A DNA stretch of 48,966 nt, taken from positions 1 to 48,966 of the forward strand of contig JAOPVE010000544.1 in NCBI GenBank assembly GCA_025963185.1. Direction: 5' to 3'. This DNA is from Actinomycetes bacterium. GTDB taxonomy: Bacteria; Actinomycetota; Actinomycetes; Mycobacteriales; Cryptosporangiaceae. Position 1 is the stretch's first letter; each line of letters opens with the position of its first letter. The notes beneath the pieces are model-generated. The model saw nothing but the letters and a program-made list of their open reading frames with translations, did not search any database and had not been told where the DNA came from. Positions 1 through 48,966 of this stretch are shown here, one piece after another. The position numbers were made by a program, and so were the translations under genes.

Positions 1-3000
1 GGTCGCGGGCCGGCAGCGGAGAGCCGGTCCGGCGGGCACGGGCGCGTGCTCCCGGTCCGGACGGGGGTGCGGGCGCGTCCCCGGCGGCGAGCCAGGCGAG
101 CCCGAGAGCGACCTCGGCAGCGGCGGACTCGCCGGTCTCGCCGTTGTGGCCGGGTCCGGCGGTCTCGCATTCGGCGAGGATCCGGTGGGCGGTGGCGCGG
201 TCGCCGCGCTCGGCCGCGATCCGGGCCACCTCGGCGAGCGCCGGGATCCCGTGACGGCGGGCCAGCGCCTCCCCGCGGGACAGGTCGCCGGCGGCCGCGT
301 AGGCGGGTCCGAGCGCGGCCAGGTGCTCGGACGCGCCGAGTTCGTCCGCCGCGAGCACCGCGATCGGCAGCAGCCCGGCGGCGGTCTCCGGGTCGCTGCC
401 CGCCACCGCCGCGGTGAGCGCCACGGCACGAGACCACCCGTCGGGGACGGTCCCGGCCAGGCGGGCCAGCCGGTCGAGGTCCCCGCGGGCCACGGCGGCG
501 TCGGCGAGCAACTCGGCCTCGGGCAGGTACCTGCCGGTGAGCTGCTCGACGAGCTCGTCGAACGGCCCCGGATCGCCGAGCGCCATCCGCAGTCCCGCGC
601 TGGCGGCGGCGGCCTCGCGGCGGCCGGGCCGTCCGGTGAGGATCGCCACGAGCACGTCCGCCTCGTCCGCGAGTTCACTCATCAGCGGATCGGCGGGCCC
701 GATCGCCCGGCCCAGCGCGGACAGCTTGCGCGCGAGCAACGCCGGATCGGTGATCGACCGTGCCACGTCCTCGACGTCGAGCGCCAGCCCCTCGGCGAGC
801 ACCGGATCCCCCGCTGCGGCGGCCGCGGCGGCGACGGTGGCGAGCGCGTGCGAACGCGGCAGCGGATCCGGGGCCTCCCACGCCGCTTCCTCGGCCGCCA
901 CGGCGATCCGCTCCCGCAGGGCCGGATCCGTGGCCCGGCGCAGGATCGGCGTGAGCCCGTACACCCGGGTCCACGAGCGGATCCTCCCCGCGCACTCCTC
1001 GGCGAGCGCCAGCTTCCCGGCGGCCGCGTACCCGCGCGCGAACCCGGCGAGCAGCCCCTCGTCGCCGGGGTGGTTGCGGGCCAGCGTGGCGACCCAGCCC
1101 TCGGCGCCCACCCGCGCGAGGATCTCCGCGGCGCGCTCCGGCGCAAGGGCGAAGTCCTGTGGCGAGGCCGGTAGCTCGTACCGCGGCCCGGTGGTCGCCG
1201 CCATCGCCGCGGACTCGGCCAGTGCGCGGGCCCGGCCGGTGTTGCCCGGCGCTCTGTCGGCCCGGTCGAGCAGGATCCCGGCGAGGGTGGCGAGGGCCTC
1301 GGTACGGAGCGATTCCTCGGCGGACTCGGCGATCCGCTCGGCGAGGTCGAGGTGACCGCCGTCGACCAGCGCGGTGTGCAGCTCCGGATCCGCCGCCGCG
1401 AACGTGTCGCGCAGCAGCTCGGCGAGGACGTCGAGGCTGGTCAGGTCGCCGATCCGGGCCGCGGTGGTGGCCGTGAAGGCGAGGGCGAGGTCCCGTCCCG
1501 GATCCGCGGGCAGCGCCTCGATCGCCTGGATCGCCGCCGCGAGTCTCGCCGGAGCCCGCCCGGGATTGATCTCGGCGAGCACGGCGAGGACCACCGGCTC
1601 GCCCGGATCCAGTGCGAGCGCGGCGGCCCTGGCCCGGGCGATGTCCCCAGCCGCGAGCCGCGCCCTGGCGATCCGTGCGAGCGCGTGCAGCCGCCGGGGG
1701 CCGGCCTCGATGCGGCGGGCCGCCGAGGTGGCCCCGTTGTGGTCGCCACGCTCGGCCAGCGCGTCGGCGACGTCGGCGAGCGCCTGGTCGCGGCCCCCGG
1801 CGGGGAGCATCGCCCCCGCGAGCGCCCGGGCCCGGGTGCCGTTGCCCAGGCGCGCCCACACCGCCGGCAGGTGCGGCGGGAGGTTGGCGTTCCGCTCGGC
1901 CAGCGCGGCCCGGCGCATCGCGAGCCGCGCCATGGCGGCGAGATCGGGCTCCTGGCGCAGCAGCAGGGCTTGCGCGTCGGCGATCTCGCTCAGCGCCGCG
2001 CTGTCGCCGCCGCTGCGGGCCAGCATGCGCTCGTGCCGCCGGCCGTCGGTCGCGCATTCGGCGATCCGCCGGACGTCGCCGGAGTCGACGAGCATCCGGA
2101 AGTAGCCGAGCAGCAGGTACTCGGGGGTGTGGGGCGGCCATCCGGCGTCGCGGTGCCGGTCCGCCCATTCGTGGATCCGCTCGCGGTAGGACTCCAGCGC
2201 GGGGCCGAGCAGCCCGGCGGCCTCAGTCCGCAGGTCGTCGTGGGCGAGGACCAGGACCTCCCGGGATGGATCCCACCGGCCGACCTGGGTGCGGAACGTG
2301 CGGCCCGCGATCGACTTGAGGTGCCCGTGGATCGCGTCCACCGGCACCCCGGCCAGCTCGGCGAGGTCCCCCGTGGTGAGGCCACCACCGGCCGCCGCGA
2401 TGAGGCCGAGCAGCGCCGTGCCGGGTCCGCGATCCGCGAGCAGGATCTTGAGGTCCTGCTCGCACACGAAGCGGTCGGCCTCGGCGTGCGGCGACCTGTC
2501 CAGCAGGCGGACGATCCGCGGATCGCGCAGCGGGTGGTTCTTGGGCACGTCCGGGGGCAGCGGCGGGTTGGGGCGGGAGGCGACGATCACCCGCAGCCCG
2601 GCGGGCAGGCGCCTGGGGAGGAGCCCGGCGATGCTGTGCTCGCCGCCGCCGATCCGGCTGCGGTCCTCGTCGAGGCCGTCCACGACCAGGACGAGCCGCT
2701 TGCCCTCGGCGCGGCACGCCTCGGCCGCCCGCTCGTAGAGGGTGGCGAGGTGGGCCACCCGCATCGCGCTTGTCAGGTAGGGCAGGTCCTCGCCGACCAC
2801 CGCGCTGAGCTGCGCGAGCACGATGTCGAGGAACGCGGTGCGGTCGTTGTGGGCCGCGTACCGGGCGGTGACGAAGAACGAGACGATCCGCACCCCGTCC
2901 GGCGGATCGAGCACGAACGACGCCATCAGCGCCGACTTGCCCGCCCACGCCCCTGCCCGCCACCACGCGTACCCGGGACCGTCCTCGGCGGTGCAGAAGC

Positions 3001-3190
3001 GCGCGAGCTCGGCGAGTTCGGCCTCCCGGTCCCGGAGCCGCGCCGCGGTGAGCTGCCGGACGGTGTTCCGGTAGTCGAAGTGCCCCGAGCTACGGCCCGG
3101 CACGTAGTCGCCGCTGACCTGAATAAGGTCCCGCCCGACCGAGCTGCCCTCGACCCGCTGCCCGGACTCGTGGCGGCGCAGCGGGCTCAT
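1..3190 (-). CDS. STAND/NACHT-type NTPase with alpha-helical repeat tail (C-terminus beyond window)
   Basis: Open from an ATG to the left edge, at least 1,063 codons with no stop. After about 60 residues comes a P-loop (GAWAGKSALM, about residue 85), then a Walker B-like LVLVVDGLDED near residue 165 and a helical region ending around residue 320. The remainder is Ala/Leu/Arg-rich with repeating ALA-x-x-A...RG patterns, like TPR or other alpha-solenoid repeats. This is the layout of actinobacterial STAND NTPases (NLR-like signal sensors), in which the solenoid senses and the NTPase oligomerises. No effector domain precedes the P-loop. Instead the N-terminus carries GRDLIQVSGDY, which resembles the tail of the small membrane protein encoded just upstream (GGDLTQTQ). 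I infer that the effector is supplied in trans. The ATG overlaps the stop of a 16-codon reading frame. Family call is good; substrate and trigger are unknown. Confidence 0.8.
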   Translation of the reverse strand, partial: MSPLRRHESGQRVEGSSVGRDLIQVSGDYVPGRSSGHFDYRNTVRQLTAARLRDREAELAELARFCTAEDGPGYAWWRAGAWAGKSALMASFVLDPPDGVRIVSFFVTARYAAHNDRTAFLDIVLAQLSAVVGEDLPYLTSAMRVAHLATLYERAAEACRAEGKRLVLVVDGLDEDRSRIGGGEHSIAGLLPRRLPAGLRVIVASRPNPPLPPDVPKNHPLRDPRIVRLLDRSPHAEADRFVCEQDLKILLADRGPGTALLGLIAAAGGGLTTGDLAELAGVPVDAIHGHLKSIAGRTFRTQVGRWDPSREVLVLAHDDLRTEAAGLLGPALESYRERIHEWADRHRDAGWPPHTPEYLLLGYFRMLVDSGDVRRIAECATDGRRHERMLARSGGDSAALSEIADAQALLLRQEPDLAAMARLAMRRAALAERNANLPPHLPAVWARLGNGTRARALAGAMLPAGGRDQALADVADALAERGDHNGATSAARRIEAGPRRLHALARIARARLAAGDIARARAAALALDPGEPVVLAVLAEINPGRAPARLAAAIQAIEALPADPGRDLALAFTATTAARIGDLTSLDVLAELLRDTFAAADPELHTALVDGGHLDLAERIAESAEESLRTEALATLAGILLDRADRAPGNTGRARALAESAAMAATTGPRYELPASPQDFALAPERAAEILARVGAEGWVATLARNHPGDEGLLAGFARGYAAAGKLALAEECAGRIRSWTRVYGLTPILRRATDPALRERIAVAAEEAAWEAPDPLPRSHALATVAAAAAAAGDPVLAEGLALDVEDVARSITDPALLARKLSALGRAIGPADPLMSELADEADVLVAILTGRPGRREAAAASAGLRMALGDPGPFDELVEQLTGRYLPEAELLADAAVARGDLDRLARLAGTVPDGWSRAVALTAAVAGSDPETAAGLLPIAVLAADELGASEHLAALGPAYAAAGDLSRGEALARRHGIPALAEVARIAAERGDRATAHRILAECETAGPGHNGETGESAAAEVALGLAWLAAGDAPAPPSGPGARARARRTGSPLPARD

Positions 3191-3237
3191 GCCACGGCCC
3201 CCGCCGTACCGATGATTCGCTCGCTTCGCTCGCTCAT
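3187..3237 (-). CDS. 16-codon linking minigene (MSERSERII-type)
   Basis: A reading frame encoding MSERSERIIGTAGAVA fills the gap between the membrane protein and the NTPase. Its ATG overlaps the TGA of the upstream gene (ATGA) and its own TGA overlaps the ATG of the NTPase (ATGA), so one ribosome could pass through all three. The DNA (AGCGAGCGAAGCGAGCGA) is low-complexity and self-complementary (GCGAGCGAAGCGAGCG region), so it could also act as an RNA hairpin over the junction. As I recall, MSERSERI-like starts are common in actinobacterial gene predictions, so this may be a recurrent junction sequence rather than a functional peptide. Confidence 0.4.
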   Translation of the reverse strand: MSERSERIIGTAGAVA

Positions 3238-3551
3238 CGCTGCTTGCGGCGGCGCTGGGTCTGGGTGAGATCGCCGCCGGCCCGCAGCCCGTCGATCCGC
3301 TGGGAGTTTTCGCCCTCCTGCCGGACGTTCCCGCGCACCGTCGTGTCGCTGATGGACTGGCCGGACCGCTCCTCAGCCGGCAGCACGTACGGGGCGGCGA
3401 GGGCGAGCACGGCGACCGCGGCGGCGACCACGCTGGCCACCTTGTCGGCCTTCTCCAGGCCCGCGACCAGCAGATATACGGCGAGCGCTACGACGACGAG
3501 CAGCGCGGCGGCGCGCCCGGCCCAGATCCAGCGACGGCTGCGGCGCGGCAT
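3234..3551 (-). CDS. Small two-helix membrane protein, putative effector partner of the NTPase
   Basis: A 105-aa protein with a basic N-terminus (MPRRSRRW), two hydrophobic helices (about residues 10-31 and 40-58) joined by a short loop GLEKADKVASV, and a polar Gly/Asn/Gln-rich tail ending RRRKQR. Small ADK-x-ASV two-helix proteins next to actinobacterial NTPases are something I recall as a recurring arrangement. The tail contains three G-x-x-x-Q-like units (RGNVRQEG, EGENSQRI, GGDLTQTQ), and one resembles the N-terminus of the NTPase. This is reminiscent of the amyloid signalling motifs (BASS/RHIM-like) that link bacterial NLRs to effectors. I infer a membrane-acting partner; no experiment is implied. 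It is translationally coupled to the downstream minigene and NTPase. Confidence 0.7.
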   Translation of the reverse strand: MPRRSRRWIWAGRAAALLVVVALAVYLLVAGLEKADKVASVVAAAVAVLALAAPYVLPAEERSGQSISDTTVRGNVRQEGENSQRIDGLRAGGDLTQTQRRRKQR

Positions 3552-3601
3552 GCCCCCAGTACACCAGCTTTCGCCCCGCGGGCCGGCCCGAAACGACGCT
3601 C

Positions 3602-5044
3602 TTAGGGCGCGACGGACTCGCGGGAGTGGGCCGGGAGGGGCAGCTCGACCTCGAACTCCGACCCGGATCCGGGCTCCGAGCGCACCGACACCGTTCCGTC
3701 GTGGGCGGCGACGAGCGAGACGACGATCGACAGGCCCAGGCCGGTGCCGCCACTGGCCCTGGTCCGCGCCGGATCGGCCCGGTAGAACCGCTCGAACACC
3801 CGCTCGGCGACATCGGCGGGCAGACCCGGACCGGCATCGGCAACGGCGAGCCGCGCGGTGGAGTCCGTGGTGGACAGCCGGACCACGATCGGGGTCCCCG
3901 GCGGGGTGTGGGTCATCGCGTTGGACACCAGGTTGCCGAGCACCTGGCGGAGCCGTCCGTCGTCGCCGGTGACGACCGGGGGCGCCGTGCCGTCGGCGAG
4001 ATCGAGGGTGATGGCCCGGCCCGGATCGACCGCGCGGGCGGCCGTGACCGCGTCCGTGGCGAGTTCCAGCAGGTCGACGGGCTTGCGTTCGAGGGGGCGC
4101 TGCTGGTCCATCCGGGCGAGCATGAGCAGGTCGTCGACCAGCAGGCCCATCCGTGCGGCCTCGGACTCGATCCGGCCGAGCAGCCTCGCGGTCCCCGCCG
4201 GATCCGCGACCGCGCCCTGCCGGTGCAACTCCGCGAACCCGCGGATCGACGTGAGCGGGGTCCGCAGTTCGTGGGAGGCGTCGGCCACGAACCGGCGCAT
4301 GCGGTCCTCGGACGCCCGCGCGCTCACCTCCGAGGCCTCGCTGGACCGGAACGCCGACTCGATCTGGGTCAGCATCGTGTTCAGCGCCACGGCGAGCCGC
4401 CCGACCTCGGTGCGGTCGTCGCCACCGGGGACGCGCTGGGACAGGTCCCCCGCGGCGATCGCCTCGGCGGTCTTCTCGACGGCGACGAGCCGCCGCAGGC
4501 TGGTGGTCACGACGAGCCAGCCGAGCGCGGCGAGCACGAGCAGCACGCCGAGCCCGAGCAGGAACGTCGTCAGCGCGTGGTCGGCGACCGTCTGGTCGAC
4601 CTCGTTCAGCGAGATCCCGACGGTGACGGGGTTGCCACGGCCGTCGTGCCCGGTCAGTACCCGCCAGGCCGCACCGGCGCCCTGGGCGGGCACGGTGACA
4701 GCCCGTCCCGGCGGGAGCTGGGACGGCAACCGGGGTGGCGTCTGCCCGACCGCGCCGTGAACGAGACTGACCTGCGTGGTGGGCAGACCCGTGTCGCGCT
4801 CGATTCCCGCCCAGTAGGTGGCCGTCGATTCAGCCACAACTGGTCCCCGGTGCTGGGCGTCCGGCGGCGGGGCGCCGGCCATCAGGGCCAGCCGCTCGTC
4901 GACCTTGACGACCAGCCCCCGGTGCAGCGCGAACACGCCCGCACCCCCCGCGAGCGAGAGGCCGACCGCGCACAGCGCGACGAGCGCGGCCACGAGCTTG
5001 ATCCGCAGCGGCACGCGCCCGGAAAACCGGCGGACCCGGTTCAT
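3602..5044 (-). CDS. Sensor histidine kinase, MprB/TcrY-like (system 1)
   Basis: A 480-aa membrane kinase. TM1 spans about residues 14-40, an extracytoplasmic sensor runs to about 158, TM2 about 160-182, then HAMP. HisKA has the phospho-acceptor His at about 258 (ASHELRTPLTSIRGF), followed by HATPase_c with the N box (NLVSNAMTHTPPG), G1 DAGPGL and G2 GGTGLGLSI. The ATG overlaps the stop of the response regulator (ATGA), so the pair is translationally coupled. HAMP and HisKA are nearly identical in wording to those of the second kinase in this window, while the sensor domains diverge. This suggests a duplication followed by sensor change, with possible cross-talk. Signal unknown. Confidence 0.93.
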   Translation of the reverse strand: MNRVRRFSGRVPLRIKLVAALVALCAVGLSLAGGAGVFALHRGLVVKVDERLALMAGAPPPDAQHRGPVVAESTATYWAGIERDTGLPTTQVSLVHGAVGQTPPRLPSQLPPGRAVTVPAQGAGAAWRVLTGHDGRGNPVTVGISLNEVDQTVADHALTTFLLGLGVLLVLAALGWLVVTTSLRRLVAVEKTAEAIAAGDLSQRVPGGDDRTEVGRLAVALNTMLTQIESAFRSSEASEVSARASEDRMRRFVADASHELRTPLTSIRGFAELHRQGAVADPAGTARLLGRIESEAARMGLLVDDLLMLARMDQQRPLERKPVDLLELATDAVTAARAVDPGRAITLDLADGTAPPVVTGDDGRLRQVLGNLVSNAMTHTPPGTPIVVRLSTTDSTARLAVADAGPGLPADVAERVFERFYRADPARTRASGGTGLGLSIVVSLVAAHDGTVSVRSEPGSGSEFEVELPLPAHSRESVAP

Positions 5045-5757
5045 GTCCGGGGTACGCGCAGCACGTAGCCCACCCCGCGCAGGGTGTGGATCAGCCGCGG
5101 CTCGGTCGTGTCGACCTTCTTGCGCAGGTAGGAGATGTAGGACTCGACGATCCCGCCGTCGCCGCCGAAGTCGTAGTTCCACACGTGGTCGAGGATCTGC
5201 GACTTGGACAGCACCCGTCCCGCGTTCGTCATGAGGTAGCGCAGCAGCTTGAACTCGGTCGGGGACAGCACGACCTGCTCGCCGTTCTTCCACACCTCGT
5301 GGGTGTCGTCGTCCAGTTCGATGTCGGCGAAGGTCAGCTTGGCGGTGTCCGCCGCCGCGCCGGACGGGTCCTGGGTGCGGCGCAGGACCGCGTTGATCCG
5401 CGCGATGACCTCTTGGAGGCTGAACGGCTTGGTCACGTAGTCGTCCCCGCCGAGGGTGAGCCCGGTGACCTTGTCCTCGGTGGCGTCCCGGGCCGTGAGG
5501 AACAGGACGGGGACCCTGGTGCCGTCCTCGCGGATCCGCCGGAGCACGTTGAACCCGTCGATGTCCGGGAGCATGACGTCGAGCAGCACCAGGTCCGGGC
5601 GGAACTCGCGGGCTGTGCCGACGGCCTCGGTGCCGTTCGAGGCGCTGGCCACGTCGAATCCGGCGTAGCGCAGGCTCACCGCGAGCAGGTCCACGATGTT
5701 GGGCTCGTCGTCCACGACCAGCAGTCGGGTCATGCGCTCGGCGGTGCTGTTCGTCAT
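5041..5757 (-). CDS. OmpR/PhoB-family response regulator, MprA-like (system 1)
   Basis: A 238-aa regulator. The receiver domain begins LLVVDDEPNIVDLL, with phospho-acceptor Asp in LVLLDVMLP, Thr in LFLTARD and Lys in YVTKPF. A winged-helix trans_reg_C domain follows (LSPTEFKLLRYLMTN ... VESYISYLRKKVD). I chose the ATG at 5757 (MTNSTAERMTRL), which has GGGAGAGCCGAGAG just upstream; a longer in-frame start at 5859 would cross a putative operator. Three 11-bp-phased NNCAG units lie 63-89 bp upstream of this start, as expected for autoregulation by an OmpR-type dimer. It is co-transcribed with the kinase. Confidence 0.93.
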   Translation of the reverse strand: MTNSTAERMTRLLVVDDEPNIVDLLAVSLRYAGFDVASASNGTEAVGTAREFRPDLVLLDVMLPDIDGFNVLRRIREDGTRVPVLFLTARDATEDKVTGLTLGGDDYVTKPFSLQEVIARINAVLRRTQDPSGAAADTAKLTFADIELDDDTHEVWKNGEQVVLSPTEFKLLRYLMTNAGRVLSKSQILDHVWNYDFGGDGGIVESYISYLRKKVDTTEPRLIHTLRGVGYVLRVPRT

Positions 5758-5819
5758 CTCTCGGCTCTCCCGTCGGGTCCGGCGAAGTTCCGGCACTGAT
5801 CCGATCGTGGGCGCCGATC

Positions 5820-5846
5820 CTGGGAGAACCCTGAACGTCCGCTGAG
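5820..5846 (-). promoter_or_regulatory. Three 11-bp-phased repeats, putative response-regulator operator
   Basis: On the minus (coding) strand the order is CTCAG-N6-TTCAG-N6-CCCAG, with starts exactly 11 bp apart (plus-strand CTGGG at 5820, CTGAA at 5831, CTGAG at 5842). OmpR/PhoB-type regulators bind head-to-tail repeats with an 11-bp period. The MprA box, as I recall it, is a pair of 8-bp direct repeats separated by 3 bp. Confidence 0.5.
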
Positions 5847-5865
5847 AGCCCGCTACCAACCCCCT

Positions 5866-5929
5866 CCTCCCCGAAGTGCGGTAACCGGGGCCGGTCGGGA
5901 CCGGCCGGAGTTACCGCACTTCGGGGAGG
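5866..5929. repeat. Intergenic nested palindrome, family A copy 1
   Basis: Perfect 20-bp arms (CCTCCCCGAAGTGCGGTAAC and its complement) enclose 24 bp holding a second perfect dyad, GGCCGGTC-GG-GACCGGCC. It lies between divergently transcribed genes, so unlike the other copies it does not follow a stop codon. Confidence 0.9.
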
Positions 5930-5952
5930 GGGAACGGCGTTCACAGCGTTTT

Positions 5953-5979
5953 CTCAGGAACGGTCAAGGCTGTTCCCAG
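5953..5979 (+). promoter_or_regulatory. 11-bp-phased NNCAG repeats upstream of the receiver-like gene
   Basis: CTCAG at 5953 and CCCAG at 5975 are 22 bp apart, with a degenerate middle unit TCAAG at 5964. This is the same phasing and orientation, relative to the downstream gene, as the site upstream of response regulator 1. It ends 22 bp before the start codon. Confidence 0.35.
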
Positions 5980-6001
5980 TGCGAGGGGCGACAACTGTGG
6001 C

Positions 6002-6421
6002 ATGCGCCTCTTCCGAACCCGCGAGAACGCCGACGGCGGGTCGCCCGCCGGTCCGCCGGCGGTGTCAGAACCCACTGTCGTGGTGGCCGTCGTCGGCAGT
6101 CTGCCGCTGGCCGCCCAGCTACCCGCCCTGCTGCCGCCGGAGTGGGCGATCCTCGACGCGCGCCCCGACTCGATCGGCGGCGCCGAACTGATCGTGCTGA
6201 CCTCGGCCACCGGATCCGCGGTGACCGCCGCCCGCACGGCCGCCCCGCTCGCCGGAGTGATCGGCCTTGTCGACGCACTCACGCCGACCTCGGTGATCGT
6301 GGACATCCTGGAGGCCGGCGCCGACGCGTGCGTGCGGTCCGCGGATCCGCTGGTCATCGCCGGCCACGTCGCCGCCTGCTACCGCCGCCGCTCCGACGCC
6401 GGCCACTTCCTCGCCAGCTGA
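6002..6421 (+). CDS. Small degenerate receiver-like protein
   Basis: 139 aa with strongly GC3-biased codons. From about residue 25 the alternating hydrophobic strands and helices (VVVAVVGSLPLAAQL ... AELIVLTSATGS ... GVIGLVDALT ... ILEAGADACVRSADPLVIAGHVAACYRRR) follow the order of a response-regulator receiver, including the AGA-D-x-x-R...L-x-A-H-V end helix. The acidic pair after strand 1 is absent, and the expected phospho-acceptor Asp after the third strand is Thr/Ser (LIVLTSAT). It would therefore be a phosphorylation-independent pseudo-receiver. It sits alone on the plus strand between two regulator-kinase pairs and between two copies of palindrome family A. The start ATG has only a weak, distant GAGGGG. 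Gene is likely real; the fold assignment is inference. Confidence 0.7.
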   Translation: MRLFRTRENADGGSPAGPPAVSEPTVVVAVVGSLPLAAQLPALLPPEWAILDARPDSIGGAELIVLTSATGSAVTAARTAAPLAGVIGLVDALTPTSVIVDILEAGADACVRSADPLVIAGHVAACYRRRSDAGHFLAS

Positions 6422-6462
6422 CCCGTCTGCTGACCCGACTTCCTCGCGGGCCGGCACCCCCG

Positions 6463-6516
6463 CCGAAGTGCGGTAACTATGGCCGCCCAGGGCCGGTCGC
6501 AGTTACCGCACTTCGG
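6463..6516. repeat. Intergenic palindrome, family A copy 2
   Basis: 16-bp arms (CCGAAGTGCGGTAACT and complement) around a 22-bp GC-rich centre. It lies between two convergent stop codons, so it could serve as a bidirectional terminator. Its right flank (GTTACCGCACTTCGGGG then AGGGGG) is identical to that of copy 1. Confidence 0.9.
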
Positions 6517-6524
6517 GGAGGGGG

Positions 6525-8027
6525 TCAGGCGGGCAGCAGGGGGAGGTCGAGAGTGAAGCGGGCGCCCTCGCCGGGGGCGGTGTGGACCTCGACCGTGCCC
6601 TCGTGGGCCGCGATGAGGGCGGCGACGATCGAGAGCCCGAGGCCGGATCCGCCGGACGAGCGGGTCCGCGCCGGATCGGCCCGGTAGAACCGCTCGAACA
6701 CCCGCTCGGCCTGCTCGCCGCTCATCCCGGGACCCTCGTCGGCCACGGCGAGCCTGGCGCGGCCGTCCGCCGTGGACAGCGAGACCGTGACCGGCGTGCC
6801 CGGCGGGGTGTGGGTGAGCGCGTTCGAGATCAGGTTGCCGACGACCTGCCGCAGCCGCGCGTCGTCACCGAGTACGACCGGCGCGTCCCCGGCCTCGGCC
6901 CGCAGCGTCACCGGGTGGCCGGGCGAGACCACCTTCGCGTCCCCGACCGCGTCGGTGGCGATGTCGAGCAGGTCGACGGGCTCGCGGGCGAGCGGCCGCT
7001 GCTGGTCGAGGCGGGCGAGCATGAGCAGGTCCTCGACGAGCAGGCCCATCCGGGTGGCCTCGGACTCGATCCGGCGCATGATCCGCTCGACGTCCCCCGG
7101 CGGGACCGCGCCCTGCCGGTACAGCTCGGCGAAACCCCGGATCGACGTGAGCGGAGTCCGCAGCTCGTGGGAGGCGTCCGCGACGAACCGGCGCATGCGG
7201 TCCTCGGAGGCCCGGGCGCTCGCCTCCGAGGCCTCGCTCGACCGGAACGCCGACTCGATCTGGGTCAGCATCGTGTTCAGCGCGCCGGCCAGCCGCCCGA
7301 CCTCGGTGCGCTCGTCGCCCTCCGGGACCCGCTGGGACAGGTCCCCGGCGGCGATCGCCTCGGCGGTGTGCTCGACGGTGACGAGCCTGCGCAGGCTGGA
7401 CCCGACGGCCACGAACCCCAGCGCGGCGAGCACCACGAGGATCGCCGCGCCGACGCCCAGCTCGACCACGGCGAGGTTGGCGGAGGTGTCGTCGACCTCG
7501 TTGAGGGTGATCCCCGCGACCGTCGTTCCGCTGCCGTCGCGATTCGGGGTGACGATCACGCGCCACTCGGATCCGCCGCTGCTCGCGGGCACCGTGAACG
7601 GCTTGTGGGTCTTCGTCAGGTCGACGCCATCGAGGTCGGGCGGCGACTGGTCGCCGGTCGGATCGCGGAACAGCGGATCCTGCACGTTGGAGCCGTCCGG
7701 GCTGAGCCGCCGCAGGTAGAACGCCGTGGTCAGGGCGGGCCTGCCGGTGCCCTCCTCGGCGCCGGTCGCGGGGGGTGGGGTCCGGGCCGGGTCGGGTGAC
7801 GGGCGGACCCCGGGGAGCCGGCCGCCGGGGAAGCGCCCGCCGCCAGGTCCGCCGGTGGTGGAGGCGAGTTGCTCGTCGGCGCGCTGGATCAGGTAGTAGC
7901 GCAGCGCGAACACCCCGGTGATCCCGGCGGCGGTCAAGCCGACGAACGCCAGCAGGACGAGCGCGACGACGAGCTTGACCCGGAGCGGCGTCCGGTCCGG
8001 GAGCGACCTGAGCGCGGCGAGCTTCAC
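6525..8027 (-). CDS. Sensor histidine kinase (system 2), paralogue of system 1
   Basis: 500 aa from a GTG that overlaps the stop of its regulator (GTGA). TM1 spans about residues 17-45. The extracytoplasmic region is Gly/Pro-rich at first (GGPGGGRFPGGRLPG) and reaches about 184; TM2 is about 186-208, followed by HAMP. HisKA has the active His at about 287 (ASHELRTPLTSIRGF), and HATPase_c has NLISNALTHTPPG, DEGPGM and GGSGLGLSI. From HAMP to HisKA it is almost the same as kinase 1, but its sensor has a proline/glycine-rich insert that kinase 1 lacks. The stop lies 9 bp from palindrome copy 2. Confidence 0.93.
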   Translation of the reverse strand: MKLAALRSLPDRTPLRVKLVVALVLLAFVGLTAAGITGVFALRYYLIQRADEQLASTTGGPGGGRFPGGRLPGVRPSPDPARTPPPATGAEEGTGRPALTTAFYLRRLSPDGSNVQDPLFRDPTGDQSPPDLDGVDLTKTHKPFTVPASSGGSEWRVIVTPNRDGSGTTVAGITLNEVDDTSANLAVVELGVGAAILVVLAALGFVAVGSSLRRLVTVEHTAEAIAAGDLSQRVPEGDERTEVGRLAGALNTMLTQIESAFRSSEASEASARASEDRMRRFVADASHELRTPLTSIRGFAELYRQGAVPPGDVERIMRRIESEATRMGLLVEDLLMLARLDQQRPLAREPVDLLDIATDAVGDAKVVSPGHPVTLRAEAGDAPVVLGDDARLRQVVGNLISNALTHTPPGTPVTVSLSTADGRARLAVADEGPGMSGEQAERVFERFYRADPARTRSSGGSGLGLSIVAALIAAHEGTVEVHTAPGEGARFTLDLPLLPA

Positions 8028-8731
8028 GTGCGGGGCAGCCGCAGCACGTAGCCGACCCCACGCAGCGTCTGGATCACCCGGGGCTCGGAGGTGTCGACCT
8101 TCTTGCGCAGGTAGGAGATGTAGGACTCGACGATGTTGCCGTCGCCGCCGAAGTCGTAGTTCCACACGTGATCGAGGATCTGCGACTTCGACAGCACCTT
8201 GCCGGCGTTCGTCATGAGGTATTCGAGCAGCTTGAACTCGGTCGGCGACAGTTCGACCAGCTCACCGCCCCTGCGGACCTCGTGGGTGTCGGCGTCCAGT
8301 TCGATGTCGGCGAACGTGAGCTGGGCGCCGGGGGCGGCGGCCGCCTGGTCCTGCGCGCGCCGCAGCACGGCGTGGATCCGCGCGATGACCTCGTCGAGGC
8401 TGAACGGCTTGGTGACGTAGTCGTCGCCGCCCAGGCTGAGTCCGGTGATCTTGTCCTCGGTGGCGTCGCGCGCGGTGAGGAACAGGACCGGCACCCGCTG
8501 GCCCTCGGCGCGGAGCTTGCGCAGCACGTCGAAGCCGTCCATGTCGGGAAGCATGACGTCGAGCAGCACCAGGTCGGGCTGGGTGTCGCGCGCCCTGGCC
8601 ACCGCTTCCAGGCCGGTGATGGCCGTGGCGACCTCGAAGCCCGCGAACCGCAGGCTCGCAGACAGCAGTTCGACGATGTTCGGCTCGTCGTCGACGACGA
8701 GCAGTTTCGTACCCGCGTTGCCCTCGGTCAC
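8024..8731 (-). CDS. OmpR/PhoB-family response regulator (system 2)
   Basis: 235 aa. Receiver has LLVVDDEPNIVELL, acceptor Asp in LVLLDVMLP and Lys in YVTKPF; the winged-helix DNA-binding domain has ELSPTEFKLLEYLMTN and IVESYISYLRKKVD. The start is GTG with a strong GGGAGGAG 8 nt upstream. The recognition helix region is almost the same as in regulator 1, so the two may share or compete for DNA sites. The kinase follows with a GTGA overlap. Confidence 0.93.
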   Translation of the reverse strand: MTEGNAGTKLLVVDDEPNIVELLSASLRFAGFEVATAITGLEAVARARDTQPDLVLLDVMLPDMDGFDVLRKLRAEGQRVPVLFLTARDATEDKITGLSLGGDDYVTKPFSLDEVIARIHAVLRRAQDQAAAAPGAQLTFADIELDADTHEVRRGGELVELSPTEFKLLEYLMTNAGKVLSKSQILDHVWNYDFGGDGNIVESYISYLRKKVDTSEPRVIQTLRGVGYVLRLPRT

Positions 8732-8899
8732 CGCGCGCTCCTCCCGGGCGTCAGGCCCTCAGTCTGGCAGGCGGCTGGACGGGACAGGGGTCACGTACTG
8801 CGGCAACGAGTCGTCGATTGCGTTTTCCCGCAACCGCGCAACGAAAGAGGTGGCTCGCCGCGTCTACCGGATCAGGATCGGGTCGTGAAGGAGACGAGG

Positions 8900-9097
8900 A
8901 TGCGCAGCGGCACTCAGGAGCCTGTCGTAGCACCCAACGTGGTGCCGAGGAACAGTGCGAAGTTCATCCGGGAGGACCGGGCCACCGCCGTGGGACAGGG
9001 GCGCCTCGGCGCCGTGGGCCACCGGCGGCTCGACGCCGTGATCCGCCACCGGTTTGTCAACGAGCGCCGGACCCGCCGCGCGCATCCACGGGCCTGA
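8900..9097 (+). CDS. Small basic hypothetical protein
   Basis: 65 aa from an ATG preceded by GGAGACGAGG. The product is basic (REDRATAVGQGRLGAVGHRR ... ERRTRRAHPRA) with no transmembrane segment and no domain I recognise. A strong hairpin follows 50 bp after the stop, consistent with a short monocistronic transcript. The coding call rests on the ribosome binding site and terminator only. Confidence 0.45.
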   Translation: MRSGTQEPVVAPNVVPRNSAKFIREDRATAVGQGRLGAVGHRRLDAVIRHRFVNERRTRRAHPRA

Positions 9098-9146
9098 CGC
9101 GCGGGAACACCAGACGCGGGCCAACGGCCTGTGGCACGAAAAGGGG

Positions 9147-9179
9147 GAGGGCCCCGGCCTTCGAGAGGCCGGGGCCCTC
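9147..9179 (+). terminator. Strong 14-bp hairpin
   Basis: GAGGGCCCCGGCCT and its exact complement are separated by 5 nt (TCGAG). There is no long T-tract after it, as is usual in actinomycetes. It sits 49 bp after the stop of the small basic gene. Confidence 0.75.
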
Positions 9180-9412
9180 GTTGCGCTCGGGCTCCGCGTT
9201 CACGGCTTCCTGCTTTCGGTTGTCCTGCTGTCCATCGACCTCGTGTGGCCCTTGCTGCGAGTAGTGGCTGCTGCCCTGCTCCAGCGGGCGCCGGTGCGCA
9301 CGGGGGGTACCTCCGATCTGCTCTGGTGAGTGCATCATCTCCTGCGGGTACGACAGTTCCGGTGACTGTCGAGGCTGCTGTGACCTGCACAGAACACCAC
9401 AGAGGAGTCAGA
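9180..9412. other. Intergenic stretch of lower GC, open on both strands
   Basis: About 230 bp without a convincing gene. One minus-strand frame (ATGATG at about 9338, GGAG directly upstream) runs through the hairpin to 9057 and encodes a hydrophilic Gln/Glu-rich 93-aa product; a plus-strand frame is open too. Neither resembles a known family. A C6 run lies at 9299-9306 on the minus strand. It could hold an RNA element or a decayed gene. Confidence 0.3.
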
Positions 9413-9541
9413 TTGGCGACTGAATTCCAGCTCGTCGCAGATTGCCTGGATCCAGCCCGGCTGGCGCGGTTCTGGACCGCCGCACTCCACTACGGGATCG
9501 TGCTCGCCGATCCGGAGGGCAACGAGTTCTGCGTGGTCTGA
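9413..9541 (+). pseudogene. Internally deleted glyoxalase/VOC-family remnant
   Basis: From a TTG start with GAGGAG upstream, the 42 codons encode FQLVADCLDPARLARFW, the first strand and helix of a VOC (glyoxalase/bleomycin-resistance-like) domain. These are joined directly to VLADPEGNEFCVV, the last strand of the same domain. Family members are about 110-130 aa, so roughly 70-80 middle residues are missing while the frame and both ends are intact. The metal-ligand and substrate pocket would be gone. This looks like an in-frame deletion scar; whether the short peptide is still made is unknown. Confidence 0.75.
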
Positions 9542-9545
9542 CGGG

Positions 9546-10373
9546 TCACAGGAACGACGCGAGTACCCCGGCGCCGTGCTCGGTGGGAATCGTGTGGTGC
9601 GCAGCACCCGGGATCGTCACCAGCTCGGAGCCGGGCACGATCCGCCGGGCGTTCGCGGCGACCTTCCGCACGTCGTGGGCCCGGCTGCGCTCGGCGAGCG
9701 CGATCAGGGTGGGCACGGTGAACCCGGCGAACTCGGCGTCCTTGGGGCGGCGCGGCATGACGATCCGGCTGGGCTGGGTGGCGCCGAGGCAGGCGAGTGC
9801 GCGCCAGGCCGGATCCAGATGCTGGCCGCGGGTCTCCCAGCGCAGGATTGAGTCCATCGCCGCAGGCCGGTGGGTGAGGAACAGCGGTACGGCGCGCAGC
9901 ACGTAGGCGGGCGAGAGCGCGGCGAAGCAGCTCGTCGGGTCGAGCAGGGCGAGCCGGGTGACGCGGTCGGGCGCGTGCAGGGCGTAGTTCAGGGCGGTCC
10001 ACGCCCCGTAGGAGTGGCCGGCCAGCGCGGTCGCGGGCAGGCCGAGCCCGTCGAGCACGCCGCCGAGCCAGCGGGCCAGGTCGTCGCGGCCGGTCAGCGC
10101 GCGGGCGGGCACGCTGCGGCCGGAGTCGCCCATGGTGTCGACGGCGTAGATCCGGCACCGCGCCGAGAGCGTGTGTGCGGCGGCGAACCAGACCGCCGCG
10201 GTGGCGCCACCACCGGGGAGGAGAACGACGGGCGGGGCGTCCGCGGGGCCGGTCGCGTAGACCTGCGTGACGCCGTGATCCGTCGTGACCTGCAGCGATT
10301 CGGGCTCGCCGGGCCACTGGGCGAGGACGGCGTCGTAGGCGGCGGTGTAACCGGTGGCGGTGCGGGCGTTCAT
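9546..10373 (-). CDS. Alpha/beta-hydrolase
   Basis: 275 aa from an ATG with GAGGGGGA upstream. The fold signature is clear: an oxyanion-hole segment VVLLPGGGATAAVW, the nucleophile elbow AGHSYGAW (Ser at about 120), an acidic residue candidate in LALLDPTS, and a C-terminal His in GAAHHTIP. No signal peptide, so cytoplasmic. It is transcribed away from a MarR-type regulator across a 48-bp gap containing a 13-bp dyad, so it is probably the regulator's main target. Substrate cannot be told from sequence. Confidence 0.9.
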   Translation of the reverse strand: MNARTATGYTAAYDAVLAQWPGEPESLQVTTDHGVTQVYATGPADAPPVVLLPGGGATAAVWFAAAHTLSARCRIYAVDTMGDSGRSVPARALTGRDDLARWLGGVLDGLGLPATALAGHSYGAWTALNYALHAPDRVTRLALLDPTSCFAALSPAYVLRAVPLFLTHRPAAMDSILRWETRGQHLDPAWRALACLGATQPSRIVMPRRPKDAEFAGFTVPTLIALAERSRAHDVRKVAANARRIVPGSELVTIPGAAHHTIPTEHGAGVLASFL

Positions 10374-10397
10374 CGGCGATCCCCCTCGGCGGTTTAC

Positions 10398-10410
10398 CTC
10401 GATGATCGAG
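10398..10410. promoter_or_regulatory. Putative MarR operator
   Basis: Perfect dyad CTCGAT-G-ATCGAG in the 48-bp divergent gap between the hydrolase and the MarR gene. The position suits repression of both promoters. Confidence 0.5.
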
Positions 10411-10421
10411 ATACTAGACCG

Positions 10422-10886
10422 ATGACAGAAGCGGATCCCGGCCTCCAGCTCGTCCACCTGCTGCGTGCCCTCACCGTGCAGTTCGACCTGGCCGGAGCGG
10501 CGTTCGCCCAGGCCAACGGGCTGCACGCGACGGATCTGCGCGCCCTGATCCACCTCCTCGACGCCGGCCGGGCGGGCCTCGATCCGACCCCGGGGTGGCT
10601 CGGTGGCCAGCTCGGGCTCAACTCCGCCTCGGTCACCGCGCTGGCGGATCGACTGGAGCACCTCGGCCTCGTCCGGCGCGAACGCGACACCACGGATCGC
10701 CGCCGCGTACTCCTCCGCGTGACGGCTCAGGCGACCGCGCTGGGCTGGGGCTTCTTCGGCCCGCTCATCGGCCGGATCGTCACCGCCACCCGCCCGTTCA
10801 CCCCCGCCGAACTCGCCACGGCGGACCGGGTACTGCGCGCGATCCTCGGCTCGGCCGACACTGGTATCGAGAACAGTGCCCATTAG
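10422..10886 (+). CDS. MarR-family transcriptional regulator
   Basis: 154 aa. The central winged helix-turn-helix reads LGGQLGLNSASVTALADRLEHLGLVRRERDTTDRRRVLLRVT in three parts: recognition helix with SASVTALADRLE, then LGLVRRE, then the wing DRRRVLLRVT. This is typical of MarR proteins, and the flanking helices form the dimer interface. It probably controls the divergent hydrolase in response to a small ligand and itself through the dyad between them. The hybrid kinase gene begins 35 bp downstream on the same strand and may be co-transcribed. Confidence 0.9.
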   Translation: MTEADPGLQLVHLLRALTVQFDLAGAAFAQANGLHATDLRALIHLLDAGRAGLDPTPGWLGGQLGLNSASVTALADRLEHLGLVRRERDTTDRRRVLLRVTAQATALGWGFFGPLIGRIVTATRPFTPAELATADRVLRAILGSADTGIENSAH

Positions 10887-10921
10887 GTACTTTAAGGTGT
10901 TAACTCGGGCGACCGTGATGA

Positions 10922-13600
10922 ATGGGGCGTCGCTTGATCACCACGCTGCTGCTCGAATCGCTGTTCGTGCTCGTCTTCCTGCGGGCTCTCGCCGCGTACG
11001 CCCGCAGCCGCGACCCGCTCCAGCGCGATGTCATGCTGATCTTCACCGCCATGGCCGTGCTGTTCGCGATCCAGTTCTGCAAGGCCGTGCTGCACGTCGA
11101 GCCGCCCGCGCTACTGGGCCAGCTCGCGCTCGGCGGGCTCCTGCTGCAGCCGGTGTTCACACTGTTCCTGGTCGCGAAGATCCGGCCGGTGCCGCGGGCG
11201 GTCTTCATTCCGGCGATCGGCGCCCAGCTCGCCTCCGCGGCCGCCGTCGCCTTCTCCCCACCGCCGCTGCCGCCGCTCACGATCCTCGTCGGCGTCGTGT
11301 GCTTCCTTGCCACCGAGGGCATGGCCAGCGGGTTCTTCGTCGCCGAGGCGCGGCGGCGGGCCGGGGCCTCGCAGATCCGGCTGTTCTGCGCGGCCGGCGG
11401 GAGCGCCGCGATGGCCCTGACGATCCTGCTGCTCGGGCTCTCTCCGGTGCCGGGCGCGATCGGCCGGATGGGTGCCGCCGGCTGGCGGGCCGCCGCCCTG
11501 ACCGCCGCCGTCGCCTACATCGCCGCGTTCGTCACCCCGGCGTGGCTGCGGCGGCACTGGGCGGGTGCCGCCGCGTCCCGGGTCAGCCAGCAACTGCTGC
11601 ACGCGCCCGCGACCGAGCCGGCGGCCCGCACCTGGGAGCGGTACGCCGCGACGGTCCAGCGGCTCGCCGGGGCCGACGGCGCGCTCGTGCTGCTGCACCG
11701 GATCGGCGGGACCACCGAGGTCGTGGCCAGCGCCGAACTGGAGGACACCGACTGCCCGCCAGGATCCGCGCAGCTCGACGCCCTGCTCGCCGCTCCGCAG
11801 CCGGTCCGGCTCGACGCGCCGCTGCCCGGGACCGGCGAACCGCTCGAAGCCGGGATCCCCCTCGACATCCGCTACCTCACCGCGATCCCGCTGGCAGTCG
11901 ACGACCGGTGCCGCGGCGGCCTGCTCCTGCTCAACCGCTACCTCACCCTGTTCAGCGACGACGACGCCCGGCTGATCGGCAGCCTCGGCACCCAGGCCGC
12001 GATCCTCGCCGAGCGGGGCGCCGTGCTGACCGAGCAGGCCCGCCTCGCCGCCGAACTGGCCGACTCCATCTCGGCGCTCCAGCGCGCCAGCGAGGCCAAG
12101 AGCGACTTCCTCGCCACCATGAGCCACGAACTCCGGACCCCGCTCAACTCGATCATCGGCTTCTCCGAACTCATGCGGACCGAGGACGAACAGGACGGCT
12201 TCCGATCCGTGCCGGACGAGTGGATCGAGCACATCTACTCGTCGGGGCGGCGGCTCCTCGCGCTGATCAACGACATCCTGGACCTGACCAAGGTCGAGGC
12301 CGGGCGGATGGAGCTGCGGCTCGAACCCCTCGACGTGCAGGCGGCGGTGGCCGAGGCGCTCTCGGCGATCCGGCCGCTGGCGGACCGCAAGCAGCTACGG
12401 CTCGACACCGAGGTGAGCCCGATCCGGGTACACGCCGACACGGTCCGGTTCCGGCAGATGGTCGACAACCTGCTGTCCAACGCGATCAAGTTCACCCCCG
12501 ACGGCGGCACGATCACCGTCGGCGGCGCCCAGAGCGGGGACATCGGGACGGTCTGGGTCCGCGACACCGGGGTGGGGATCGCGCCCGGCGACCAGGGCCG
12601 GGTCTTCGACGAGTTCCAGCAGGTCGGCGACCAGTCGGCGCGCACGGCCGGTACCGGGCTCGGGCTCGCGCTGACCCGGCGGCTCGCCGAGGCGCACGGC
12701 GGCAAGATCGAGCTGACCTCCGACGTCGGCACCGGATCCCGCTTCACACTCCACCTCCCGATGGCCCCCGAGAACCAGCCGGACCCGTCCGTGCGCGCCG
12801 GCGGCGGCGACCTCGATTCGTGGACCGGCGGCATCCTCGTCATCGAGGACGAGCCCGGCGCCGCGAGGCTGCTGCGCACCCACCTGGAGAGCGCCGGCTA
12901 CCGGGTGCGGATCGTCGAATCCGGCGAGGCGGGGCTGGCCGCCGCCCGCAACCACGCCCCCGAGGCGATCCTGCTCGACGTGATGCTGCCCGGCATGGAC
13001 GGCTGGCAGGTGCTGCGCTCGCTCAAGTCCGACCCCGCGATCGCGCGGATCCCCGTCATGATCGTCACGGTCGTCGACGAGCGGGAGATGGGACTCGCGC
13101 TCGGGGCCGTCGACTACTTCGTCAAGCCCATCGACCGGTCCACGCTGCTCGAACGCGTCGCGCGCCAGGTCCTGGTGCCCGAGGCCGTCCCGCCGGCGAG
13201 CCGGGTGCTCGTGATCGACGACGATCCGGTGACGCTGGACCTCGTCGCGGCCAGCCTGCGGGGCGCGGGATTCGAGGTCGTCACGGCGGCGAGCGGCCCG
13301 GCCGGGTTGCAGATCGCCCGGCGCGAGGAGTTCGACCTCATCATCTGCGACCTGGTGATGCCCGTGGTCGATGGCTTCTCGGTGATCAGCGAACTGGAGG
13401 CGGATCCGGATTCACCGCGCTCGCCGATCGTCCTGTACACGGCCCACGACATGACCGAGGACGACTACCGGCGCCTCGACGGGCGGGTACTCGGAGTAGT
13501 GCGCAAGGGCGAGCACGCCCAGGCCGGGCTGCGCGACTGGCTCGCATGGCTGAGCACCAACCGCGACGAGGCCCTCACCGTCCCGCCCTACCGAGGCTGA
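10922..13600 (+). CDS. Hybrid histidine kinase with membrane and GAF sensors and two receivers
   Basis: 892 aa. Residues 1-215 hold about seven hydrophobic helices; 230-370 look like a GAF domain (YAATVQRLAGADGALVLLHR ... AIPLAVDDRCRGGLLLLNRY). HisKA has its His at about 402 (ATMSHELRTPLNS), and HATPase_c follows (LLSNAIKFTPDGG, RDTGVGI, GTGLGLAL). Receiver 1 (ILVIEDEPG, Asp in ILLDVMLPGMDGW at about 685) and receiver 2 (VLVIDDDPV, Asp in LIICDLVMP at about 809) close the protein. With no His-phosphotransfer domain and no adjacent output regulator, it is an orphan whose second receiver could act as an inhibitory sink or feed a distant partner. The start ATG has no clear ribosome binding site. 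Confidence 0.92.
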   Translation: MGRRLITTLLLESLFVLVFLRALAAYARSRDPLQRDVMLIFTAMAVLFAIQFCKAVLHVEPPALLGQLALGGLLLQPVFTLFLVAKIRPVPRAVFIPAIGAQLASAAAVAFSPPPLPPLTILVGVVCFLATEGMASGFFVAEARRRAGASQIRLFCAAGGSAAMALTILLLGLSPVPGAIGRMGAAGWRAAALTAAVAYIAAFVTPAWLRRHWAGAAASRVSQQLLHAPATEPAARTWERYAATVQRLAGADGALVLLHRIGGTTEVVASAELEDTDCPPGSAQLDALLAAPQPVRLDAPLPGTGEPLEAGIPLDIRYLTAIPLAVDDRCRGGLLLLNRYLTLFSDDDARLIGSLGTQAAILAERGAVLTEQARLAAELADSISALQRASEAKSDFLATMSHELRTPLNSIIGFSELMRTEDEQDGFRSVPDEWIEHIYSSGRRLLALINDILDLTKVEAGRMELRLEPLDVQAAVAEALSAIRPLADRKQLRLDTEVSPIRVHADTVRFRQMVDNLLSNAIKFTPDGGTITVGGAQSGDIGTVWVRDTGVGIAPGDQGRVFDEFQQVGDQSARTAGTGLGLALTRRLAEAHGGKIELTSDVGTGSRFTLHLPMAPENQPDPSVRAGGGDLDSWTGGILVIEDEPGAARLLRTHLESAGYRVRIVESGEAGLAAARNHAPEAILLDVMLPGMDGWQVLRSLKSDPAIARIPVMIVTVVDEREMGLALGAVDYFVKPIDRSTLLERVARQVLVPEAVPPASRVLVIDDDPVTLDLVAASLRGAGFEVVTAASGPAGLQIARREEFDLIICDLVMPVVDGFSVISELEADPDSPRSPIVLYTAHDMTEDDYRRLDGRVLGVVRKGEHAQAGLRDWLAWLSTNRDEALTVPPYRG

Positions 13601-13636
13601 CCACCCCTGCCGCCGCACCCCCGCCGCCGTCCGCCG

Positions 13637-13688
13637 CGAAGTGCGGTAACTGCGGCCGGTCAGGACCGGCGGGAGTTACCGCGGTTCG
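13637..13688. repeat. Intergenic palindrome, family A copy 3 (decayed right arm)
   Basis: Left arm CGAAGTGCGGTAAC is intact; the right arm has GG instead of AC (GTTACCGCGGTTCG). The centre keeps the CCGGTC-AG-GACCGG dyad. It lies 36 bp after the hybrid kinase stop. Confidence 0.8.
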
Positions 13689-13713
13689 GGGATTCGGCAC
13701 TGGGCAATATGGA

Positions 13714-13762
13714 CGGGCCCGTGGTACCGCGACTCACGAGGAGTGTCGATACCACGGGCCCG
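13714..13762. terminator. Long-loop 13-bp hairpin
   Basis: CGGGCCCGTGGTA is repeated as its exact complement after 23 nt. An inner ACTC/GAGT pairing could extend the stem. It may be a second terminator for the kinase gene or a leader structure for the next gene, whose start is 107 bp on. Confidence 0.5.
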
Positions 13763-13868
13763 CACGAACGTGTTTACCGCATCACCCTTGGTGAAGGCAA
13801 CAGTTTGGCCACGATCCTTACAGGTCTCTCACACTGGATCGATCCGCGGTTCCTGACACCATGGCGAG

Positions 13869-14486
13869 GTGCCCACCGGAACGTACCTCCACCTGGATCC
13901 GCTGACCGGCGAGCCCGCGGCCAGGGAGCGGTTCTCGTGCGCTCCCGGGCCTGCGGGCTGGCGCTACGTGGGCACGGCGATCGGCCTGGACGGACACGAA
14001 ATCGCCCGGACGGATCTCGCCGTGGACGCCCGCTGGCGCCCGGCCCGGCTCGAACTGCGGTCCGGGGGCTGGACCGTCCGGGGCGGGGCGGCGGGCCCGG
14101 AGGTGCTGTGGGTCCGAACCGGACTCGGCGAGCAACAGGAGTTCACGGCCCGCACCCCGGGCTTCACCGGATCCTCCCCGGCCTTCCTCGTTGCCACGGC
14201 CGGCCTGCTCGCGCTGGCCGACGGCGAGTCCCGGCCGGTCGAGCTGACCCGGATCGGCGGGGACGCACTCGCCGCGTCAACGGTCCGCCAGCGCTGGACC
14301 CTGGCAGAGCGCACCGAGCACGTCACGGACGGCGATCCGCTGATCGCCGTCCGCTACCGGGTGTCCGACCTGGACACCGGCGAGACCGCAGACGTCCACC
14401 TCGCCGGCGACGTCGTGCTCGCCGCACCCGGCATCGAACTGGACGCGCTGGAAAGCCCGCCGAACTACAGACCCGGCGCCGGGTAG
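13869..14486 (+). CDS. Hypothetical protein, probable beta-rich fold
   Basis: 205 aa from a GTG (an overlapping ATG nearby is in another frame). The product is rich in short beta-prone segments (WRYVGTAIGL, ARTDLAVDARWRPARLEL, GWTVRGG, TPGFTGSSPAFL, ADVHLAGDVVLAAPG) and has no signal peptide or helix. The WRPARLEL-GG-W plus GFTGSSPAF order faintly recalls putative glycolipid-binding proteins, but I would not name it so. Its last 22 bp overlap the 3' end of the convergent gene. GC-biased codons support coding. Confidence 0.7.
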   Translation: MPTGTYLHLDPLTGEPAARERFSCAPGPAGWRYVGTAIGLDGHEIARTDLAVDARWRPARLELRSGGWTVRGGAAGPEVLWVRTGLGEQQEFTARTPGFTGSSPAFLVATAGLLALADGESRPVELTRIGGDALAASTVRQRWTLAERTEHVTDGDPLIAVRYRVSDLDTGETADVHLAGDVVLAAPGIELDALESPPNYRPGAG

Positions 14487-14896
14487 TCCACCGCCGAAGC
14501 GCCGAGGTAGTGCGCCGGGTAGGTGTAGGTGGGCTCGCCGTGGTCGCGGCGGAACTGCTCGTAGTCGGCGCGGGACTTGGCGACCGTGACCTCGTCGGGC
14601 TCGGCCTCGGTGGCGTAGCGGAGCTGGTCGCGGTCCGCGGTGGGCTCGACGTGGGTCGCCAGGCCGCCGACCTCCTCGCCCAGGCCGGGGCGCATCCCGG
14701 TGAAGTCCTCCTCGGGGGCGGGCTGGTGGTCCGGCTCGTCGAGGGCGGCCGGCTCGTCCAGCTCCGCCGCGAAGAACTCGGCCGCGCGCCGCTGTCGTTC
14801 CGCCAGCGCGAGCGGGTGATCGGAGATCAGCCATTCGTACTCGGGACCCATCCCGGTGCCGTAGTTCGACAGATCCAGATCGCCGTTCACCGTCAC
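14465..14896 (-). CDS. Hypothetical acidic protein
   Basis: 143 aa, acidic and apparently soluble. It opens MTVNGDLDLSNYGTG from a GTG with GGAGTG upstream. A Glu/Pro-rich middle (DEPDHQPAPEEDF) is followed by a Tyr-rich end (YEQFRRDHGEPTYTYPAHYL). No domain recognised. Its 3' end overlaps that of the convergent plus-strand gene by 22 bp, and it diverges from the DUF72 gene. Confidence 0.7.
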   Translation of the reverse strand: MTVNGDLDLSNYGTGMGPEYEWLISDHPLALAERQRRAAEFFAAELDEPAALDEPDHQPAPEEDFTGMRPGLGEEVGGLATHVEPTADRDQLRYATEAEPDEVTVAKSRADYEQFRRDHGEPTYTYPAHYLGASAVDYPAPGL

Positions 14897-15003
14897 AGGT
14901 CACTCCTCACCATTGATCGCACGTCACTCTGGCCTACCCCACTCGCACCCCCCGCCAACCCTCTCGCGGTTTTCGGCCACGCCAATCCGGGTAACGGACC
15001 GGC

Positions 15004-15729
15004 GTGGGCATCGACGTCGGGACCTCGGGCTGGCAGTACGCCGACTGGCGTGGCCGCTTCTACCCGCAGAAACTCCCGCAGCGGCTGTGGCTGGAGCACT
15101 ACGCCGCCGAGTTCTCGACCGTCGAGGTCAACAACGCGTTCTACCGGCTGCCGGAGAAGCACGTCTTCGAGTCCTGGCGCGACCGCACCCCGCCCGGGTT
15201 CGTGGTGGCGGTCAAGGCCAGCCGGTACCTGACCCATATCAAGCGGCTCAAGGATCCCGCCGAGCCGGTCAAGCGCCTCATGGATCGCGCCCGCGGCCTC
15301 GGCGACCGGCTCGGCCCGCTGCTGCTGCAGCTTCCGCCGACCCTCAAGGCCGATCCGGATCTGCTGGGCGGCTGCCTCGCGGAGTTCGGCGACGGCGTGC
15401 GAGTGGCCGTCGAGCCCCGCCATGCGAGCTGGTGGACGGACGAGATCCGCCTCGTGCTCGAAAAACACGGTGCGGCGCTGTGCTGGGCGGACCGCCTCGG
15501 CCGCCCCGTGACCCCGCTCTGGCGCACCGCGGACTGGGGCTACCTGCGCATGCACGAGGGCCGCGCCACCCCGCGTCCCCGCTACGGCCCGTCCGCGCTG
15601 AAGACCTGGCACGACCGCCTCACCAGCACATTCGCCCCCACCGAGGACGTCTTCGTCTACTTCAACAACGACCCCGGCGGAGCGGCAATCACCGACGCCC
15701 AAGCCTTCCGCGCACTCACCACCCGCTGA
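15004..15729 (+). CDS. DUF72 (YecE-like) TIM-barrel protein
   Basis: 241 aa from a GTG. Family landmarks are present: the start GIDVGTSGWQYADWRGRFYP, then EVNNAFYRLP, FVVAVKASRYLTHIKRL, LLLQLPP, VAVEPRHASWW, LRMHEG and the end FVYFNNDPGGAAI. The length suits the family (about 240-280). The biochemical role of DUF72 proteins is not established. It stands alone, convergent with the copper cluster. Confidence 0.9.
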   Translation: MGIDVGTSGWQYADWRGRFYPQKLPQRLWLEHYAAEFSTVEVNNAFYRLPEKHVFESWRDRTPPGFVVAVKASRYLTHIKRLKDPAEPVKRLMDRARGLGDRLGPLLLQLPPTLKADPDLLGGCLAEFGDGVRVAVEPRHASWWTDEIRLVLEKHGAALCWADRLGRPVTPLWRTADWGYLRMHEGRATPRPRYGPSALKTWHDRLTSTFAPTEDVFVYFNNDPGGAAITDAQAFRALTTR

Positions 15730-15743
15730 ACCCGCTCACACCC

Positions 15744-15756
15744 CGCGAAGTGCGGT
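15744..15756. repeat. Half copy of palindrome family A
   Basis: CGCGAAGTGCGGT matches one arm of the family, but the following bases diverge and no second arm is present. It sits between the convergent stops of the DUF72 and YcnI-like genes. Confidence 0.6.
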
Positions 15757-15765
15757 GGCGGTGGT

Positions 15766-16545
15766 TCAGCGGGCGGGGGCGGGCTTGCGCTTGGGCTTGG
15801 CCGGGGGCGTCCTGGGCTGGTGGTTGTGCGGCTGCTGGTTGTGGGGCTGCGGGGTTTTGGCCTGCTCGTTCGTGGGGTCCGCGGGTGCCTTCGGTGCGGG
15901 CACGGCGGGGCGGCGGCGGGTGATCGCCAGCAGCACGCCGGCGGCGGCGAGTGCCAGCAGGGCGGCCACGGCGAGCACCAGGGCGAGGGCCGCCCGGGAG
16001 CGGGCCAGGGAGTCGAGGCCGGCCTTGCCCGCGGATCCGCTGAGTGGTGGCGCGGCGGCGACCTGTCCCCCCGCCGGTGCCGCCGGAGTGCCCGAGGTGG
16101 TGACCGTGAGGACCGGAGCAGGCGTGTCGGATCCTGGCGCGCCGGTCCACGACTCGGACTCGCGCTGGTACCGCTGGACGGCCTTGAACGCGAGCGAGGT
16201 GGCCGCCGCCGGGGTCCGGCCACGCAGCGCGAACGTGCCGAACGTCTTCGGCGGGATCGCCCCGCCAGTCCAGTGGACCGCCCGCGCGGTGCCGTCCGGG
16301 TTGGCGTCCACCGTGGTCTTCCAGCCCGGCAACTGCTCGGCGTAGCCCAGCACGAACCCGGACGGCAGCGTCACGTCGAGGCCGATCGTGTCCTGGTCGG
16401 CGCGCTCGTTGGGCACGGTCAGCGTGTACGTGGCGTACTGCTTGACCGCCGCGGTCGCCGGGCTGATCTCGACGTGCGCCGACGCGGGGACGGCCGGCAG
16501 CAGCACGGCGCCGGCGGCGAGGGCGAGAACGGTGATCCTGCGCAT
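15766..16545 (-). CDS. YcnI-like (DUF1775) copper-associated membrane-anchored protein
   Basis: 259 aa from an ATG with AGGAGG upstream. The signal peptide ends PASA, so the mature N-terminus is HVEISPATA; the N-terminal His is the copper ligand in studied YcnI proteins. The domain continues with TVPNERADQDTIGLDVTLP, PGWKTTVD and VHWTGGAIPP. A linker then leads to one transmembrane helix (about residues 195-216) and a cytoplasmic tail rich in Asn/Gln/His and Lys/Pro (QPHNQQPHNHQP). It is the last gene of the copC-copD operon and probably buffers or delivers copper at the membrane surface. The His-containing cytoplasmic tail is unusual. Confidence 0.9.
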   Translation of the reverse strand: MRRITVLALAAGAVLLPAVPASAHVEISPATAAVKQYATYTLTVPNERADQDTIGLDVTLPSGFVLGYAEQLPGWKTTVDANPDGTARAVHWTGGAIPPKTFGTFALRGRTPAAATSLAFKAVQRYQRESESWTGAPGSDTPAPVLTVTTSGTPAAPAGGQVAAAPPLSGSAGKAGLDSLARSRAALALVLAVAALLALAAAGVLLAITRRRPAVPAPKAPADPTNEQAKTPQPHNQQPHNHQPRTPPAKPKRKPAPAR

Positions 16546-16568
16546 GGGGTGCTCCTCCTGAGGGGCGA

Positions 16569-18320
16569 TCACTGCGGAACGGTGACGGGCACCGGGATCA
16601 CCACGGGCGATCCGAGCCGGTTGAACGTCGTGGTCAGCTGGTACTTGCCGGGGTCCACGAGCAGCCGCCCGGTGGTCCAGCGGCCCTCGCCGGAGATCAG
16701 CAGCGGGACGGTCCTGGCGACGCCGTCCGGGCCGCGCAGGCTCGCCGAGGCGGCCGGGGCGCTCGCCGGAGTGGCCTCGGTGAACAGCGCGATGGTGAAC
16801 ACGGTCGCCGCGTCGGCGCCCTCGCCCACCCGCTCGGTCTGCACGTCGGCCTCGAAACCCACCGATTCGGCGCGCGCGGTGGTGATCCGGGCCGCCGATC
16901 CGCCGCCCGCCCCGCCACCGGGCGCCACCGAGGGGTCCGGGGGGGCGGTCGCCGACATCAGCGCGGCAACGGCGACAAGCCCCAAAGCCAACCCAAGCTC
17001 GATGCGGATCGCCGAGCGCAGCTCGTCCGCGGCCGCGATCCGCCTGGTCAGCGCGGCGACCCGGCCGGCCAGCATCGGCACGAAGGTCAGGGCGCTGGCC
17101 GCCGCGAACAACAGCACCGTGGCGAACAGGGCCAGCTTCACGGTCAGTTCGATGCCCCAGGACGAGCCGCCGAAGTCGCGGATCTCGTCGATCCGGAGCA
17201 GGGTCGCGTACCCGCCCGTGGTGAGCAGGACCAGCATCGCGAGCTGGGCGACGATCGAGAACCTCGCCGAGAGCTGACCCGCCAGATCCCCGACGGCGGC
17301 CTTGTCCCGGCCGCCGAGTTCGCGCGCGGCGGGCAGCCCGGCCAGGGCGAGCCCGAGCAGGCCACCGGCCCACAGCGCGGCGGCGGCGAGGTGCAGCGCG
17401 TCGAACCCGATCGCGACCACCGAGTCGCTGGCGGCGGCGGCCGCGTGGCTGGACAGGGAGAACGTTCCCAGGGCGAGGGTGGCGGCGGCGAGCGCCGGGC
17501 CGATCCCCCGCTTGACCGCGAGCGCCAGCGCGGCCGCGAGCGCGATCAGGACGAGCCGGGCGAGCAGCAGCTCGCCGGTCCGGCTCACGGCCAGGAACTG
17601 CGGGACCAGGGTGACGGCCCTGGTCAGGGGGGCGGCGGCCGACTGGGCCACGGTGTCGACGGCGATCGCGAGGGTGCCCACGATCGCTGCCGCTGCGGAT
17701 CCGGCGACTGGCCTGCGGATCCGGCGGGCGAGCAGCGGACCGATCCGCGCCTCGGGATCCCGCCGCAACCGGACCATGACCAGCGGAAATGCCAGCAGGC
17801 CCAGGAGGGCGAGCGCGCCGCTCACGGCGACCGCCCGGCCGGTGGCCCCGAGCACGGACGGCCCGCTCGGCGCGGCGGCCTGCGTGCTGGTCAGCGGGGC
17901 CGAGGCCGACTTGTTGGCGAATCGGAACTCACCGGACACCGCATGGCCGTCGATCGAGATCACGTGCCAGCGGACCGCGTAGGTCCCCGGCAGGAGCCCC
18001 CTCGGCAGCGGCGCGGTGATCGTGTCCGCGGCGGACCGGTCCCGCTGGGCCGCCGTGGCGATCGGCTTGCCGTCCGGCCCGAGCACCCGGATCGCGTCCG
18101 CGGTCACCTCGACCGGCTCGGAGAACTGCAACCGGACGGTCCCCGGCGCCGACGGCGTGACCGTCCCGGCGGCGGGAGTGGTCGTCAGCAGCGCCGCGTG
18201 TGCGGACGCGGGAGCGGCGGGCGCGAGCAGGGCCAGCGCGGCGACCGCGAGTACGGCGAGCAGCCGCCCGGCCATCCGGGGCGCGCGTGTGGTGGTGACG
18301 TGGAGTTTCGGCACACCCAC
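16569..18320 (-). CDS. CopC-CopD fusion (YcnJ-like) copper import/resistance protein
   Basis: About 583 aa. I chose the GTG at 18320 because GGAGG lies 5 nt upstream; an ATG at 18275 would still keep the signal peptide (LLAVLAVAALALLAPAAPASA). The mature CopC domain starts HAALLTTTPAAG with N-terminal His and has SIDGHAVSGEFRF near its end. CopD follows with about eight membrane helices, including YATLLRIDEIRDFGGSSWG. The last 110 residues form an extra beta-rich extracytoplasmic domain (FEADVQTERV ... GEGRWTTGRLLVDPGKYQL), like YtkA/FixH. It lies in an operon with YcnI-like and FixH-like genes. Family known to handle periplasmic or surface copper; direction of transport not shown. Confidence 0.92.
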   Translation of the reverse strand: MGVPKLHVTTTRAPRMAGRLLAVLAVAALALLAPAAPASAHAALLTTTPAAGTVTPSAPGTVRLQFSEPVEVTADAIRVLGPDGKPIATAAQRDRSAADTITAPLPRGLLPGTYAVRWHVISIDGHAVSGEFRFANKSASAPLTSTQAAAPSGPSVLGATGRAVAVSGALALLGLLAFPLVMVRLRRDPEARIGPLLARRIRRPVAGSAAAAIVGTLAIAVDTVAQSAAAPLTRAVTLVPQFLAVSRTGELLLARLVLIALAAALALAVKRGIGPALAAATLALGTFSLSSHAAAAASDSVVAIGFDALHLAAAALWAGGLLGLALAGLPAARELGGRDKAAVGDLAGQLSARFSIVAQLAMLVLLTTGGYATLLRIDEIRDFGGSSWGIELTVKLALFATVLLFAAASALTFVPMLAGRVAALTRRIAAADELRSAIRIELGLALGLVAVAALMSATAPPDPSVAPGGGAGGGSAARITTARAESVGFEADVQTERVGEGADAATVFTIALFTEATPASAPAASASLRGPDGVARTVPLLISGEGRWTTGRLLVDPGKYQLTTTFNRLGSPVVIPVPVTVPQ

Positions 18321-18356
18321 CAGAGCCTCCGAACTGCCCCCTGATCCCCCGCCAAA

Positions 18357-18414
18357 CCGCGAAGTGTGTCGCGCCGGGCCGGTCGGGACCGGCGTAACGG
18401 CACGCACTTCGCGG
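18357..18414. repeat. Intergenic palindrome, family A variant (copy 6)
   Basis: Arms CCGCGAAGTG / CACTTCGCGG with the usual inner GGCCGGTCGGGACCGGC. The right arm reads AACGGCACGCACTTC, so it belongs to the GTGCCGT sub-type with the copy at 40.8 kb. It follows the FixH-like stop by 13 bp, inside the presumed operon. Confidence 0.8.
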
Positions 18415-18426
18415 ACGGACGGGCGG

Positions 18427-18894
18427 TCAGGCGGCGGCGGGGGTGCGGCGGCGGGTCACGGTGAGGGCCGCGGCGCCGATCAGGGCCAGGACCGCCAGAC
18501 CGCCGGACAAGGGCAGCCACGGGATCGGAGACGACGGCGCGGGCACGGTCACCGTCGCCCGGCCGGACCCCTTCGACGCCCCGGACGCCCGGACCGTGAG
18601 CTCCCACCGCCCGGCGGGCAGCACCGCGCGCCCCGAGAACACCCCGGGCTGCCCCGCCTTCGCCATCGGGATCGTCACCGAGCGCGACCCGGACCGGGCC
18701 GTGGCGCTGATCGACGAGGTGCCGTTCGGATCCCCATCGAGGTAGCTGATCACCGCACGGACCTCGGTCGCCCCACCCCTGAGCTGGGCCGACGCGTCGA
18801 CGAGCGACACCGGGCCGTGCGCCTGGGCGGGCGCCCCCAGGACGGCGAGCGCGGCGGCGAACAGCACAAACAGTGAGGCGAGGCGAAGAGGCAT
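18427..18894 (-). CDS. FixH/YtkA-like secreted membrane-anchored protein
   Basis: 155 aa from ATG; an upstream in-frame TTG at 18915 is possible. Signal peptide (LASLFVLFAAALAVLGAPAQA), mature start HGPVSLVDASA, then one immunoglobulin-like beta domain (VRAVISYLDGDPNG ... GVFSGRAVLPAGRWELTVRA). This matches the YtkA/FixH type and resembles the C-terminal domain of the CopC-CopD fusion next door. A C-terminal helix (LSGGLAVLALIGAAALTV) anchors it before RRRTPAAA. It starts 34 bp after ccmD ends, which links the ccm and copper genes in one transcript. Confidence 0.8.
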   Translation of the reverse strand: MPLRLASLFVLFAAALAVLGAPAQAHGPVSLVDASAQLRGGATEVRAVISYLDGDPNGTSSISATARSGSRSVTIPMAKAGQPGVFSGRAVLPAGRWELTVRASGASKGSGRATVTVPAPSSPIPWLPLSGGLAVLALIGAAALTVTRRRTPAAA

Positions 18895-18928
18895 ACCGGC
18901 AGGATCCGCCGTCAAGCTCTGGAAAACC

Positions 18929-19057
18929 TCACGGCTCGTCGGCGGACGCGGACCGCTTGCGCGCCTTCCCGGCCCGCCGCTGCATGCGCAGGGCCATCCC
19001 GGTGAGGACCGCGAACACGAACACGTACCCGGCGATCATGTAGGCGGCATCACGCAC
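18929..19057 (-). CDS. ccmD: CcmD-like small heme-exporter subunit
   Basis: 42 aa from a GTG that overlaps the end of ccmC by 8 bp. The product VRDAAYMIAGYVFVFAVLT continues GMALRMQRR and a Lys/Arg-rich cytoplasmic tail: a single helix followed by basic residues, as in CcmD (typically 40-70 aa with a start like RxAxYV and a helix). It is too short to be found by usual ORF cut-offs. Position directly after ccmC is the standard ccmABCD order. In studied systems CcmD helps release heme-loaded CcmE; no ccmE is visible here. Confidence 0.75.
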   Translation of the reverse strand: MRDAAYMIAGYVFVFAVLTGMALRMQRRAGKARKRSASADEP

Positions 19058-19790
19058 GCGCGCCCACCCCCGGACGGGCCCGCCCTGGCACCACCCGCGG
19101 CGCCGGCCGGTGCCGGACGCTGGCCCAGGCGTCCCGGCGGGCGCGTTCTTCGAGGTTCCCGAGCTGGACCCGGGCGCCGGTGAGATGCAGGAAGCCGACG
19201 GCGAAGGCGGCCGTGCCGAGCACGAGGCAGGCGATCGCGGCGGCGGTCGGCGCGGGCCGGGTGAGCTGGGCTTCGAGGGTGACCGGGCGCCAGGCGGCGA
19301 TCGACGCGTAGACCCCGGCGACGGCCGGGAAGGCGGCGAGCCCGGCCACGGCCGCCCAGCGGGCGGTCCGGTCGGGATTGTGCTGCAACCGCCGGATCGC
19401 CAGGTAGCCCCCGTACACCGCGGCGAGCACGGCGATGGTCCCCGCGAGCGGGTCGGAGGTCCACCAGCGGTGCTCGGCCGCCTGGCTCCAGAGCGCGCCG
19501 ACGAGGGCCGCGAGCAGGGCGAACGCGAATCCGGTCTCGGCCGCGGCGGCGGCGAGCCGGTCGGCGCTCGCCGATCCGGTGCGCAGGTGGGCGACGCTGG
19601 CGATCAGCACGACGGCCGATCCGGCGAACGCGACGACCGCGAGCGGGGCCTGGAGGTAGCTGAGCCGCTCGACCGGATCCCCGGCGGGCGCGATGAGTAC
19701 CGAGGTCAGGGTGCTCGCCGCGAGGGCCGCGACCGTGGCCCGGCCGAGCACCCGCTTGCCGGTGAGCGGCGCGGGACGGGCTCTGCGCAT
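19050..19790 (-). CDS. ccmC: CcmC-like heme exporter/handling protein
   Basis: 246 aa, six predicted helices. Between two of them lies GALWSQAAEHRWWTSDPL, matching the Trp-rich WWD heme-handling motif of CcmC/CcsA proteins in shortened form. Conserved His candidates flank it (HLRTGSAS, HRWW, HLTGARV). The start lies 1 nt after the ccmB stop. The role in known systems is to present heme on the outer face of the membrane. The WWD is weaker than in proteobacterial CcmC, so substrate handling could differ. Confidence 0.82.
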   Translation of the reverse strand: MRRARPAPLTGKRVLGRATVAALAASTLTSVLIAPAGDPVERLSYLQAPLAVVAFAGSAVVLIASVAHLRTGSASADRLAAAAAETGFAFALLAALVGALWSQAAEHRWWTSDPLAGTIAVLAAVYGGYLAIRRLQHNPDRTARWAAVAGLAAFPAVAGVYASIAAWRPVTLEAQLTRPAPTAAAIACLVLGTAAFAVGFLHLTGARVQLGNLEERARRDAWASVRHRPAPRVVPGRARPGVGARA

Positions 19791-19791
19791 G

Positions 19792-20433
19792 TCAGTCCTC
19801 CACGACGTGCCGGGCGGCGAGCGCCCCGACGGCGAGCACCCCGGCGTCGAACAGCAGGATCAGCGGCAGCCAGAGCCCGGCGTGGCCCTCGCCGGCCTTG
19901 ATCGCGAACACCGGCACGGGAGCGGCGGCCGGGAGCATGAGCAGCGGCAGGGTGGCTCCCCGGGCGTGCGCCGACTCGGTCATCAGCCCGAACAGCGCCC
20001 CGACAGCGGCGAGCCCCACCGTCCCGAGGATCGCGGCCGTGATCCCGGCAACGGACGGCGGCCCGGCGAACACGGCGGCGGCCACCAGCAGCACGGCCTG
20101 CACCACCAGCAGTTCGGCGGCGAGCGCGAGCACCTTGCCGAGATAGATGGCGGATCGCCGGACGGGCGCGAGCAGCAGCCCCTCCAGCGCCCCGTCCTCG
20201 CTCTCGGCGTCGTGGGCGCGCTTGAGGGCGAGGACCGTGGCGAAGACGACGGTGATCCACCCCAGCGCCGGGACGGTCTGCGCGGTGCGGGCCGGATCCG
20301 GGGCGGCGACCACGGCGAACGCCACGATCAGGGCGCCGGCCAGCGGGAGGACGGACCCGGCGATCCGGTGGCCACGGGCCTCGATCCGCAGGTCCTTGGC
20401 GGCGACCGCGGTGGCCTCGGTGAACAGGGTCAC
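19792..20433 (-). CDS. ccmB: CcmB-like ABC-transporter membrane subunit
   Basis: 213 aa from a GTG overlapping the ccmA stop (GTGA); family members are about 220 aa. It begins EATAVAAKDLRIEARG and has six helices, including IVAFAVVAAPDP and LGWITVVFATVLALKRAH. The sequence RAHDAESEDGALEGLLLAPV is characteristic of CcmB (compare the E-x-G-x-L-E-x-L-x-x-SP element). It would form the channel with CcmA. Confidence 0.87.
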   Translation of the reverse strand: MTLFTEATAVAAKDLRIEARGHRIAGSVLPLAGALIVAFAVVAAPDPARTAQTVPALGWITVVFATVLALKRAHDAESEDGALEGLLLAPVRRSAIYLGKVLALAAELLVVQAVLLVAAAVFAGPPSVAGITAAILGTVGLAAVGALFGLMTESAHARGATLPLLMLPAAAPVPVFAIKAGEGHAGLWLPLILLFDAGVLAVGALAARHVVED

Positions 20434-21176
20434 GGGCGGCCGGTCCCGTAGAGGGGCTGGCGGCGGTCCGCGGTGAGCTCGCCGTTGAACAGGGTGAGCA
20501 CGCGGGTGGTCCGGAACGTGGGCGGCCGGAAACCGGTGGTGGCGAGCACCGCGCCCCCGTGGGCGGCGACCTCGGTGACCAGGGATTCGACGATCGCCGC
20601 CGCGTCGGGGTCGAGCCCGGCGCACGGCTCGTCGAGCAGCAGCAGCTCGGGCCGGCGCAGGTAGCACCGGGCGAGCGCGAGGCGCTGGCGCATCCCCGGG
20701 GAGAACCCCCGCACCGGATCGCTGTGCAGGCAGAGCAGTCCCACCCGGTCGAGGGCGGCGGCTACCCCGGCCCGCGGGACCCCGTTCATCCGGCACCAGA
20801 AGCGCAGGTTCTCGGCGGCCGTGAGGTCGAGGTAGCAGCGGGTGGTATCGCCGATGAGCTCGGTGTCCAGCCGGATCGCGGCCCGCCCCTCGGGGGTGCC
20901 GAGGTCGTGCCCGAGGATCCAGCCGCCGCCGCTGGTGGGGGTGAGGGCGGTGGCGATGACCCGGAGCAGGGTGGACTTGCCGGATCCGTTCGGCCCCCGC
21001 ACGAGCAGCGCCTCGCCGCGCTCGACGGACAGGGTGATGTCGCTGATCCCGGGGACGTGGCCGTAGTGCCGGGAGATCCGGTCGAGGTACACCGCGGCGC
21101 GCCCCGGTGCGGGCGCGGGGGGCGGCGGGGTGGTGCGGGGCTCGGCAGCCCGGCGGGTCATCGTCCAGCTACGCAT
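20430..21176 (-). CDS. ccmA: CcmA-like ABC-transporter ATPase
   Basis: 248 aa from the ATG at 21176 with AGGG close by; further ATGs at 21194 and 21161 are possible. Walker A GPNGSGKST, a Q-loop region with LDTELIGDTTRCYLDLT, signature FSPGMRQRLALAR, Walker B ELLLLDEPCAGLDPDA and an H-loop position occupied by T/G (GAVLATTGF). First gene of ccmABCD. The missing switch His is worth noting: CcmA proteins commonly have His there. Confidence 0.88.
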   Translation of the reverse strand: MRSWTMTRRAAEPRTTPPPPAPAPGRAAVYLDRISRHYGHVPGISDITLSVERGEALLVRGPNGSGKSTLLRVIATALTPTSGGGWILGHDLGTPEGRAAIRLDTELIGDTTRCYLDLTAAENLRFWCRMNGVPRAGVAAALDRVGLLCLHSDPVRGFSPGMRQRLALARCYLRRPELLLLDEPCAGLDPDAAAIVESLVTEVAAHGGAVLATTGFRPPTFRTTRVLTLFNGELTADRRQPLYGTGRP

Positions 21177-21236
21177 AAGCCCTGATTGTGACATTACGGC
21201 CACCGCGCCGCCGCCAGGCGCGCCCGCACCCCCCAA

Positions 21237-21284
21237 AAGTGCGGTAACCCCGGCCGGTCAGAACCGGCCGGGGTTACCGCACTT
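21237..21284. repeat. Intergenic palindrome, family A copy 4 (perfect hairpin)
   Basis: Perfect 22-bp arms, AAGTGCGGTAACCCCGGCCG plus GT and complement, with a CAGA tetraloop. It begins 30 bp after the multicopper oxidase stop and precedes ccmA, so it probably ends the oxidase transcript. It is the most regular copy in the window. Confidence 0.92.
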
Positions 21285-21314
21285 CGCCAAGGGTGGCCCG
21301 CGGGTGGGATCAGG

Positions 21315-24300
21315 TCAGGACAGCACCGCCAGGCCGTCCAGATCGATCCGCGTTCCCGTGGCCTGGGGCCTCTTGGTACCCAGGACCGTGACCTTCACGG
21401 TGTGGGATCCCGACGCCAGCCCGGTACCGAGCACCCGGGCGCCCTTCGCCGACGCGCTGGCGTAGAAGTCCTGGTCGGACTCGATGCCGTCGACGGCGAT
21501 CCGTGCGATGCCCTGGCCCATCCCCGTCGCCGAGAGCAGCGCGAGGCTGGACCCGGACGGCACGGAGAACGAGGCCGTGGCCGCCGACGAGGCGAAGACC
21601 GCCCTGCCGCCGGAGTAACTGCTGGCCGCCGCGTTGGACCAGGTCCCGGTGCGGATCGCCGCCGTTTCCTGCAGCAGCGACACCGTCCGGGCCACGCCCG
21701 TGACCTCCAGCGTGCTGTTGCCCGCCTTGTCCTTGGCCTTGACCGAGAACGCGTACGTGTGGCCGGGGGCCAGCGACAGCGTCGTCGACGTGGCCGTCGC
21801 GGACGGCAGGGTCAGCGTCGACCAGGTGCCGTCCGTGGACTGCCGGATCGTGTACCCGGCGATCCCGGACCGGTCACTCGCCGACCAGGACAGGCTGACC
21901 GGCACCCCGGTCGCCCCCGACCCGCCCGGCTTGAGCACCGGGACCGGCACCGTGAACAGCTGCGGAGCGGTCTTGTCCGTTCCGGTACCGACGGGGAGCG
22001 TGTACTGCTGCTCACCGATCGCCGAGGCGTTGCCGGCCACGTCGACCGCCTGGTAGCGCAACCGCACCGAGGCCGTGACCGGGATCGGCGAGGTGTACGG
22101 CACCGCGTCCGCCGGGGCGGATCCGTCGAGGCTGTAGTACACCGGTCCCGGCTCGGACGAGGTGAGCGTGACCAGCCCGTTCGCCATCGTGGCCGACACC
22201 GTCGGTGCCGTGGTGTCCACGGTGAACGTCCGGGTGGCCGCGGCCCCGTACACCCGGTCCGGGCTGAGCGGCCGGACCTTGAACGTGTACGTCCCGTCCG
22301 CCTCGCCCTGGTAGCCCATCGGGGACCGGCACGGTACGAACTGGTCCGCCCCGGTGGAGAGCGAGCAGGCGAACGCCGTGTCCGGGGTGTCGGACGTGAA
22401 CGAGAACGACATGTCCTTGCTGGTGGTCAGGCCCGACGGTCCCGAGGTGACGGTCGCCACGGGGACGACCGGCGCGGGCAGGGCCAGGCACTGGAGCTGC
22501 ATGCCGGCCGGAGGACAGGCCGCGGGCTTCGGAAGCACCCGCTGCAGGCCCCACATGCCGGCCTCGGTGAACGGCCTGCGCATGTCGCCGTAGTAGTAGT
22601 CGCCCGGCTGGTGGCCGATGCCACCTGCTCCGCCGAGCACGTGCGCGGTGACCATCTCCCACGGGCCGACGCCCTTGGCCTCCACCGACTGCCCGTCCGG
22701 CGTCAGCGCGTCCTGGAGCCAGGACAGGCCGCCGAGGCTGAACACGTGCGTCTGCTCGCTGCCCGGCGCGACCAATGCGTGCACCGTCAGCGGATCCCCC
22801 GCGTACGACTGCATGATCGGCGTTGCCGGGTCACCGAACGCCGCGGACGAGAACGCGTCGGCACGGTTCAGATCCCTGGGCGCGTTCTGGTAGTTGAGCA
22901 GCGCGTTCTCGGGCTTGTCGAGCACCGTGCGGTACGGCATGAAGCTCGACCCGATCTGCGGATCGCTGTCCGCCATGATCACCGAGAAGTCCCGGTAGTC
23001 GCCCTTGCCCGGCACGTGGACCACCACGGCACGGCCCAGGTTCGTCTCGGCACCCGACAGCGGATCGGTGAACGTCGACCCGCGGGGGGCCACCGTGAAG
23101 GATCCGTACAGGCCCTGCTTGTCGAGCCCGTTCCCGGCGAGGTCCGTGATGGATCCGCCGCCGATCCGGGCGTCGTCCGCCGAGTAGGTGTAGGTGCGCG
23201 AGGCACCGTCCGGGATCGTCGTGTCGGGGTTCCAGCCCACCGCGGATCCGCTGGACGCGGAGTCGGTGGTCAGGCCGGACAGGTGGAACGAGACCCTGCC
23301 CTGCTTCGCCGAGTTCGTCACCTTGACCTGCACACAGTCACCCACGGCCACGTGCAGGATCAGCGGATCCGGCCGGGTGGTTCCGGCGATCACCCCCGCG
23401 GCTATCGAACTGGGCACGAACGCCAGCTTCGCTCCGGCAAGCTGGCTCTTCACCGGGACGGCCGTCACGTCGAACGCACGGACGTTGGCTCCGGGCGCGC
23501 ACGGGCTCGTCGCCGTCCCCGCCACGGGTGGCCGCCCGCCGGTCTGGGTGGGCAGCGCCGCCACGGTCCCCGGCGTGGTCGCGCCAGGTAGTGGCCGCAG
23601 GTAGTTCGGATCGCCCGGATCGCTGGTCACCTTGCCGGGCAGCACCCGGATCAGTCCCCAGGCACCGTCGGCTGTTCGCCGGTTGATGCCGTTGAAGTAC
23701 AGGTAGTCACCTGGTGTGCCGTTCTTGCCACCGGCCCCACCCCCGAGGATCACCGAGAACTTCTCCGAGATCCCGTAGTGGATCGTGTCGGTGGTGCTCG
23801 CCTTCGCGGTCGAGTCCGGGTTCGTATACCGGTTCTCCAGCGAGAAGTTGTGCCCGTCGACGTGCAGGGTGTCGACCGTCGCGCCGACGTTGACGGTCCG
23901 GATCACCACCGGATCCTTCGGATAGGCCCGGGGCAGCGGGGTGATCGGATCCCCGTACTTGTACGAGCTGTACTTCAGCGACGAGTCGCCGGTGCCGTCG
24001 GTTCTGTCGGCGAGCGGGTTGGCCCGCATGTTCAGCGTCGAGTCCAGGGTGTTCCCGAAGCCCTTGTCGATGGTCAGCAGCGCGAGTTCGCGGTAGCTGC
24101 CCTTGACTCCGGCGGCCGGGGCCAGCGCGCTGGTGGTGTGGATGTCCACGATGGGTCCCGAGTCGACCTCGGCACCGCTGCGCGGGTCGTGGTAGGTCGA
24201 TCCCCTGGGCTCGATGATGAGCTGGCTGACCAGTCCGTGGGCCCAGGTGTGGATCCCGTCGACGTGGTCGTGCCAGAAGATGTTGTCCAGGTCGACGTCC

Positions 24301-27149
24301 GGGTACCAGCGGCCCTGGACGAACTCGACGCCCGCCCACTGCCCGGCCGCGTGGTCGCCCTCAAGCGGGCGGTCCAGCGTGATGGTGTTCGCGGCCTGGT
24401 CGACCGCGGTGATCTGCCGGACCTCGGGGCCCTGGCCGGACGCCGAGGCGTTCAGCGTCCCCGTGGCCGCGGGTCCGTCGGTGCCGAGCCCGACGCCCAG
24501 CCAGACGCCCTTCTGGAACTTCGCGACGCTGGTCAGGTGCAGCACCGTCGCGCCCTTGGCCACGGAGTCCGCGAGCTGCGGGTCCTCGGCCTTGTACGGC
24601 CGGACGGCCTGCTCGTAGGACATGCCGGTGATCACGCCATCGGAGGCCTGCGTGTCGAACTGCACATGGTGAATATGCATGTTGACCTGCGAGAACCCGT
24701 CCGCCGCGTTCTTGTCTGTCAGCTCGCTGGTGAGCGTGGTCGCCACGCAGTCACCGACGTTCGCGCGGATCGCCAGCGGCTGCATCGGCTTGGCGCCCGA
24801 GAGCACCGCGTCCTTGTCGTGGGCGAGCACGAACACCTTGCCCACCGGGTCGTAGTCCTTCGCCGAGACCTGCATGCCGTGCTCGATCGCGACGATGTTG
24901 AACCGGCGGATTCCCTCCGGCGAACCGTCGGAGCGCTTGGCCGGGCAGATCGCGTCGGTGCGGCCCGCGTACGGATCGACAGTGCCGGCCGTCTTCGGTG
25001 CGGTCGCGCCCAGCTCGCCGAGGTACGGAGCACCGGAGTGACCGGACGGCGAGAACGGCGGCCGGATCCCCAGGTGCGGGCGCATCAGCGGATACGCGGG
25101 ACGCCCGTTCAACGGGTTGAACAGCAGCACCGGACGGTCGCCGACGAACCGGTCGACCGGCAGCGCCGTCGCGTGCCCGGGCACGGTGTTGTAGTAGTCG
25201 ACCCAGCTGGTCTTGTCCTCGGGCTCACCGAGGTACTGCGCCGGGTTGGCCGGGTTGGTTCCCCAGTTCCACACCGTGGCGTCCTCGGCGTTCTTGCGCA
25301 CCCCCGGGCTCGGGAGCTGCGGGCGGATCCAGTCGTCGAGGTTCGCCGCCGTGATCGTCTGGCCGTTGATCGTCTTGCCGATCAGCGCGGTGGACTCGAC
25401 CGGGGCGGGCGGGTCGGTCCGGTCCGCCAGCGGGGCGAACTCGGGCTGCCGGGTGTCGTAGACCCGCCAGAACGACCACATGCCCGCGACGTAGTGCTCG
25501 GCGATGTGGCAGTGGAACAGGAAATCGCCCGCACCCTGCTGGACGCCGCCGGCGCCACCCTCGATCTCCAGGTTGTACGACTCGCCCGGGCCGAACGACT
25601 GCGAGTCCAGGCGCTCGGAGTCCGAGGCCTCCACCGGGTACTTGTTCAGGCCGGTGTGGGCGTAGTCGTAGGAGGAGTCCGCGACGGGGTTGAAGCGCCA
25701 GCGGATCCCGCCACCGTGCATGTGGAAGACGTGGAACATCTCGCTGCCAGCGTGCAGGATCCGGAACTTCGTCGGGTCACCGAGGTAGCCGCGCGGCATC
25801 GGGGTGGCCGGGTCGCCGAAGGTGTACGAGCCGTAGGCGTGCGCCTCCTGGTCGGGGGCTGGTTCGAGCCGGTCGTAGAAGGGCTCGGTCCGGTAGCTGA
25901 TCGCCCGGGTGCCCGGCCGGTACGCGTCGGTGTGCGGGTCAACGAAGGGCAGCGGCTGGTTGTTCTTGTTCAGCACCGCGTCCTTCTCGTTCTCGTTGCC
26001 GATCTCGTGGTAGAGCTGCACGTTCTCGCGGAACGACGGCCGCCCGTAGGGCTTGATGGTCATCTCCCAGCCCGACGGGGCCGTGACGGTGTGGGCCTCG
26101 TCCACCCCGTTGGGGTCCACGTAGGTCGAGCCGGGGGGCTCCACCACGAGGGATCCGAACAGGCCGTGGTTGACGAAGTCGCGGAAGCCCGCGCCCGGGT
26201 GCAGGTAGTGGGCGCCTTCGAGCGAGGCGTCCTCGGGCACGTAGTACGTGTAGGTCTTGGTCTCGCCCGCGGTGGGGTTCGAGGCCAGGTTGCGGCCGAC
26301 CGCGTCACCGGAGGATCCGGACAGCATGACGAGCCCGTCGATGTGCATCCCGAAGTCGCCGCCGGTGGCGTTGTTCGTGTACGTGATCGTGACGCAGTCA
26401 CCCTCGTTCGCGCGGATCACCAGCGGCTGGATCGCGTCGTTGCGCAGCCCGATCTGCACCTTCTGGGTCGCCTCCTGGTCCCGGATCGCGCCGATCTGGC
26501 TGGTCAGCGCGTACATCCGGCCCTTGGGATCGTGGTCGCCGAAGCGGTTCAGCGGAATGTTCACGTTGATCGCCTGGACGTCGTACGTGCGCGTCGGCGT
26601 CCCGTCCGGGCACGGGTTGTCCGCGGTCGGGGTGACGGTCGCGGCCGTGGCGGGCTGGCCGGCGGCGAGCGCCATCGCGCCGCCCGCGAGCGCCAGGACC
26701 GCGAACTGCGCGACGAGCCGGCGGCCGGTCCGGCGCAGGGTGGCCGCGGACGGCACCGGCACCGCGAACAGCAGGACGTGCGCGAGCGCGCTCGTCACCA
26801 GCGCGACCGGGAGAGCCAGCGCGAGATCCCGCGGCAGCTGCGCCGCGATCACCACGCCGGATCCGCCGAGAAGCTGCTGCGCGAGCGCGCCAGCGGCGAC
26901 GCCCGCCGCCGCCGCGATGCCCCCCGTGAGCACCTTCACGACCTCAGGCGCGCCCTTGACGAGCTGCCTCGACAGCCACAGCCCCACCACTACCGGTGGC
27001 AGGGCCAGCGCGGCCGCGAGCAGCCAGCTCGCGGTGAAACCGTCGGGCAGCGCGCCCGCGCGGCTGGCGAGCCAGGTCAGCCAGGCCGCCGGGACCGCCG
27101 CCAAGGGCACGGCCAGCGCGCCTAACCTAGACGTCGTGGTGGGATGCAT
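21315..27149 (-). CDS. Giant multicopper oxidase with polytopic membrane N-terminus
   Basis: About 1,944 aa; start MHPTTTSRLG has GGAG 8 nt upstream (another ATG at 27167). Residues 1-165 hold about five helices, ending in a cleavable-looking AAGQPATAA. Six cupredoxin-like domains follow in three pairs. Copper ligands: GMHIDG (about 270), HYLH (313), HVFHMHGG (471), HCHIAEHYVAGM (545; Cys and Met fit a type 1 site), MHIHHVQF (825) and FWHDHVDG (960). The third pair has lost them (VSFHLSGLT, THVFSLGG). Beyond about 1,550 come beta domains, including a chitobiase-like YYSLDGSAP and Fn3-like repeats. It resembles MnxG/MofA-type manganese oxidases, but substrate is not proven. It follows the small His-tailed membrane gene by 47 bp. 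Confidence 0.9.
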   Translation of the reverse strand: MHPTTTSRLGALAVPLAAVPAAWLTWLASRAGALPDGFTASWLLAAALALPPVVVGLWLSRQLVKGAPEVVKVLTGGIAAAAGVAAGALAQQLLGGSGVVIAAQLPRDLALALPVALVTSALAHVLLFAVPVPSAATLRRTGRRLVAQFAVLALAGGAMALAAGQPATAATVTPTADNPCPDGTPTRTYDVQAINVNIPLNRFGDHDPKGRMYALTSQIGAIRDQEATQKVQIGLRNDAIQPLVIRANEGDCVTITYTNNATGGDFGMHIDGLVMLSGSSGDAVGRNLASNPTAGETKTYTYYVPEDASLEGAHYLHPGAGFRDFVNHGLFGSLVVEPPGSTYVDPNGVDEAHTVTAPSGWEMTIKPYGRPSFRENVQLYHEIGNENEKDAVLNKNNQPLPFVDPHTDAYRPGTRAISYRTEPFYDRLEPAPDQEAHAYGSYTFGDPATPMPRGYLGDPTKFRILHAGSEMFHVFHMHGGGIRWRFNPVADSSYDYAHTGLNKYPVEASDSERLDSQSFGPGESYNLEIEGGAGGVQQGAGDFLFHCHIAEHYVAGMWSFWRVYDTRQPEFAPLADRTDPPAPVESTALIGKTINGQTITAANLDDWIRPQLPSPGVRKNAEDATVWNWGTNPANPAQYLGEPEDKTSWVDYYNTVPGHATALPVDRFVGDRPVLLFNPLNGRPAYPLMRPHLGIRPPFSPSGHSGAPYLGELGATAPKTAGTVDPYAGRTDAICPAKRSDGSPEGIRRFNIVAIEHGMQVSAKDYDPVGKVFVLAHDKDAVLSGAKPMQPLAIRANVGDCVATTLTSELTDKNAADGFSQVNMHIHHVQFDTQASDGVITGMSYEQAVRPYKAEDPQLADSVAKGATVLHLTSVAKFQKGVWLGVGLGTDGPAATGTLNASASGQGPEVRQITAVDQAANTITLDRPLEGDHAAGQWAGVEFVQGRWYPDVDLDNIFWHDHVDGIHTWAHGLVSQLIIEPRGSTYHDPRSGAEVDSGPIVDIHTTSALAPAAGVKGSYRELALLTIDKGFGNTLDSTLNMRANPLADRTDGTGDSSLKYSSYKYGDPITPLPRAYPKDPVVIRTVNVGATVDTLHVDGHNFSLENRYTNPDSTAKASTTDTIHYGISEKFSVILGGGAGGKNGTPGDYLYFNGINRRTADGAWGLIRVLPGKVTSDPGDPNYLRPLPGATTPGTVAALPTQTGGRPPVAGTATSPCAPGANVRAFDVTAVPVKSQLAGAKLAFVPSSIAAGVIAGTTRPDPLILHVAVGDCVQVKVTNSAKQGRVSFHLSGLTTDSASSGSAVGWNPDTTIPDGASRTYTYSADDARIGGGSITDLAGNGLDKQGLYGSFTVAPRGSTFTDPLSGAETNLGRAVVVHVPGKGDYRDFSVIMADSDPQIGSSFMPYRTVLDKPENALLNYQNAPRDLNRADAFSSAAFGDPATPIMQSYAGDPLTVHALVAPGSEQTHVFSLGGLSWLQDALTPDGQSVEAKGVGPWEMVTAHVLGGAGGIGHQPGDYYYGDMRRPFTEAGMWGLQRVLPKPAACPPAGMQLQCLALPAPVVPVATVTSGPSGLTTSKDMSFSFTSDTPDTAFACSLSTGADQFVPCRSPMGYQGEADGTYTFKVRPLSPDRVYGAAATRTFTVDTTAPTVSATMANGLVTLTSSEPGPVYYSLDGSAPADAVPYTSPIPVTASVRLRYQAVDVAGNASAIGEQQYTLPVGTGTDKTAPQLFTVPVPVLKPGGSGATGVPVSLSWSASDRSGIAGYTIRQSTDGTWSTLTLPSATATSTTLSLAPGHTYAFSVKAKDKAGNSTLEVTGVARTVSLLQETAAIRTGTWSNAAASSYSGGRAVFASSAATASFSVPSGSSLALLSATGMGQGIARIAVDGIESDQDFYASASAKGARVLGTGLASGSHTVKVTVLGTKRPQATGTRIDLDGLAVLS

Positions 27150-27196
27150 ACCGGTACTCCGTCTCATCGCTTCTGCTGTTGTGGCGTCTGCTGTGA

Positions 27197-27805
27197 TTAG
27201 TGGCTGTGGCCGGTGTCGGGCTGGGCGCCGAACGCGGCGTTCCCCAGCTCGATGACGATGGGCTTCGCAGATCCGGGATCGGTGAACTCCAGCTGCAGCC
27301 GCGCGCCGCTCCGGGGGACCACGAACGACAGGTGCCCCTGGATCCCCGCGTGCGGCAGGACCCGCGTGTTGGGCAGGTCCCCACTCGACGCCGCCTGGGC
27401 CGTCGTCTTCCCGCTCGCCGTCACCAGCAGCCGGAACTGCTTGGTGGTGAAGTCGATCGGCTTGTTCAGGTCGTTGGTCAGCGACACGGCGGTCTGGATC
27501 TGGGCGTGGTCCTCGTCGACCAGTCCGGACACCCCGTGGGTCGCGCCGGACAGGGCCCGGTGCGTGAGCCCGTCGACCGAGCGGACGAACTCCACGCCGA
27601 CGGTCCCGAAGCTCGTAGGCACCGGATCGTTGATGTGGTGTACCCCGCTGGCCTGCCCCGCGCCGGGACCGACGATCGTCAGCGCGAGCGCCGATCCGTA
27701 CGCCACCCCGACTACGGCGATGGCCATGGCGATCAGCGTGACGAGCAGGATCCGCAGGTTGGGAACGGATCCAGTGCGGCGCGGTGCGGCTGTGACGGCA
27801 GCCAT
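27197..27805 (-). CDS. Membrane-anchored extracytoplasmic protein with His tail
   Basis: 202 aa from an ATG with GAGGAGG upstream. One N-terminal helix (LRILLVTLIAMAIAVVGVAY) anchors a beta-rich outer domain (VSLTNDLNKPIDFTTKQFRLLV ... SFVVPRSGARLQLEF, split here by intervening residues), like the DUF4352/telomeric-repeat-like immunoglobulin folds of secreted actinobacterial proteins. His residues occur in VHHINDP, PHAGIQGH and the very C-terminus DTGHSH. It is the first gene of the oxidase transcript. I infer a metal-binding or assembly partner of the giant oxidase; the family itself I cannot name. Confidence 0.75.
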   Translation of the reverse strand: MAAVTAAPRRTGSVPNLRILLVTLIAMAIAVVGVAYGSALALTIVGPGAGQASGVHHINDPVPTSFGTVGVEFVRSVDGLTHRALSGATHGVSGLVDEDHAQIQTAVSLTNDLNKPIDFTTKQFRLLVTASGKTTAQAASSGDLPNTRVLPHAGIQGHLSFVVPRSGARLQLEFTDPGSAKPIVIELGNAAFGAQPDTGHSH

Positions 27806-27869
27806 CAGGTCCTCCTCGGGTGTTCTGACATTCACCGAGGACGGTCCCTCACGGACCTCTGGAAAAACC

Positions 27870-27885
27870 CTCAGCCAACTCCCAG
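27870..27885 (+). promoter_or_regulatory. Two 11-bp-phased NNCAG repeats upstream of the oxidase operon
   Basis: CTCAG-N6-CCCAG on the plus strand, 65-80 bp upstream of the His-tail gene start; CTGGA lies one further period upstream (27859). Orientation is opposite to that of the other sites relative to the gene. Confidence 0.35.
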
Positions 27886-27916
27886 CCCGCTGCCCGGCCC
27901 CGCGTGGGCGCCCATG

Positions 27917-27970
27917 GCGAAGTGCGGTAACGGGGACCGGTCGGGGCCGGTCGCAGTTACCGCACTTCGC
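27917..27970. repeat. Intergenic palindrome, family A copy 5
   Basis: Perfect 15-bp arms GCGAAGTGCGGTAAC and complement around a centre with two GACCGG/GGCCGG units. It starts 22 bp after the NarL-type regulator stop and precedes the oxidase operon promoter. Confidence 0.9.
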
Positions 27971-27992
27971 GAGAGTGGGACGGGGGGCAGGG

Positions 27993-28631
27993 TCAGGCGG
28001 GGCGGGCGGCCAGGCCGAGGCGGTGGGCGTGCAGGGCGGCCGCGGTCCGGTTGCCGACCGCGAGCGCCTGGTAGATGTGCGTGAGGTGGACCTTGACCGT
28101 GGCCTCGGAGATCCCCAGCGTGGTGGCGATCGACCGGTTCGACATGCCGGTGGCGAGGAGCGCGAGGACCTCCCGCTCGCGGTCCGTGAGGCCCTGCGGC
28201 GAGGATCCGGGGCCACCGGTGCGGGCCCGGAGGAGCACGCTCGCGGCGATGGCGGCCAGCGGCGACTCGCCCCGGAACGCGGCCCGGACCCCGCGCACGA
28301 GCTCGTCCGGATCGACGTCCTTGAGCAGGTACCCCTTCGCCCCGGCGTCGACCATGGCGACGATCCGCTCCCGGTCGGAGAACGAGGTCAGCCCGACCAC
28401 CCGGATCCCGGGGGCGGCCGCGACGATCCGGCGGGTGGCCTCGATGCCGTCGACTCCGGGCATCGACAGGTCCATGAGGACGACGTCGGGGCGCAGCGCG
28501 AGGGCCAGCTCGACGGCCTGTTCCCCGTCGGTGGCCTCGCCGACCACGTCGATATCGGCAACCGTGGCGAGCAGCTGGCGCAGCCCGGCGCGCATGAGCA
28601 CGTGATCGTCGGCCAGCAGCAGCCGGATCAT
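27993..28631 (-). CDS. NarL/LuxR-family response regulator
   Basis: 212 aa. Receiver RLLLADDHVLMRAGLRQLL, acceptor Asp in VVLMDLSMPG (about 54), Thr/Ser in VGLTSFSD and Lys in GYLLKDVDPDELV. The C-terminal LuxR helix-turn-helix reads LTDREREVLALLATG and SNRSIATTLGISEATVKVHL in the expected order. Its ATG overlaps the kinase stop (ATGA). Third gene of the SARP-kinase-regulator operon, directly upstream of the oxidase operon. Confidence 0.94.
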   Translation of the reverse strand: MIRLLLADDHVLMRAGLRQLLATVADIDVVGEATDGEQAVELALALRPDVVLMDLSMPGVDGIEATRRIVAAAPGIRVVGLTSFSDRERIVAMVDAGAKGYLLKDVDPDELVRGVRAAFRGESPLAAIAASVLLRARTGGPGSSPQGLTDREREVLALLATGMSNRSIATTLGISEATVKVHLTHIYQALAVGNRTAAALHAHRLGLAARPA

Positions 28632-30010
28632 CGCAGCGGCAGTTCGAACATGAAGGTGACTCCTTCTCCGGGTGCGGACGTGAGCTTGAGCTGGCCGTTC
28701 GCCTCGCTGGCCAGGTCGGACAACATGCGGATGCCGAAGTGCGGGCGGTCGTCGCCGGGCGGGACCGCGGGGTCGAAGCCGATCCCGTCGTCGGTGACAG
28801 TCAGTACGGCCCGCCGGGCGGTGGTGTCGAGGGTGACCCGCACGTGGGACGCCCCGGCGTGCACGGCCACGTTCCGCAGCGCCTCCTGCGCGGCCCGGAA
28901 CAGCGCGTCCCCGACCTCTGGACGCAGCGGCCGTGGGGACGGCATCTCCAGTGTGGTGGCGATCCCGGCCTCGGCGAGGGGTTCGAGCAGGCCGCCGAGT
29001 GCGGCGCGCAGCCCGGCCTCGTCGCGGTTGGGCGGGTAGATCTCGGAGATCAGGGTGCGCAGGCCCATGACTCCGGACCGGGTTGCGGCGGCCGCGGAGT
29101 CGATCCGGTCGGTTAGCTCGTGGGGGTCTGCGCCGCCGATCCGGTCGGTGGCCCGTGCTTCCGGGGATCCGGCGAACGCGGGCTGGAGTTCCTTGCTCAG
29201 CGCGGCCAGGCTGAACGACACCCCGGCGAGCTGCTGGACCACGCCGTCGTGCAGGTCGCGGGCGATCCGGCGGCGCTCGGCATCGGAGGCGTCCATCGCC
29301 CGCCACTGCAGCACCTCGCGCTCGCGCTGGCCCTGCCGCAGCCGCCGCACGAGCCGCCAGGCCAGCGGGAGCTGAAGCGCCTCCAGCGCGAGCAGGGCGA
29401 GTACGAACGCGGGCGCCACGGCACCGCCGATGCTGTCGGCGCGCGCGGTGATCGAGTCGAAGCGCAGGTAGATCTCCCACAGCAGCGGCCTGCCGCTGGG
29501 GGTGAGGACCCGCTCGTAGACCTGCAGCAGCTGGCCGTAGGAGTGTTCGAGCTTGTTCTCGTCGGCGGCGAGATCGGACAGGTTGGCCGTGGCGTTGCCG
29601 GTCGCCAGCACTTCCCGGTCGTCCGCTTCGAGCGCGAACCTCTCGCCGATGAGCCGGGGATCGTCCGAGTACACGATGGTGCCGTCAGCGGTCCACAGCT
29701 TGACCCGGACCTGCCGGTCGCTGCTCAGGTGCGTGCGGACGATCCGGTCGAACTCGGCGACCGCGGCCGGATCCCCGGCCGCGAGCGCGTCGGTGATCGC
29801 GGGCTGGACGACGTGCCTGGTCTGCAGGTCCGCGATCTCGCGGGCCTGCAGCACGGCCTCCTTGGTGGCGGCACTGCGCAGCGCGGCCATGCCGATGAGC
29901 GCGAGCACGACCAGCGCGGCGATCCCGGCGACGGCGAACTGCCCGATCGCCACGGCCCCGGACATCTCCCGCCCGGGACCATGCCGACGGGACCGGGAGC
30001 GCAGCCTCAC
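28628..30010 (-). CDS. NarL-type sensor histidine kinase (HisKA_3)
   Basis: 460 aa from a GTG that overlaps the SARP stop (GTGA); an ATG at 29965 lies directly after GGGAG and is less likely. TM1 is about residues 22-43, then a periplasmic sensor of about 140 residues with PAS/Cache-like features (VKLWTADGTIVYSDDPRLIGE), and TM2 about 190-212. The dimerisation box is RRRIARDLHDGVVQQLAG (His about 252), followed by HATPase with FRAAQEALRNVAVHAGA, DDGIGFDP and GIRMLSDLA. The sensor type suggests a small extracellular ligand or redox cue. Unit with the downstream regulator and the upstream SARP. Confidence 0.93.
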   Translation of the reverse strand: MRLRSRSRRHGPGREMSGAVAIGQFAVAGIAALVVLALIGMAALRSAATKEAVLQAREIADLQTRHVVQPAITDALAAGDPAAVAEFDRIVRTHLSSDRQVRVKLWTADGTIVYSDDPRLIGERFALEADDREVLATGNATANLSDLAADENKLEHSYGQLLQVYERVLTPSGRPLLWEIYLRFDSITARADSIGGAVAPAFVLALLALEALQLPLAWRLVRRLRQGQREREVLQWRAMDASDAERRRIARDLHDGVVQQLAGVSFSLAALSKELQPAFAGSPEARATDRIGGADPHELTDRIDSAAAATRSGVMGLRTLISEIYPPNRDEAGLRAALGGLLEPLAEAGIATTLEMPSPRPLRPEVGDALFRAAQEALRNVAVHAGASHVRVTLDTTARRAVLTVTDDGIGFDPAVPPGDDRPHFGIRMLSDLASEANGQLKLTSAPGEGVTFMFELPLR

Positions 30011-31917
30011 GCCGTGCCCGCGGCCAGGTAGAGCGGCTGGCGGATCGAGGCGGGGTGGCTGGCGATCCGGTTCCGGCGGTCCCCGGCCTGGTCCCGGCGC
30101 TCCCGGACCGGCGGGAACGCCGCGACCTCGGACCGGCGATCCGCTGTGGACTCGGCAGAGCGGACCAGCCCGCCGAGCACCCGCTGGCGGGCCGCCGACA
30201 TGGTGCCGGCCAGGGTGTCGCGCACGACCGGGTACCGGAACTCGAAGCCGCGCCCGGCGGCCCGCAGCATCCCGGAGTCGGACAGCTCCTCCAGCCGGTC
30301 GACGGCGGGCAGCGGCTGGATCCCGAGCACCCTGGCCAGCTCCTCGGGACCGCAGGGCTGCGGGAGCCAGGCGGCCACGGCGGCGGTCCGGAACAGGTCC
30401 GGGCCGAGCTCGGCGGATCGGGTGAGCACGAGTTCGCGCAGGTTGCTGGGCTCGGCGAGCCATCCGGCGACGTAGAGGGGCAGGCCGCCGGTGTGCTCGG
30501 CGAGGTCCGCTCCGTCGATGCCGCCGGGTCCGGCGAGGCCGTCGAGGTCGGCGGCGGTGAGCGGCCACAGGGTGAGGCGGGCGGCGGGTTCGAGCCGGGC
30601 CAGCGCGCGGTGGCCGCCGGTGCGGCAGGCGAAGATCAGCGCGCCGGACGAGGGCCCGTCGAGGCGCCGGGCGGCCGAGGCGAGGATCGCCACGCTCTCC
30701 GGATCCGCCCAGTGCGCGTCGTCGACGAGCAGCACGACGGGCCGCTGCCGGAGCAGGCTGCACAGGGCTTCGAGGACGATCGCCCGCGCGCCACCGGCCG
30801 AGGGATCCGCGGTGGTGAACGTGTCGAGTACCAGTTCGGTGACCGACGGATCCGACGACAGCGCCCGGACCACGTCCCCCAGCAGCGCGCCACGCAGGTC
30901 GCTCTCGAACTGCGCGCAGCGGATCCGCACGACGTGCCGTCCGGCGATGGTGCCCGCCAGTTCGTCGAGGAGCCGAGTCTTGCCGGCCCCGGTCTCGCCG
31001 TCGACGATCGCTACGGCCAGGCCGGTCGCCGCCGCGGCGCCCGAGGGGGCGGCCGTACCCGAGCACAGCGCGGTGAGCTGGGCCAGCTCGCCGGACCGCC
31101 CCACCAGCGGCAGGGATCCGGACGCCGGAGCCGCGGTCACGACCACGGGCGCCACGGCATCGCCGGGACCGGGCAGCAGCGCGCTCAGCGGGGCCCTGGC
31201 GAGGATCGCCTCGTGTAACGCGGACGTCTCGCGCATCGGCTCCAGGCCGGCCTCGTCCCGCAGGATCCGCTGGCAGGTGCGGTAGGTCAGCAGGGCCTCC
31301 TGCTGGTTGCCCGCGCCGTAGTGGGCGGTCATCAGCAGGCGGTAGCCGTCCTCGGCGAGCGAGTCGGCGCGGACGGCCGTGGTCGCGTACTCGGTCGCCT
31401 TGGGCATGTTGCCCCCGGCGAGGGCGGCCTGGGCGGCGGCGATGACCAGCCGCTGGTAGCGCTGGCCGTAGTAGCCGCGGGCCTTCATCGCCCAGTCCGC
31501 GTAGGGCTCGTCCTCCAGCAGCTCGGCGCTGGCCAGGCCGATCGCCTGTTCGAGCTGCGGCAGGGTCGTCGCGCGGTCCGCGAGCTCGGTGAACGCGGTG
31601 ATGTCGAGCCACGCTCGCCCGTTGTCGATCCGGTAGCCGCCGTGACCGGTGACCAGCAGGGACTCCTGCGGCCGGCCACCGGGGTTGAGCCGCTTGCGCA
31701 CCAGCGAGACGTAGTGCTCCACGGTGCTCGCGAAGTTGACCGGCAGCTTCTCGCCCCACAACAGATCCGCGAGCTGGTCCTTCGCGACGAACCGGCCTTC
31801 CTGCAGCAGCAGGATCTCCAGCAGCTGCTTGGGCTTGCGGCCGCCGAAGTCGCGGCTACCCAGCGTGCGGGTGGCAGCCGTCGCCTGCAACGTGCCGAAC
31901 AGGGTGAAGCTAGTCAC
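30007..31917 (-). CDS. SARP/BTAD-AAA regulator (AfsR-like, lacking TPR tail)
   Basis: 636 aa from a GTG with GGAGG 8 nt upstream. An OmpR-like winged helix (GRKPKQLLEILLLQEG ... STVEHYVSLVRKRLNP) is followed by a bacterial transcriptional activation domain to about 245. A STAND/AAA ATPase then has Walker A VDGETGAGKTRLL (about 307) and Walker B VVLLVDDAHWAD (about 400). The protein ends about 100 residues after a winged-helix-like segment, without the long TPR region of AfsR. SARPs bind direct repeats and activate operons. It heads an operon with a two-component system, and an 11-bp-phased repeat lies 17-43 bp upstream of the start. I infer control of the adjacent copper/heme genes. Confidence 0.92.
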   Translation of the reverse strand: MTSFTLFGTLQATAATRTLGSRDFGGRKPKQLLEILLLQEGRFVAKDQLADLLWGEKLPVNFASTVEHYVSLVRKRLNPGGRPQESLLVTGHGGYRIDNGRAWLDITAFTELADRATTLPQLEQAIGLASAELLEDEPYADWAMKARGYYGQRYQRLVIAAAQAALAGGNMPKATEYATTAVRADSLAEDGYRLLMTAHYGAGNQQEALLTYRTCQRILRDEAGLEPMRETSALHEAILARAPLSALLPGPGDAVAPVVVTAAPASGSLPLVGRSGELAQLTALCSGTAAPSGAAAATGLAVAIVDGETGAGKTRLLDELAGTIAGRHVVRIRCAQFESDLRGALLGDVVRALSSDPSVTELVLDTFTTADPSAGGARAIVLEALCSLLRQRPVVLLVDDAHWADPESVAILASAARRLDGPSSGALIFACRTGGHRALARLEPAARLTLWPLTAADLDGLAGPGGIDGADLAEHTGGLPLYVAGWLAEPSNLRELVLTRSAELGPDLFRTAAVAAWLPQPCGPEELARVLGIQPLPAVDRLEELSDSGMLRAAGRGFEFRYPVVRDTLAGTMSAARQRVLGGLVRSAESTADRRSEVAAFPPVRERRDQAGDRRNRIASHPASIRQPLYLAAGTA

Positions 31918-31933
31918 CGGCTGCCTCCGTGCC

Positions 31934-31960
31934 CTGGGCCGATCCTGAACGTGGCCTGAA
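31934..31960 (-). promoter_or_regulatory. Three 11-bp-phased repeats upstream of the SARP operon
   Basis: Plus-strand CTGGG (31934), CTGAA (31945) and CTGAA (31956); coding strand TTCAG-N6-TTCAG-N6-CCCAG. Compared with the site upstream of response regulator 1, both contain CTGGG-N6-CTGAACGT at the same phase. Confidence 0.5.
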
Positions 31961-32183
31961 AACCGTAACTCTCAGCAACTTCTTAACGACTCGGGTGATG
32001 AGGCGGGGGTCGTACGACGATCCGCGATCAGGACACCTCCGATCGTCCGGAATCCTGTCGGCGCCACGGATCGCGGTATCTGGGCGCCCGTAGGTGCCTC
32101 TGTTCGGTCTGTGGCGGCCCAGGCTGACCATCGTTTCCGGATGTGCGGGGCTGAACTGCGGCCCGCCGGGGTAAGGAGCCGTC

Positions 32184-33164
32184 ATGCGGATCAGGCAGGC
32201 CGTCGTCGTCATCACCGGGGCGTCCAGCGGTATCGGACGGGCCACGGCACTACTACTCGCCCGGCGGGGCGCCGTGCTCGTGCTCGCCAGCCGGAACTCG
32301 GCGGCGCTCGCCGAGGTCGCCGCCCAGTGCCGCGCGCGCGGCGGCGAGGCGCTCTCGGTCCCGACCGACGTGACGGACGCGGCCGCCGTCGGCAACCTCG
32401 CCGCCCGCACGGTCAACCGGTTCGGGCGCCTCGACGTGTGGATCAACGCGGCCGGGGTGCTCGCCTACGGCCCGTTCAGCCGGCTGCCGCTCGACGACGT
32501 CCGCCAGGTGCTCGAAGTCAACGTCATGGGCACGGTCCACGGTGCCCAGGCCGCGCTCCCGCACATGCGCGACCAGGACAGCGGCGTGCTGATCAACGTC
32601 TCGGCGATGACCGCGATCGCGCCCCAGCCCTACGCGCACGCGTACTCGATGTCGAAGGCCGCCGTGCGCGCGCTCGGGGTGAGCCTGCGCCAGGAACTGT
32701 GGATCGAGGGCGCGAACGGGGTGTCCGTCTGCACGGTCCTCCCGTCCGTGGTCGACACGCCCCTGTTCGAGCACGCGGCGAACTACACCGGCCGGGCGAC
32801 CGCCGCGATGGCGCCCGTGTACTCGCCCGAGCACGTGGCCGGGGTGATCGCGGCCGTGATCCGGCGGCCGCGGCGGGAGGCCATCGCCGGGCCGTCCGGC
32901 CGGATCCTCGCCGTGGGCGCGAAGATCGCTCCGGGCCTCACCGAGGCGATCACCGCGATCCAGTTCGACCGGCAGCAGCTCTCCCGCACGGCCGAGGCCG
33001 AGGCCACCCTCGGCACGCTCTACCAGCCCGGCGACGACACCGGGACCGTCCACGGTGGCCTGCACAGCCGCCGCCGCACGGCCGTCCGCCGGGTGCTCAC
33101 GGCGGCCCTGGTCACCGGCGCCTTAGCCGGCACGGCCCGCCTGGCCCGCCGCTTCACCACCTGA
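32184..33164 (+). CDS. Short-chain dehydrogenase/reductase with C-terminal hydrophobic segment
   Basis: 326 aa from an ATG with AAGGAG upstream. Classical SDR: cofactor loop TGASSGIGRAT, INAAG, catalytic Ser in INVSAM, and Tyr/Lys in YSMSKAA, with PSVVDTPLF after. An Arg after strand 2 (LASRNSAAL) suggests NADP(H). The last 25 residues (VRRVLTAALVTGALAGTARLARR) are hydrophobic with basic flanks and may tether it to the membrane, which is longer than usual for the family (about 250). It diverges from the SARP operon. Substrate unknown. Confidence 0.92.
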   Translation: MRIRQAVVVITGASSGIGRATALLLARRGAVLVLASRNSAALAEVAAQCRARGGEALSVPTDVTDAAAVGNLAARTVNRFGRLDVWINAAGVLAYGPFSRLPLDDVRQVLEVNVMGTVHGAQAALPHMRDQDSGVLINVSAMTAIAPQPYAHAYSMSKAAVRALGVSLRQELWIEGANGVSVCTVLPSVVDTPLFEHAANYTGRATAAMAPVYSPEHVAGVIAAVIRRPRREAIAGPSGRILAVGAKIAPGLTEAITAIQFDRQQLSRTAEAEATLGTLYQPGDDTGTVHGGLHSRRRTAVRRVLTAALVTGALAGTARLARRFTT

Positions 33165-33230
33165 GCCCAACCCTGCGCCTTACCCTGCCCCGGCGCCCGC
33201 CCGCCCTCGCGCCCGCCCGCCCCGGCGCCG

Positions 33231-33288
33231 AACTGTCGGGGAAGGTGCGGCAATGCCCGGCGGTTTGGGCGCGTTTACCCGAACAGTT
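33231..33288. repeat. Imperfect palindrome, family B copy 1
   Basis: Opens AACTGTCGGGGAAGGTGCG and closes CCCGAACAGTT, the near-complement. This opening is shared with the copy 264 bp on. It lies in the 502-bp convergent gap between the SDR and the GGDEF-EAL gene. Confidence 0.7.
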
Positions 33289-33292
33289 CGGT

Positions 33293-33412
33293 TCACACCG
33301 TGCGCGCCCAGAAAACCATCCTGACGACGAACAACGCGAACCCGAGCACCGGCCGTCCTCTGACAGTCCAGGCGCGAGCCGGAAAAGAGCCACCACCAGC
33401 GCGCCCTGACAA
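33293..33412 (-). CDS. Possible small membrane peptide (39 aa, or 18 aa from inner GTG)
   Basis: Between the two family B repeats a frame from a TTG encodes a basic start then RGRPVLGFALFVVRMVFW ending ARTV, a single helix with basic ends. An inner GTG (33349) has AGAGGA upstream. The segment has more T-rich codons than its surroundings. The evidence is thin and coding is unproven. Confidence 0.22.
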   Translation of the reverse strand: MSGRAGGGSFPARAWTVRGRPVLGFALFVVRMVFWARTV

Positions 33413-33494
33413 GGGGCGGGACAGTCACCACCGAGGCCCACCCGCGCCCCGCCGAGCCCACCCCGCGCCCCGCCGCGCCCACCGAGCCCCGCGC

Positions 33495-33552
33495 AACTGT
33501 CGGGGAAAGTGCGCCTACCAGCGGCGATTACGCCGCGAATACCCGAATAGTC
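33495..33552. repeat. Imperfect palindrome, family B copy 2
   Basis: Opens AACTGTCGGGGAAAGTGCG (18 of 19 bases as in copy 1) and closes ACCCGAATAGTC. A perfect GCGGCG-ATTA-CGCCGC hairpin sits inside. Confidence 0.7.
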
Positions 33553-33600
33553 CCGCCAAAGAGGCGAGTGGGAGGGCGAGCGGGAGAGCGGGCCGGAGCG

Positions 33601-33666
33601 GCGGGTGGGTGTGAGCGGCGGGTGGGTGTGAGCGGCGAGTGGGTGTGAGCGGAGGGTGGGCGGGCG
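33601..33666. repeat. 17-bp tandem repeat
   Basis: GCGGGTGGGTGTGAGCG occurs twice exactly, a third time with one change, then decays into GAGGGTGGGCGGGCG up to the stop codon of the GGDEF-EAL gene. It could vary in copy number between strains. Confidence 0.85.
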
Positions 33667-36312
33667 TCAGGTGCCGAAGCGGGGGTAGATCACCTTCGGG
33701 TCGGCGTTGCTGGCGCGCTCGGCGAGCCAGGTGAGCAGGCTCAGGTGATCGACGGGCTTGGAGATGTAGTACCCCTGGATCACGTTGCAGCCGACCTTGG
33801 CCAGGTGGGCCGCGGTCTCGGCGTCCTCGACCCCTTCGGCCACGACCTGGAGCCCGAGCGCGTGCCCGAGCTGGATCGCCGAGTGCGCCACGGCCTGGTC
33901 GCTGGCGTCGTGCATGAGCCGCTGGACGAACGACTTGTCGATCTTCACTTCCTGGATCGGGAGCGACCGCAGCCGGCCGAGCGAGGAGTATCCGGTGCCG
34001 AAGTCGTCGATCGAGAGCTTGACCCCGAGGGCGTGCAGCCCGTCGAGGGTGGCGAGCGACCGGGCCGGATCCGCCATGATGCTGCTCTCGGTGATCTCCA
34101 GGGTGAGCGCGCTGGCGGGCAGTCCGGCCTGGACGAGCAGCCGGGCGACCGTGTCGGAGAGGGTCCGGTCGACCAGCGAGGACGGCGACAGGTTGACCGC
34201 CACGTGCAGCATGTGGCCCTTCGCGCGCCACTCGGCGCAACGGGCGAGCGCGGTTTCGAGCACCTGGAACGTCAGCGGCCGGATCAGGCCGGAGTGCTCG
34301 GCGATCTCGATGAACTGGTCCGGCGGGACGAAGCCGTGGCCGGTCCGGTGCCAGCGGGACAGGGCCTCGGCGCCGATCACGGCACCCGTGCGCGGATCCA
34401 CCTTGGGCTGGAAGACGACGTCGAGCTCGCAGCGCTGGATCGCCGTGCGCAGGTCCGCGATGAAGGCGAGCCGCGTCGGCGTGTTCTGGTCGTCCTCGGG
34501 CTGGTAGACCCGGACCCCCGAGCGCGCCTTCTTCGCCGCGTACATCGCGACGTCCGCGCGCTGGATCAGGGTGTTGGCGTTGTCGCCGTGGTCGGGCGCG
34601 AACGAGATCCCGATGCTGGCCCGGGCGTCGAGCATGAGGTGCCCGACCGGCACGGGGCGCTCCATGGCGTGGGTGAGGTCCTCGCCGACGGCGAGTGCGT
34701 CCTCGCGGGAGCTGATCGAGGGCAGCAGGACGGCGAACTCGTCCCCGCCGAGCCGGGCGACGAGCCCGCGGGCGCCGAGCCGCCGCTGCAGCCGGGCCCC
34801 GACTTCGTGCAGCAGCGCGTCGCCGGTGTCGTGCCCGAGCGCGTCGTTGACCTCCTTGAACTGGTCGAGGTCCATGAGCATGACGGCGAACGTGTCGTCG
34901 GGGGTGGCGGCGAGCGCCGCGTCCACGAGGGTCTGGAACTGGCGCCGGTTGGCGAGCCCGGTCAGCGGATCGTGCAGCGCCAGGTGTTCCTTCTCCGTCG
35001 CCTCGCGCCGCAGCTTGTCGACGAGCTGGACGTTCGCGAGCGAGACGCTGGCGTGGTTGGCGAGCGCCTGGAACAGCCGCAGGTGCTCCTCTTCGAACGT
35101 GGTGATGTCGGCGAGGCTGCCGGAGACCAGCAGGACGCCGGTCAGTTCGCCGAGCTGGACGGGCACGGCCATGCCGTCGGCGTAGACGTCCGCGGCGCCG
35201 CGCCCGCGCTTGGCCCTGGCGGGCTTGGTCGTGCCGAGGGGCTGCAGGACGGGCTGGCCGTCGGCCGCCGGGGCCCACCACTCGCCTTGGGGAAGCTCGT
35301 CGATCCGGTTGCTGACGACCTCGCCCTGGCCGATCATCTGGATCTGCAGGAAGCCGTGCCCGTCCAGCGAGGGCACGAGCAGTTCGGCCTTCTCGGCGCG
35401 CAACTGGTCGCGGGCCTGGTCGAGGACGATCCGGACCACCTCGCGGGTGTCGAGCGAGTTGCCGAGGGCGCGGGTGAACTCGTACAGCTCCTCGACCTGG
35501 GCGTGGCCCTGGCTCTGCCGGGCGTACCCGCGGTAGGCGAGGTAGGCGGCCAGCGAGACGACGCCGAGCAGCGCGACCGCGCGCGGATCCGTCCGGGCGA
35601 CCAGGGCCGTGAGCAGCGCGAAGCTGGTCGTGATCGCGACGAGCGGGGTGCCCTGCATGGCCGCCCGCAGCCGCTTCCACTCGCCGCGGTCGTCGTGGAA
35701 GGCGATCGCGGCGGTGACCAGCACGACGGCGAGCACGTCGGTGACGAACATGGCCGTGTAGGCGGCGATCCACTGGCGCGGGCCGAGCTCGGTCGAGGGG
35801 CCGGCGATCTGGTGGAACAGGAAGATCGCGACCAGCGAGGTGATCCCCAGCAGGGCCACGTTGAACAGCAGCTTGACCCCGCGCTGGCGGCGGAACAGGG
35901 CGAGGCCGATGGCGCCGGCCACGATCCGGGTGAGCAGGAACAGCACCGGATCGGTCCCGAGCAGCCCCAGGACCAGCGGGATCTCGCTCAGGCTGACCGC
36001 GTGCCCACCCCGCCGGACCCGCAGGTGGATGACGAACCCCTCGGTGGCGGCGAACAGCAGGAACAGCACCCACAGCGGCACGATGCCCTTGTCGCGGAAC
36101 CCGATGCCGTGAAGGACCCACGGAATCTGCGCCACGGCGGTGACCACGAGGAGCGCGATGCTCATCGTGGCGACCCGGCCGTTCGGCCGGTGCCACCAGG
36201 GACGCCCCGGTTCGGCGTCCTCGGTGGCCCGCGCGCCGGAGGCGGTCGGGCGCCCCGGGGGGATCCCCGGAGGCCCGGCCGCCTGGCCGGCGTCGTGGTG
36301 TTGGTCCGTCAT
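33667..36312 (-). CDS. Membrane GAF-GGDEF-EAL cyclic-di-GMP protein
   Basis: 881 aa from MTDQHHDAG. About eight helices span residues 55-290, a GAF-like domain about 300-440 (LVPSLDGHGFLQIQMIGQGE), GGDEF with intact RLGGDEFAVL (about 523), and EAL with EALSRW (about 646), LTLEITESS and IDDFGTGYSSLGRL. Catalytic signatures of both the diguanylate cyclase and the phosphodiesterase are intact, so it could be bifunctional with the sensor setting the balance. No RxxD inhibitory site is evident before GGDEF. Long stretches upstream stay open in frame but lie inside the subtilase repeat region. It starts 29 bp after the subtilase stop, so the two may be co-transcribed. Confidence 0.93.
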   Translation of the reverse strand: MTDQHHDAGQAAGPPGIPPGRPTASGARATEDAEPGRPWWHRPNGRVATMSIALLVVTAVAQIPWVLHGIGFRDKGIVPLWVLFLLFAATEGFVIHLRVRRGGHAVSLSEIPLVLGLLGTDPVLFLLTRIVAGAIGLALFRRQRGVKLLFNVALLGITSLVAIFLFHQIAGPSTELGPRQWIAAYTAMFVTDVLAVVLVTAAIAFHDDRGEWKRLRAAMQGTPLVAITTSFALLTALVARTDPRAVALLGVVSLAAYLAYRGYARQSQGHAQVEELYEFTRALGNSLDTREVVRIVLDQARDQLRAEKAELLVPSLDGHGFLQIQMIGQGEVVSNRIDELPQGEWWAPAADGQPVLQPLGTTKPARAKRGRGAADVYADGMAVPVQLGELTGVLLVSGSLADITTFEEEHLRLFQALANHASVSLANVQLVDKLRREATEKEHLALHDPLTGLANRRQFQTLVDAALAATPDDTFAVMLMDLDQFKEVNDALGHDTGDALLHEVGARLQRRLGARGLVARLGGDEFAVLLPSISSREDALAVGEDLTHAMERPVPVGHLMLDARASIGISFAPDHGDNANTLIQRADVAMYAAKKARSGVRVYQPEDDQNTPTRLAFIADLRTAIQRCELDVVFQPKVDPRTGAVIGAEALSRWHRTGHGFVPPDQFIEIAEHSGLIRPLTFQVLETALARCAEWRAKGHMLHVAVNLSPSSLVDRTLSDTVARLLVQAGLPASALTLEITESSIMADPARSLATLDGLHALGVKLSIDDFGTGYSSLGRLRSLPIQEVKIDKSFVQRLMHDASDQAVAHSAIQLGHALGLQVVAEGVEDAETAAHLAKVGCNVIQGYYISKPVDHLSLLTWLAERASNADPKVIYPRFGT

Positions 36313-36341
36313 GGCTCCTATGCCCTCAGCGGTGGGACGTG

Positions 36342-38150
36342 CTAACGCCAGATGCTGTCGGCCCACCTGGTGTCGGTCCAGGTCGTGCCGGTCCACGTCG
36401 TGCCCGACCAGGTTCGGCCGGACCAGGTTCGCCCGGACCACGTCCGGCCGTCCCAGACGGCCCCGCTCCATGTCCGCCCGGACCACGTTCGTCCGGACCA
36501 GGTGTTTCCGGACCAGGTGACGCCGCTCCACGTCCGGCCGGCCCACGAGCTGCCGGTCCAGGTGGATCCGCCCCAGATGGCCCCGTTCCACGTCCCGCCG
36601 GACCAGGTGCGGCCGCCCAGGGCTGCCGGGCCCCAGGTCAGGCCGTTCCACGGGCGGCCCATGATGTCCTTCTCGCCGGTCAGCTCGGTGCCGTCGACGG
36701 AGTCCGCGACGTGCGAGGATCCGCGGGAGGCCTCCAGCGATCCGGTGCCCAGCGTCGGGAAGTGCGCGGTCAGGGCCAGCGGGGTCGGGGCGGCGAGGGC
36801 CTTCTTGACGTCGAGCTGGCCGTTTCCGTCCAGGGACCGGTCGGTGTTCCGCAGCGGCGTCGCACTGCCCGCGAGCAGCGCTTTCACCTGGTCGGGGTTC
36901 AGCGTGGGCCGCTGCTGGATCAGCAGCGCGGCCGCGCCGGAGACCACGGCGGTCGCCTGCGAGGTGCCGCTGCCGCGGAAGTACCGCCCACTCGTGTCGC
37001 CCGGCACCAGGCCGGTGGGGTAGCGCGAGTCGATGTAGGAGCCCGGGACCCGCAGCGAGACGATCGACCGGCCCGGCGCGACGAGGTCGGGCTGGCGCAG
37101 CAGGGATCCGCGGTTGCTGAACCCGGTGACCTGGTCGTCCTTGCGGTCCTGGGTGCCGAGGGAGTCCGCGGCGCCGACGGCGATGATGTCCGGGTTCACC
37201 GCGGGCATCGTCAGCCGGGTCGAGGTCTGGCCCTCGTTGCCCGCCGAGACCACGACGACGATCCCGCTCTTCCAGGCCGCCTCGACCGCGTGCGAGAGCG
37301 GGTCGAGCAGCGGGTCCTGGCTGGAGTCGGTGCCGAACGAGAGGTTGAGCACCCGGATGTTCAGCCCCGGGTCGGCGCGGTGCTGCACGACCCAGTCGAT
37401 CGCGGCGATGACCTGCGAGACGTCGGTCGCGCCGTCCGCGCTGGCCACCTTGACGTTGATCAGGCTCGCGCCAGGGGCGACCCCGCGGAAGTGGGCCGGG
37501 TCGTCGGTCGCGGTGTCGGGGTCGTTGCCCAGGATGATCCCGGCCATGTGGGTACCGTGGCCGAAGGTGTCCAGGTGGGCGAGGCTCGGCGCCTGCGACT
37601 CGAACGAGAGGTCGGGGCCGTTGACGATCCGCTGGGGGCTGTTCAGTCCCTGCACCGGGGCGATGCCGGAGTCGATCAGGGCGACGCCGACGCCGGTCCC
37701 GTCGATGAACTTGCCGGCGGTGTCCTTCTTCTTCCAGGCCTCCCGCGCACCGATCGACGTGGTGACGCTGTACATCGAGTTGGAGTCGTCCTTCGCGTTC
37801 CAGCCGCTGGCCATCAGCGTGAGCGAGGAGTCGGTCGTGACAGCCCGCACGCCGGGGGCACTGCCGAGGGCGCCAAGAGCGGCCTTGGGGATCGTCGCGG
37901 CGACCCCGCCGATCAGCGCGAGCGGCCTCCCGACTGTGCCGCCGAGGCGCGTGATGTCCGCGGCGACCTGGCTCAGGCCGGATCCGCCGAACTCGACGAT
38001 CACGGGGACGCTGGCACCGTGGGCACCGGATCCGGGGACGGTCGCGGTGACCGCCGCGGAGGTCAGCGCTGCGAGCGCGGCGGTGGCCACCACGGCACCG
38101 AGCCGCCTGGTCCCCGTCGCCGAGTCGCCGATCCCTAGTCCTGCCCGCAT
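36342..38150 (-). CDS. Secreted subtilisin-like protease with Trp-repeat tail
   Basis: 602 aa from an ATG with GGAGG upstream. Signal peptide (LGAVVATAALAALTSAAVTA), a short inhibitor-like propeptide (VPVIVEFGGSGLSQVAADI ... VRAVTTDSSLTLM), then the S8 catalytic domain: Asp in VALIDSGIA (about 157), His in FGHGTHMAG (197), Asn in VVSAGNEG and Ser in GSGTSQATAVVSG (395). The usual GTSMA is GTSQA here. Residues from about 500 form 21 five-residue units of W-S-G-x-T type. Such Trp tails occur in actinobacterial subtilases and probably bind or anchor at the cell surface. GGDEF-EAL gene follows closely. Confidence 0.94.
   Translation of the reverse strand: MRAGLGIGDSATGTRRLGAVVATAALAALTSAAVTATVPGSGAHGASVPVIVEFGGSGLSQVAADITRLGGTVGRPLALIGGVAATIPKAALGALGSAPGVRAVTTDSSLTLMASGWNAKDDSNSMYSVTTSIGAREAWKKKDTAGKFIDGTGVGVALIDSGIAPVQGLNSPQRIVNGPDLSFESQAPSLAHLDTFGHGTHMAGIILGNDPDTATDDPAHFRGVAPGASLINVKVASADGATDVSQVIAAIDWVVQHRADPGLNIRVLNLSFGTDSSQDPLLDPLSHAVEAAWKSGIVVVVSAGNEGQTSTRLTMPAVNPDIIAVGAADSLGTQDRKDDQVTGFSNRGSLLRQPDLVAPGRSIVSLRVPGSYIDSRYPTGLVPGDTSGRYFRGSGTSQATAVVSGAAALLIQQRPTLNPDQVKALLAGSATPLRNTDRSLDGNGQLDVKKALAAPTPLALTAHFPTLGTGSLEASRGSSHVADSVDGTELTGEKDIMGRPWNGLTWGPAALGGRTWSGGTWNGAIWGGSTWTGSSWAGRTWSGVTWSGNTWSGRTWSGRTWSGAVWDGRTWSGRTWSGRTWSGTTWTGTTWTDTRWADSIWR
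36348..36650 (-). repeat. 15-bp tandem repeat coding for W-S-G-R-T units
   Basis: Trp codons recur every 15 bp: two at the start, one unit with Leu in place of Trp, then eighteen in a row without a phase break. The commonest unit is TWSGR. Units near the middle are most alike, suggesting expansion from there. Confidence 0.9.
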
Positions 38151-38568
38151 GGGCGTGCCTCCACTCGCTCGGTCAACGCATGCCTCACCGGCCGTTGACC
38201 TGCGTGATCGGTCTCGGTGCTGACAGCATCTGCCGCACCACGACGTCACATCGGCCGACTCGCCGCGATTCTGAGAATTTGGCGCGCACGCGCCTGCCCC
38301 CGGCCGCCGGGTCGTGGCGTCCGGCCTGGTCGCGTCGGCGCTGGTGGGCGCCCCGCGTCGGTCTGGGGTAATAACTCGCGCAGCATTGCTGTCGGTCTCC
38401 GATCCATCGCACTGTGTACACCCATCATCACACTTGGTGACGCTCACTGGATCTGCCGCCCGGTCCTCTTTCGCATCCGAAGGGATCACCGGACTGGCCG
38501 ATCAGCCGGGGTGGCGAGGGTGATTTGCGTGGTCTGCGTGGCTTGCGAGGCGCGAGCACCATGACGGC
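38151..38568. other. 418-bp divergent intergenic region
   Basis: Lies between the subtilase (minus) and the TPM-domain gene (plus). GC is lower around 38360-38440 (GGTAATAACTCG; GTGTACACCCATCATCACAC), where promoters for both sides may lie. I see no convincing gene, and no family A palindrome. Confidence 0.4.
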
Positions 38569-40803
38569 ATGCACCGGATCCTCGTCAGCACCCTCGCCGC
38601 GGCCGTCCTCATGCTGCCCGCGGCTCCCGCCTCAGCCGCGCCAGCTTCCGGCTGCGCCGTGATGGGGGACGAGGCGGGGGTCCTGGGCGCAGGCCTGCCC
38701 GCCGTGGAGGCGGCGGCGGGGCGGCTCGCCGCGGCGGGGGCCATGGTCCGGGTGCGGGCCTGGCGCTCGGTCCCGGGCGGCGACCTGGACCAGTTCGCCG
38801 CACACGAGTCGGTGCGGTGTGGCTGGCGGCAGAGTTCGAGTCTGAATCCACGGCTGATCCTCGTCACGGTCGCCGTCACGGATCGCCACACCGGCCTCTA
38901 CTACGGCGCGAACTGGGCCACCGCGCTCGACGGCCAGTGGGACCGGATCCAGCAGCAGGACATGAATCCGCACTTCCAGGCTGGCGACTTCGCCGCCGGA
39001 CTGGCCGGTGGGCTCGACGGCATCACCCAGCAGATCACCGACGCCGCCGCGCCGCCTGGAGACACCGCGCCTGGCGGCATCGCGCCCGGAGATACCGCAC
39101 CCGGCGACCAGTACCAGGGGCAGGACGTGCCGGACGGCCTGTACCAGGACGGCACACCGGTGGACTCACCCGAGGCGCCGGTGTTCGCGCTGCTGCCGTT
39201 GCTGATCCTCTCGATCGGCGTGTGCGTGCTGCTCGGGTTCTTCGGCTACCGGTTCCGCCGCAGGTCACAGGCTCGCCGCTGGGCCTTGGCGAGCGCCGAG
39301 GAAGCGCGGCGGGCCGAGGCCACGCTGTCCGCCGCGCTCGCCAGTCTCGCCACGGCGGAGGCTCCGGTCGAGGACGCGGGCGAGGGCGCACAGGTGGCCA
39401 CGGTCCGCGCCGAGGCGGCGTCGGCGCGCAGATCGGCGGAGGGCGCGCTCCGGCGGATCCGCGAGCTGGCCGGGCCGTACGCGCCCGAGTTGCTGCGGCG
39501 GGCCTCCTCGGCGCTCGCCGGAGTCGCCGTGACCCGCTGGGACGACGCCACGGCCCAGGCCAGCGCGGCCACGAACGCGGTCACGGCGGCCACCGCATCG
39601 ATGACATCGTTGTCGGAGCTGCTCGCCGCGACCCCGCAGCGGATCGCCGAGCTGGGCCGCCGCCACTCCGCCGCGGCAACCGCGATCGCCCGCCTCGCCG
39701 CGGACGGCTGGAAGACCGTCGATCTGACGGCTGCCCACGAGCGGTCCGGCGGACTCGTCGCACGCGCCAGCAAGCGGATCGCCGCAGGTCAGCGCGGTCT
39801 TGCCCTCGACGGAGCCACCGAGGCCACGCGCTCGCTCGACGAGCTCGACGCGGCCGTGACGGGCCTCCCGTCCCGCCGCACCCGGATCCTCGACGCCGTC
39901 GCCGACCTGCGCACCCGCGTCCCCGCCGCGGCCGCCGACGCCGGGGCGGCCCGCGACCTGGTCGGCACCCTCGACCGCAACTACGGCGAGGCGTGCGCGA
40001 GCGACCTGGCCCGGCCCGCCGATCCGCTGGTCGAGCCGGTAGCGCAGGCCGAGGCGGCCGCGTCGATGCAGGTGCAGGACTGGGACGCCGCCGAGCGCCT
40101 CTGCGCCGAGGTCGCCGCGGCGTGCGAGGCCGCGACCGGAGCGCGCACCGCCGCCCAGGCCCGCGCCGCCGAGCTGACCTGGATCGCCACCGAACTCCCC
40201 AGGACCCTCGCCGCCGCCGGATCCGCCACCGAGGACGCCCGCGCCCGGATCGGCTACTACGCCGCCGAACTCCCGCCCCGGCTCGCCGACGAGTTAGCGG
40301 CCACGGATCGCAGACTCGCCAGCCTGACCACCCTCGCCACCGGATCCCGGCCCCCGCTGCTCACCCTCCACCGCGACCTCGTCACCCACACCACCGACGC
40401 CTACGCGCTCGCGGGCCGCGCCGAGCAGATCCATGGAGAGGCGCTCGCCGCCGCCGAGTCGGCCGCCGAGGCCGCCCGGGAGATCCGCCGGCTCGACTCG
40501 GCGCTGGGCTGGCAGCTCTTCGGCGCGTCGGCCAGCACCGCCCGCCAGGCAGCCGAGACGCTGCTCGCGAGGGCCAACGCGGCCGGCCGGTTCGACTACG
40601 CCACCCGGATCGACCTCGCCCGCCGAGCCGCGGCCACCGCCGTCGCCGCCCGCCACCAGCTCGAGGCCGAGCGGGCCCGCCACCGCGCGGCCACCGCGTT
40701 CTCGTCCTCGTCGTCCTCATCCTCGTTCTCCAGCAACTCGTCCAGTTCCTCGGGCTCCAGCTCGTCGGGCTCCTCGATGGGCGGCGGCTCGACCTCCTGG
40801 TAA
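38569..40803 (+). CDS. TPM-domain membrane protein with coiled-coil region and Ser-rich tail
   Basis: 744 aa. Signal peptide (ILVSTLAAAVLMLPAAPASA), then an extracytoplasmic TPM/TLP18.3-like domain (residues 30-150; LILVTVAVTDRHTGLYYG, DGQWDRIQQQDMNPHFQAGD). A Pro/Gly linker with PGD repeats leads to one helix (about 207-225, LLPLLILSIGVCVLLGFFGY), then about 480 residues of Ala/Glu/Arg-rich helices, probably coiled coil, in the cytoplasm. The end is almost pure serine (SSSSSSSSFSSNSSSSSG and on to GGGSTSW). TPM proteins in bacteria often carry such Gly/Ser tails. Function in the actinobacterial form is unknown. Confidence 0.85.
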   Translation: MHRILVSTLAAAVLMLPAAPASAAPASGCAVMGDEAGVLGAGLPAVEAAAGRLAAAGAMVRVRAWRSVPGGDLDQFAAHESVRCGWRQSSSLNPRLILVTVAVTDRHTGLYYGANWATALDGQWDRIQQQDMNPHFQAGDFAAGLAGGLDGITQQITDAAAPPGDTAPGGIAPGDTAPGDQYQGQDVPDGLYQDGTPVDSPEAPVFALLPLLILSIGVCVLLGFFGYRFRRRSQARRWALASAEEARRAEATLSAALASLATAEAPVEDAGEGAQVATVRAEAASARRSAEGALRRIRELAGPYAPELLRRASSALAGVAVTRWDDATAQASAATNAVTAATASMTSLSELLAATPQRIAELGRRHSAAATAIARLAADGWKTVDLTAAHERSGGLVARASKRIAAGQRGLALDGATEATRSLDELDAAVTGLPSRRTRILDAVADLRTRVPAAAADAGAARDLVGTLDRNYGEACASDLARPADPLVEPVAQAEAAASMQVQDWDAAERLCAEVAAACEAATGARTAAQARAAELTWIATELPRTLAAAGSATEDARARIGYYAAELPPRLADELAATDRRLASLTTLATGSRPPLLTLHRDLVTHTTDAYALAGRAEQIHGEALAAAESAAEAAREIRRLDSALGWQLFGASASTARQAAETLLARANAAGRFDYATRIDLARRAAATAVAARHQLEAERARHRAATAFSSSSSSSSFSSNSSSSSGSSSSGSSMGGGSTSW

Positions 40804-40810
40804 CCCACCC

Positions 40811-40863
40811 CGAAGTGCGTGCCGTACTGCCGCCCCTGACCCGGCCCAACGGCACACACTTCG
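40811..40863. repeat. Intergenic palindrome, family A variant (copy 7)
   Basis: CGAAGTGCGTGCCGT and its complement with one mismatch (ACGGCACACACTTCG), 23-nt centre. GTGCCGT sub-type. It lies between two convergent stop codons, 7 bp after the TPM-gene stop. Confidence 0.85.
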
Positions 40864-40893
40864 CGACAGGGCGTCAGGCCCGAGGAACAGGGC

Positions 40894-41847
40894 TCACCGG
40901 GCGGCTGGTGCCACTGGGCGGGTGATTGTCACCGCGTGGAGGGGGGCGGGCAGCTTTTCCGTGGAGGTGAGCAGGTAGCGGCCGTCGATCGAGTAGGTGA
41001 TCGACTCGCCCTGGCGGGTCGGGGCGAGGGGGATCGTGCGCGGCGGACCGGCGAGCATCGCGGCCACGATGTTCCCGTCCGGGGCGTCCCACTCGTAGGC
41101 GTCGCTGTAGGTGCGGATCACCACGTGCTGCCCACCCGCAGCCACGGCACCCCCGGTGACCAGCACGGACGCCCTGCTGGACGGCCTCATGGCGCGCAGG
41201 TCGAGGGATCCGGCGAATCGCAGTTGAAGGCGTGGCATCCCGGCGAGCAACGGGACCGTGTAGATGGCGCTGTGGCCGTCGCGCTGCTTGGTGACGATCA
41301 CCGCGTCGCCGAGCTGGGAGATCATCAGCGCCTCGGCGTCGTGCGGCCCGTCGGGGTAGTCGAGCTGGACCGTCGAGACCGTGCCGTCGGGGGTGCGCTT
41401 GTCGAGCAGGACCGACGGGCGCCGGTAGACGTTGCCGCCGATATCGCCGACCCACAGGGTGCCGTCGGGGCTGCGGCCGAGATCCTCAGTGTCGTAGACG
41501 CGGAGACCCAGGTCGATCACCTTGCGGACCTGACAGTTCCAGTCGAGGCCGAAGATCGCGGCCGGCGCCTTGTCGTTGAGGACGTACAACCCGTCGGCCG
41601 AGGTCACCATGCCGCTGATCTCGCGCAGCCGAGGATCCGTCACCGAGCACCGCAGTCCCGGCGCGCTGTACGTCACCGCGCCAGGGACGGCCACCGCGGC
41701 CCGCGGCCCCACCCCGAGTATCGGCAGGGCCACGGCCGCGAGCGCGAGGGCGATCCGCCGGACCGGACGGCCGCTGCCCGGCCGCACGGGGGCGGGGCGG
41801 GTCGTCTCGGGTCTCGTGCTGGTCGGACGGGTGGCAGCGGGACTCAC
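40894..41847 (-). CDS. Secreted propeller-like protein
   Basis: 317 aa from a GTG overlapping the PBP stop (GTGA). After a Thr/Pro/Arg-rich 30-residue cytoplasmic start, a signal or anchor helix (IALALAAVALPILGVG) precedes repeated beta blades with sequences such as SGMVTSADGLYVLNDK, YDTEDLGRSPDGTLWVGDIGG, VQLDYPDGPHDAEALMI and EWDAPDGNIVAA. These are typical of secreted SMP-30/esterase-like beta-propellers. Coupling to a class A PBP suggests a role in the envelope, but no catalytic site is recognised. Confidence 0.75.
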   Translation of the reverse strand: MSPAATRPTSTRPETTRPAPVRPGSGRPVRRIALALAAVALPILGVGPRAAVAVPGAVTYSAPGLRCSVTDPRLREISGMVTSADGLYVLNDKAPAAIFGLDWNCQVRKVIDLGLRVYDTEDLGRSPDGTLWVGDIGGNVYRRPSVLLDKRTPDGTVSTVQLDYPDGPHDAEALMISQLGDAVIVTKQRDGHSAIYTVPLLAGMPRLQLRFAGSLDLRAMRPSSRASVLVTGGAVAAGGQHVVIRTYSDAYEWDAPDGNIVAAMLAGPPRTIPLAPTRQGESITYSIDGRYLLTSTEKLPAPLHAVTITRPVAPAAR

Positions 41848-44195
41848 CGCGTGAACCTGACGGCGGTGGCGTGTGGCGTGCCCGGTATGGCCCCCGGAGG
41901 CGGCGAGGCGGGCGGCTTCGGGATCGGCTTGGGCTTGGGCTTGGTCGGCCTCGGCGAGGGTGCGGGCGACGGCAGGCTCGCCGATCCCTGGTTGCGGTGC
42001 CGCCGGGTCGTGGATCCGGACCGGCCGTTGCCGTAGGACGTCGAGTTGTCGAAGGAGTTGGCGCTGCTGTCGTTGCCGTACGCGCGGGCCCGGGTCGGCG
42101 GCACGAACTTGATGTCGGGCGTGTACGGCAGCGATCCGACCATGGCCTTCTTGAACACCTCGATCGGGACCCGCGAGTTCGGCACGGACGAGGTGTTGGG
42201 CGCGTCCGGATCCACGTAGAACGCGGCCCCGGCCAGGCTCGGGGTGAACCCGACGAACCAGGCCGCCCGGTTCGCGTCCGTGGTGCCGGTCTTGCCGCTG
42301 ATCGTGCGGTCGATGGTGCGGCCCACGCTCGCCGCGGTCGCGCCGTTGCCCGCCGTGCACTTGCCGGCGGCGTGGTCGCCGACCGGGCAGTGCGCCGCGT
42401 CCGCCGCCGCGTCGGCCACGTCCTGCGGGATCACCTGCCGGCAGTGCGGGTTCCCGGCCGCGAGGACATGGTTGTTCCGGTCGAGGATCCGCTGCACGGG
42501 TGTCGGATCGCACTTCTTGCCGCGCGCCGCCACGGTCGCGTACGCGTTCGCCATGTCCAGCGGGGGCACCAGCGCGGTGCCGAGGGTGAACGATCCCCAC
42601 TCGCCGTTCGGGTTCTCCTGAACGGCGTCGCGGTTCTGCTGGTCCTTGTACGAGCGGAACACGATCCCCAGGTCCTCCGCGGCCTTGACCGCGGCCTTCA
42701 CGGTGGCCTTCTGTTCGAGCTGGATGAAGTACGTGTTCACGGACTCGCCGAAGCCCGACCACATCGTGTGCCGCCCGGTCATCCCCGGACTCGCGTTGTG
42801 CGGGCAGTAGCGGTCGCCGCAGCTCGCCTGACCGGTGCTGTAGTAGATCGAGCGGTACTGCTGTGGCGCGTAGAAGCTGGTCGACAGCGGCATGCCCAAG
42901 TGCAGTGCGGCGACCATGGTGAACATCTTGAACGTCGATCCGGCCTGGTAGCCGGGGGACACCGTCGAGCCCGTGAGCAGCGGATTCACCGTGTTCGGGT
43001 AGTCCAGGCCGCCGGGATTCGGGGTGAGGCTGTAGGTCCGGGTGATCGCCATGGCCCGTACCCGCCCGGTGCCGGGCTCGATGAGGACGGCCCCGGTGGC
43101 GTACCGGCTCTCGCGGCTGACCTCGTCGTCGGCGCCCTTCTGCGCGGCGGACTGCATCCGGCCGTCGAGCGCCGCGGTGATCCGGTAACCGCCCCGGCGC
43201 AGGTTGTCCATCCGCTTCGACGGGGTCGCGCCGAACGCCGGGTTCGAGCGCCACCAGTCCACGAACCAGCCGCAGTAGAAGCCGTAGGCGGGATTGCCGT
43301 TCACGCAGGATCCGGCGGGGCGGGAGGGCCTGAGCCCGAGCTTGGCCTTCTTGGCCTTGTCCGCGTCGCCCTGCGCGAGGAAATGCAGGTCCACCATGCG
43401 CTGGAGGATGTAATTGCGCCGGTCAAGTGCCGCGGTGCCGCTCTTGCCGATCGGGTTGTACGCGGTGGGGCTCTTCACCATCCCGGCGAGCATCGCGGCT
43501 TCGGGAAGGGTGAGCTTCTGCGGACCGTGCGAGAAGTACACCTGCGAGGCCGCGCCGATCCCGTATCCGTTGTTGCCGAAGAATGCGATGTCGAGATAGC
43601 GCTGCAGGATCTGGTCCTTGCTGAGCTGCTTTTCCAGCGCCATCGCATACCGGATCTCGCGGAGCTTGCGCGCGGCCGTGCGCTCGGTCGCGAGGCGCTC
43701 CTCCTCCTTGGTCTTCGCCGTCGCCACAAGCACGTTGCGGACGTACTGCTGGGTCAGCGTCGACGCGCCCTGGGTCACCCCGCCGGCGCCCTGGTTCGCG
43801 ACGAACGCCCGCACCACGCCCTGCGGATCCACGCCCGCGTGCTGGTAGAACCGCGCGTCCTCGGCGGCGATCATCGCGTGCCGCATGACCAGCGGGACCG
43901 CGCTGAGCGGCGTCGGCACCCGGTTCTGGTCGAAGAACGTCGTGATCAGCGCGCCGTTGGACGCGTAGAGGTAGGACGTCTGCGGAAGCTGCGGAGTCTG
44001 CAACTGACTGGGCAGGTGCTCGAACGAGTCGGACGCGGACTTCGCGCTCATTCCCGCGAACCCGACAGCGGGAAAGAAAGCCGCGGCGACCATGATCCCG
44101 CCGAGCGCCCCGCACGCGATCAGCGCGAGGAAATTCGACAGCACGCGAGTGCCGCGAGACCGCCGTGCGCGGACTCGTGCGTTAGTACGCCCCAT
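41844..44195 (-). CDS. Class A penicillin-binding protein (transglycosylase/transpeptidase)
   Basis: 783 aa. Short basic cytoplasmic start, one helix (about residues 20-45), GT51 domain with catalytic Glu in AAEDARFYQH (about 110) and GASTLTQQYVRN, then a transpeptidase domain with GSTFKMFT (SxxK, about 421), ESVN (SxN, about 486) and SGKTGTT (about 635). The C-terminus is a long Ser/Asn then Pro/Lys-rich extension (PKPKPIPKPPASPPPG). It polymerises and cross-links peptidoglycan. The family landmarks are complete, so it should be active. The propeller-like gene is coupled at its 3' end. Confidence 0.95.
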   Translation of the reverse strand: MGRTNARVRARRSRGTRVLSNFLALIACGALGGIMVAAAFFPAVGFAGMSAKSASDSFEHLPSQLQTPQLPQTSYLYASNGALITTFFDQNRVPTPLSAVPLVMRHAMIAAEDARFYQHAGVDPQGVVRAFVANQGAGGVTQGASTLTQQYVRNVLVATAKTKEEERLATERTAARKLREIRYAMALEKQLSKDQILQRYLDIAFFGNNGYGIGAASQVYFSHGPQKLTLPEAAMLAGMVKSPTAYNPIGKSGTAALDRRNYILQRMVDLHFLAQGDADKAKKAKLGLRPSRPAGSCVNGNPAYGFYCGWFVDWWRSNPAFGATPSKRMDNLRRGGYRITAALDGRMQSAAQKGADDEVSRESRYATGAVLIEPGTGRVRAMAITRTYSLTPNPGGLDYPNTVNPLLTGSTVSPGYQAGSTFKMFTMVAALHLGMPLSTSFYAPQQYRSIYYSTGQASCGDRYCPHNASPGMTGRHTMWSGFGESVNTYFIQLEQKATVKAAVKAAEDLGIVFRSYKDQQNRDAVQENPNGEWGSFTLGTALVPPLDMANAYATVAARGKKCDPTPVQRILDRNNHVLAAGNPHCRQVIPQDVADAAADAAHCPVGDHAAGKCTAGNGATAASVGRTIDRTISGKTGTTDANRAAWFVGFTPSLAGAAFYVDPDAPNTSSVPNSRVPIEVFKKAMVGSLPYTPDIKFVPPTRARAYGNDSSANSFDNSTSYGNGRSGSTTRRHRNQGSASLPSPAPSPRPTKPKPKPIPKPPASPPPGAIPGTPHATAVRFTR

Positions 44196-44665
44196 GACGC
44201 CCCCCGTCGTGCGGCTGCGGTGTGGGCGACCTCAAGTATGTGCCGCAAACCGCATCAATTTCGCCGTCTGTTTCGCATCTTCACCAGCACGTGACCTGAC
44301 CTGGAATCGGGTCTTCGGGCCACCCCCAGTGGATGCAAGGCGCCCCATCCGTTCGCTTCCACACAACGATCCCCGGAAAAAGCATTCTTTCTCATTGGAT
44401 CGGGAGAATTCCGGCGCGCCGCGCCGGACCCGCCGGAGCGTGCTGGAGCCGCCGCGCCGATGACCCGCTCCCGAGCCGGGAGGTCACGCGGCCGACACGC
44501 CACGCGCCGGCGCGCGCACCAGCGCCACGCCGGGGGACGCCCCTCGTTGAGCCGGTCAGACCGGCACGGGGCGGACAGAAACGGCGCAAACCACCCAATC
44601 TTGGGGGCTTCAGGACTCAGAGCGGCAGTGACACGCCGCCGCCAGGCTCGTTGAAGGGAAACACA
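44196..44665. other. 470-bp divergent intergenic region
   Basis: Between the PBP and the DUF11 gene. A less GC-rich patch (44368-44400, GGAAAAAGCATTCTTTCTCA) may hold a promoter. GCCGGTC-A-GACCGGC at 44551-44565 is a perfect 15-nt hairpin resembling the inner dyad of family A. The downstream leader is about 100 bp; I looked for a c-di-AMP riboswitch and did not find its conserved core. Confidence 0.4.
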
Positions 44666-47446
44666 GTGGGGGTTGGAACCGGGCGGCCTCGCCGAGCCGC
44701 CGGAATCTCGCGGATCGCCGGGGGCTTCATCGCCACCGGGTCGATCGCGCTGGCGGGGGTGGCGCTGACCGGCGTCGCCCATGCCGACGAACGCATGACC
44801 GTCCGGCTCGATCCGCTGACCTCGAACGTCAGCTCCGGGGACCGGCTCGGCTACACCGCCTTCCTGCAGTGCTCGATCTCGCCGCGCTGCCAGCACGTCA
44901 CGGTCACGTTCAGGCCGCCCGCGGGTGCGGCCGGACCGGGCGCGGTGTCCCAGCCGCTGCCCGTCGACGTCGAGAGCGCCGTCGCCAAGGCGGACAAGAG
45001 CCTGGTCGTGACCTACGGCCAGATCGTCGCGGGGCACAGCAGCCAGCTCTCCGTGAGCTGGCCGAGCGCCAACTACTACACCGCGCCCGGCCCGCAGACC
45101 GCGTCGATGAGCGCCGCCGTGGCCAACGGCAAGGGCGCCCCGAGCACCGACACGGCGACCGTCGACGTGGCCGCGGATCCGAACCCCGTGCTCACCAAGA
45201 CCGGCCCGGCCAGCGCCCGGACCGGCGACGAGGTCACCTACTCGATCCAGGCGACCAACAACCCGGGCAACCCCAGGCGCCCGCGCGGCGCCCTCGCGCT
45301 CGAGGACGCCACCGTCACCGACGCCCTGCCCGACGGCACCCAGTTCCTCTCGGCCACCCCGGCCGGGTACGTCTACAACCCGCTCGCCCGGACCGTCACC
45401 TGGGGCCCGATCGACACCGACGGACTACTGAGCGGTAATCAGTTCGGCCAGGTCACAAGATTCCCGTACGCGAAGCGGTTCCAGGTCAAGGTGCGGATCA
45501 CCGAGCCTTCGCAGGGCACCGCGCTGACCAACCACGTGCGGCTGACCGCGAACCCGTACGGGCCGGACAACACCCCGATCCACCGGGACGCCGAGGCCAC
45601 CACCACGGTCGGCGCCGGGCAGCTCGGCGGGCGGTTCACCAAGTACGCCAGCATCGGCAAGGCGATCGACGGCCAGCGCGTCTCGTTCACCCTCCAGACG
45701 GCGAACAACGGCTCGGCCGGCGCCACATCGACCGCCACCGACACGATCCCGGACGGCTTCGACCCGTCGGACGTGACGATCTACCAGCCCGGATCCACCG
45801 GAATCTGGACCGGCCCCGGCAAGATCACGGTCGATTACTCCGACGGCACGTCCTCCGAGCTGGCCTGGAAAGCGCAGGCACTGCGGATCGCCAAGGTCGG
45901 CGCCGAGGTGAAGAAGGTCACCGCCGAGGTCGACGGCATCGGGCCGGGCGTGCAGGTCCGGGTCCAGCTCACCGGCCGGATCGACGCGCGCGAGCTCTCG
46001 GATCGCCAGGGAGCGGTCGAGAACTGCGCGAGCTTCGTGCTCGACGGCCACGGACCGGCGATCCAGGGCGACAAGTGCGCCACGATCACCGTCGTGCCGG
46101 ACCTCGTCGTCGCCGAGATCGCCAAGTTCGCCGACCAGAACCCCGTCGGACCCGGCGGCACCATCGGCTGGAGCCTGCTCGTCCACAACGATCCGGCGGG
46201 CGACCAGTCCTCGCCGCTGCGCCCCAAGATCGTGGACCTGCTGCCCCACGAGCTCAGCTACCTCCCCGGATCCTTCGCCCTGGCCCAGGACCAGCCCTCG
46301 GCCTGCCCGGACGCCACCCAGTTCGACATCACCACGGTGGCGGACTCCAGCCGCGGCCGGACCGCCCTGCGCGCCTACGCCAAGGACGGCGTGGAGATCC
46401 CCGCCGGTGACACCACCTGCGAGTACCGGTTCATGACGGCGGTCAGCCTCGACGCCGTCTCCGGCAGCTACACCGGCGACCCGCAGTCCGCGGACTACCG
46501 GGGCAACCTCGCCGCGCTCTACGACACCGACAAGCCGATGCTCTCCGACGTCACGGACAGCGTCGACTTCGACGCCGACCAGGACACCGCCGAGCCGGTG
46601 GCCGTCGCCGCCGAGGACTTCACGATCGTCCAGTCGTCGGCCCTGTTCGTCAGCAAGGAGGTCAAGGGCGACCAGGACGCGCTGTTCCTGCCCGCCACCG
46701 ACGGTCCCCCGCTCGGCACCTCCACCGTCGGCGGCACCGTCAGCTACCGGGTCAAGGTCGGCAACCTCAGCGAGAAGCAGCTCACCAACGTCGTCGCCTA
46801 CGACATCCTGCCCGCGCCCGACACCAAGGGCCTGACCAGCGGCCGGTACTCCGATCCGGCGGTCAGCGAGTGGCGGCCGACGCTCACCGGGCCGATCCCC
46901 GCGCCGTCCGGGCCGGTCACGGTCACCTACTCGGAGAAGGCCGACCCGTGCCGCCCCGAGCTGGACAACACCACCGGCCACAGCGCCCCGTTCTACTGCG
47001 CCGGGAACCCGGACCCGTCCTTCAAGCCCGCCGGATCCGTGACCGACTGGTCCGCGATCCGCTCGGTGCGGTTCGACTTCGGGTCCCGGATCTTCGCGTC
47101 CAAGGAGGTCGAGACCTTCACCTGGACCATGAAGGTGCCCAGCGCCAAGGCCGGCGGTGCCGCCTTCACGGGTGGCGAGCAAACCTGGAACAAGGTGGCC
47201 GCCCAGGGTGACCGCCGCGAATCCGACGGATCCGTCACCCCGCTGCTCGCCACCGAGCCCACCTGGGTGATCGACCAGGTCATGCCCAGCGCCTCCGGCG
47301 GATCGGTGCTGCCGCCGCCCGCTCCGGGTGCGCCCGCGCTGCCGGTGACGTCCGGGGCGCTCAAACTCGGGGTCCTCGGGGCGGGGGCCGCGGTCCTGCT
47401 CGCCGGGATCGCCCTCGTCGTCGTCGGACGGCGACGCCGGGTATAG
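44666..47446 (+). CDS. DUF11-type cell-surface protein with sortase-like C-terminus
   Basis: 926 aa from a GTG with AAGGGA 6 nt upstream (the frame is open further but without codon support). Signal peptide (IAGGFIATGSIALAGVALTGVAHA), then about four DUF11/isopeptide-like beta domains. Their hallmarks are DPNPVLTKTGPASARTGDEV, VTDALPDGTQFLS, TDTIPDGFDP, DLLPHELSYLPGSF and VSKEVKGDQDA ... AYDILPAPD. The end is LPVTSG, a hydrophobic helix and RRRRV, the layout of a sortase substrate, but the motif is LPVTSG, not LPxTG. A strong hairpin follows. Probably a structural or adhesive surface protein. Confidence 0.88.
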   Translation: MGVGTGRPRRAAGISRIAGGFIATGSIALAGVALTGVAHADERMTVRLDPLTSNVSSGDRLGYTAFLQCSISPRCQHVTVTFRPPAGAAGPGAVSQPLPVDVESAVAKADKSLVVTYGQIVAGHSSQLSVSWPSANYYTAPGPQTASMSAAVANGKGAPSTDTATVDVAADPNPVLTKTGPASARTGDEVTYSIQATNNPGNPRRPRGALALEDATVTDALPDGTQFLSATPAGYVYNPLARTVTWGPIDTDGLLSGNQFGQVTRFPYAKRFQVKVRITEPSQGTALTNHVRLTANPYGPDNTPIHRDAEATTTVGAGQLGGRFTKYASIGKAIDGQRVSFTLQTANNGSAGATSTATDTIPDGFDPSDVTIYQPGSTGIWTGPGKITVDYSDGTSSELAWKAQALRIAKVGAEVKKVTAEVDGIGPGVQVRVQLTGRIDARELSDRQGAVENCASFVLDGHGPAIQGDKCATITVVPDLVVAEIAKFADQNPVGPGGTIGWSLLVHNDPAGDQSSPLRPKIVDLLPHELSYLPGSFALAQDQPSACPDATQFDITTVADSSRGRTALRAYAKDGVEIPAGDTTCEYRFMTAVSLDAVSGSYTGDPQSADYRGNLAALYDTDKPMLSDVTDSVDFDADQDTAEPVAVAAEDFTIVQSSALFVSKEVKGDQDALFLPATDGPPLGTSTVGGTVSYRVKVGNLSEKQLTNVVAYDILPAPDTKGLTSGRYSDPAVSEWRPTLTGPIPAPSGPVTVTYSEKADPCRPELDNTTGHSAPFYCAGNPDPSFKPAGSVTDWSAIRSVRFDFGSRIFASKEVETFTWTMKVPSAKAGGAAFTGGEQTWNKVAAQGDRRESDGSVTPLLATEPTWVIDQVMPSASGGSVLPPPAPGAPALPVTSGALKLGVLGAGAAVLLAGIALVVVGRRRRV

Positions 47447-47467
47447 GTAACGTGCGGTAGTTCTGTC

Positions 47468-47503
47468 ACTGAGGCCCGGCCATCCTTTCGGCCGGGCCTC
47501 AGT
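47468..47503 (+). terminator. 14-bp hairpin terminator
   Basis: ACTGAGGCCCGGCC and complement with an 8-nt loop ATCCTTTC, 22 bp after the DUF11-gene stop. Confidence 0.85.
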
Positions 47504-47607
47504 GCCGTCCGGACAGTGCCGTTGTGGCCGATCAGACGACTGCTGAACAGCGGAAATGCCCCTTACCGTGACACTGCTGCCCTTCCTACCCCACGGGATC
47601 GAGCGTC

Positions 47608-48504
47608 ATGGTGTTCAGGATCCGCCCACTCTCGGTCACCCTTGTGCTCTCGTGCGGACTGATGCTCTCGGCCTCCCCGGCGCACTCCTCGGAACGGACC
47701 GCTACGGCACCTTCCGTGGCCGCCGCCGCCACACCGCACGCTTTGGCCGTGGTGCCGCCGCCCCGTGCCGCCGCACCTCGGGTCGTGCCGCCACGGGCCG
47801 TGCCGCCTCGTGCGGTGGCTCCGCGGGTGCTGCCGCCCCGATCCGCTGCCGCTTCTCTGGGGTTGTCCACCGCTCGCCGGGGCGCTGTGGTCTCCGCCGC
47901 GCCCACGGCCGCGAACCCGGCGCTGCGCGTGCGGCGGACCACCGGCACCGCCGCCGTCGCCCTCACCTTCGACGACGGACCCGACCCGCGCTGGACCCCA
48001 CAGGTGCTCGGCCTGCTGCGCAAGTACCAGATCAAGGCCACGTTCTGCCTCATCGGAGGCCAGGCGCGGGCCCACCCGGCGCTCGTGAAGCAGATCGTCC
48101 GCGAGGGCCACAGCCTCTGCAACCACACGATGCGCCACGACGAGCACCTCAAGAACAAGAGCGCCCAGCGGATCGCCGCCGACCTCGCCCAGACCAGCGC
48201 CCTCATCAAGTCCGCGAGCGGCGGGATCGCGCCACGGTTCTTCCGCGCTCCCGGCGGCAACTGGTCCACCCGGATCACCGCGGTCGCCGCCAGCCAGCAC
48301 ATGCAGTCGCTCGGCTGGGCCGTGGATCCCCAGGACTGGCGCCGCCCACCCGCCGCCCGGATCATCACCACGGTCGAGCGAACCACCCGCGCCGGATCCG
48401 TCGTCCTGATGCACGACGCCGGCGGCAACCGCGCCCAGACCGTCGCCGCACTGCGCACCCTGCTGCCCTACCTCAAGGCGCACTATCGCCTGGTAGCGCT
48501 CTGA
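47608..48504 (+). CDS. Secreted polysaccharide deacetylase (CE4)
   Basis: 298 aa. Signal peptide (PLSVTLVLSCGLMLSASPAHS), a Pro/Arg/Ala-rich spacer (PPRAAAPRVVPPRAVPPR) of about 60 residues, then a NodB domain: motif 1 TFDDGPDP, motif 2 NHTMRHDEHL, motif 3 RAPGGNWS, motif 4 WAVDPQDW and motif 5 LMHDAG. The metal triad Asp-His-His and the catalytic Asp are all present. It would remove acetyl groups from peptidoglycan or another amino-sugar polymer outside the cell. ATG at 47608; GTG at 47611 is also possible. The spacer suggests reach into the wall. Confidence 0.94.
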   Translation: MVFRIRPLSVTLVLSCGLMLSASPAHSSERTATAPSVAAAATPHALAVVPPPRAAAPRVVPPRAVPPRAVAPRVLPPRSAAASLGLSTARRGAVVSAAPTAANPALRVRRTTGTAAVALTFDDGPDPRWTPQVLGLLRKYQIKATFCLIGGQARAHPALVKQIVREGHSLCNHTMRHDEHLKNKSAQRIAADLAQTSALIKSASGGIAPRFFRAPGGNWSTRITAVAASQHMQSLGWAVDPQDWRRPPAARIITTVERTTRAGSVVLMHDAGGNRAQTVAALRTLLPYLKAHYRLVAL

Positions 48505-48535
48505 CCTGGGGATCCGGGATGTCCCGACAGCCGCT

Positions 48536-48565
48536 TTGGTAACTCGGGTGCGCGTCACGTATGCT
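48536..48565 (+). promoter_or_regulatory. Probable housekeeping promoter of the tRNA cluster
   Basis: TTGGTA and TATGCT separated by 18 bp, ending 79 bp before the first tRNA. Matches the -35/-10 layout of the primary sigma factor. Confidence 0.5.
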
Positions 48566-48644
48566 GTCCAAGCTCCCAACGCGAAGGCGAGGCGGGTGCG
48601 CCGCCAGAACCGAGCATGTGCAAGCATGTACGAGTTCGGGTAGC

Positions 48645-48717
48645 GCCCTCATCGTCTAGCGGCCCAGGACGCCGCCCTTTCAAGGCGGTAGCACGGGTTC
48701 GAATCCCGTTGGGGGCA
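48645..48717 (+). tRNA. tRNA-Glu (anticodon TTC)
   Basis: Full cloverleaf: acceptor GCCCTCA/TGGGGGC, anticodon stem CCGCC/GGCGG with loop CTTTCAA, T arm with GGTTCGAATCC. Discriminator A; CCA not encoded. Confidence 0.95.
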
Positions 48718-48738
48718 CGACCGGGTCTCACCGGACCA

Positions 48739-48813
48739 GGTCCCGTGGAGCAGCACGGAGTGCTCGCCGCCCTGTCAAGGCGGAGGTCGCGGGTTCAAAT
48801 CCCGTCGGGACCG
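48739..48813 (+). tRNA. tRNA-Asp (anticodon GTC)
   Basis: Acceptor GGTCCCG/CGGGACC, anticodon stem CCGCC/GGCGG with loop CTGTCAA, T arm GCGGGTTCAAATCCCGT. Discriminator G as expected for Asp; CCA not encoded. 21 bp after tRNA-Glu. Confidence 0.95.
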
Positions 48814-48818
48814 CTCAA

Positions 48819-48846
48819 CCCCCTTTCCTGATCACTGGGAAGGGGG
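48819..48846 (+). other. Spacer hairpin between tRNA-Asp and tRNA-Phe
   Basis: CCCCCTTTCC and GGGAAGGGGG pair with one mismatch around TGATCACT. Possibly a processing signal or partial terminator within the tRNA transcript. Confidence 0.55.
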
Positions 48847-48849
48847 CTG

Positions 48850-48923
48850 GGGCAGGTAGCTCAGTTGGTACGAGCGTCCGCCTGAAAAGCGGAAGGTCGG
48901 CGGTTCGACCCCGCCCCTGCCCA
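48850..48923 (+). tRNA. tRNA-Phe (anticodon GAA)
   Basis: Acceptor GGGCAGG/CCTGCCC, D arm TAGCTCAGTTGGTACGAGC, anticodon stem TCCGC/GCGGA with loop CTGAAAA, T arm GGCGGTTCGACCCCGCC. Discriminator A; CCA not encoded. Confidence 0.95.
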
Positions 48924-48928
48924 CCTCC

Positions 48929-48955
48929 GATGACCAGGCCAATCGCCTGGTCATC
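48929..48955 (+). terminator. Hairpin terminator of the tRNA cluster
   Basis: GATGACCAGGC and complement, 11 bp, loop CAATC, beginning 5 bp after tRNA-Phe. Confidence 0.8.
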
Positions 48956-48966
48956 ACTGGTTTCCG

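Follow-up and report, generated by a model that had tools for sequence, protein, structure and literature searches.

Predicted PhoP-type sites precede a response regulator gene, a divergent putative pseudo-receiver gene and a SARP operon in an actinobacterium

Described PhoP systems and the regulators of this locus

The published PhoP box of Mycobacterium tuberculosis (Mtb) is a strict 11-bp repeat, TCACAGC-N4-TCACAGC, of which triple and quadruple versions are bound with higher affinity (PMC4832192), and Mtb phoP has been described with sites downstream of +1 (PMC3413638). The PHO box recognized by Streptomyces PhoP is built from the half-site GTTCACC (PMC4832192, PMC9019756). The locus reported here lies in a window of 48,966 nt, the whole stretch of DNA analysed, and resembles Mtb PhoPR in the fold and sequence of an orthologous regulator, in a PhoR-like kinase, in head-to-tail 11-bp repeats with three or four half-sites and in predicted autoregulation. 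Unlike Mtb PhoPR, it has two PhoP paralogues and half-sites that are mostly YTCAG or CCCAG rather than TCACAG, and the box of its first regulator gene, in contrast to the sites at Mtb phoP, ends 10 bp before a predicted -10. The regulator family and the 11-bp direct repeats are also shared with the Streptomyces PHO box, whereas the CAG-core half-sites are not. Streptomyces PhoP belongs to a different, phosphate-starvation clade. The repeats at this locus form a predicted regulon of a known kind and call for no new mechanism.

The first regulator, R1 (5041..5757, minus strand), is a response regulator of the Mtb PhoP type, with a receiver and a winged helix (Trans_reg_C; Pfam PF00072 and PF00486) and the recognition helix GIVESYISYLRKK. 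Its best match in the PDB is Mtb PhoP (9ji3/3r0j, E 2.6e-99), ahead of PrrA (4.8e-53) and MtrA (3.1e-51). A second PhoP-type response regulator, RR2 (8024..8731, minus strand), is 80% identical to R1, and directly downstream of it lies a PhoR-like sensor histidine kinase (6525..8027, minus strand; HAMP, HisKA and HATPase_c) whose residues 316-386, the dimerisation region, match PDB 5ukv/5uky (E 2e-25). RR2 had been overlooked in an earlier note on this DNA. The kinase adjoins RR2 in an operon, and none is adjacent to R1. R1 and RR2 are sisters in a phylogenetic tree (support 98/95), and the two paralogues derive from a lineage-specific duplication.

In Mtb PhoP, Asn212 contacts four bases (PMC4832192). 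Among the residues of the DNA-contacting helix (Asn212, Val213, Glu215, Ser216, Tyr217 and Tyr220), RR2 keeps Asn, Glu, Ser and both Tyr and has Ile for Val213; R1 has the same residues as RR2 except for Gly in place of Asn212. Because Gly replaces a four-base contact, the base preference of R1 may differ. Gly is also present at this position in 11 other boxed orthologues, and the half-sites of the Gly212 orthologues show a shift from A to C or T before CAG (Fisher P 0.008, uncorrected for relatedness).

Phased repeats in the window and in orthologous promoters

The box of R1 (5820..5846, minus strand) consists of three half-sites with an 11-bp period, CTCAGCGGAC-GTTCAGGGTTC-TCCCAG, that is, CTCAG-N6-TTCAG-N6-CCCAG. 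Upstream of the gene for a 139-aa receiver-like protein, CTCAG-N6-TCAAG-N6-CCCAG was confirmed at 5953-5979 (plus strand), and an additional half-site missed in the earlier note, TCACAG at 5941-5946, is the best match and brings the box to four half-sites (5941..5979, plus strand; TCACAG-N5-TCTCAG-N5-GTCAAG-N5-TCCCAG). The box of the SARP gene (31934..31960, minus strand) reads TTCAGGCCAC-GTTCAGGATCG-GCCCAG, or TTCAG-N6-TTCAG-N6-CCCAG. At each of these three sites, CAG-core direct repeats with at least two half-sites recur at an exact 11-bp period.

These sites were ranked using a weight matrix trained solely on 48 foreign promoters of homologous regulators from other actinobacteria. The top three matrix sites in the 49-kb window were those of R1 (24.6 bits), the 139-aa gene (22.7 bits) and the SARP gene (20.6 bits), all of them intergenic and co-oriented with the gene downstream. 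Phased half-site scores were 23.4 for R1, 22.3 for the SARP gene and 24.8 for the four-repeat site of the 139-aa gene, compared with shuffled-window maxima that averaged 12.3 for triples (largest of 60, 19.7) and 9.8 for quadruples (largest, 23.4). A check of intergenic against coding frequency was favourable for three of the four sites in the window at which the earlier note had seen repeats.

The fourth site, CTCAG-N6-CCCAG at 27870..27885 (plus strand), formally has two repeats, yet it scores at noise level (11.4 bits with the matrix and 9.6 phased, with a null third-best mean of 10.1). These two repeats are its only ones, they are oriented away from the neighbouring oxidase gene, and no -10 was found at offset 10 from them; we judge the site to be a chance match. 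The gene in question, which encodes a multicopper-oxidase/Fn3 surface protein (21315..27805, minus strand) and heads a run of copper/heme genes, has no supported box. Of the repeats claimed at four units, those at R1, the 139-aa gene and the SARP gene (matrix ranks 1-3) are non-random, whereas this could not be confirmed for the oxidase gene. With a chance-level score and the wrong orientation at the oxidase site, the suggested link to the copper/heme island is unsupported.

Searching the 5.38-Mb genome for YTCAG-N6-TTCAG-N6-CCCAG yielded two exact matches, both within the window, with a chance expectation of about 0.01 (an estimate, for a pattern picked post hoc). Allowing up to two mismatches gave four matches, three of them in the window, compared to six for a backwards-pattern control, while the strict YNCAG triple gave nine matches and its backwards control eight. 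Since backwards controls give similar or higher counts, pattern counting alone is weak and undecisive, whereas the matrix ranking is a strong and independent test. Besides these pattern searches, genome-wide scoring used a covariance model built on sequence alone. There the R1 box reached only E 1.2, while neither the SARP box nor the 139-aa box was listed at E up to 10; by these E values, sequence alone gives no genome-wide proof for the latter two.

Orthologous promoters show the phasing as well. Upstream of R1 orthologues, the coding strand has 63 CAG pairs 11 bp apart and 45 pairs 22 bp apart, and the opposite strand 14 and 7. At least three phased CAGs are found in 29 of 41 named genomes (60-80% identity), compared with 3 of these 41 when the reverse strand is read; the phased triple is missing upstream of four sister-genus R1 orthologues. 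The spacing to the -10 was assessed in 49 orthologous promoters, 47 of them readable, and 25 of these 47 carry a -10-like.A...T exactly 10 bp past the last CAG, against a background of 2.9% per offset (nominal P 3e-26). The R1 promoter itself has a predicted -10, CACGAT (5804..5809, minus strand), a full.A...T located 10 bp after the last CAG. With its box and a -10 at the offset typical of orthologues, R1 is predicted to be autoregulated, as had been proposed. We claim no box for the RR2-kinase promoter, which has only a pair of phased CAGs and lacks a -10 at the 10-bp offset.

The 139-aa gene and the SARP operon

The stand-alone 139-aa protein is encoded divergently from R1 (6002..6421, plus strand) and was assigned to no Pfam or NCBIfam family. 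Its AlphaFold model (pLDDT 84.7) matches receiver domains in Foldseek with a TM of about 0.6, and RCK-type Rossmann folds at lower TM; on the basis of this model, the protein has a receiver fold. The phospho-acceptor Asp at the end of beta-3 and the Lys in the 'ADACVRS' segment are absent from all seven aligned sequences, in which Cys110, Cys126 and His122 are invariant. Judging from the alignment, the protein would be incapable of being phosphorylated, and we refer to it as a putative pseudo-receiver. Receiver folds without phosphorylation residues are also present in TadZ/CpaE-type receivers and HP1043, but the 139-aa protein differs from these in being stand-alone and PhoP-boxed, in its two invariant cysteines and in having no sequence family.

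Of the six homologues found, three belong to a sister genus and the other three to a different family (32-42% protein identity), and the geometry of box and -10 is retained upstream of all six. In the window, the predicted -10 of the 139-aa gene, GACAAC (5990..5995, plus strand), lies 10 bp past the final CAG, and 6 nt separate it from the ATG, a position that implies a leaderless mRNA. The element keeps only the A of.A...T. The sister-genus homologues have GAAAAA or GACAAA at the same 10-bp offset, likewise 6 nt before the ATG, and the more distant homologues have GACGGT or CACGGT at this offset. A comparison of the genes flanking the pseudo-receiver in other genomes revealed no common partner.

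The SARP operon begins with the SARP gene itself (30007..31917, minus strand), whose product has Trans_reg_C, BTAD and AAA domains and whose GTG start at 31917 is preceded by a GGAGG ribosome site. It continues with a HisKA_3 sensor kinase (28628..30010, minus strand) and a NarL/LuxR-type response regulator (27993..28627, minus strand; receiver and GerE, PF00072 and PF00196). The SARP box precedes the start codon by 17 bp, a distance that suggests repression or action on an upstream promoter, and.A...T was not found at offset 10 from it. At E up to 1e-60, a matching SARP was present in 3 of 101 genomes including its own, the others being only about 40% identical.

Proposed mechanism, rival explanations and significance

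We consider it very probable, taking the evidence as a whole, that the repeats are binding sites for the PhoP-type regulators R1 and RR2, with R1 and the pseudo-receiver activated and the SARP operon likelier repressed. From sequence, homology, conservation and spacing, we infer binding, phosphotransfer and direction of regulation as follows. PhoP-type monomers would line up head to tail on the DNA, each occupying a single half-site, at intervals of one helical turn, and three or four half-sites would promote cooperative binding. Since exactly 10 bp separate the end of the last half-site from the -10, PhoP-P bound at the R1 and 139-aa promoters would be expected to recruit RNA polymerase, with the activator overlapping the -35 region; this geometry would make R1 autoactivated, and a non-phosphorylatable pseudo-receiver would be co-produced with it. 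The PhoR-like kinase presumably phosphorylates RR2 and, by receiver similarity, R1. Occupancy of the SARP box would more likely repress, or act on an upstream promoter. The earlier proposal of an OmpR/PhoB-family regulator acting on 11-bp-phased direct repeats holds at the level of predicted sites, as does a predicted regulon shared by R1, the receiver-like gene and, by its sequence match, the SARP operon. A single control mode for all three is unsupported, since activation suits the R1 and receiver-like genes and the geometry of the SARP box differs.

SARPs also have an OmpR-type DNA-binding domain, and their boxes, as in AfsR/afsS, are repeats near the -10, with a spacing of 11 or 22 bp and a gap of 8 bp between the final repeat and the -10 (PMC10936776). 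Together with the recognition helix of this SARP, STVEHYVSLVRKR, which resembles that of PhoP, this raises the idea that the repeats are SARP boxes through which the SARP (30007-31917) would regulate its own operon together with R1 and the receiver-like gene. We regard this as very improbable: the spacing to the -10 is 10 instead of 8, genomes that lack this SARP carry the same boxes with the same spacing in front of their phoP and pseudo-receiver genes, and the genes of the three SARPs with 40-49% identity are not immediately preceded by such a box. Scarcely credible is an MprAB-type envelope-stress circuit run by an MprA-like R1, as the earlier note had it. R1 does belong to the OmpR family, and HtrA- and MacAB-like genes, which carry boxes elsewhere in the genome and probably belong to the regulon, make an envelope theme plausible. 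However, among the regulators compared (PhoP, PrrA, MtrA and RegX3) R1 is closest to PhoP by a wide margin, and the repeats and their spacing fit the PhoP box, which argues against an MprA-type regulator. Several other candidates were rejected as PhoP targets: C63, near dnaB with a heavily repeated CACAG; C131, which precedes an NrdR-like gene (a reading of its first residues); and C359, C231 and C27, inside genes or at gene starts.

A further alternative, which we think unlikely though worth weighing, limits the functional sites to R1 and the pseudo-receiver and takes the SARP box for a chance match or the site of another regulator. The short distance to the start codon, the missing -10, the lack of an orthologue to footprint and the absence from the genome-wide list all speak for it, but the box fits exactly a pattern that the 5.4-Mb genome contains only twice, and its phased score exceeds the largest triple maximum from the 60 shuffled windows.

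With the PhoP reading, what began as a raw motif becomes a PhoP regulon open to testing, in an actinobacterium represented here only by a fragmented genome assembly, and a pseudo-receiver without a name emerges as a conserved target of PhoP. More tentatively, and we think this rather doubtful, the 139-aa protein might be a conserved, previously unnamed partner in PhoP signalling that tunes PhoP/PhoR, a feedback brake beside a duplicated Gly212 PhoP. If so, some actinobacteria of this order would always keep a pseudo-receiver under a PhoP-type box, and the brake might dock on the receiver or the kinase, possibly sensing through its two invariant cysteines. The spacing itself provides a rule that can be carried over to other genomes: CAG half-sites recur at 11-bp intervals, the last of them 10 bp before.A...T. 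It picks out autoregulated PhoP promoters in many actinobacterial families. The natural Asn212-to-Gly variation, accompanied by shifted bases in the half-sites, lends itself to testing how DNA is read by PhoP.

A PhoP-type regulator and its paralogue

Regulator 1 (R1), a protein with receiver and Trans_reg_C domains encoded at 5041-5757 on the minus strand, had been labelled MprA-like in an earlier note. Among relatives of solved structure, M. tuberculosis PhoP is the closest to it (E 2.6e-99), with PrrA (4.8e-53), MtrA (3.1e-51) and RegX3 well behind; on this comparison with solved structures, the MprA-like label is therefore very probably wrong. The second regulator (RR2, 8024-8731, minus strand) is 80% identical to R1 and is directly followed by a kinase with HAMP, HisKA and HATPase domains, the dimerisation region of which matches PDB 5ukv/5uky, structures of M. 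tuberculosis PhoR. R1 and RR2 were sisters in a tree of 52 sequences (support 98/95), and the pair is a lineage-specific duplication among the sampled genomes.

Phased repeats as probable PhoP-type boxes

The four NNCAG-repeat sequences of the earlier note were all present, upstream of R1 (5820-5846, minus strand), of a divergent gene for a 139-aa protein (5953-5979, plus strand), of the SARP gene (31934-31960, minus strand) and of the oxidase gene (27870-27885, plus strand). The strict pattern YTCAG-N6-TTCAG-N6-CCCAG has two matches in the 5.38-Mb genome, both inside the window. As this pattern was picked post hoc, with the sites already known, and as a backwards control gave a count of similar size when two mismatches were allowed, an independent test was sought. 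Genome-wide counts may also miss sites because the assembly is fragmented (547 contigs, 93% complete, 2.5% contamination).

Upstream of R1 orthologues from the same taxonomic order, CAG pairs occurred 63 times on the coding strand versus 14 on the other at a spacing of 11 bp, and 45 versus 7 times at 22 bp. In a second set, 41 orthologues (60-80% identity) from named genomes of many actinobacterial families, at least three phased CAGs were present upstream of 29/41, compared to 3/41 on the reverse strand. A matrix built from 48 foreign boxes, with the own genome excluded from training, gave its three highest scores in the window, over every position of both strands, to the R1 site, then the site of the 139-aa gene, then the SARP site. 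Phased half-site scores were 23.4 for R1 and 22.3 for SARP (top of 60 shuffled windows, 19.7), and the 139-aa-gene site, which has a fourth, canonical half-site (TCACAG at 5941) absent from the earlier note and so spans 5941-5979, reached a four-repeat score of 24.8 (top of shuffled windows, 23.4). When a covariance model built on sequence alone was run against the genome, the R1 box (E 1.2) was among the best matches, behind those on contigs C520, C99 and C37, while the SARP and 139-aa-gene boxes were not among the matches listed.

The target of M. tuberculosis PhoP is TCACAGC-N4-TCACAGC, on which the protein sits as a tandem dimer; the 4-bp spacer is strict, equal to an 11-bp period, and affinity rises with three or four repeats (PMC4832192). 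The phased boxes of the window are predicted to be of this type. R1 carries Gly at the position of PhoP Asn212, which touches four bases (PMC4832192). Among boxed orthologues, A precedes CAG in 38/87 half-sites of Asn proteins and 7/33 of Gly proteins, and C or T in 34/87 and 22/33, respectively (Fisher P 0.008, kinship ignored); the T/C-rich half-sites of the window agree with the Gly-protein trend.

Promoter geometry and the limits of the predicted regulon in the window

When 49 orthologous promoters (47 readable) were aligned at the last phased CAG, a -10-like.A...T lay exactly 10 bp beyond it (offset 10) in 25/47, compared to 2.9% at other offsets (nominal P 3e-26). The R1 promoter has the complete signature (CACGAT). 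At the 139-aa gene (6002-6421, plus strand), GACAAC at offset 10 retains only the A, and the mRNA of the gene is predicted to be leaderless because the ATG follows 6 nt on. Three sister-genus homologues carry GAAAAA or GACAAA at offset 10, likewise 6 nt from the ATG, and three from another family carry GACGGT or CACGGT at that position. These six are only 32-42% identical, yet phased half-sites, some degenerate, are kept upstream of each, and the box is a good phylogenetic footprint.

The SARP gene (30007-31917, minus strand) is the first of an operon in which genes for a HisKA_3 kinase and a NarL-type regulator follow. Its box, an exact match, stops 17 bp short of a GTG that has a good ribosome site, and no -10 is present at offset 10. 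TACGGT immediately upstream of the box could be the -10, in which case PhoP bound there would block transcription. A search for a close orthologue of this SARP for footprinting found none. Just a pair of phased CAGs precedes RR2 and its kinase, and a -10 at the expected distance is missing.

The oxidase site, a pair of repeats, scores at null level by matrix and phased scores, faces away from the oxidase gene (21315-27805, minus strand) and has no -10 at offset 10; the proposed link to copper and heme is thus not supported. The OmpR-type, autoregulatory regulon signal had been correctly sensed: it is real and of PhoP type, but does not take in the oxidase. The oxidase-led run (16569-27805, minus strand) encodes a multicopper oxidase/Fn3 protein, an ABC ATPase, a cytochrome c assembly-like protein and a CopC/CopD fusion. 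Elsewhere, TTACAG-N5-TCACAC (13807-13836, plus strand; 11.3 bits, null level), in the gap ahead of an ORF at 13857, is possibly a weak half-box.

A dispersed 48-bp palindrome, AAGTGCGGTAAC-N24-GTTACCGCACTT (core CCGGTC/GACCGG), also occurs in four intergenic positions of the window (5874-5921, 6466-6513, 21237-21284 and 27920-27967), one copy lying between the two divergent PhoP-boxed genes. The genome holds 135 exact-arm copies (control, 0), each 48 bp long among the matches listed, and none was found in 100 related genomes, four of the same family included. The window copies have no T-run, and the element may be REP-like or a binding site of some kind.

Boxed genes elsewhere and the 139-aa protein

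A promoter pattern that combines two YNCAG spaced 11 bp apart with SANNNT at offset 10 matched 9 times genome-wide, compared to 3 in the control. Among matches that appear convincing is an HtrA-type trypsin/PDZ protease gene on contig C438, preceded at about 10772-10803 by four phased half-sites (CTTAG, CTTAG, CCCAG, CTCAG), then CATGGT 10 bp past the box and 6 nt to the ATG; it is likely leaderless and PhoP-activated. Another is an HlyD/ABC ATPase/MacB operon on C520 with a four-repeat box (4810-4860, minus strand) and GAGGCT at offset 10. C37 has four phased repeats and GAAGGT at offset 10. On C346 a rhomboid and trypsin-like pair, and on C180 a ferric reductase, also lie behind phased boxes, though these lack the -10 signature. 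The envelope theme is therefore plausible, on the grounds of these boxed genes (HtrA-type, HlyD-MacB-like exporter) and not via MprA. In a sister genome (G003, contig C27, 2758), a phased triple CAG immediately precedes an ABC ATPase gene that has a further PhoP-like response regulator among its downstream neighbours.

The 139-aa protein matches no Pfam or NCBIfam family, and its AlphaFold model (pLDDT 84.7) is similar to receiver domains, with a TM of about 0.6. None of the seven homologues has the phospho-acceptor Asp or the Lys, and all of them share Cys110, Cys126 and His122. This candidate is most likely a PhoP-induced modulator. The novelty is modest, as this kind of regulon is already known; here its regulator is present in two copies and its predicted targets include a pseudo-receiver that has no name.

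Follow-up and report, generated by a model that had tools for sequence, protein, structure and literature searches.

The Mnx complex of marine Bacillus (MnxE3F3G; PDB 9bxa) contains a six-cupredoxin oxidase, MnxG, which needs the copper-binding proteins MnxE and MnxF, encoded upstream of it, for activity (PMC5622069). In Pseudomonas, giant Mn multicopper oxidases (MnxG and McoA) are under the two-component system MnxS1/S2-MnxR with sigma-54 control, and the genome also encodes MopA. MopA, a long peroxicin, represents the second class of Mn oxidases known from bacteria, and its plan combines a haem peroxidase with RTX repeats (PMC6247904); in one study, MopA of P. putida GB-1 was inactive or silent (PMC11930936). 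Two further kinds of cluster to which we compare the present locus are the ycnI-copC-copD copper-uptake clusters and the CcmABCDEFGH (system I) operon. The locus is an island of ~16 kb in the window, the whole stretch of 48,966 nucleotides that was analysed, which makes up an entire contig (G000:C74) of a 93% complete, 5.38-Mb genome. As judged from sequence comparisons, the island probably encodes a copper-dependent extracellular or cell-surface Mn(II) oxidase system, with a partner protein that we call HisTail, a copper supply and regulators. In the literature as represented mostly by titles and the first parts of abstracts, with few subscription papers, we found no description of an actinobacterial MnxG/MopA locus.

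Layout and conservation of the island

The genes of the island, which the earlier note had described as lying on one strand, are indeed all present on the minus strand, between positions 15766 and 31917. The first gene in the direction of transcription (30007-31917) encodes a SARP-family regulator with an AAA_16 ATPase domain (Pfam BTAD 1.3e-16, AAA_16 2.5e-17), in which an N-terminal Trans_reg_C domain is present together with BTAD, as in SARP regulators. It is followed by genes for a sensor histidine kinase (28628-30010; HisKA_3 and HATPase_c) and a NarL/LuxR-type response regulator (27993-28631; Response_reg 3e-27, GerE 5e-19), and the kinase gene overlaps each of its neighbours by 4 bp. 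Downstream of these are the genes for HisTail (27197-27805), which has one transmembrane helix, a DUF4352-type Ig domain and a C-terminal TGHSH, and, after a gap of 29 bp, for a 1950-aa, six-domain multicopper oxidase (21315-27167; Pfam Cu-oxidase_3 and Cu-oxidase_2). The remainder consists of a ccm block, in which ccmABC overlap or nearly touch, a gene for a small secreted protein, and genes for a CopC-CopD fusion and a YcnI-like protein, the last two separated by 23 bp.

This gene neighbourhood is conserved in relatives. Three MAGs (L016, L018 and L030) have the SARP, kinase, response regulator, HisTail and oxidase genes in synteny with the window, and the oxidase gene is followed by the CopC-CopD and YcnI genes in L018 and L030, and by ccmABC in L016. 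In the oxidase tree these three, together with L017, are the closest relatives of the window. Nearly the same set is present on a Rubrobacter marinus plasmid (L065), where genes for a multicopper oxidase, a DUF4352 protein, a kinase, a response regulator, DUF1775, CopC and CopD occur together and the oxidase is much more distant. A plasmid of Streptomyces sp. NBC_00335 (L063) carries genes for a HisTail-like protein, a multicopper oxidase and CopC/D, with SARP and YcnI genes nearby, and a CopC gene lies close to the mnxG-like gene on a Priestia megaterium plasmid (L064). The three MAGs and the Rubrobacter plasmid support the island as a conserved unit. The MnxG-type loci of L063, L064 and L065 are all plasmid-borne, and CopC is nearby in all three.

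Two copies of a 48-nt palindrome of the form AAGTGCGGTAAC-24 nt-GTTACCGCACTT are located in gaps of the island, between the response regulator and HisTail genes (27920-27967) and between the oxidase gene and ccmA (21237-21284). Further copies in the window are present at 5874-5921, 6466-6513 and 13639, and a degenerate one at 18354-18410, at the start of the CopC-CopD gene. The palindrome occurs in 135 exact copies genome-wide (a reversed control gave 0), which indicates that it is a REP-like repeat and no signal of the island, and rules it out as an island-specific regulatory site. It was not seen in the loci of the relatives. Because the palindromes are positioned between the response regulator and HisTail genes, between the oxidase and ccmA genes, and at the start of the CopC-CopD gene, the island may comprise several transcription units rather than one operon. 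A search for sigma-70 promoters returned none, and such a search is uninformative at this G+C content. We infer from gene order alone that the island is under common regulation.

The giant oxidase and its HisTail partner

A sequence search of the PDB identified Bacillus MnxG (9bxa, E=1e-94) as the sole strong match of the oxidase. The matching stretches are collinear with positions 3-1203 of 9bxa_A, in order through all six cupredoxin regions. The giant oxidase pointed out earlier is an exported-type multicopper oxidase and a homologue of MnxG. The copper-ligand motifs FHVFHMHG, HCHIAEHYVAGM, MHIHHVQFD and WHDHVDGIH are present, and the ligand motifs of the type-1 and trinuclear sites (HVFHMHG, HCHxxxHxxxxM, HIHHVQFD and HDHV) are conserved in all homologues that extend over these positions; the His motifs of domains 4 to 6 vary among homologues. 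The counterpart motif in 9bxa reads HCHLYPAFGIGM, with Ala at the place of the second type-1 His, presumably an engineered change. An AF2 model of domains 1-4 reached a pLDDT of 62.6 and was set aside.

The window oxidase shares with the Mnx complex the six-cupredoxin build, the ligand motifs and the domains in which they occur, a gene for a small transmembrane or copper-binding partner just upstream and, as on the Priestia plasmid, a nearby CopC. It differs from it by an N-terminal membrane region, by C-terminal domains of the Fn3 type, and by its low identity (~30% to the Bacillus-type, mnxG-like protein of Priestia), which is too low to fix the substrate by sequence. With the NCBIfam equivalog for Pseudomonas-type MnxG (NF041487) the oxidase scored 118 bits, against a cut-off of 3100; the Priestia protein was likewise under this cut-off (333 bits). 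Because this equivalog was missed by such a wide margin, we use the term MnxG-type and not MnxG. The resemblance to the Pseudomonas system is that of a giant multicopper oxidase linked to two-component genes and accompanied in the genome by a MopA-like protein, whereas the oxidases belong to different subfamilies and the sigma-54 control of Pseudomonas has SARP and NarL-type genes as its counterpart in the window. The combination of SARP and NarL-type two-component genes also sets the island apart from the Mnx complex.

The next PDB matches of the oxidase are two-domain laccases, at about 2e-9. These, together with the origin of isolates from soil and the presence of a peroxidase gene beside the oxidase gene in relatives, would be in line with a laccase-like oxidase acting on phenols, lignin fragments or humic matter, the peroxidase providing a second such activity. 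The laccase matches are however ~85 orders of magnitude weaker in E-value than the match to MnxG and cover only one domain, and both the six-domain MnxG layout and the dedicated HisTail partner argue against a laccase. We consider this explanation distinctly improbable, and the lignin-like oxidation suggested in the earlier note found no specific support.

The oxidase locus is rare. Among 395 sampled Actinomycetota, three other genomes gave a full-length match of more than 1000 bits, and a scan of 84,980 species genomes yielded 36 oxidase loci, from Actinomycetota and Chloroflexota. Other Actinomycetota (G105, G111, G206, G238, G249, G269 and G289) have giant multicopper oxidases of 1500-2100 aa that form a second, distant group, with many weak matches per protein, and in the Chloroflexota loci L024, L036, L037 and L038 two giant oxidase genes lie close together.

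HisTail adjoins the oxidase in 33 of the 36 loci, usually directly upstream, and the three loci without it are contigs that start inside the oxidase gene. HisTail is a dedicated and conserved partner of the oxidase. Members of the family have one transmembrane helix and an Ig-type domain; their G-x-x-H motif is almost invariant, and most of them carry an HxH at the C-terminus. L023 contains two HisTail genes in tandem. The AF2 model of HisTail (pLDDT 84.6) was assigned by Foldseek, with modest TM-scores, to a fold of the DUF4352/YjhA/YcdA type, and the PDB profile matches were YcdA and YjhA. The window protein scored 20.0 bits against Pfam DUF4352 (gathering score 25.9), and 23 of 34 members matched this family at E<=1, the best at 1.8e-6. 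A profile search against the 95- and 107-aa proteins encoded at the MnxE and MnxF positions in Priestia detected no similarity. Together with the YcdA/YjhA matches this led us to reject HisTail as a homologue of MnxE or MnxF: the position that MnxE/MnxF hold beside MnxG is taken in the window by a dissimilar, DUF4352-type protein. By analogy of position, HisTail may nevertheless be the equivalent of the MnxE/MnxF subunit, and it is a candidate accessory subunit of MnxG-type enzymes outside Bacillus.

The MopA-type peroxidase companion

In 10 loci a gene for a protein of ~1700-2140 aa is located on the same strand upstream of the HisTail-oxidase pair. These loci are from Terrabacter, Terracoccus, Intrasporangium, an Intrasporangiaceae isolate, Phycicoccus, two Nocardioides, and MAGs of Nocardioidaceae, Thermoleophilia and Anaerolineales; in five of the ten, a divergent CopC-CopD gene lies between the peroxidase gene and the pair. 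In the two of the ten proteins analysed with Pfam, RTX repeats and Fn3 domains accompany an animal haem peroxidase domain. The peroxidases of the relatives and of the window genome share the peroxidase-RTX architecture of MopA, at ~1800-2140 aa; they differ from it in the added Fn3 domains of the locus proteins, and their Mn activity is putative.

In the window genome the peroxidase gene does not adjoin the oxidase gene but is present on a separate contig of 9.4 kb (G000:C233). Its 1953-aa frame matches An_peroxidase (3.7e-53) and HemolysinCabind (1.3e-19), and shares 61% identity with the Intrasporangium protein over 1809 aa. The neighbouring, divergent gene on this contig (L072, 454-3225) codes for a protein with a ricin-B-type lectin domain. 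Long peroxidase frames were found in 10 of 13 oxidase-bearing genomes versus 4 of 197 sampled Actinomycetota (Fisher p=7e-12), a comparison in which the 13 genomes are not independent, several having been picked after the adjacency was seen. Similar peroxidases occur in rhizobia, and these rhizobial relatives are not known to oxidize Mn.

The presence in one locus of two unrelated enzyme classes with Mn-oxidizing members is the strongest argument for Mn, although it is not proof, and the pairing suggests that both classes act in one pathway. The Mn oxidation guessed at in the earlier note is now much better founded, given the relationship to MnxG and the neighbouring peroxidase in relatives; Mn is still the putative substrate. 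The same evidence bears on the possibility of a ferroxidase or a general metal oxidase that acts on Fe(II) or Cu(I) and serves to detoxify metals or to handle iron. A link to iron exists for giant multicopper oxidases such as OmpB of Geobacter, and copper genes adjoin the oxidase gene here. Nevertheless, the closest structure is that of the Mn oxidase MnxG, and the second enzyme of the conserved locus is built like a Mn-oxidizing peroxidase, and we regard a ferroxidase or general metal oxidase as unlikely.

Copper genes, the ccm block and the proposed function

The CopC-CopD fusion (16569-18407; Pfam CopC 8e-24, CopD 6.5e-11), which has the same position in L018 and L030, is followed by the DUF1775/YcnI-like secreted protein (15766-16545; 1.8e-21), an arrangement resembling that of the ycnI-copC-copD copper-uptake clusters. 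The window set differs from these clusters in being linked to a giant oxidase and regulators. Upstream of the fusion, a small secreted protein (18427-18915) that had been labelled FixH-like gave no convincing match in Pfam or NCBIfam, and we assign it to no family. Cleavage of the predicted signals would leave His as the mature N-terminus of these three consecutive proteins (AQA-H in the small one, ASA-H in CopC and in YcnI); copper-binding CopC and YcnI start with His after signal cleavage. CopC-CopD genes are found near the oxidase gene in about a third of the loci, the background being four CopC genes across the 5.4 Mb of the genome. These copper-homeostasis genes might be taken to mean that the island confers copper resistance and that its oxidase detoxifies Cu(I) in the manner of CopA or CueO. 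We consider this very improbable: the oxidase scored 18.7 bits with the CopA-family NCBIfam model (cut-off 479) and has the six domains of the MnxG type as well as a dedicated partner, and no gene for a copper ATPase was detected in the island.

Between the oxidase gene and the gene for the small secreted protein, the window has genes in the ccmABCD order of the system I operon. They encode a ccmA-like ABC ATPase (20430-21236; ABC_tran 2e-26), whose true start is probably internal and which scored 121.4 bits with TIGR01189 (ccmA; cut-off 131.6), a ccmB-like permease of uncertain start (19792-20436; Pfam CcmB 1.3e-19), a CcmC-like protein just under the Pfam cut-off (19050-19790), and a putative CcmD-like short ORF (18929-19057), recognized by its position and sequence (AYMIAGYVFVFAVLTG). 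In the actinobacterial MAG L016, an apparently complete operon with a canonical CcmC directly follows the oxidase gene (14557-21100); it contains ccmABC, ccmE and ccmF, and then readable ccmG-, ccmH- and ccmI-like genes, those from E to I having been identified by reading of the sequence. Alignment with this CcmC, using the haem-binding residues established for the family, showed that both haem histidines are gone from the window protein, as is the WWD core: this protein has YLQAPLA for YVHVPAA, EHRWWTSDPLAG for WGAWWTWDPRLT and YASIAAWRPVTLE for HLSVVWWRGLHQ. The E to H genes of system I are missing from the window, and in the 93% complete source assembly we found no match for CcmE and no other Cytochrom_C_asm protein of the CcmF/CcsA type.

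On the basis of the CcmC alignment and these searches we rejected CcmABCD haem export for the window. ccmB is moreover missing or elsewhere in most of the oxidase-bearing relatives checked, and haem export by the window block, which the earlier note had assumed, is unlikely. A wider form of this idea, a module for haem export or cytochrome c maturation with copper respiration, would account for the ccmABCD genes and for the apparently complete operon at the same spot in one relative. No CxxCH protein was detected among the well-coded ORFs of the window (nor among those of the 23-kb L016 locus), and copper-dependent respiration gained no specific support; with the losses described above, this explanation is largely refuted for the window and hardly credible. 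The ccm block is an addition that varies between loci: one relative has it in apparently complete form, and the window in a reduced form that is best read as what is left of a cytochrome c maturation operon and that may have been repurposed.

For the Mn(II) oxidase system that we favour, the following scheme can be drawn. The type-1 copper of the MnxG-type oxidase would take electrons singly from Mn(II) and pass them to O2 at a trinuclear copper cluster to which domains 2 and 3 contribute their HxH motifs, and Mn(III/IV) oxide would be deposited outside the cell. HisTail, as an accessory subunit and functional counterpart of Bacillus MnxE/MnxF, would probably anchor the enzyme or deliver copper or Mn, while CopC-CopD and YcnI would provide copper for the exported oxidase. 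The SARP regulator and the kinase-regulator pair probably turn the locus on, and the MopA-type peroxidase would be the genomic companion of the oxidase. Mn(II) oxidation has been described for a Terrabacter isolate (PMC6396730); a Terrabacter genome carries the locus (L020), and its strain differs from that isolate.

We lean, somewhat more cautiously, towards a broader interpretation, in which the locus would be dedicated to Mn biomineralization in Actinomycetota and Chloroflexota and would join both evolutionarily unrelated classes of bacterial Mn oxidase with a new accessory subunit, HisTail, with a supply of copper and with control by SARP and two-component proteins; the peroxidase of the window lineage is encoded elsewhere, and a once complete ccm operon would have shrunk there to ccmABCD. 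The candidate genes identified in soil actinobacteria that are in culture (Terrabacter, Nocardioides, Intrasporangium, Terracoccus and Phycicoccus) give direct access to the questions why bacteria oxidize Mn and by which enzymes they do so outside Bacillus, Pseudomonas and the alphaproteobacteria.
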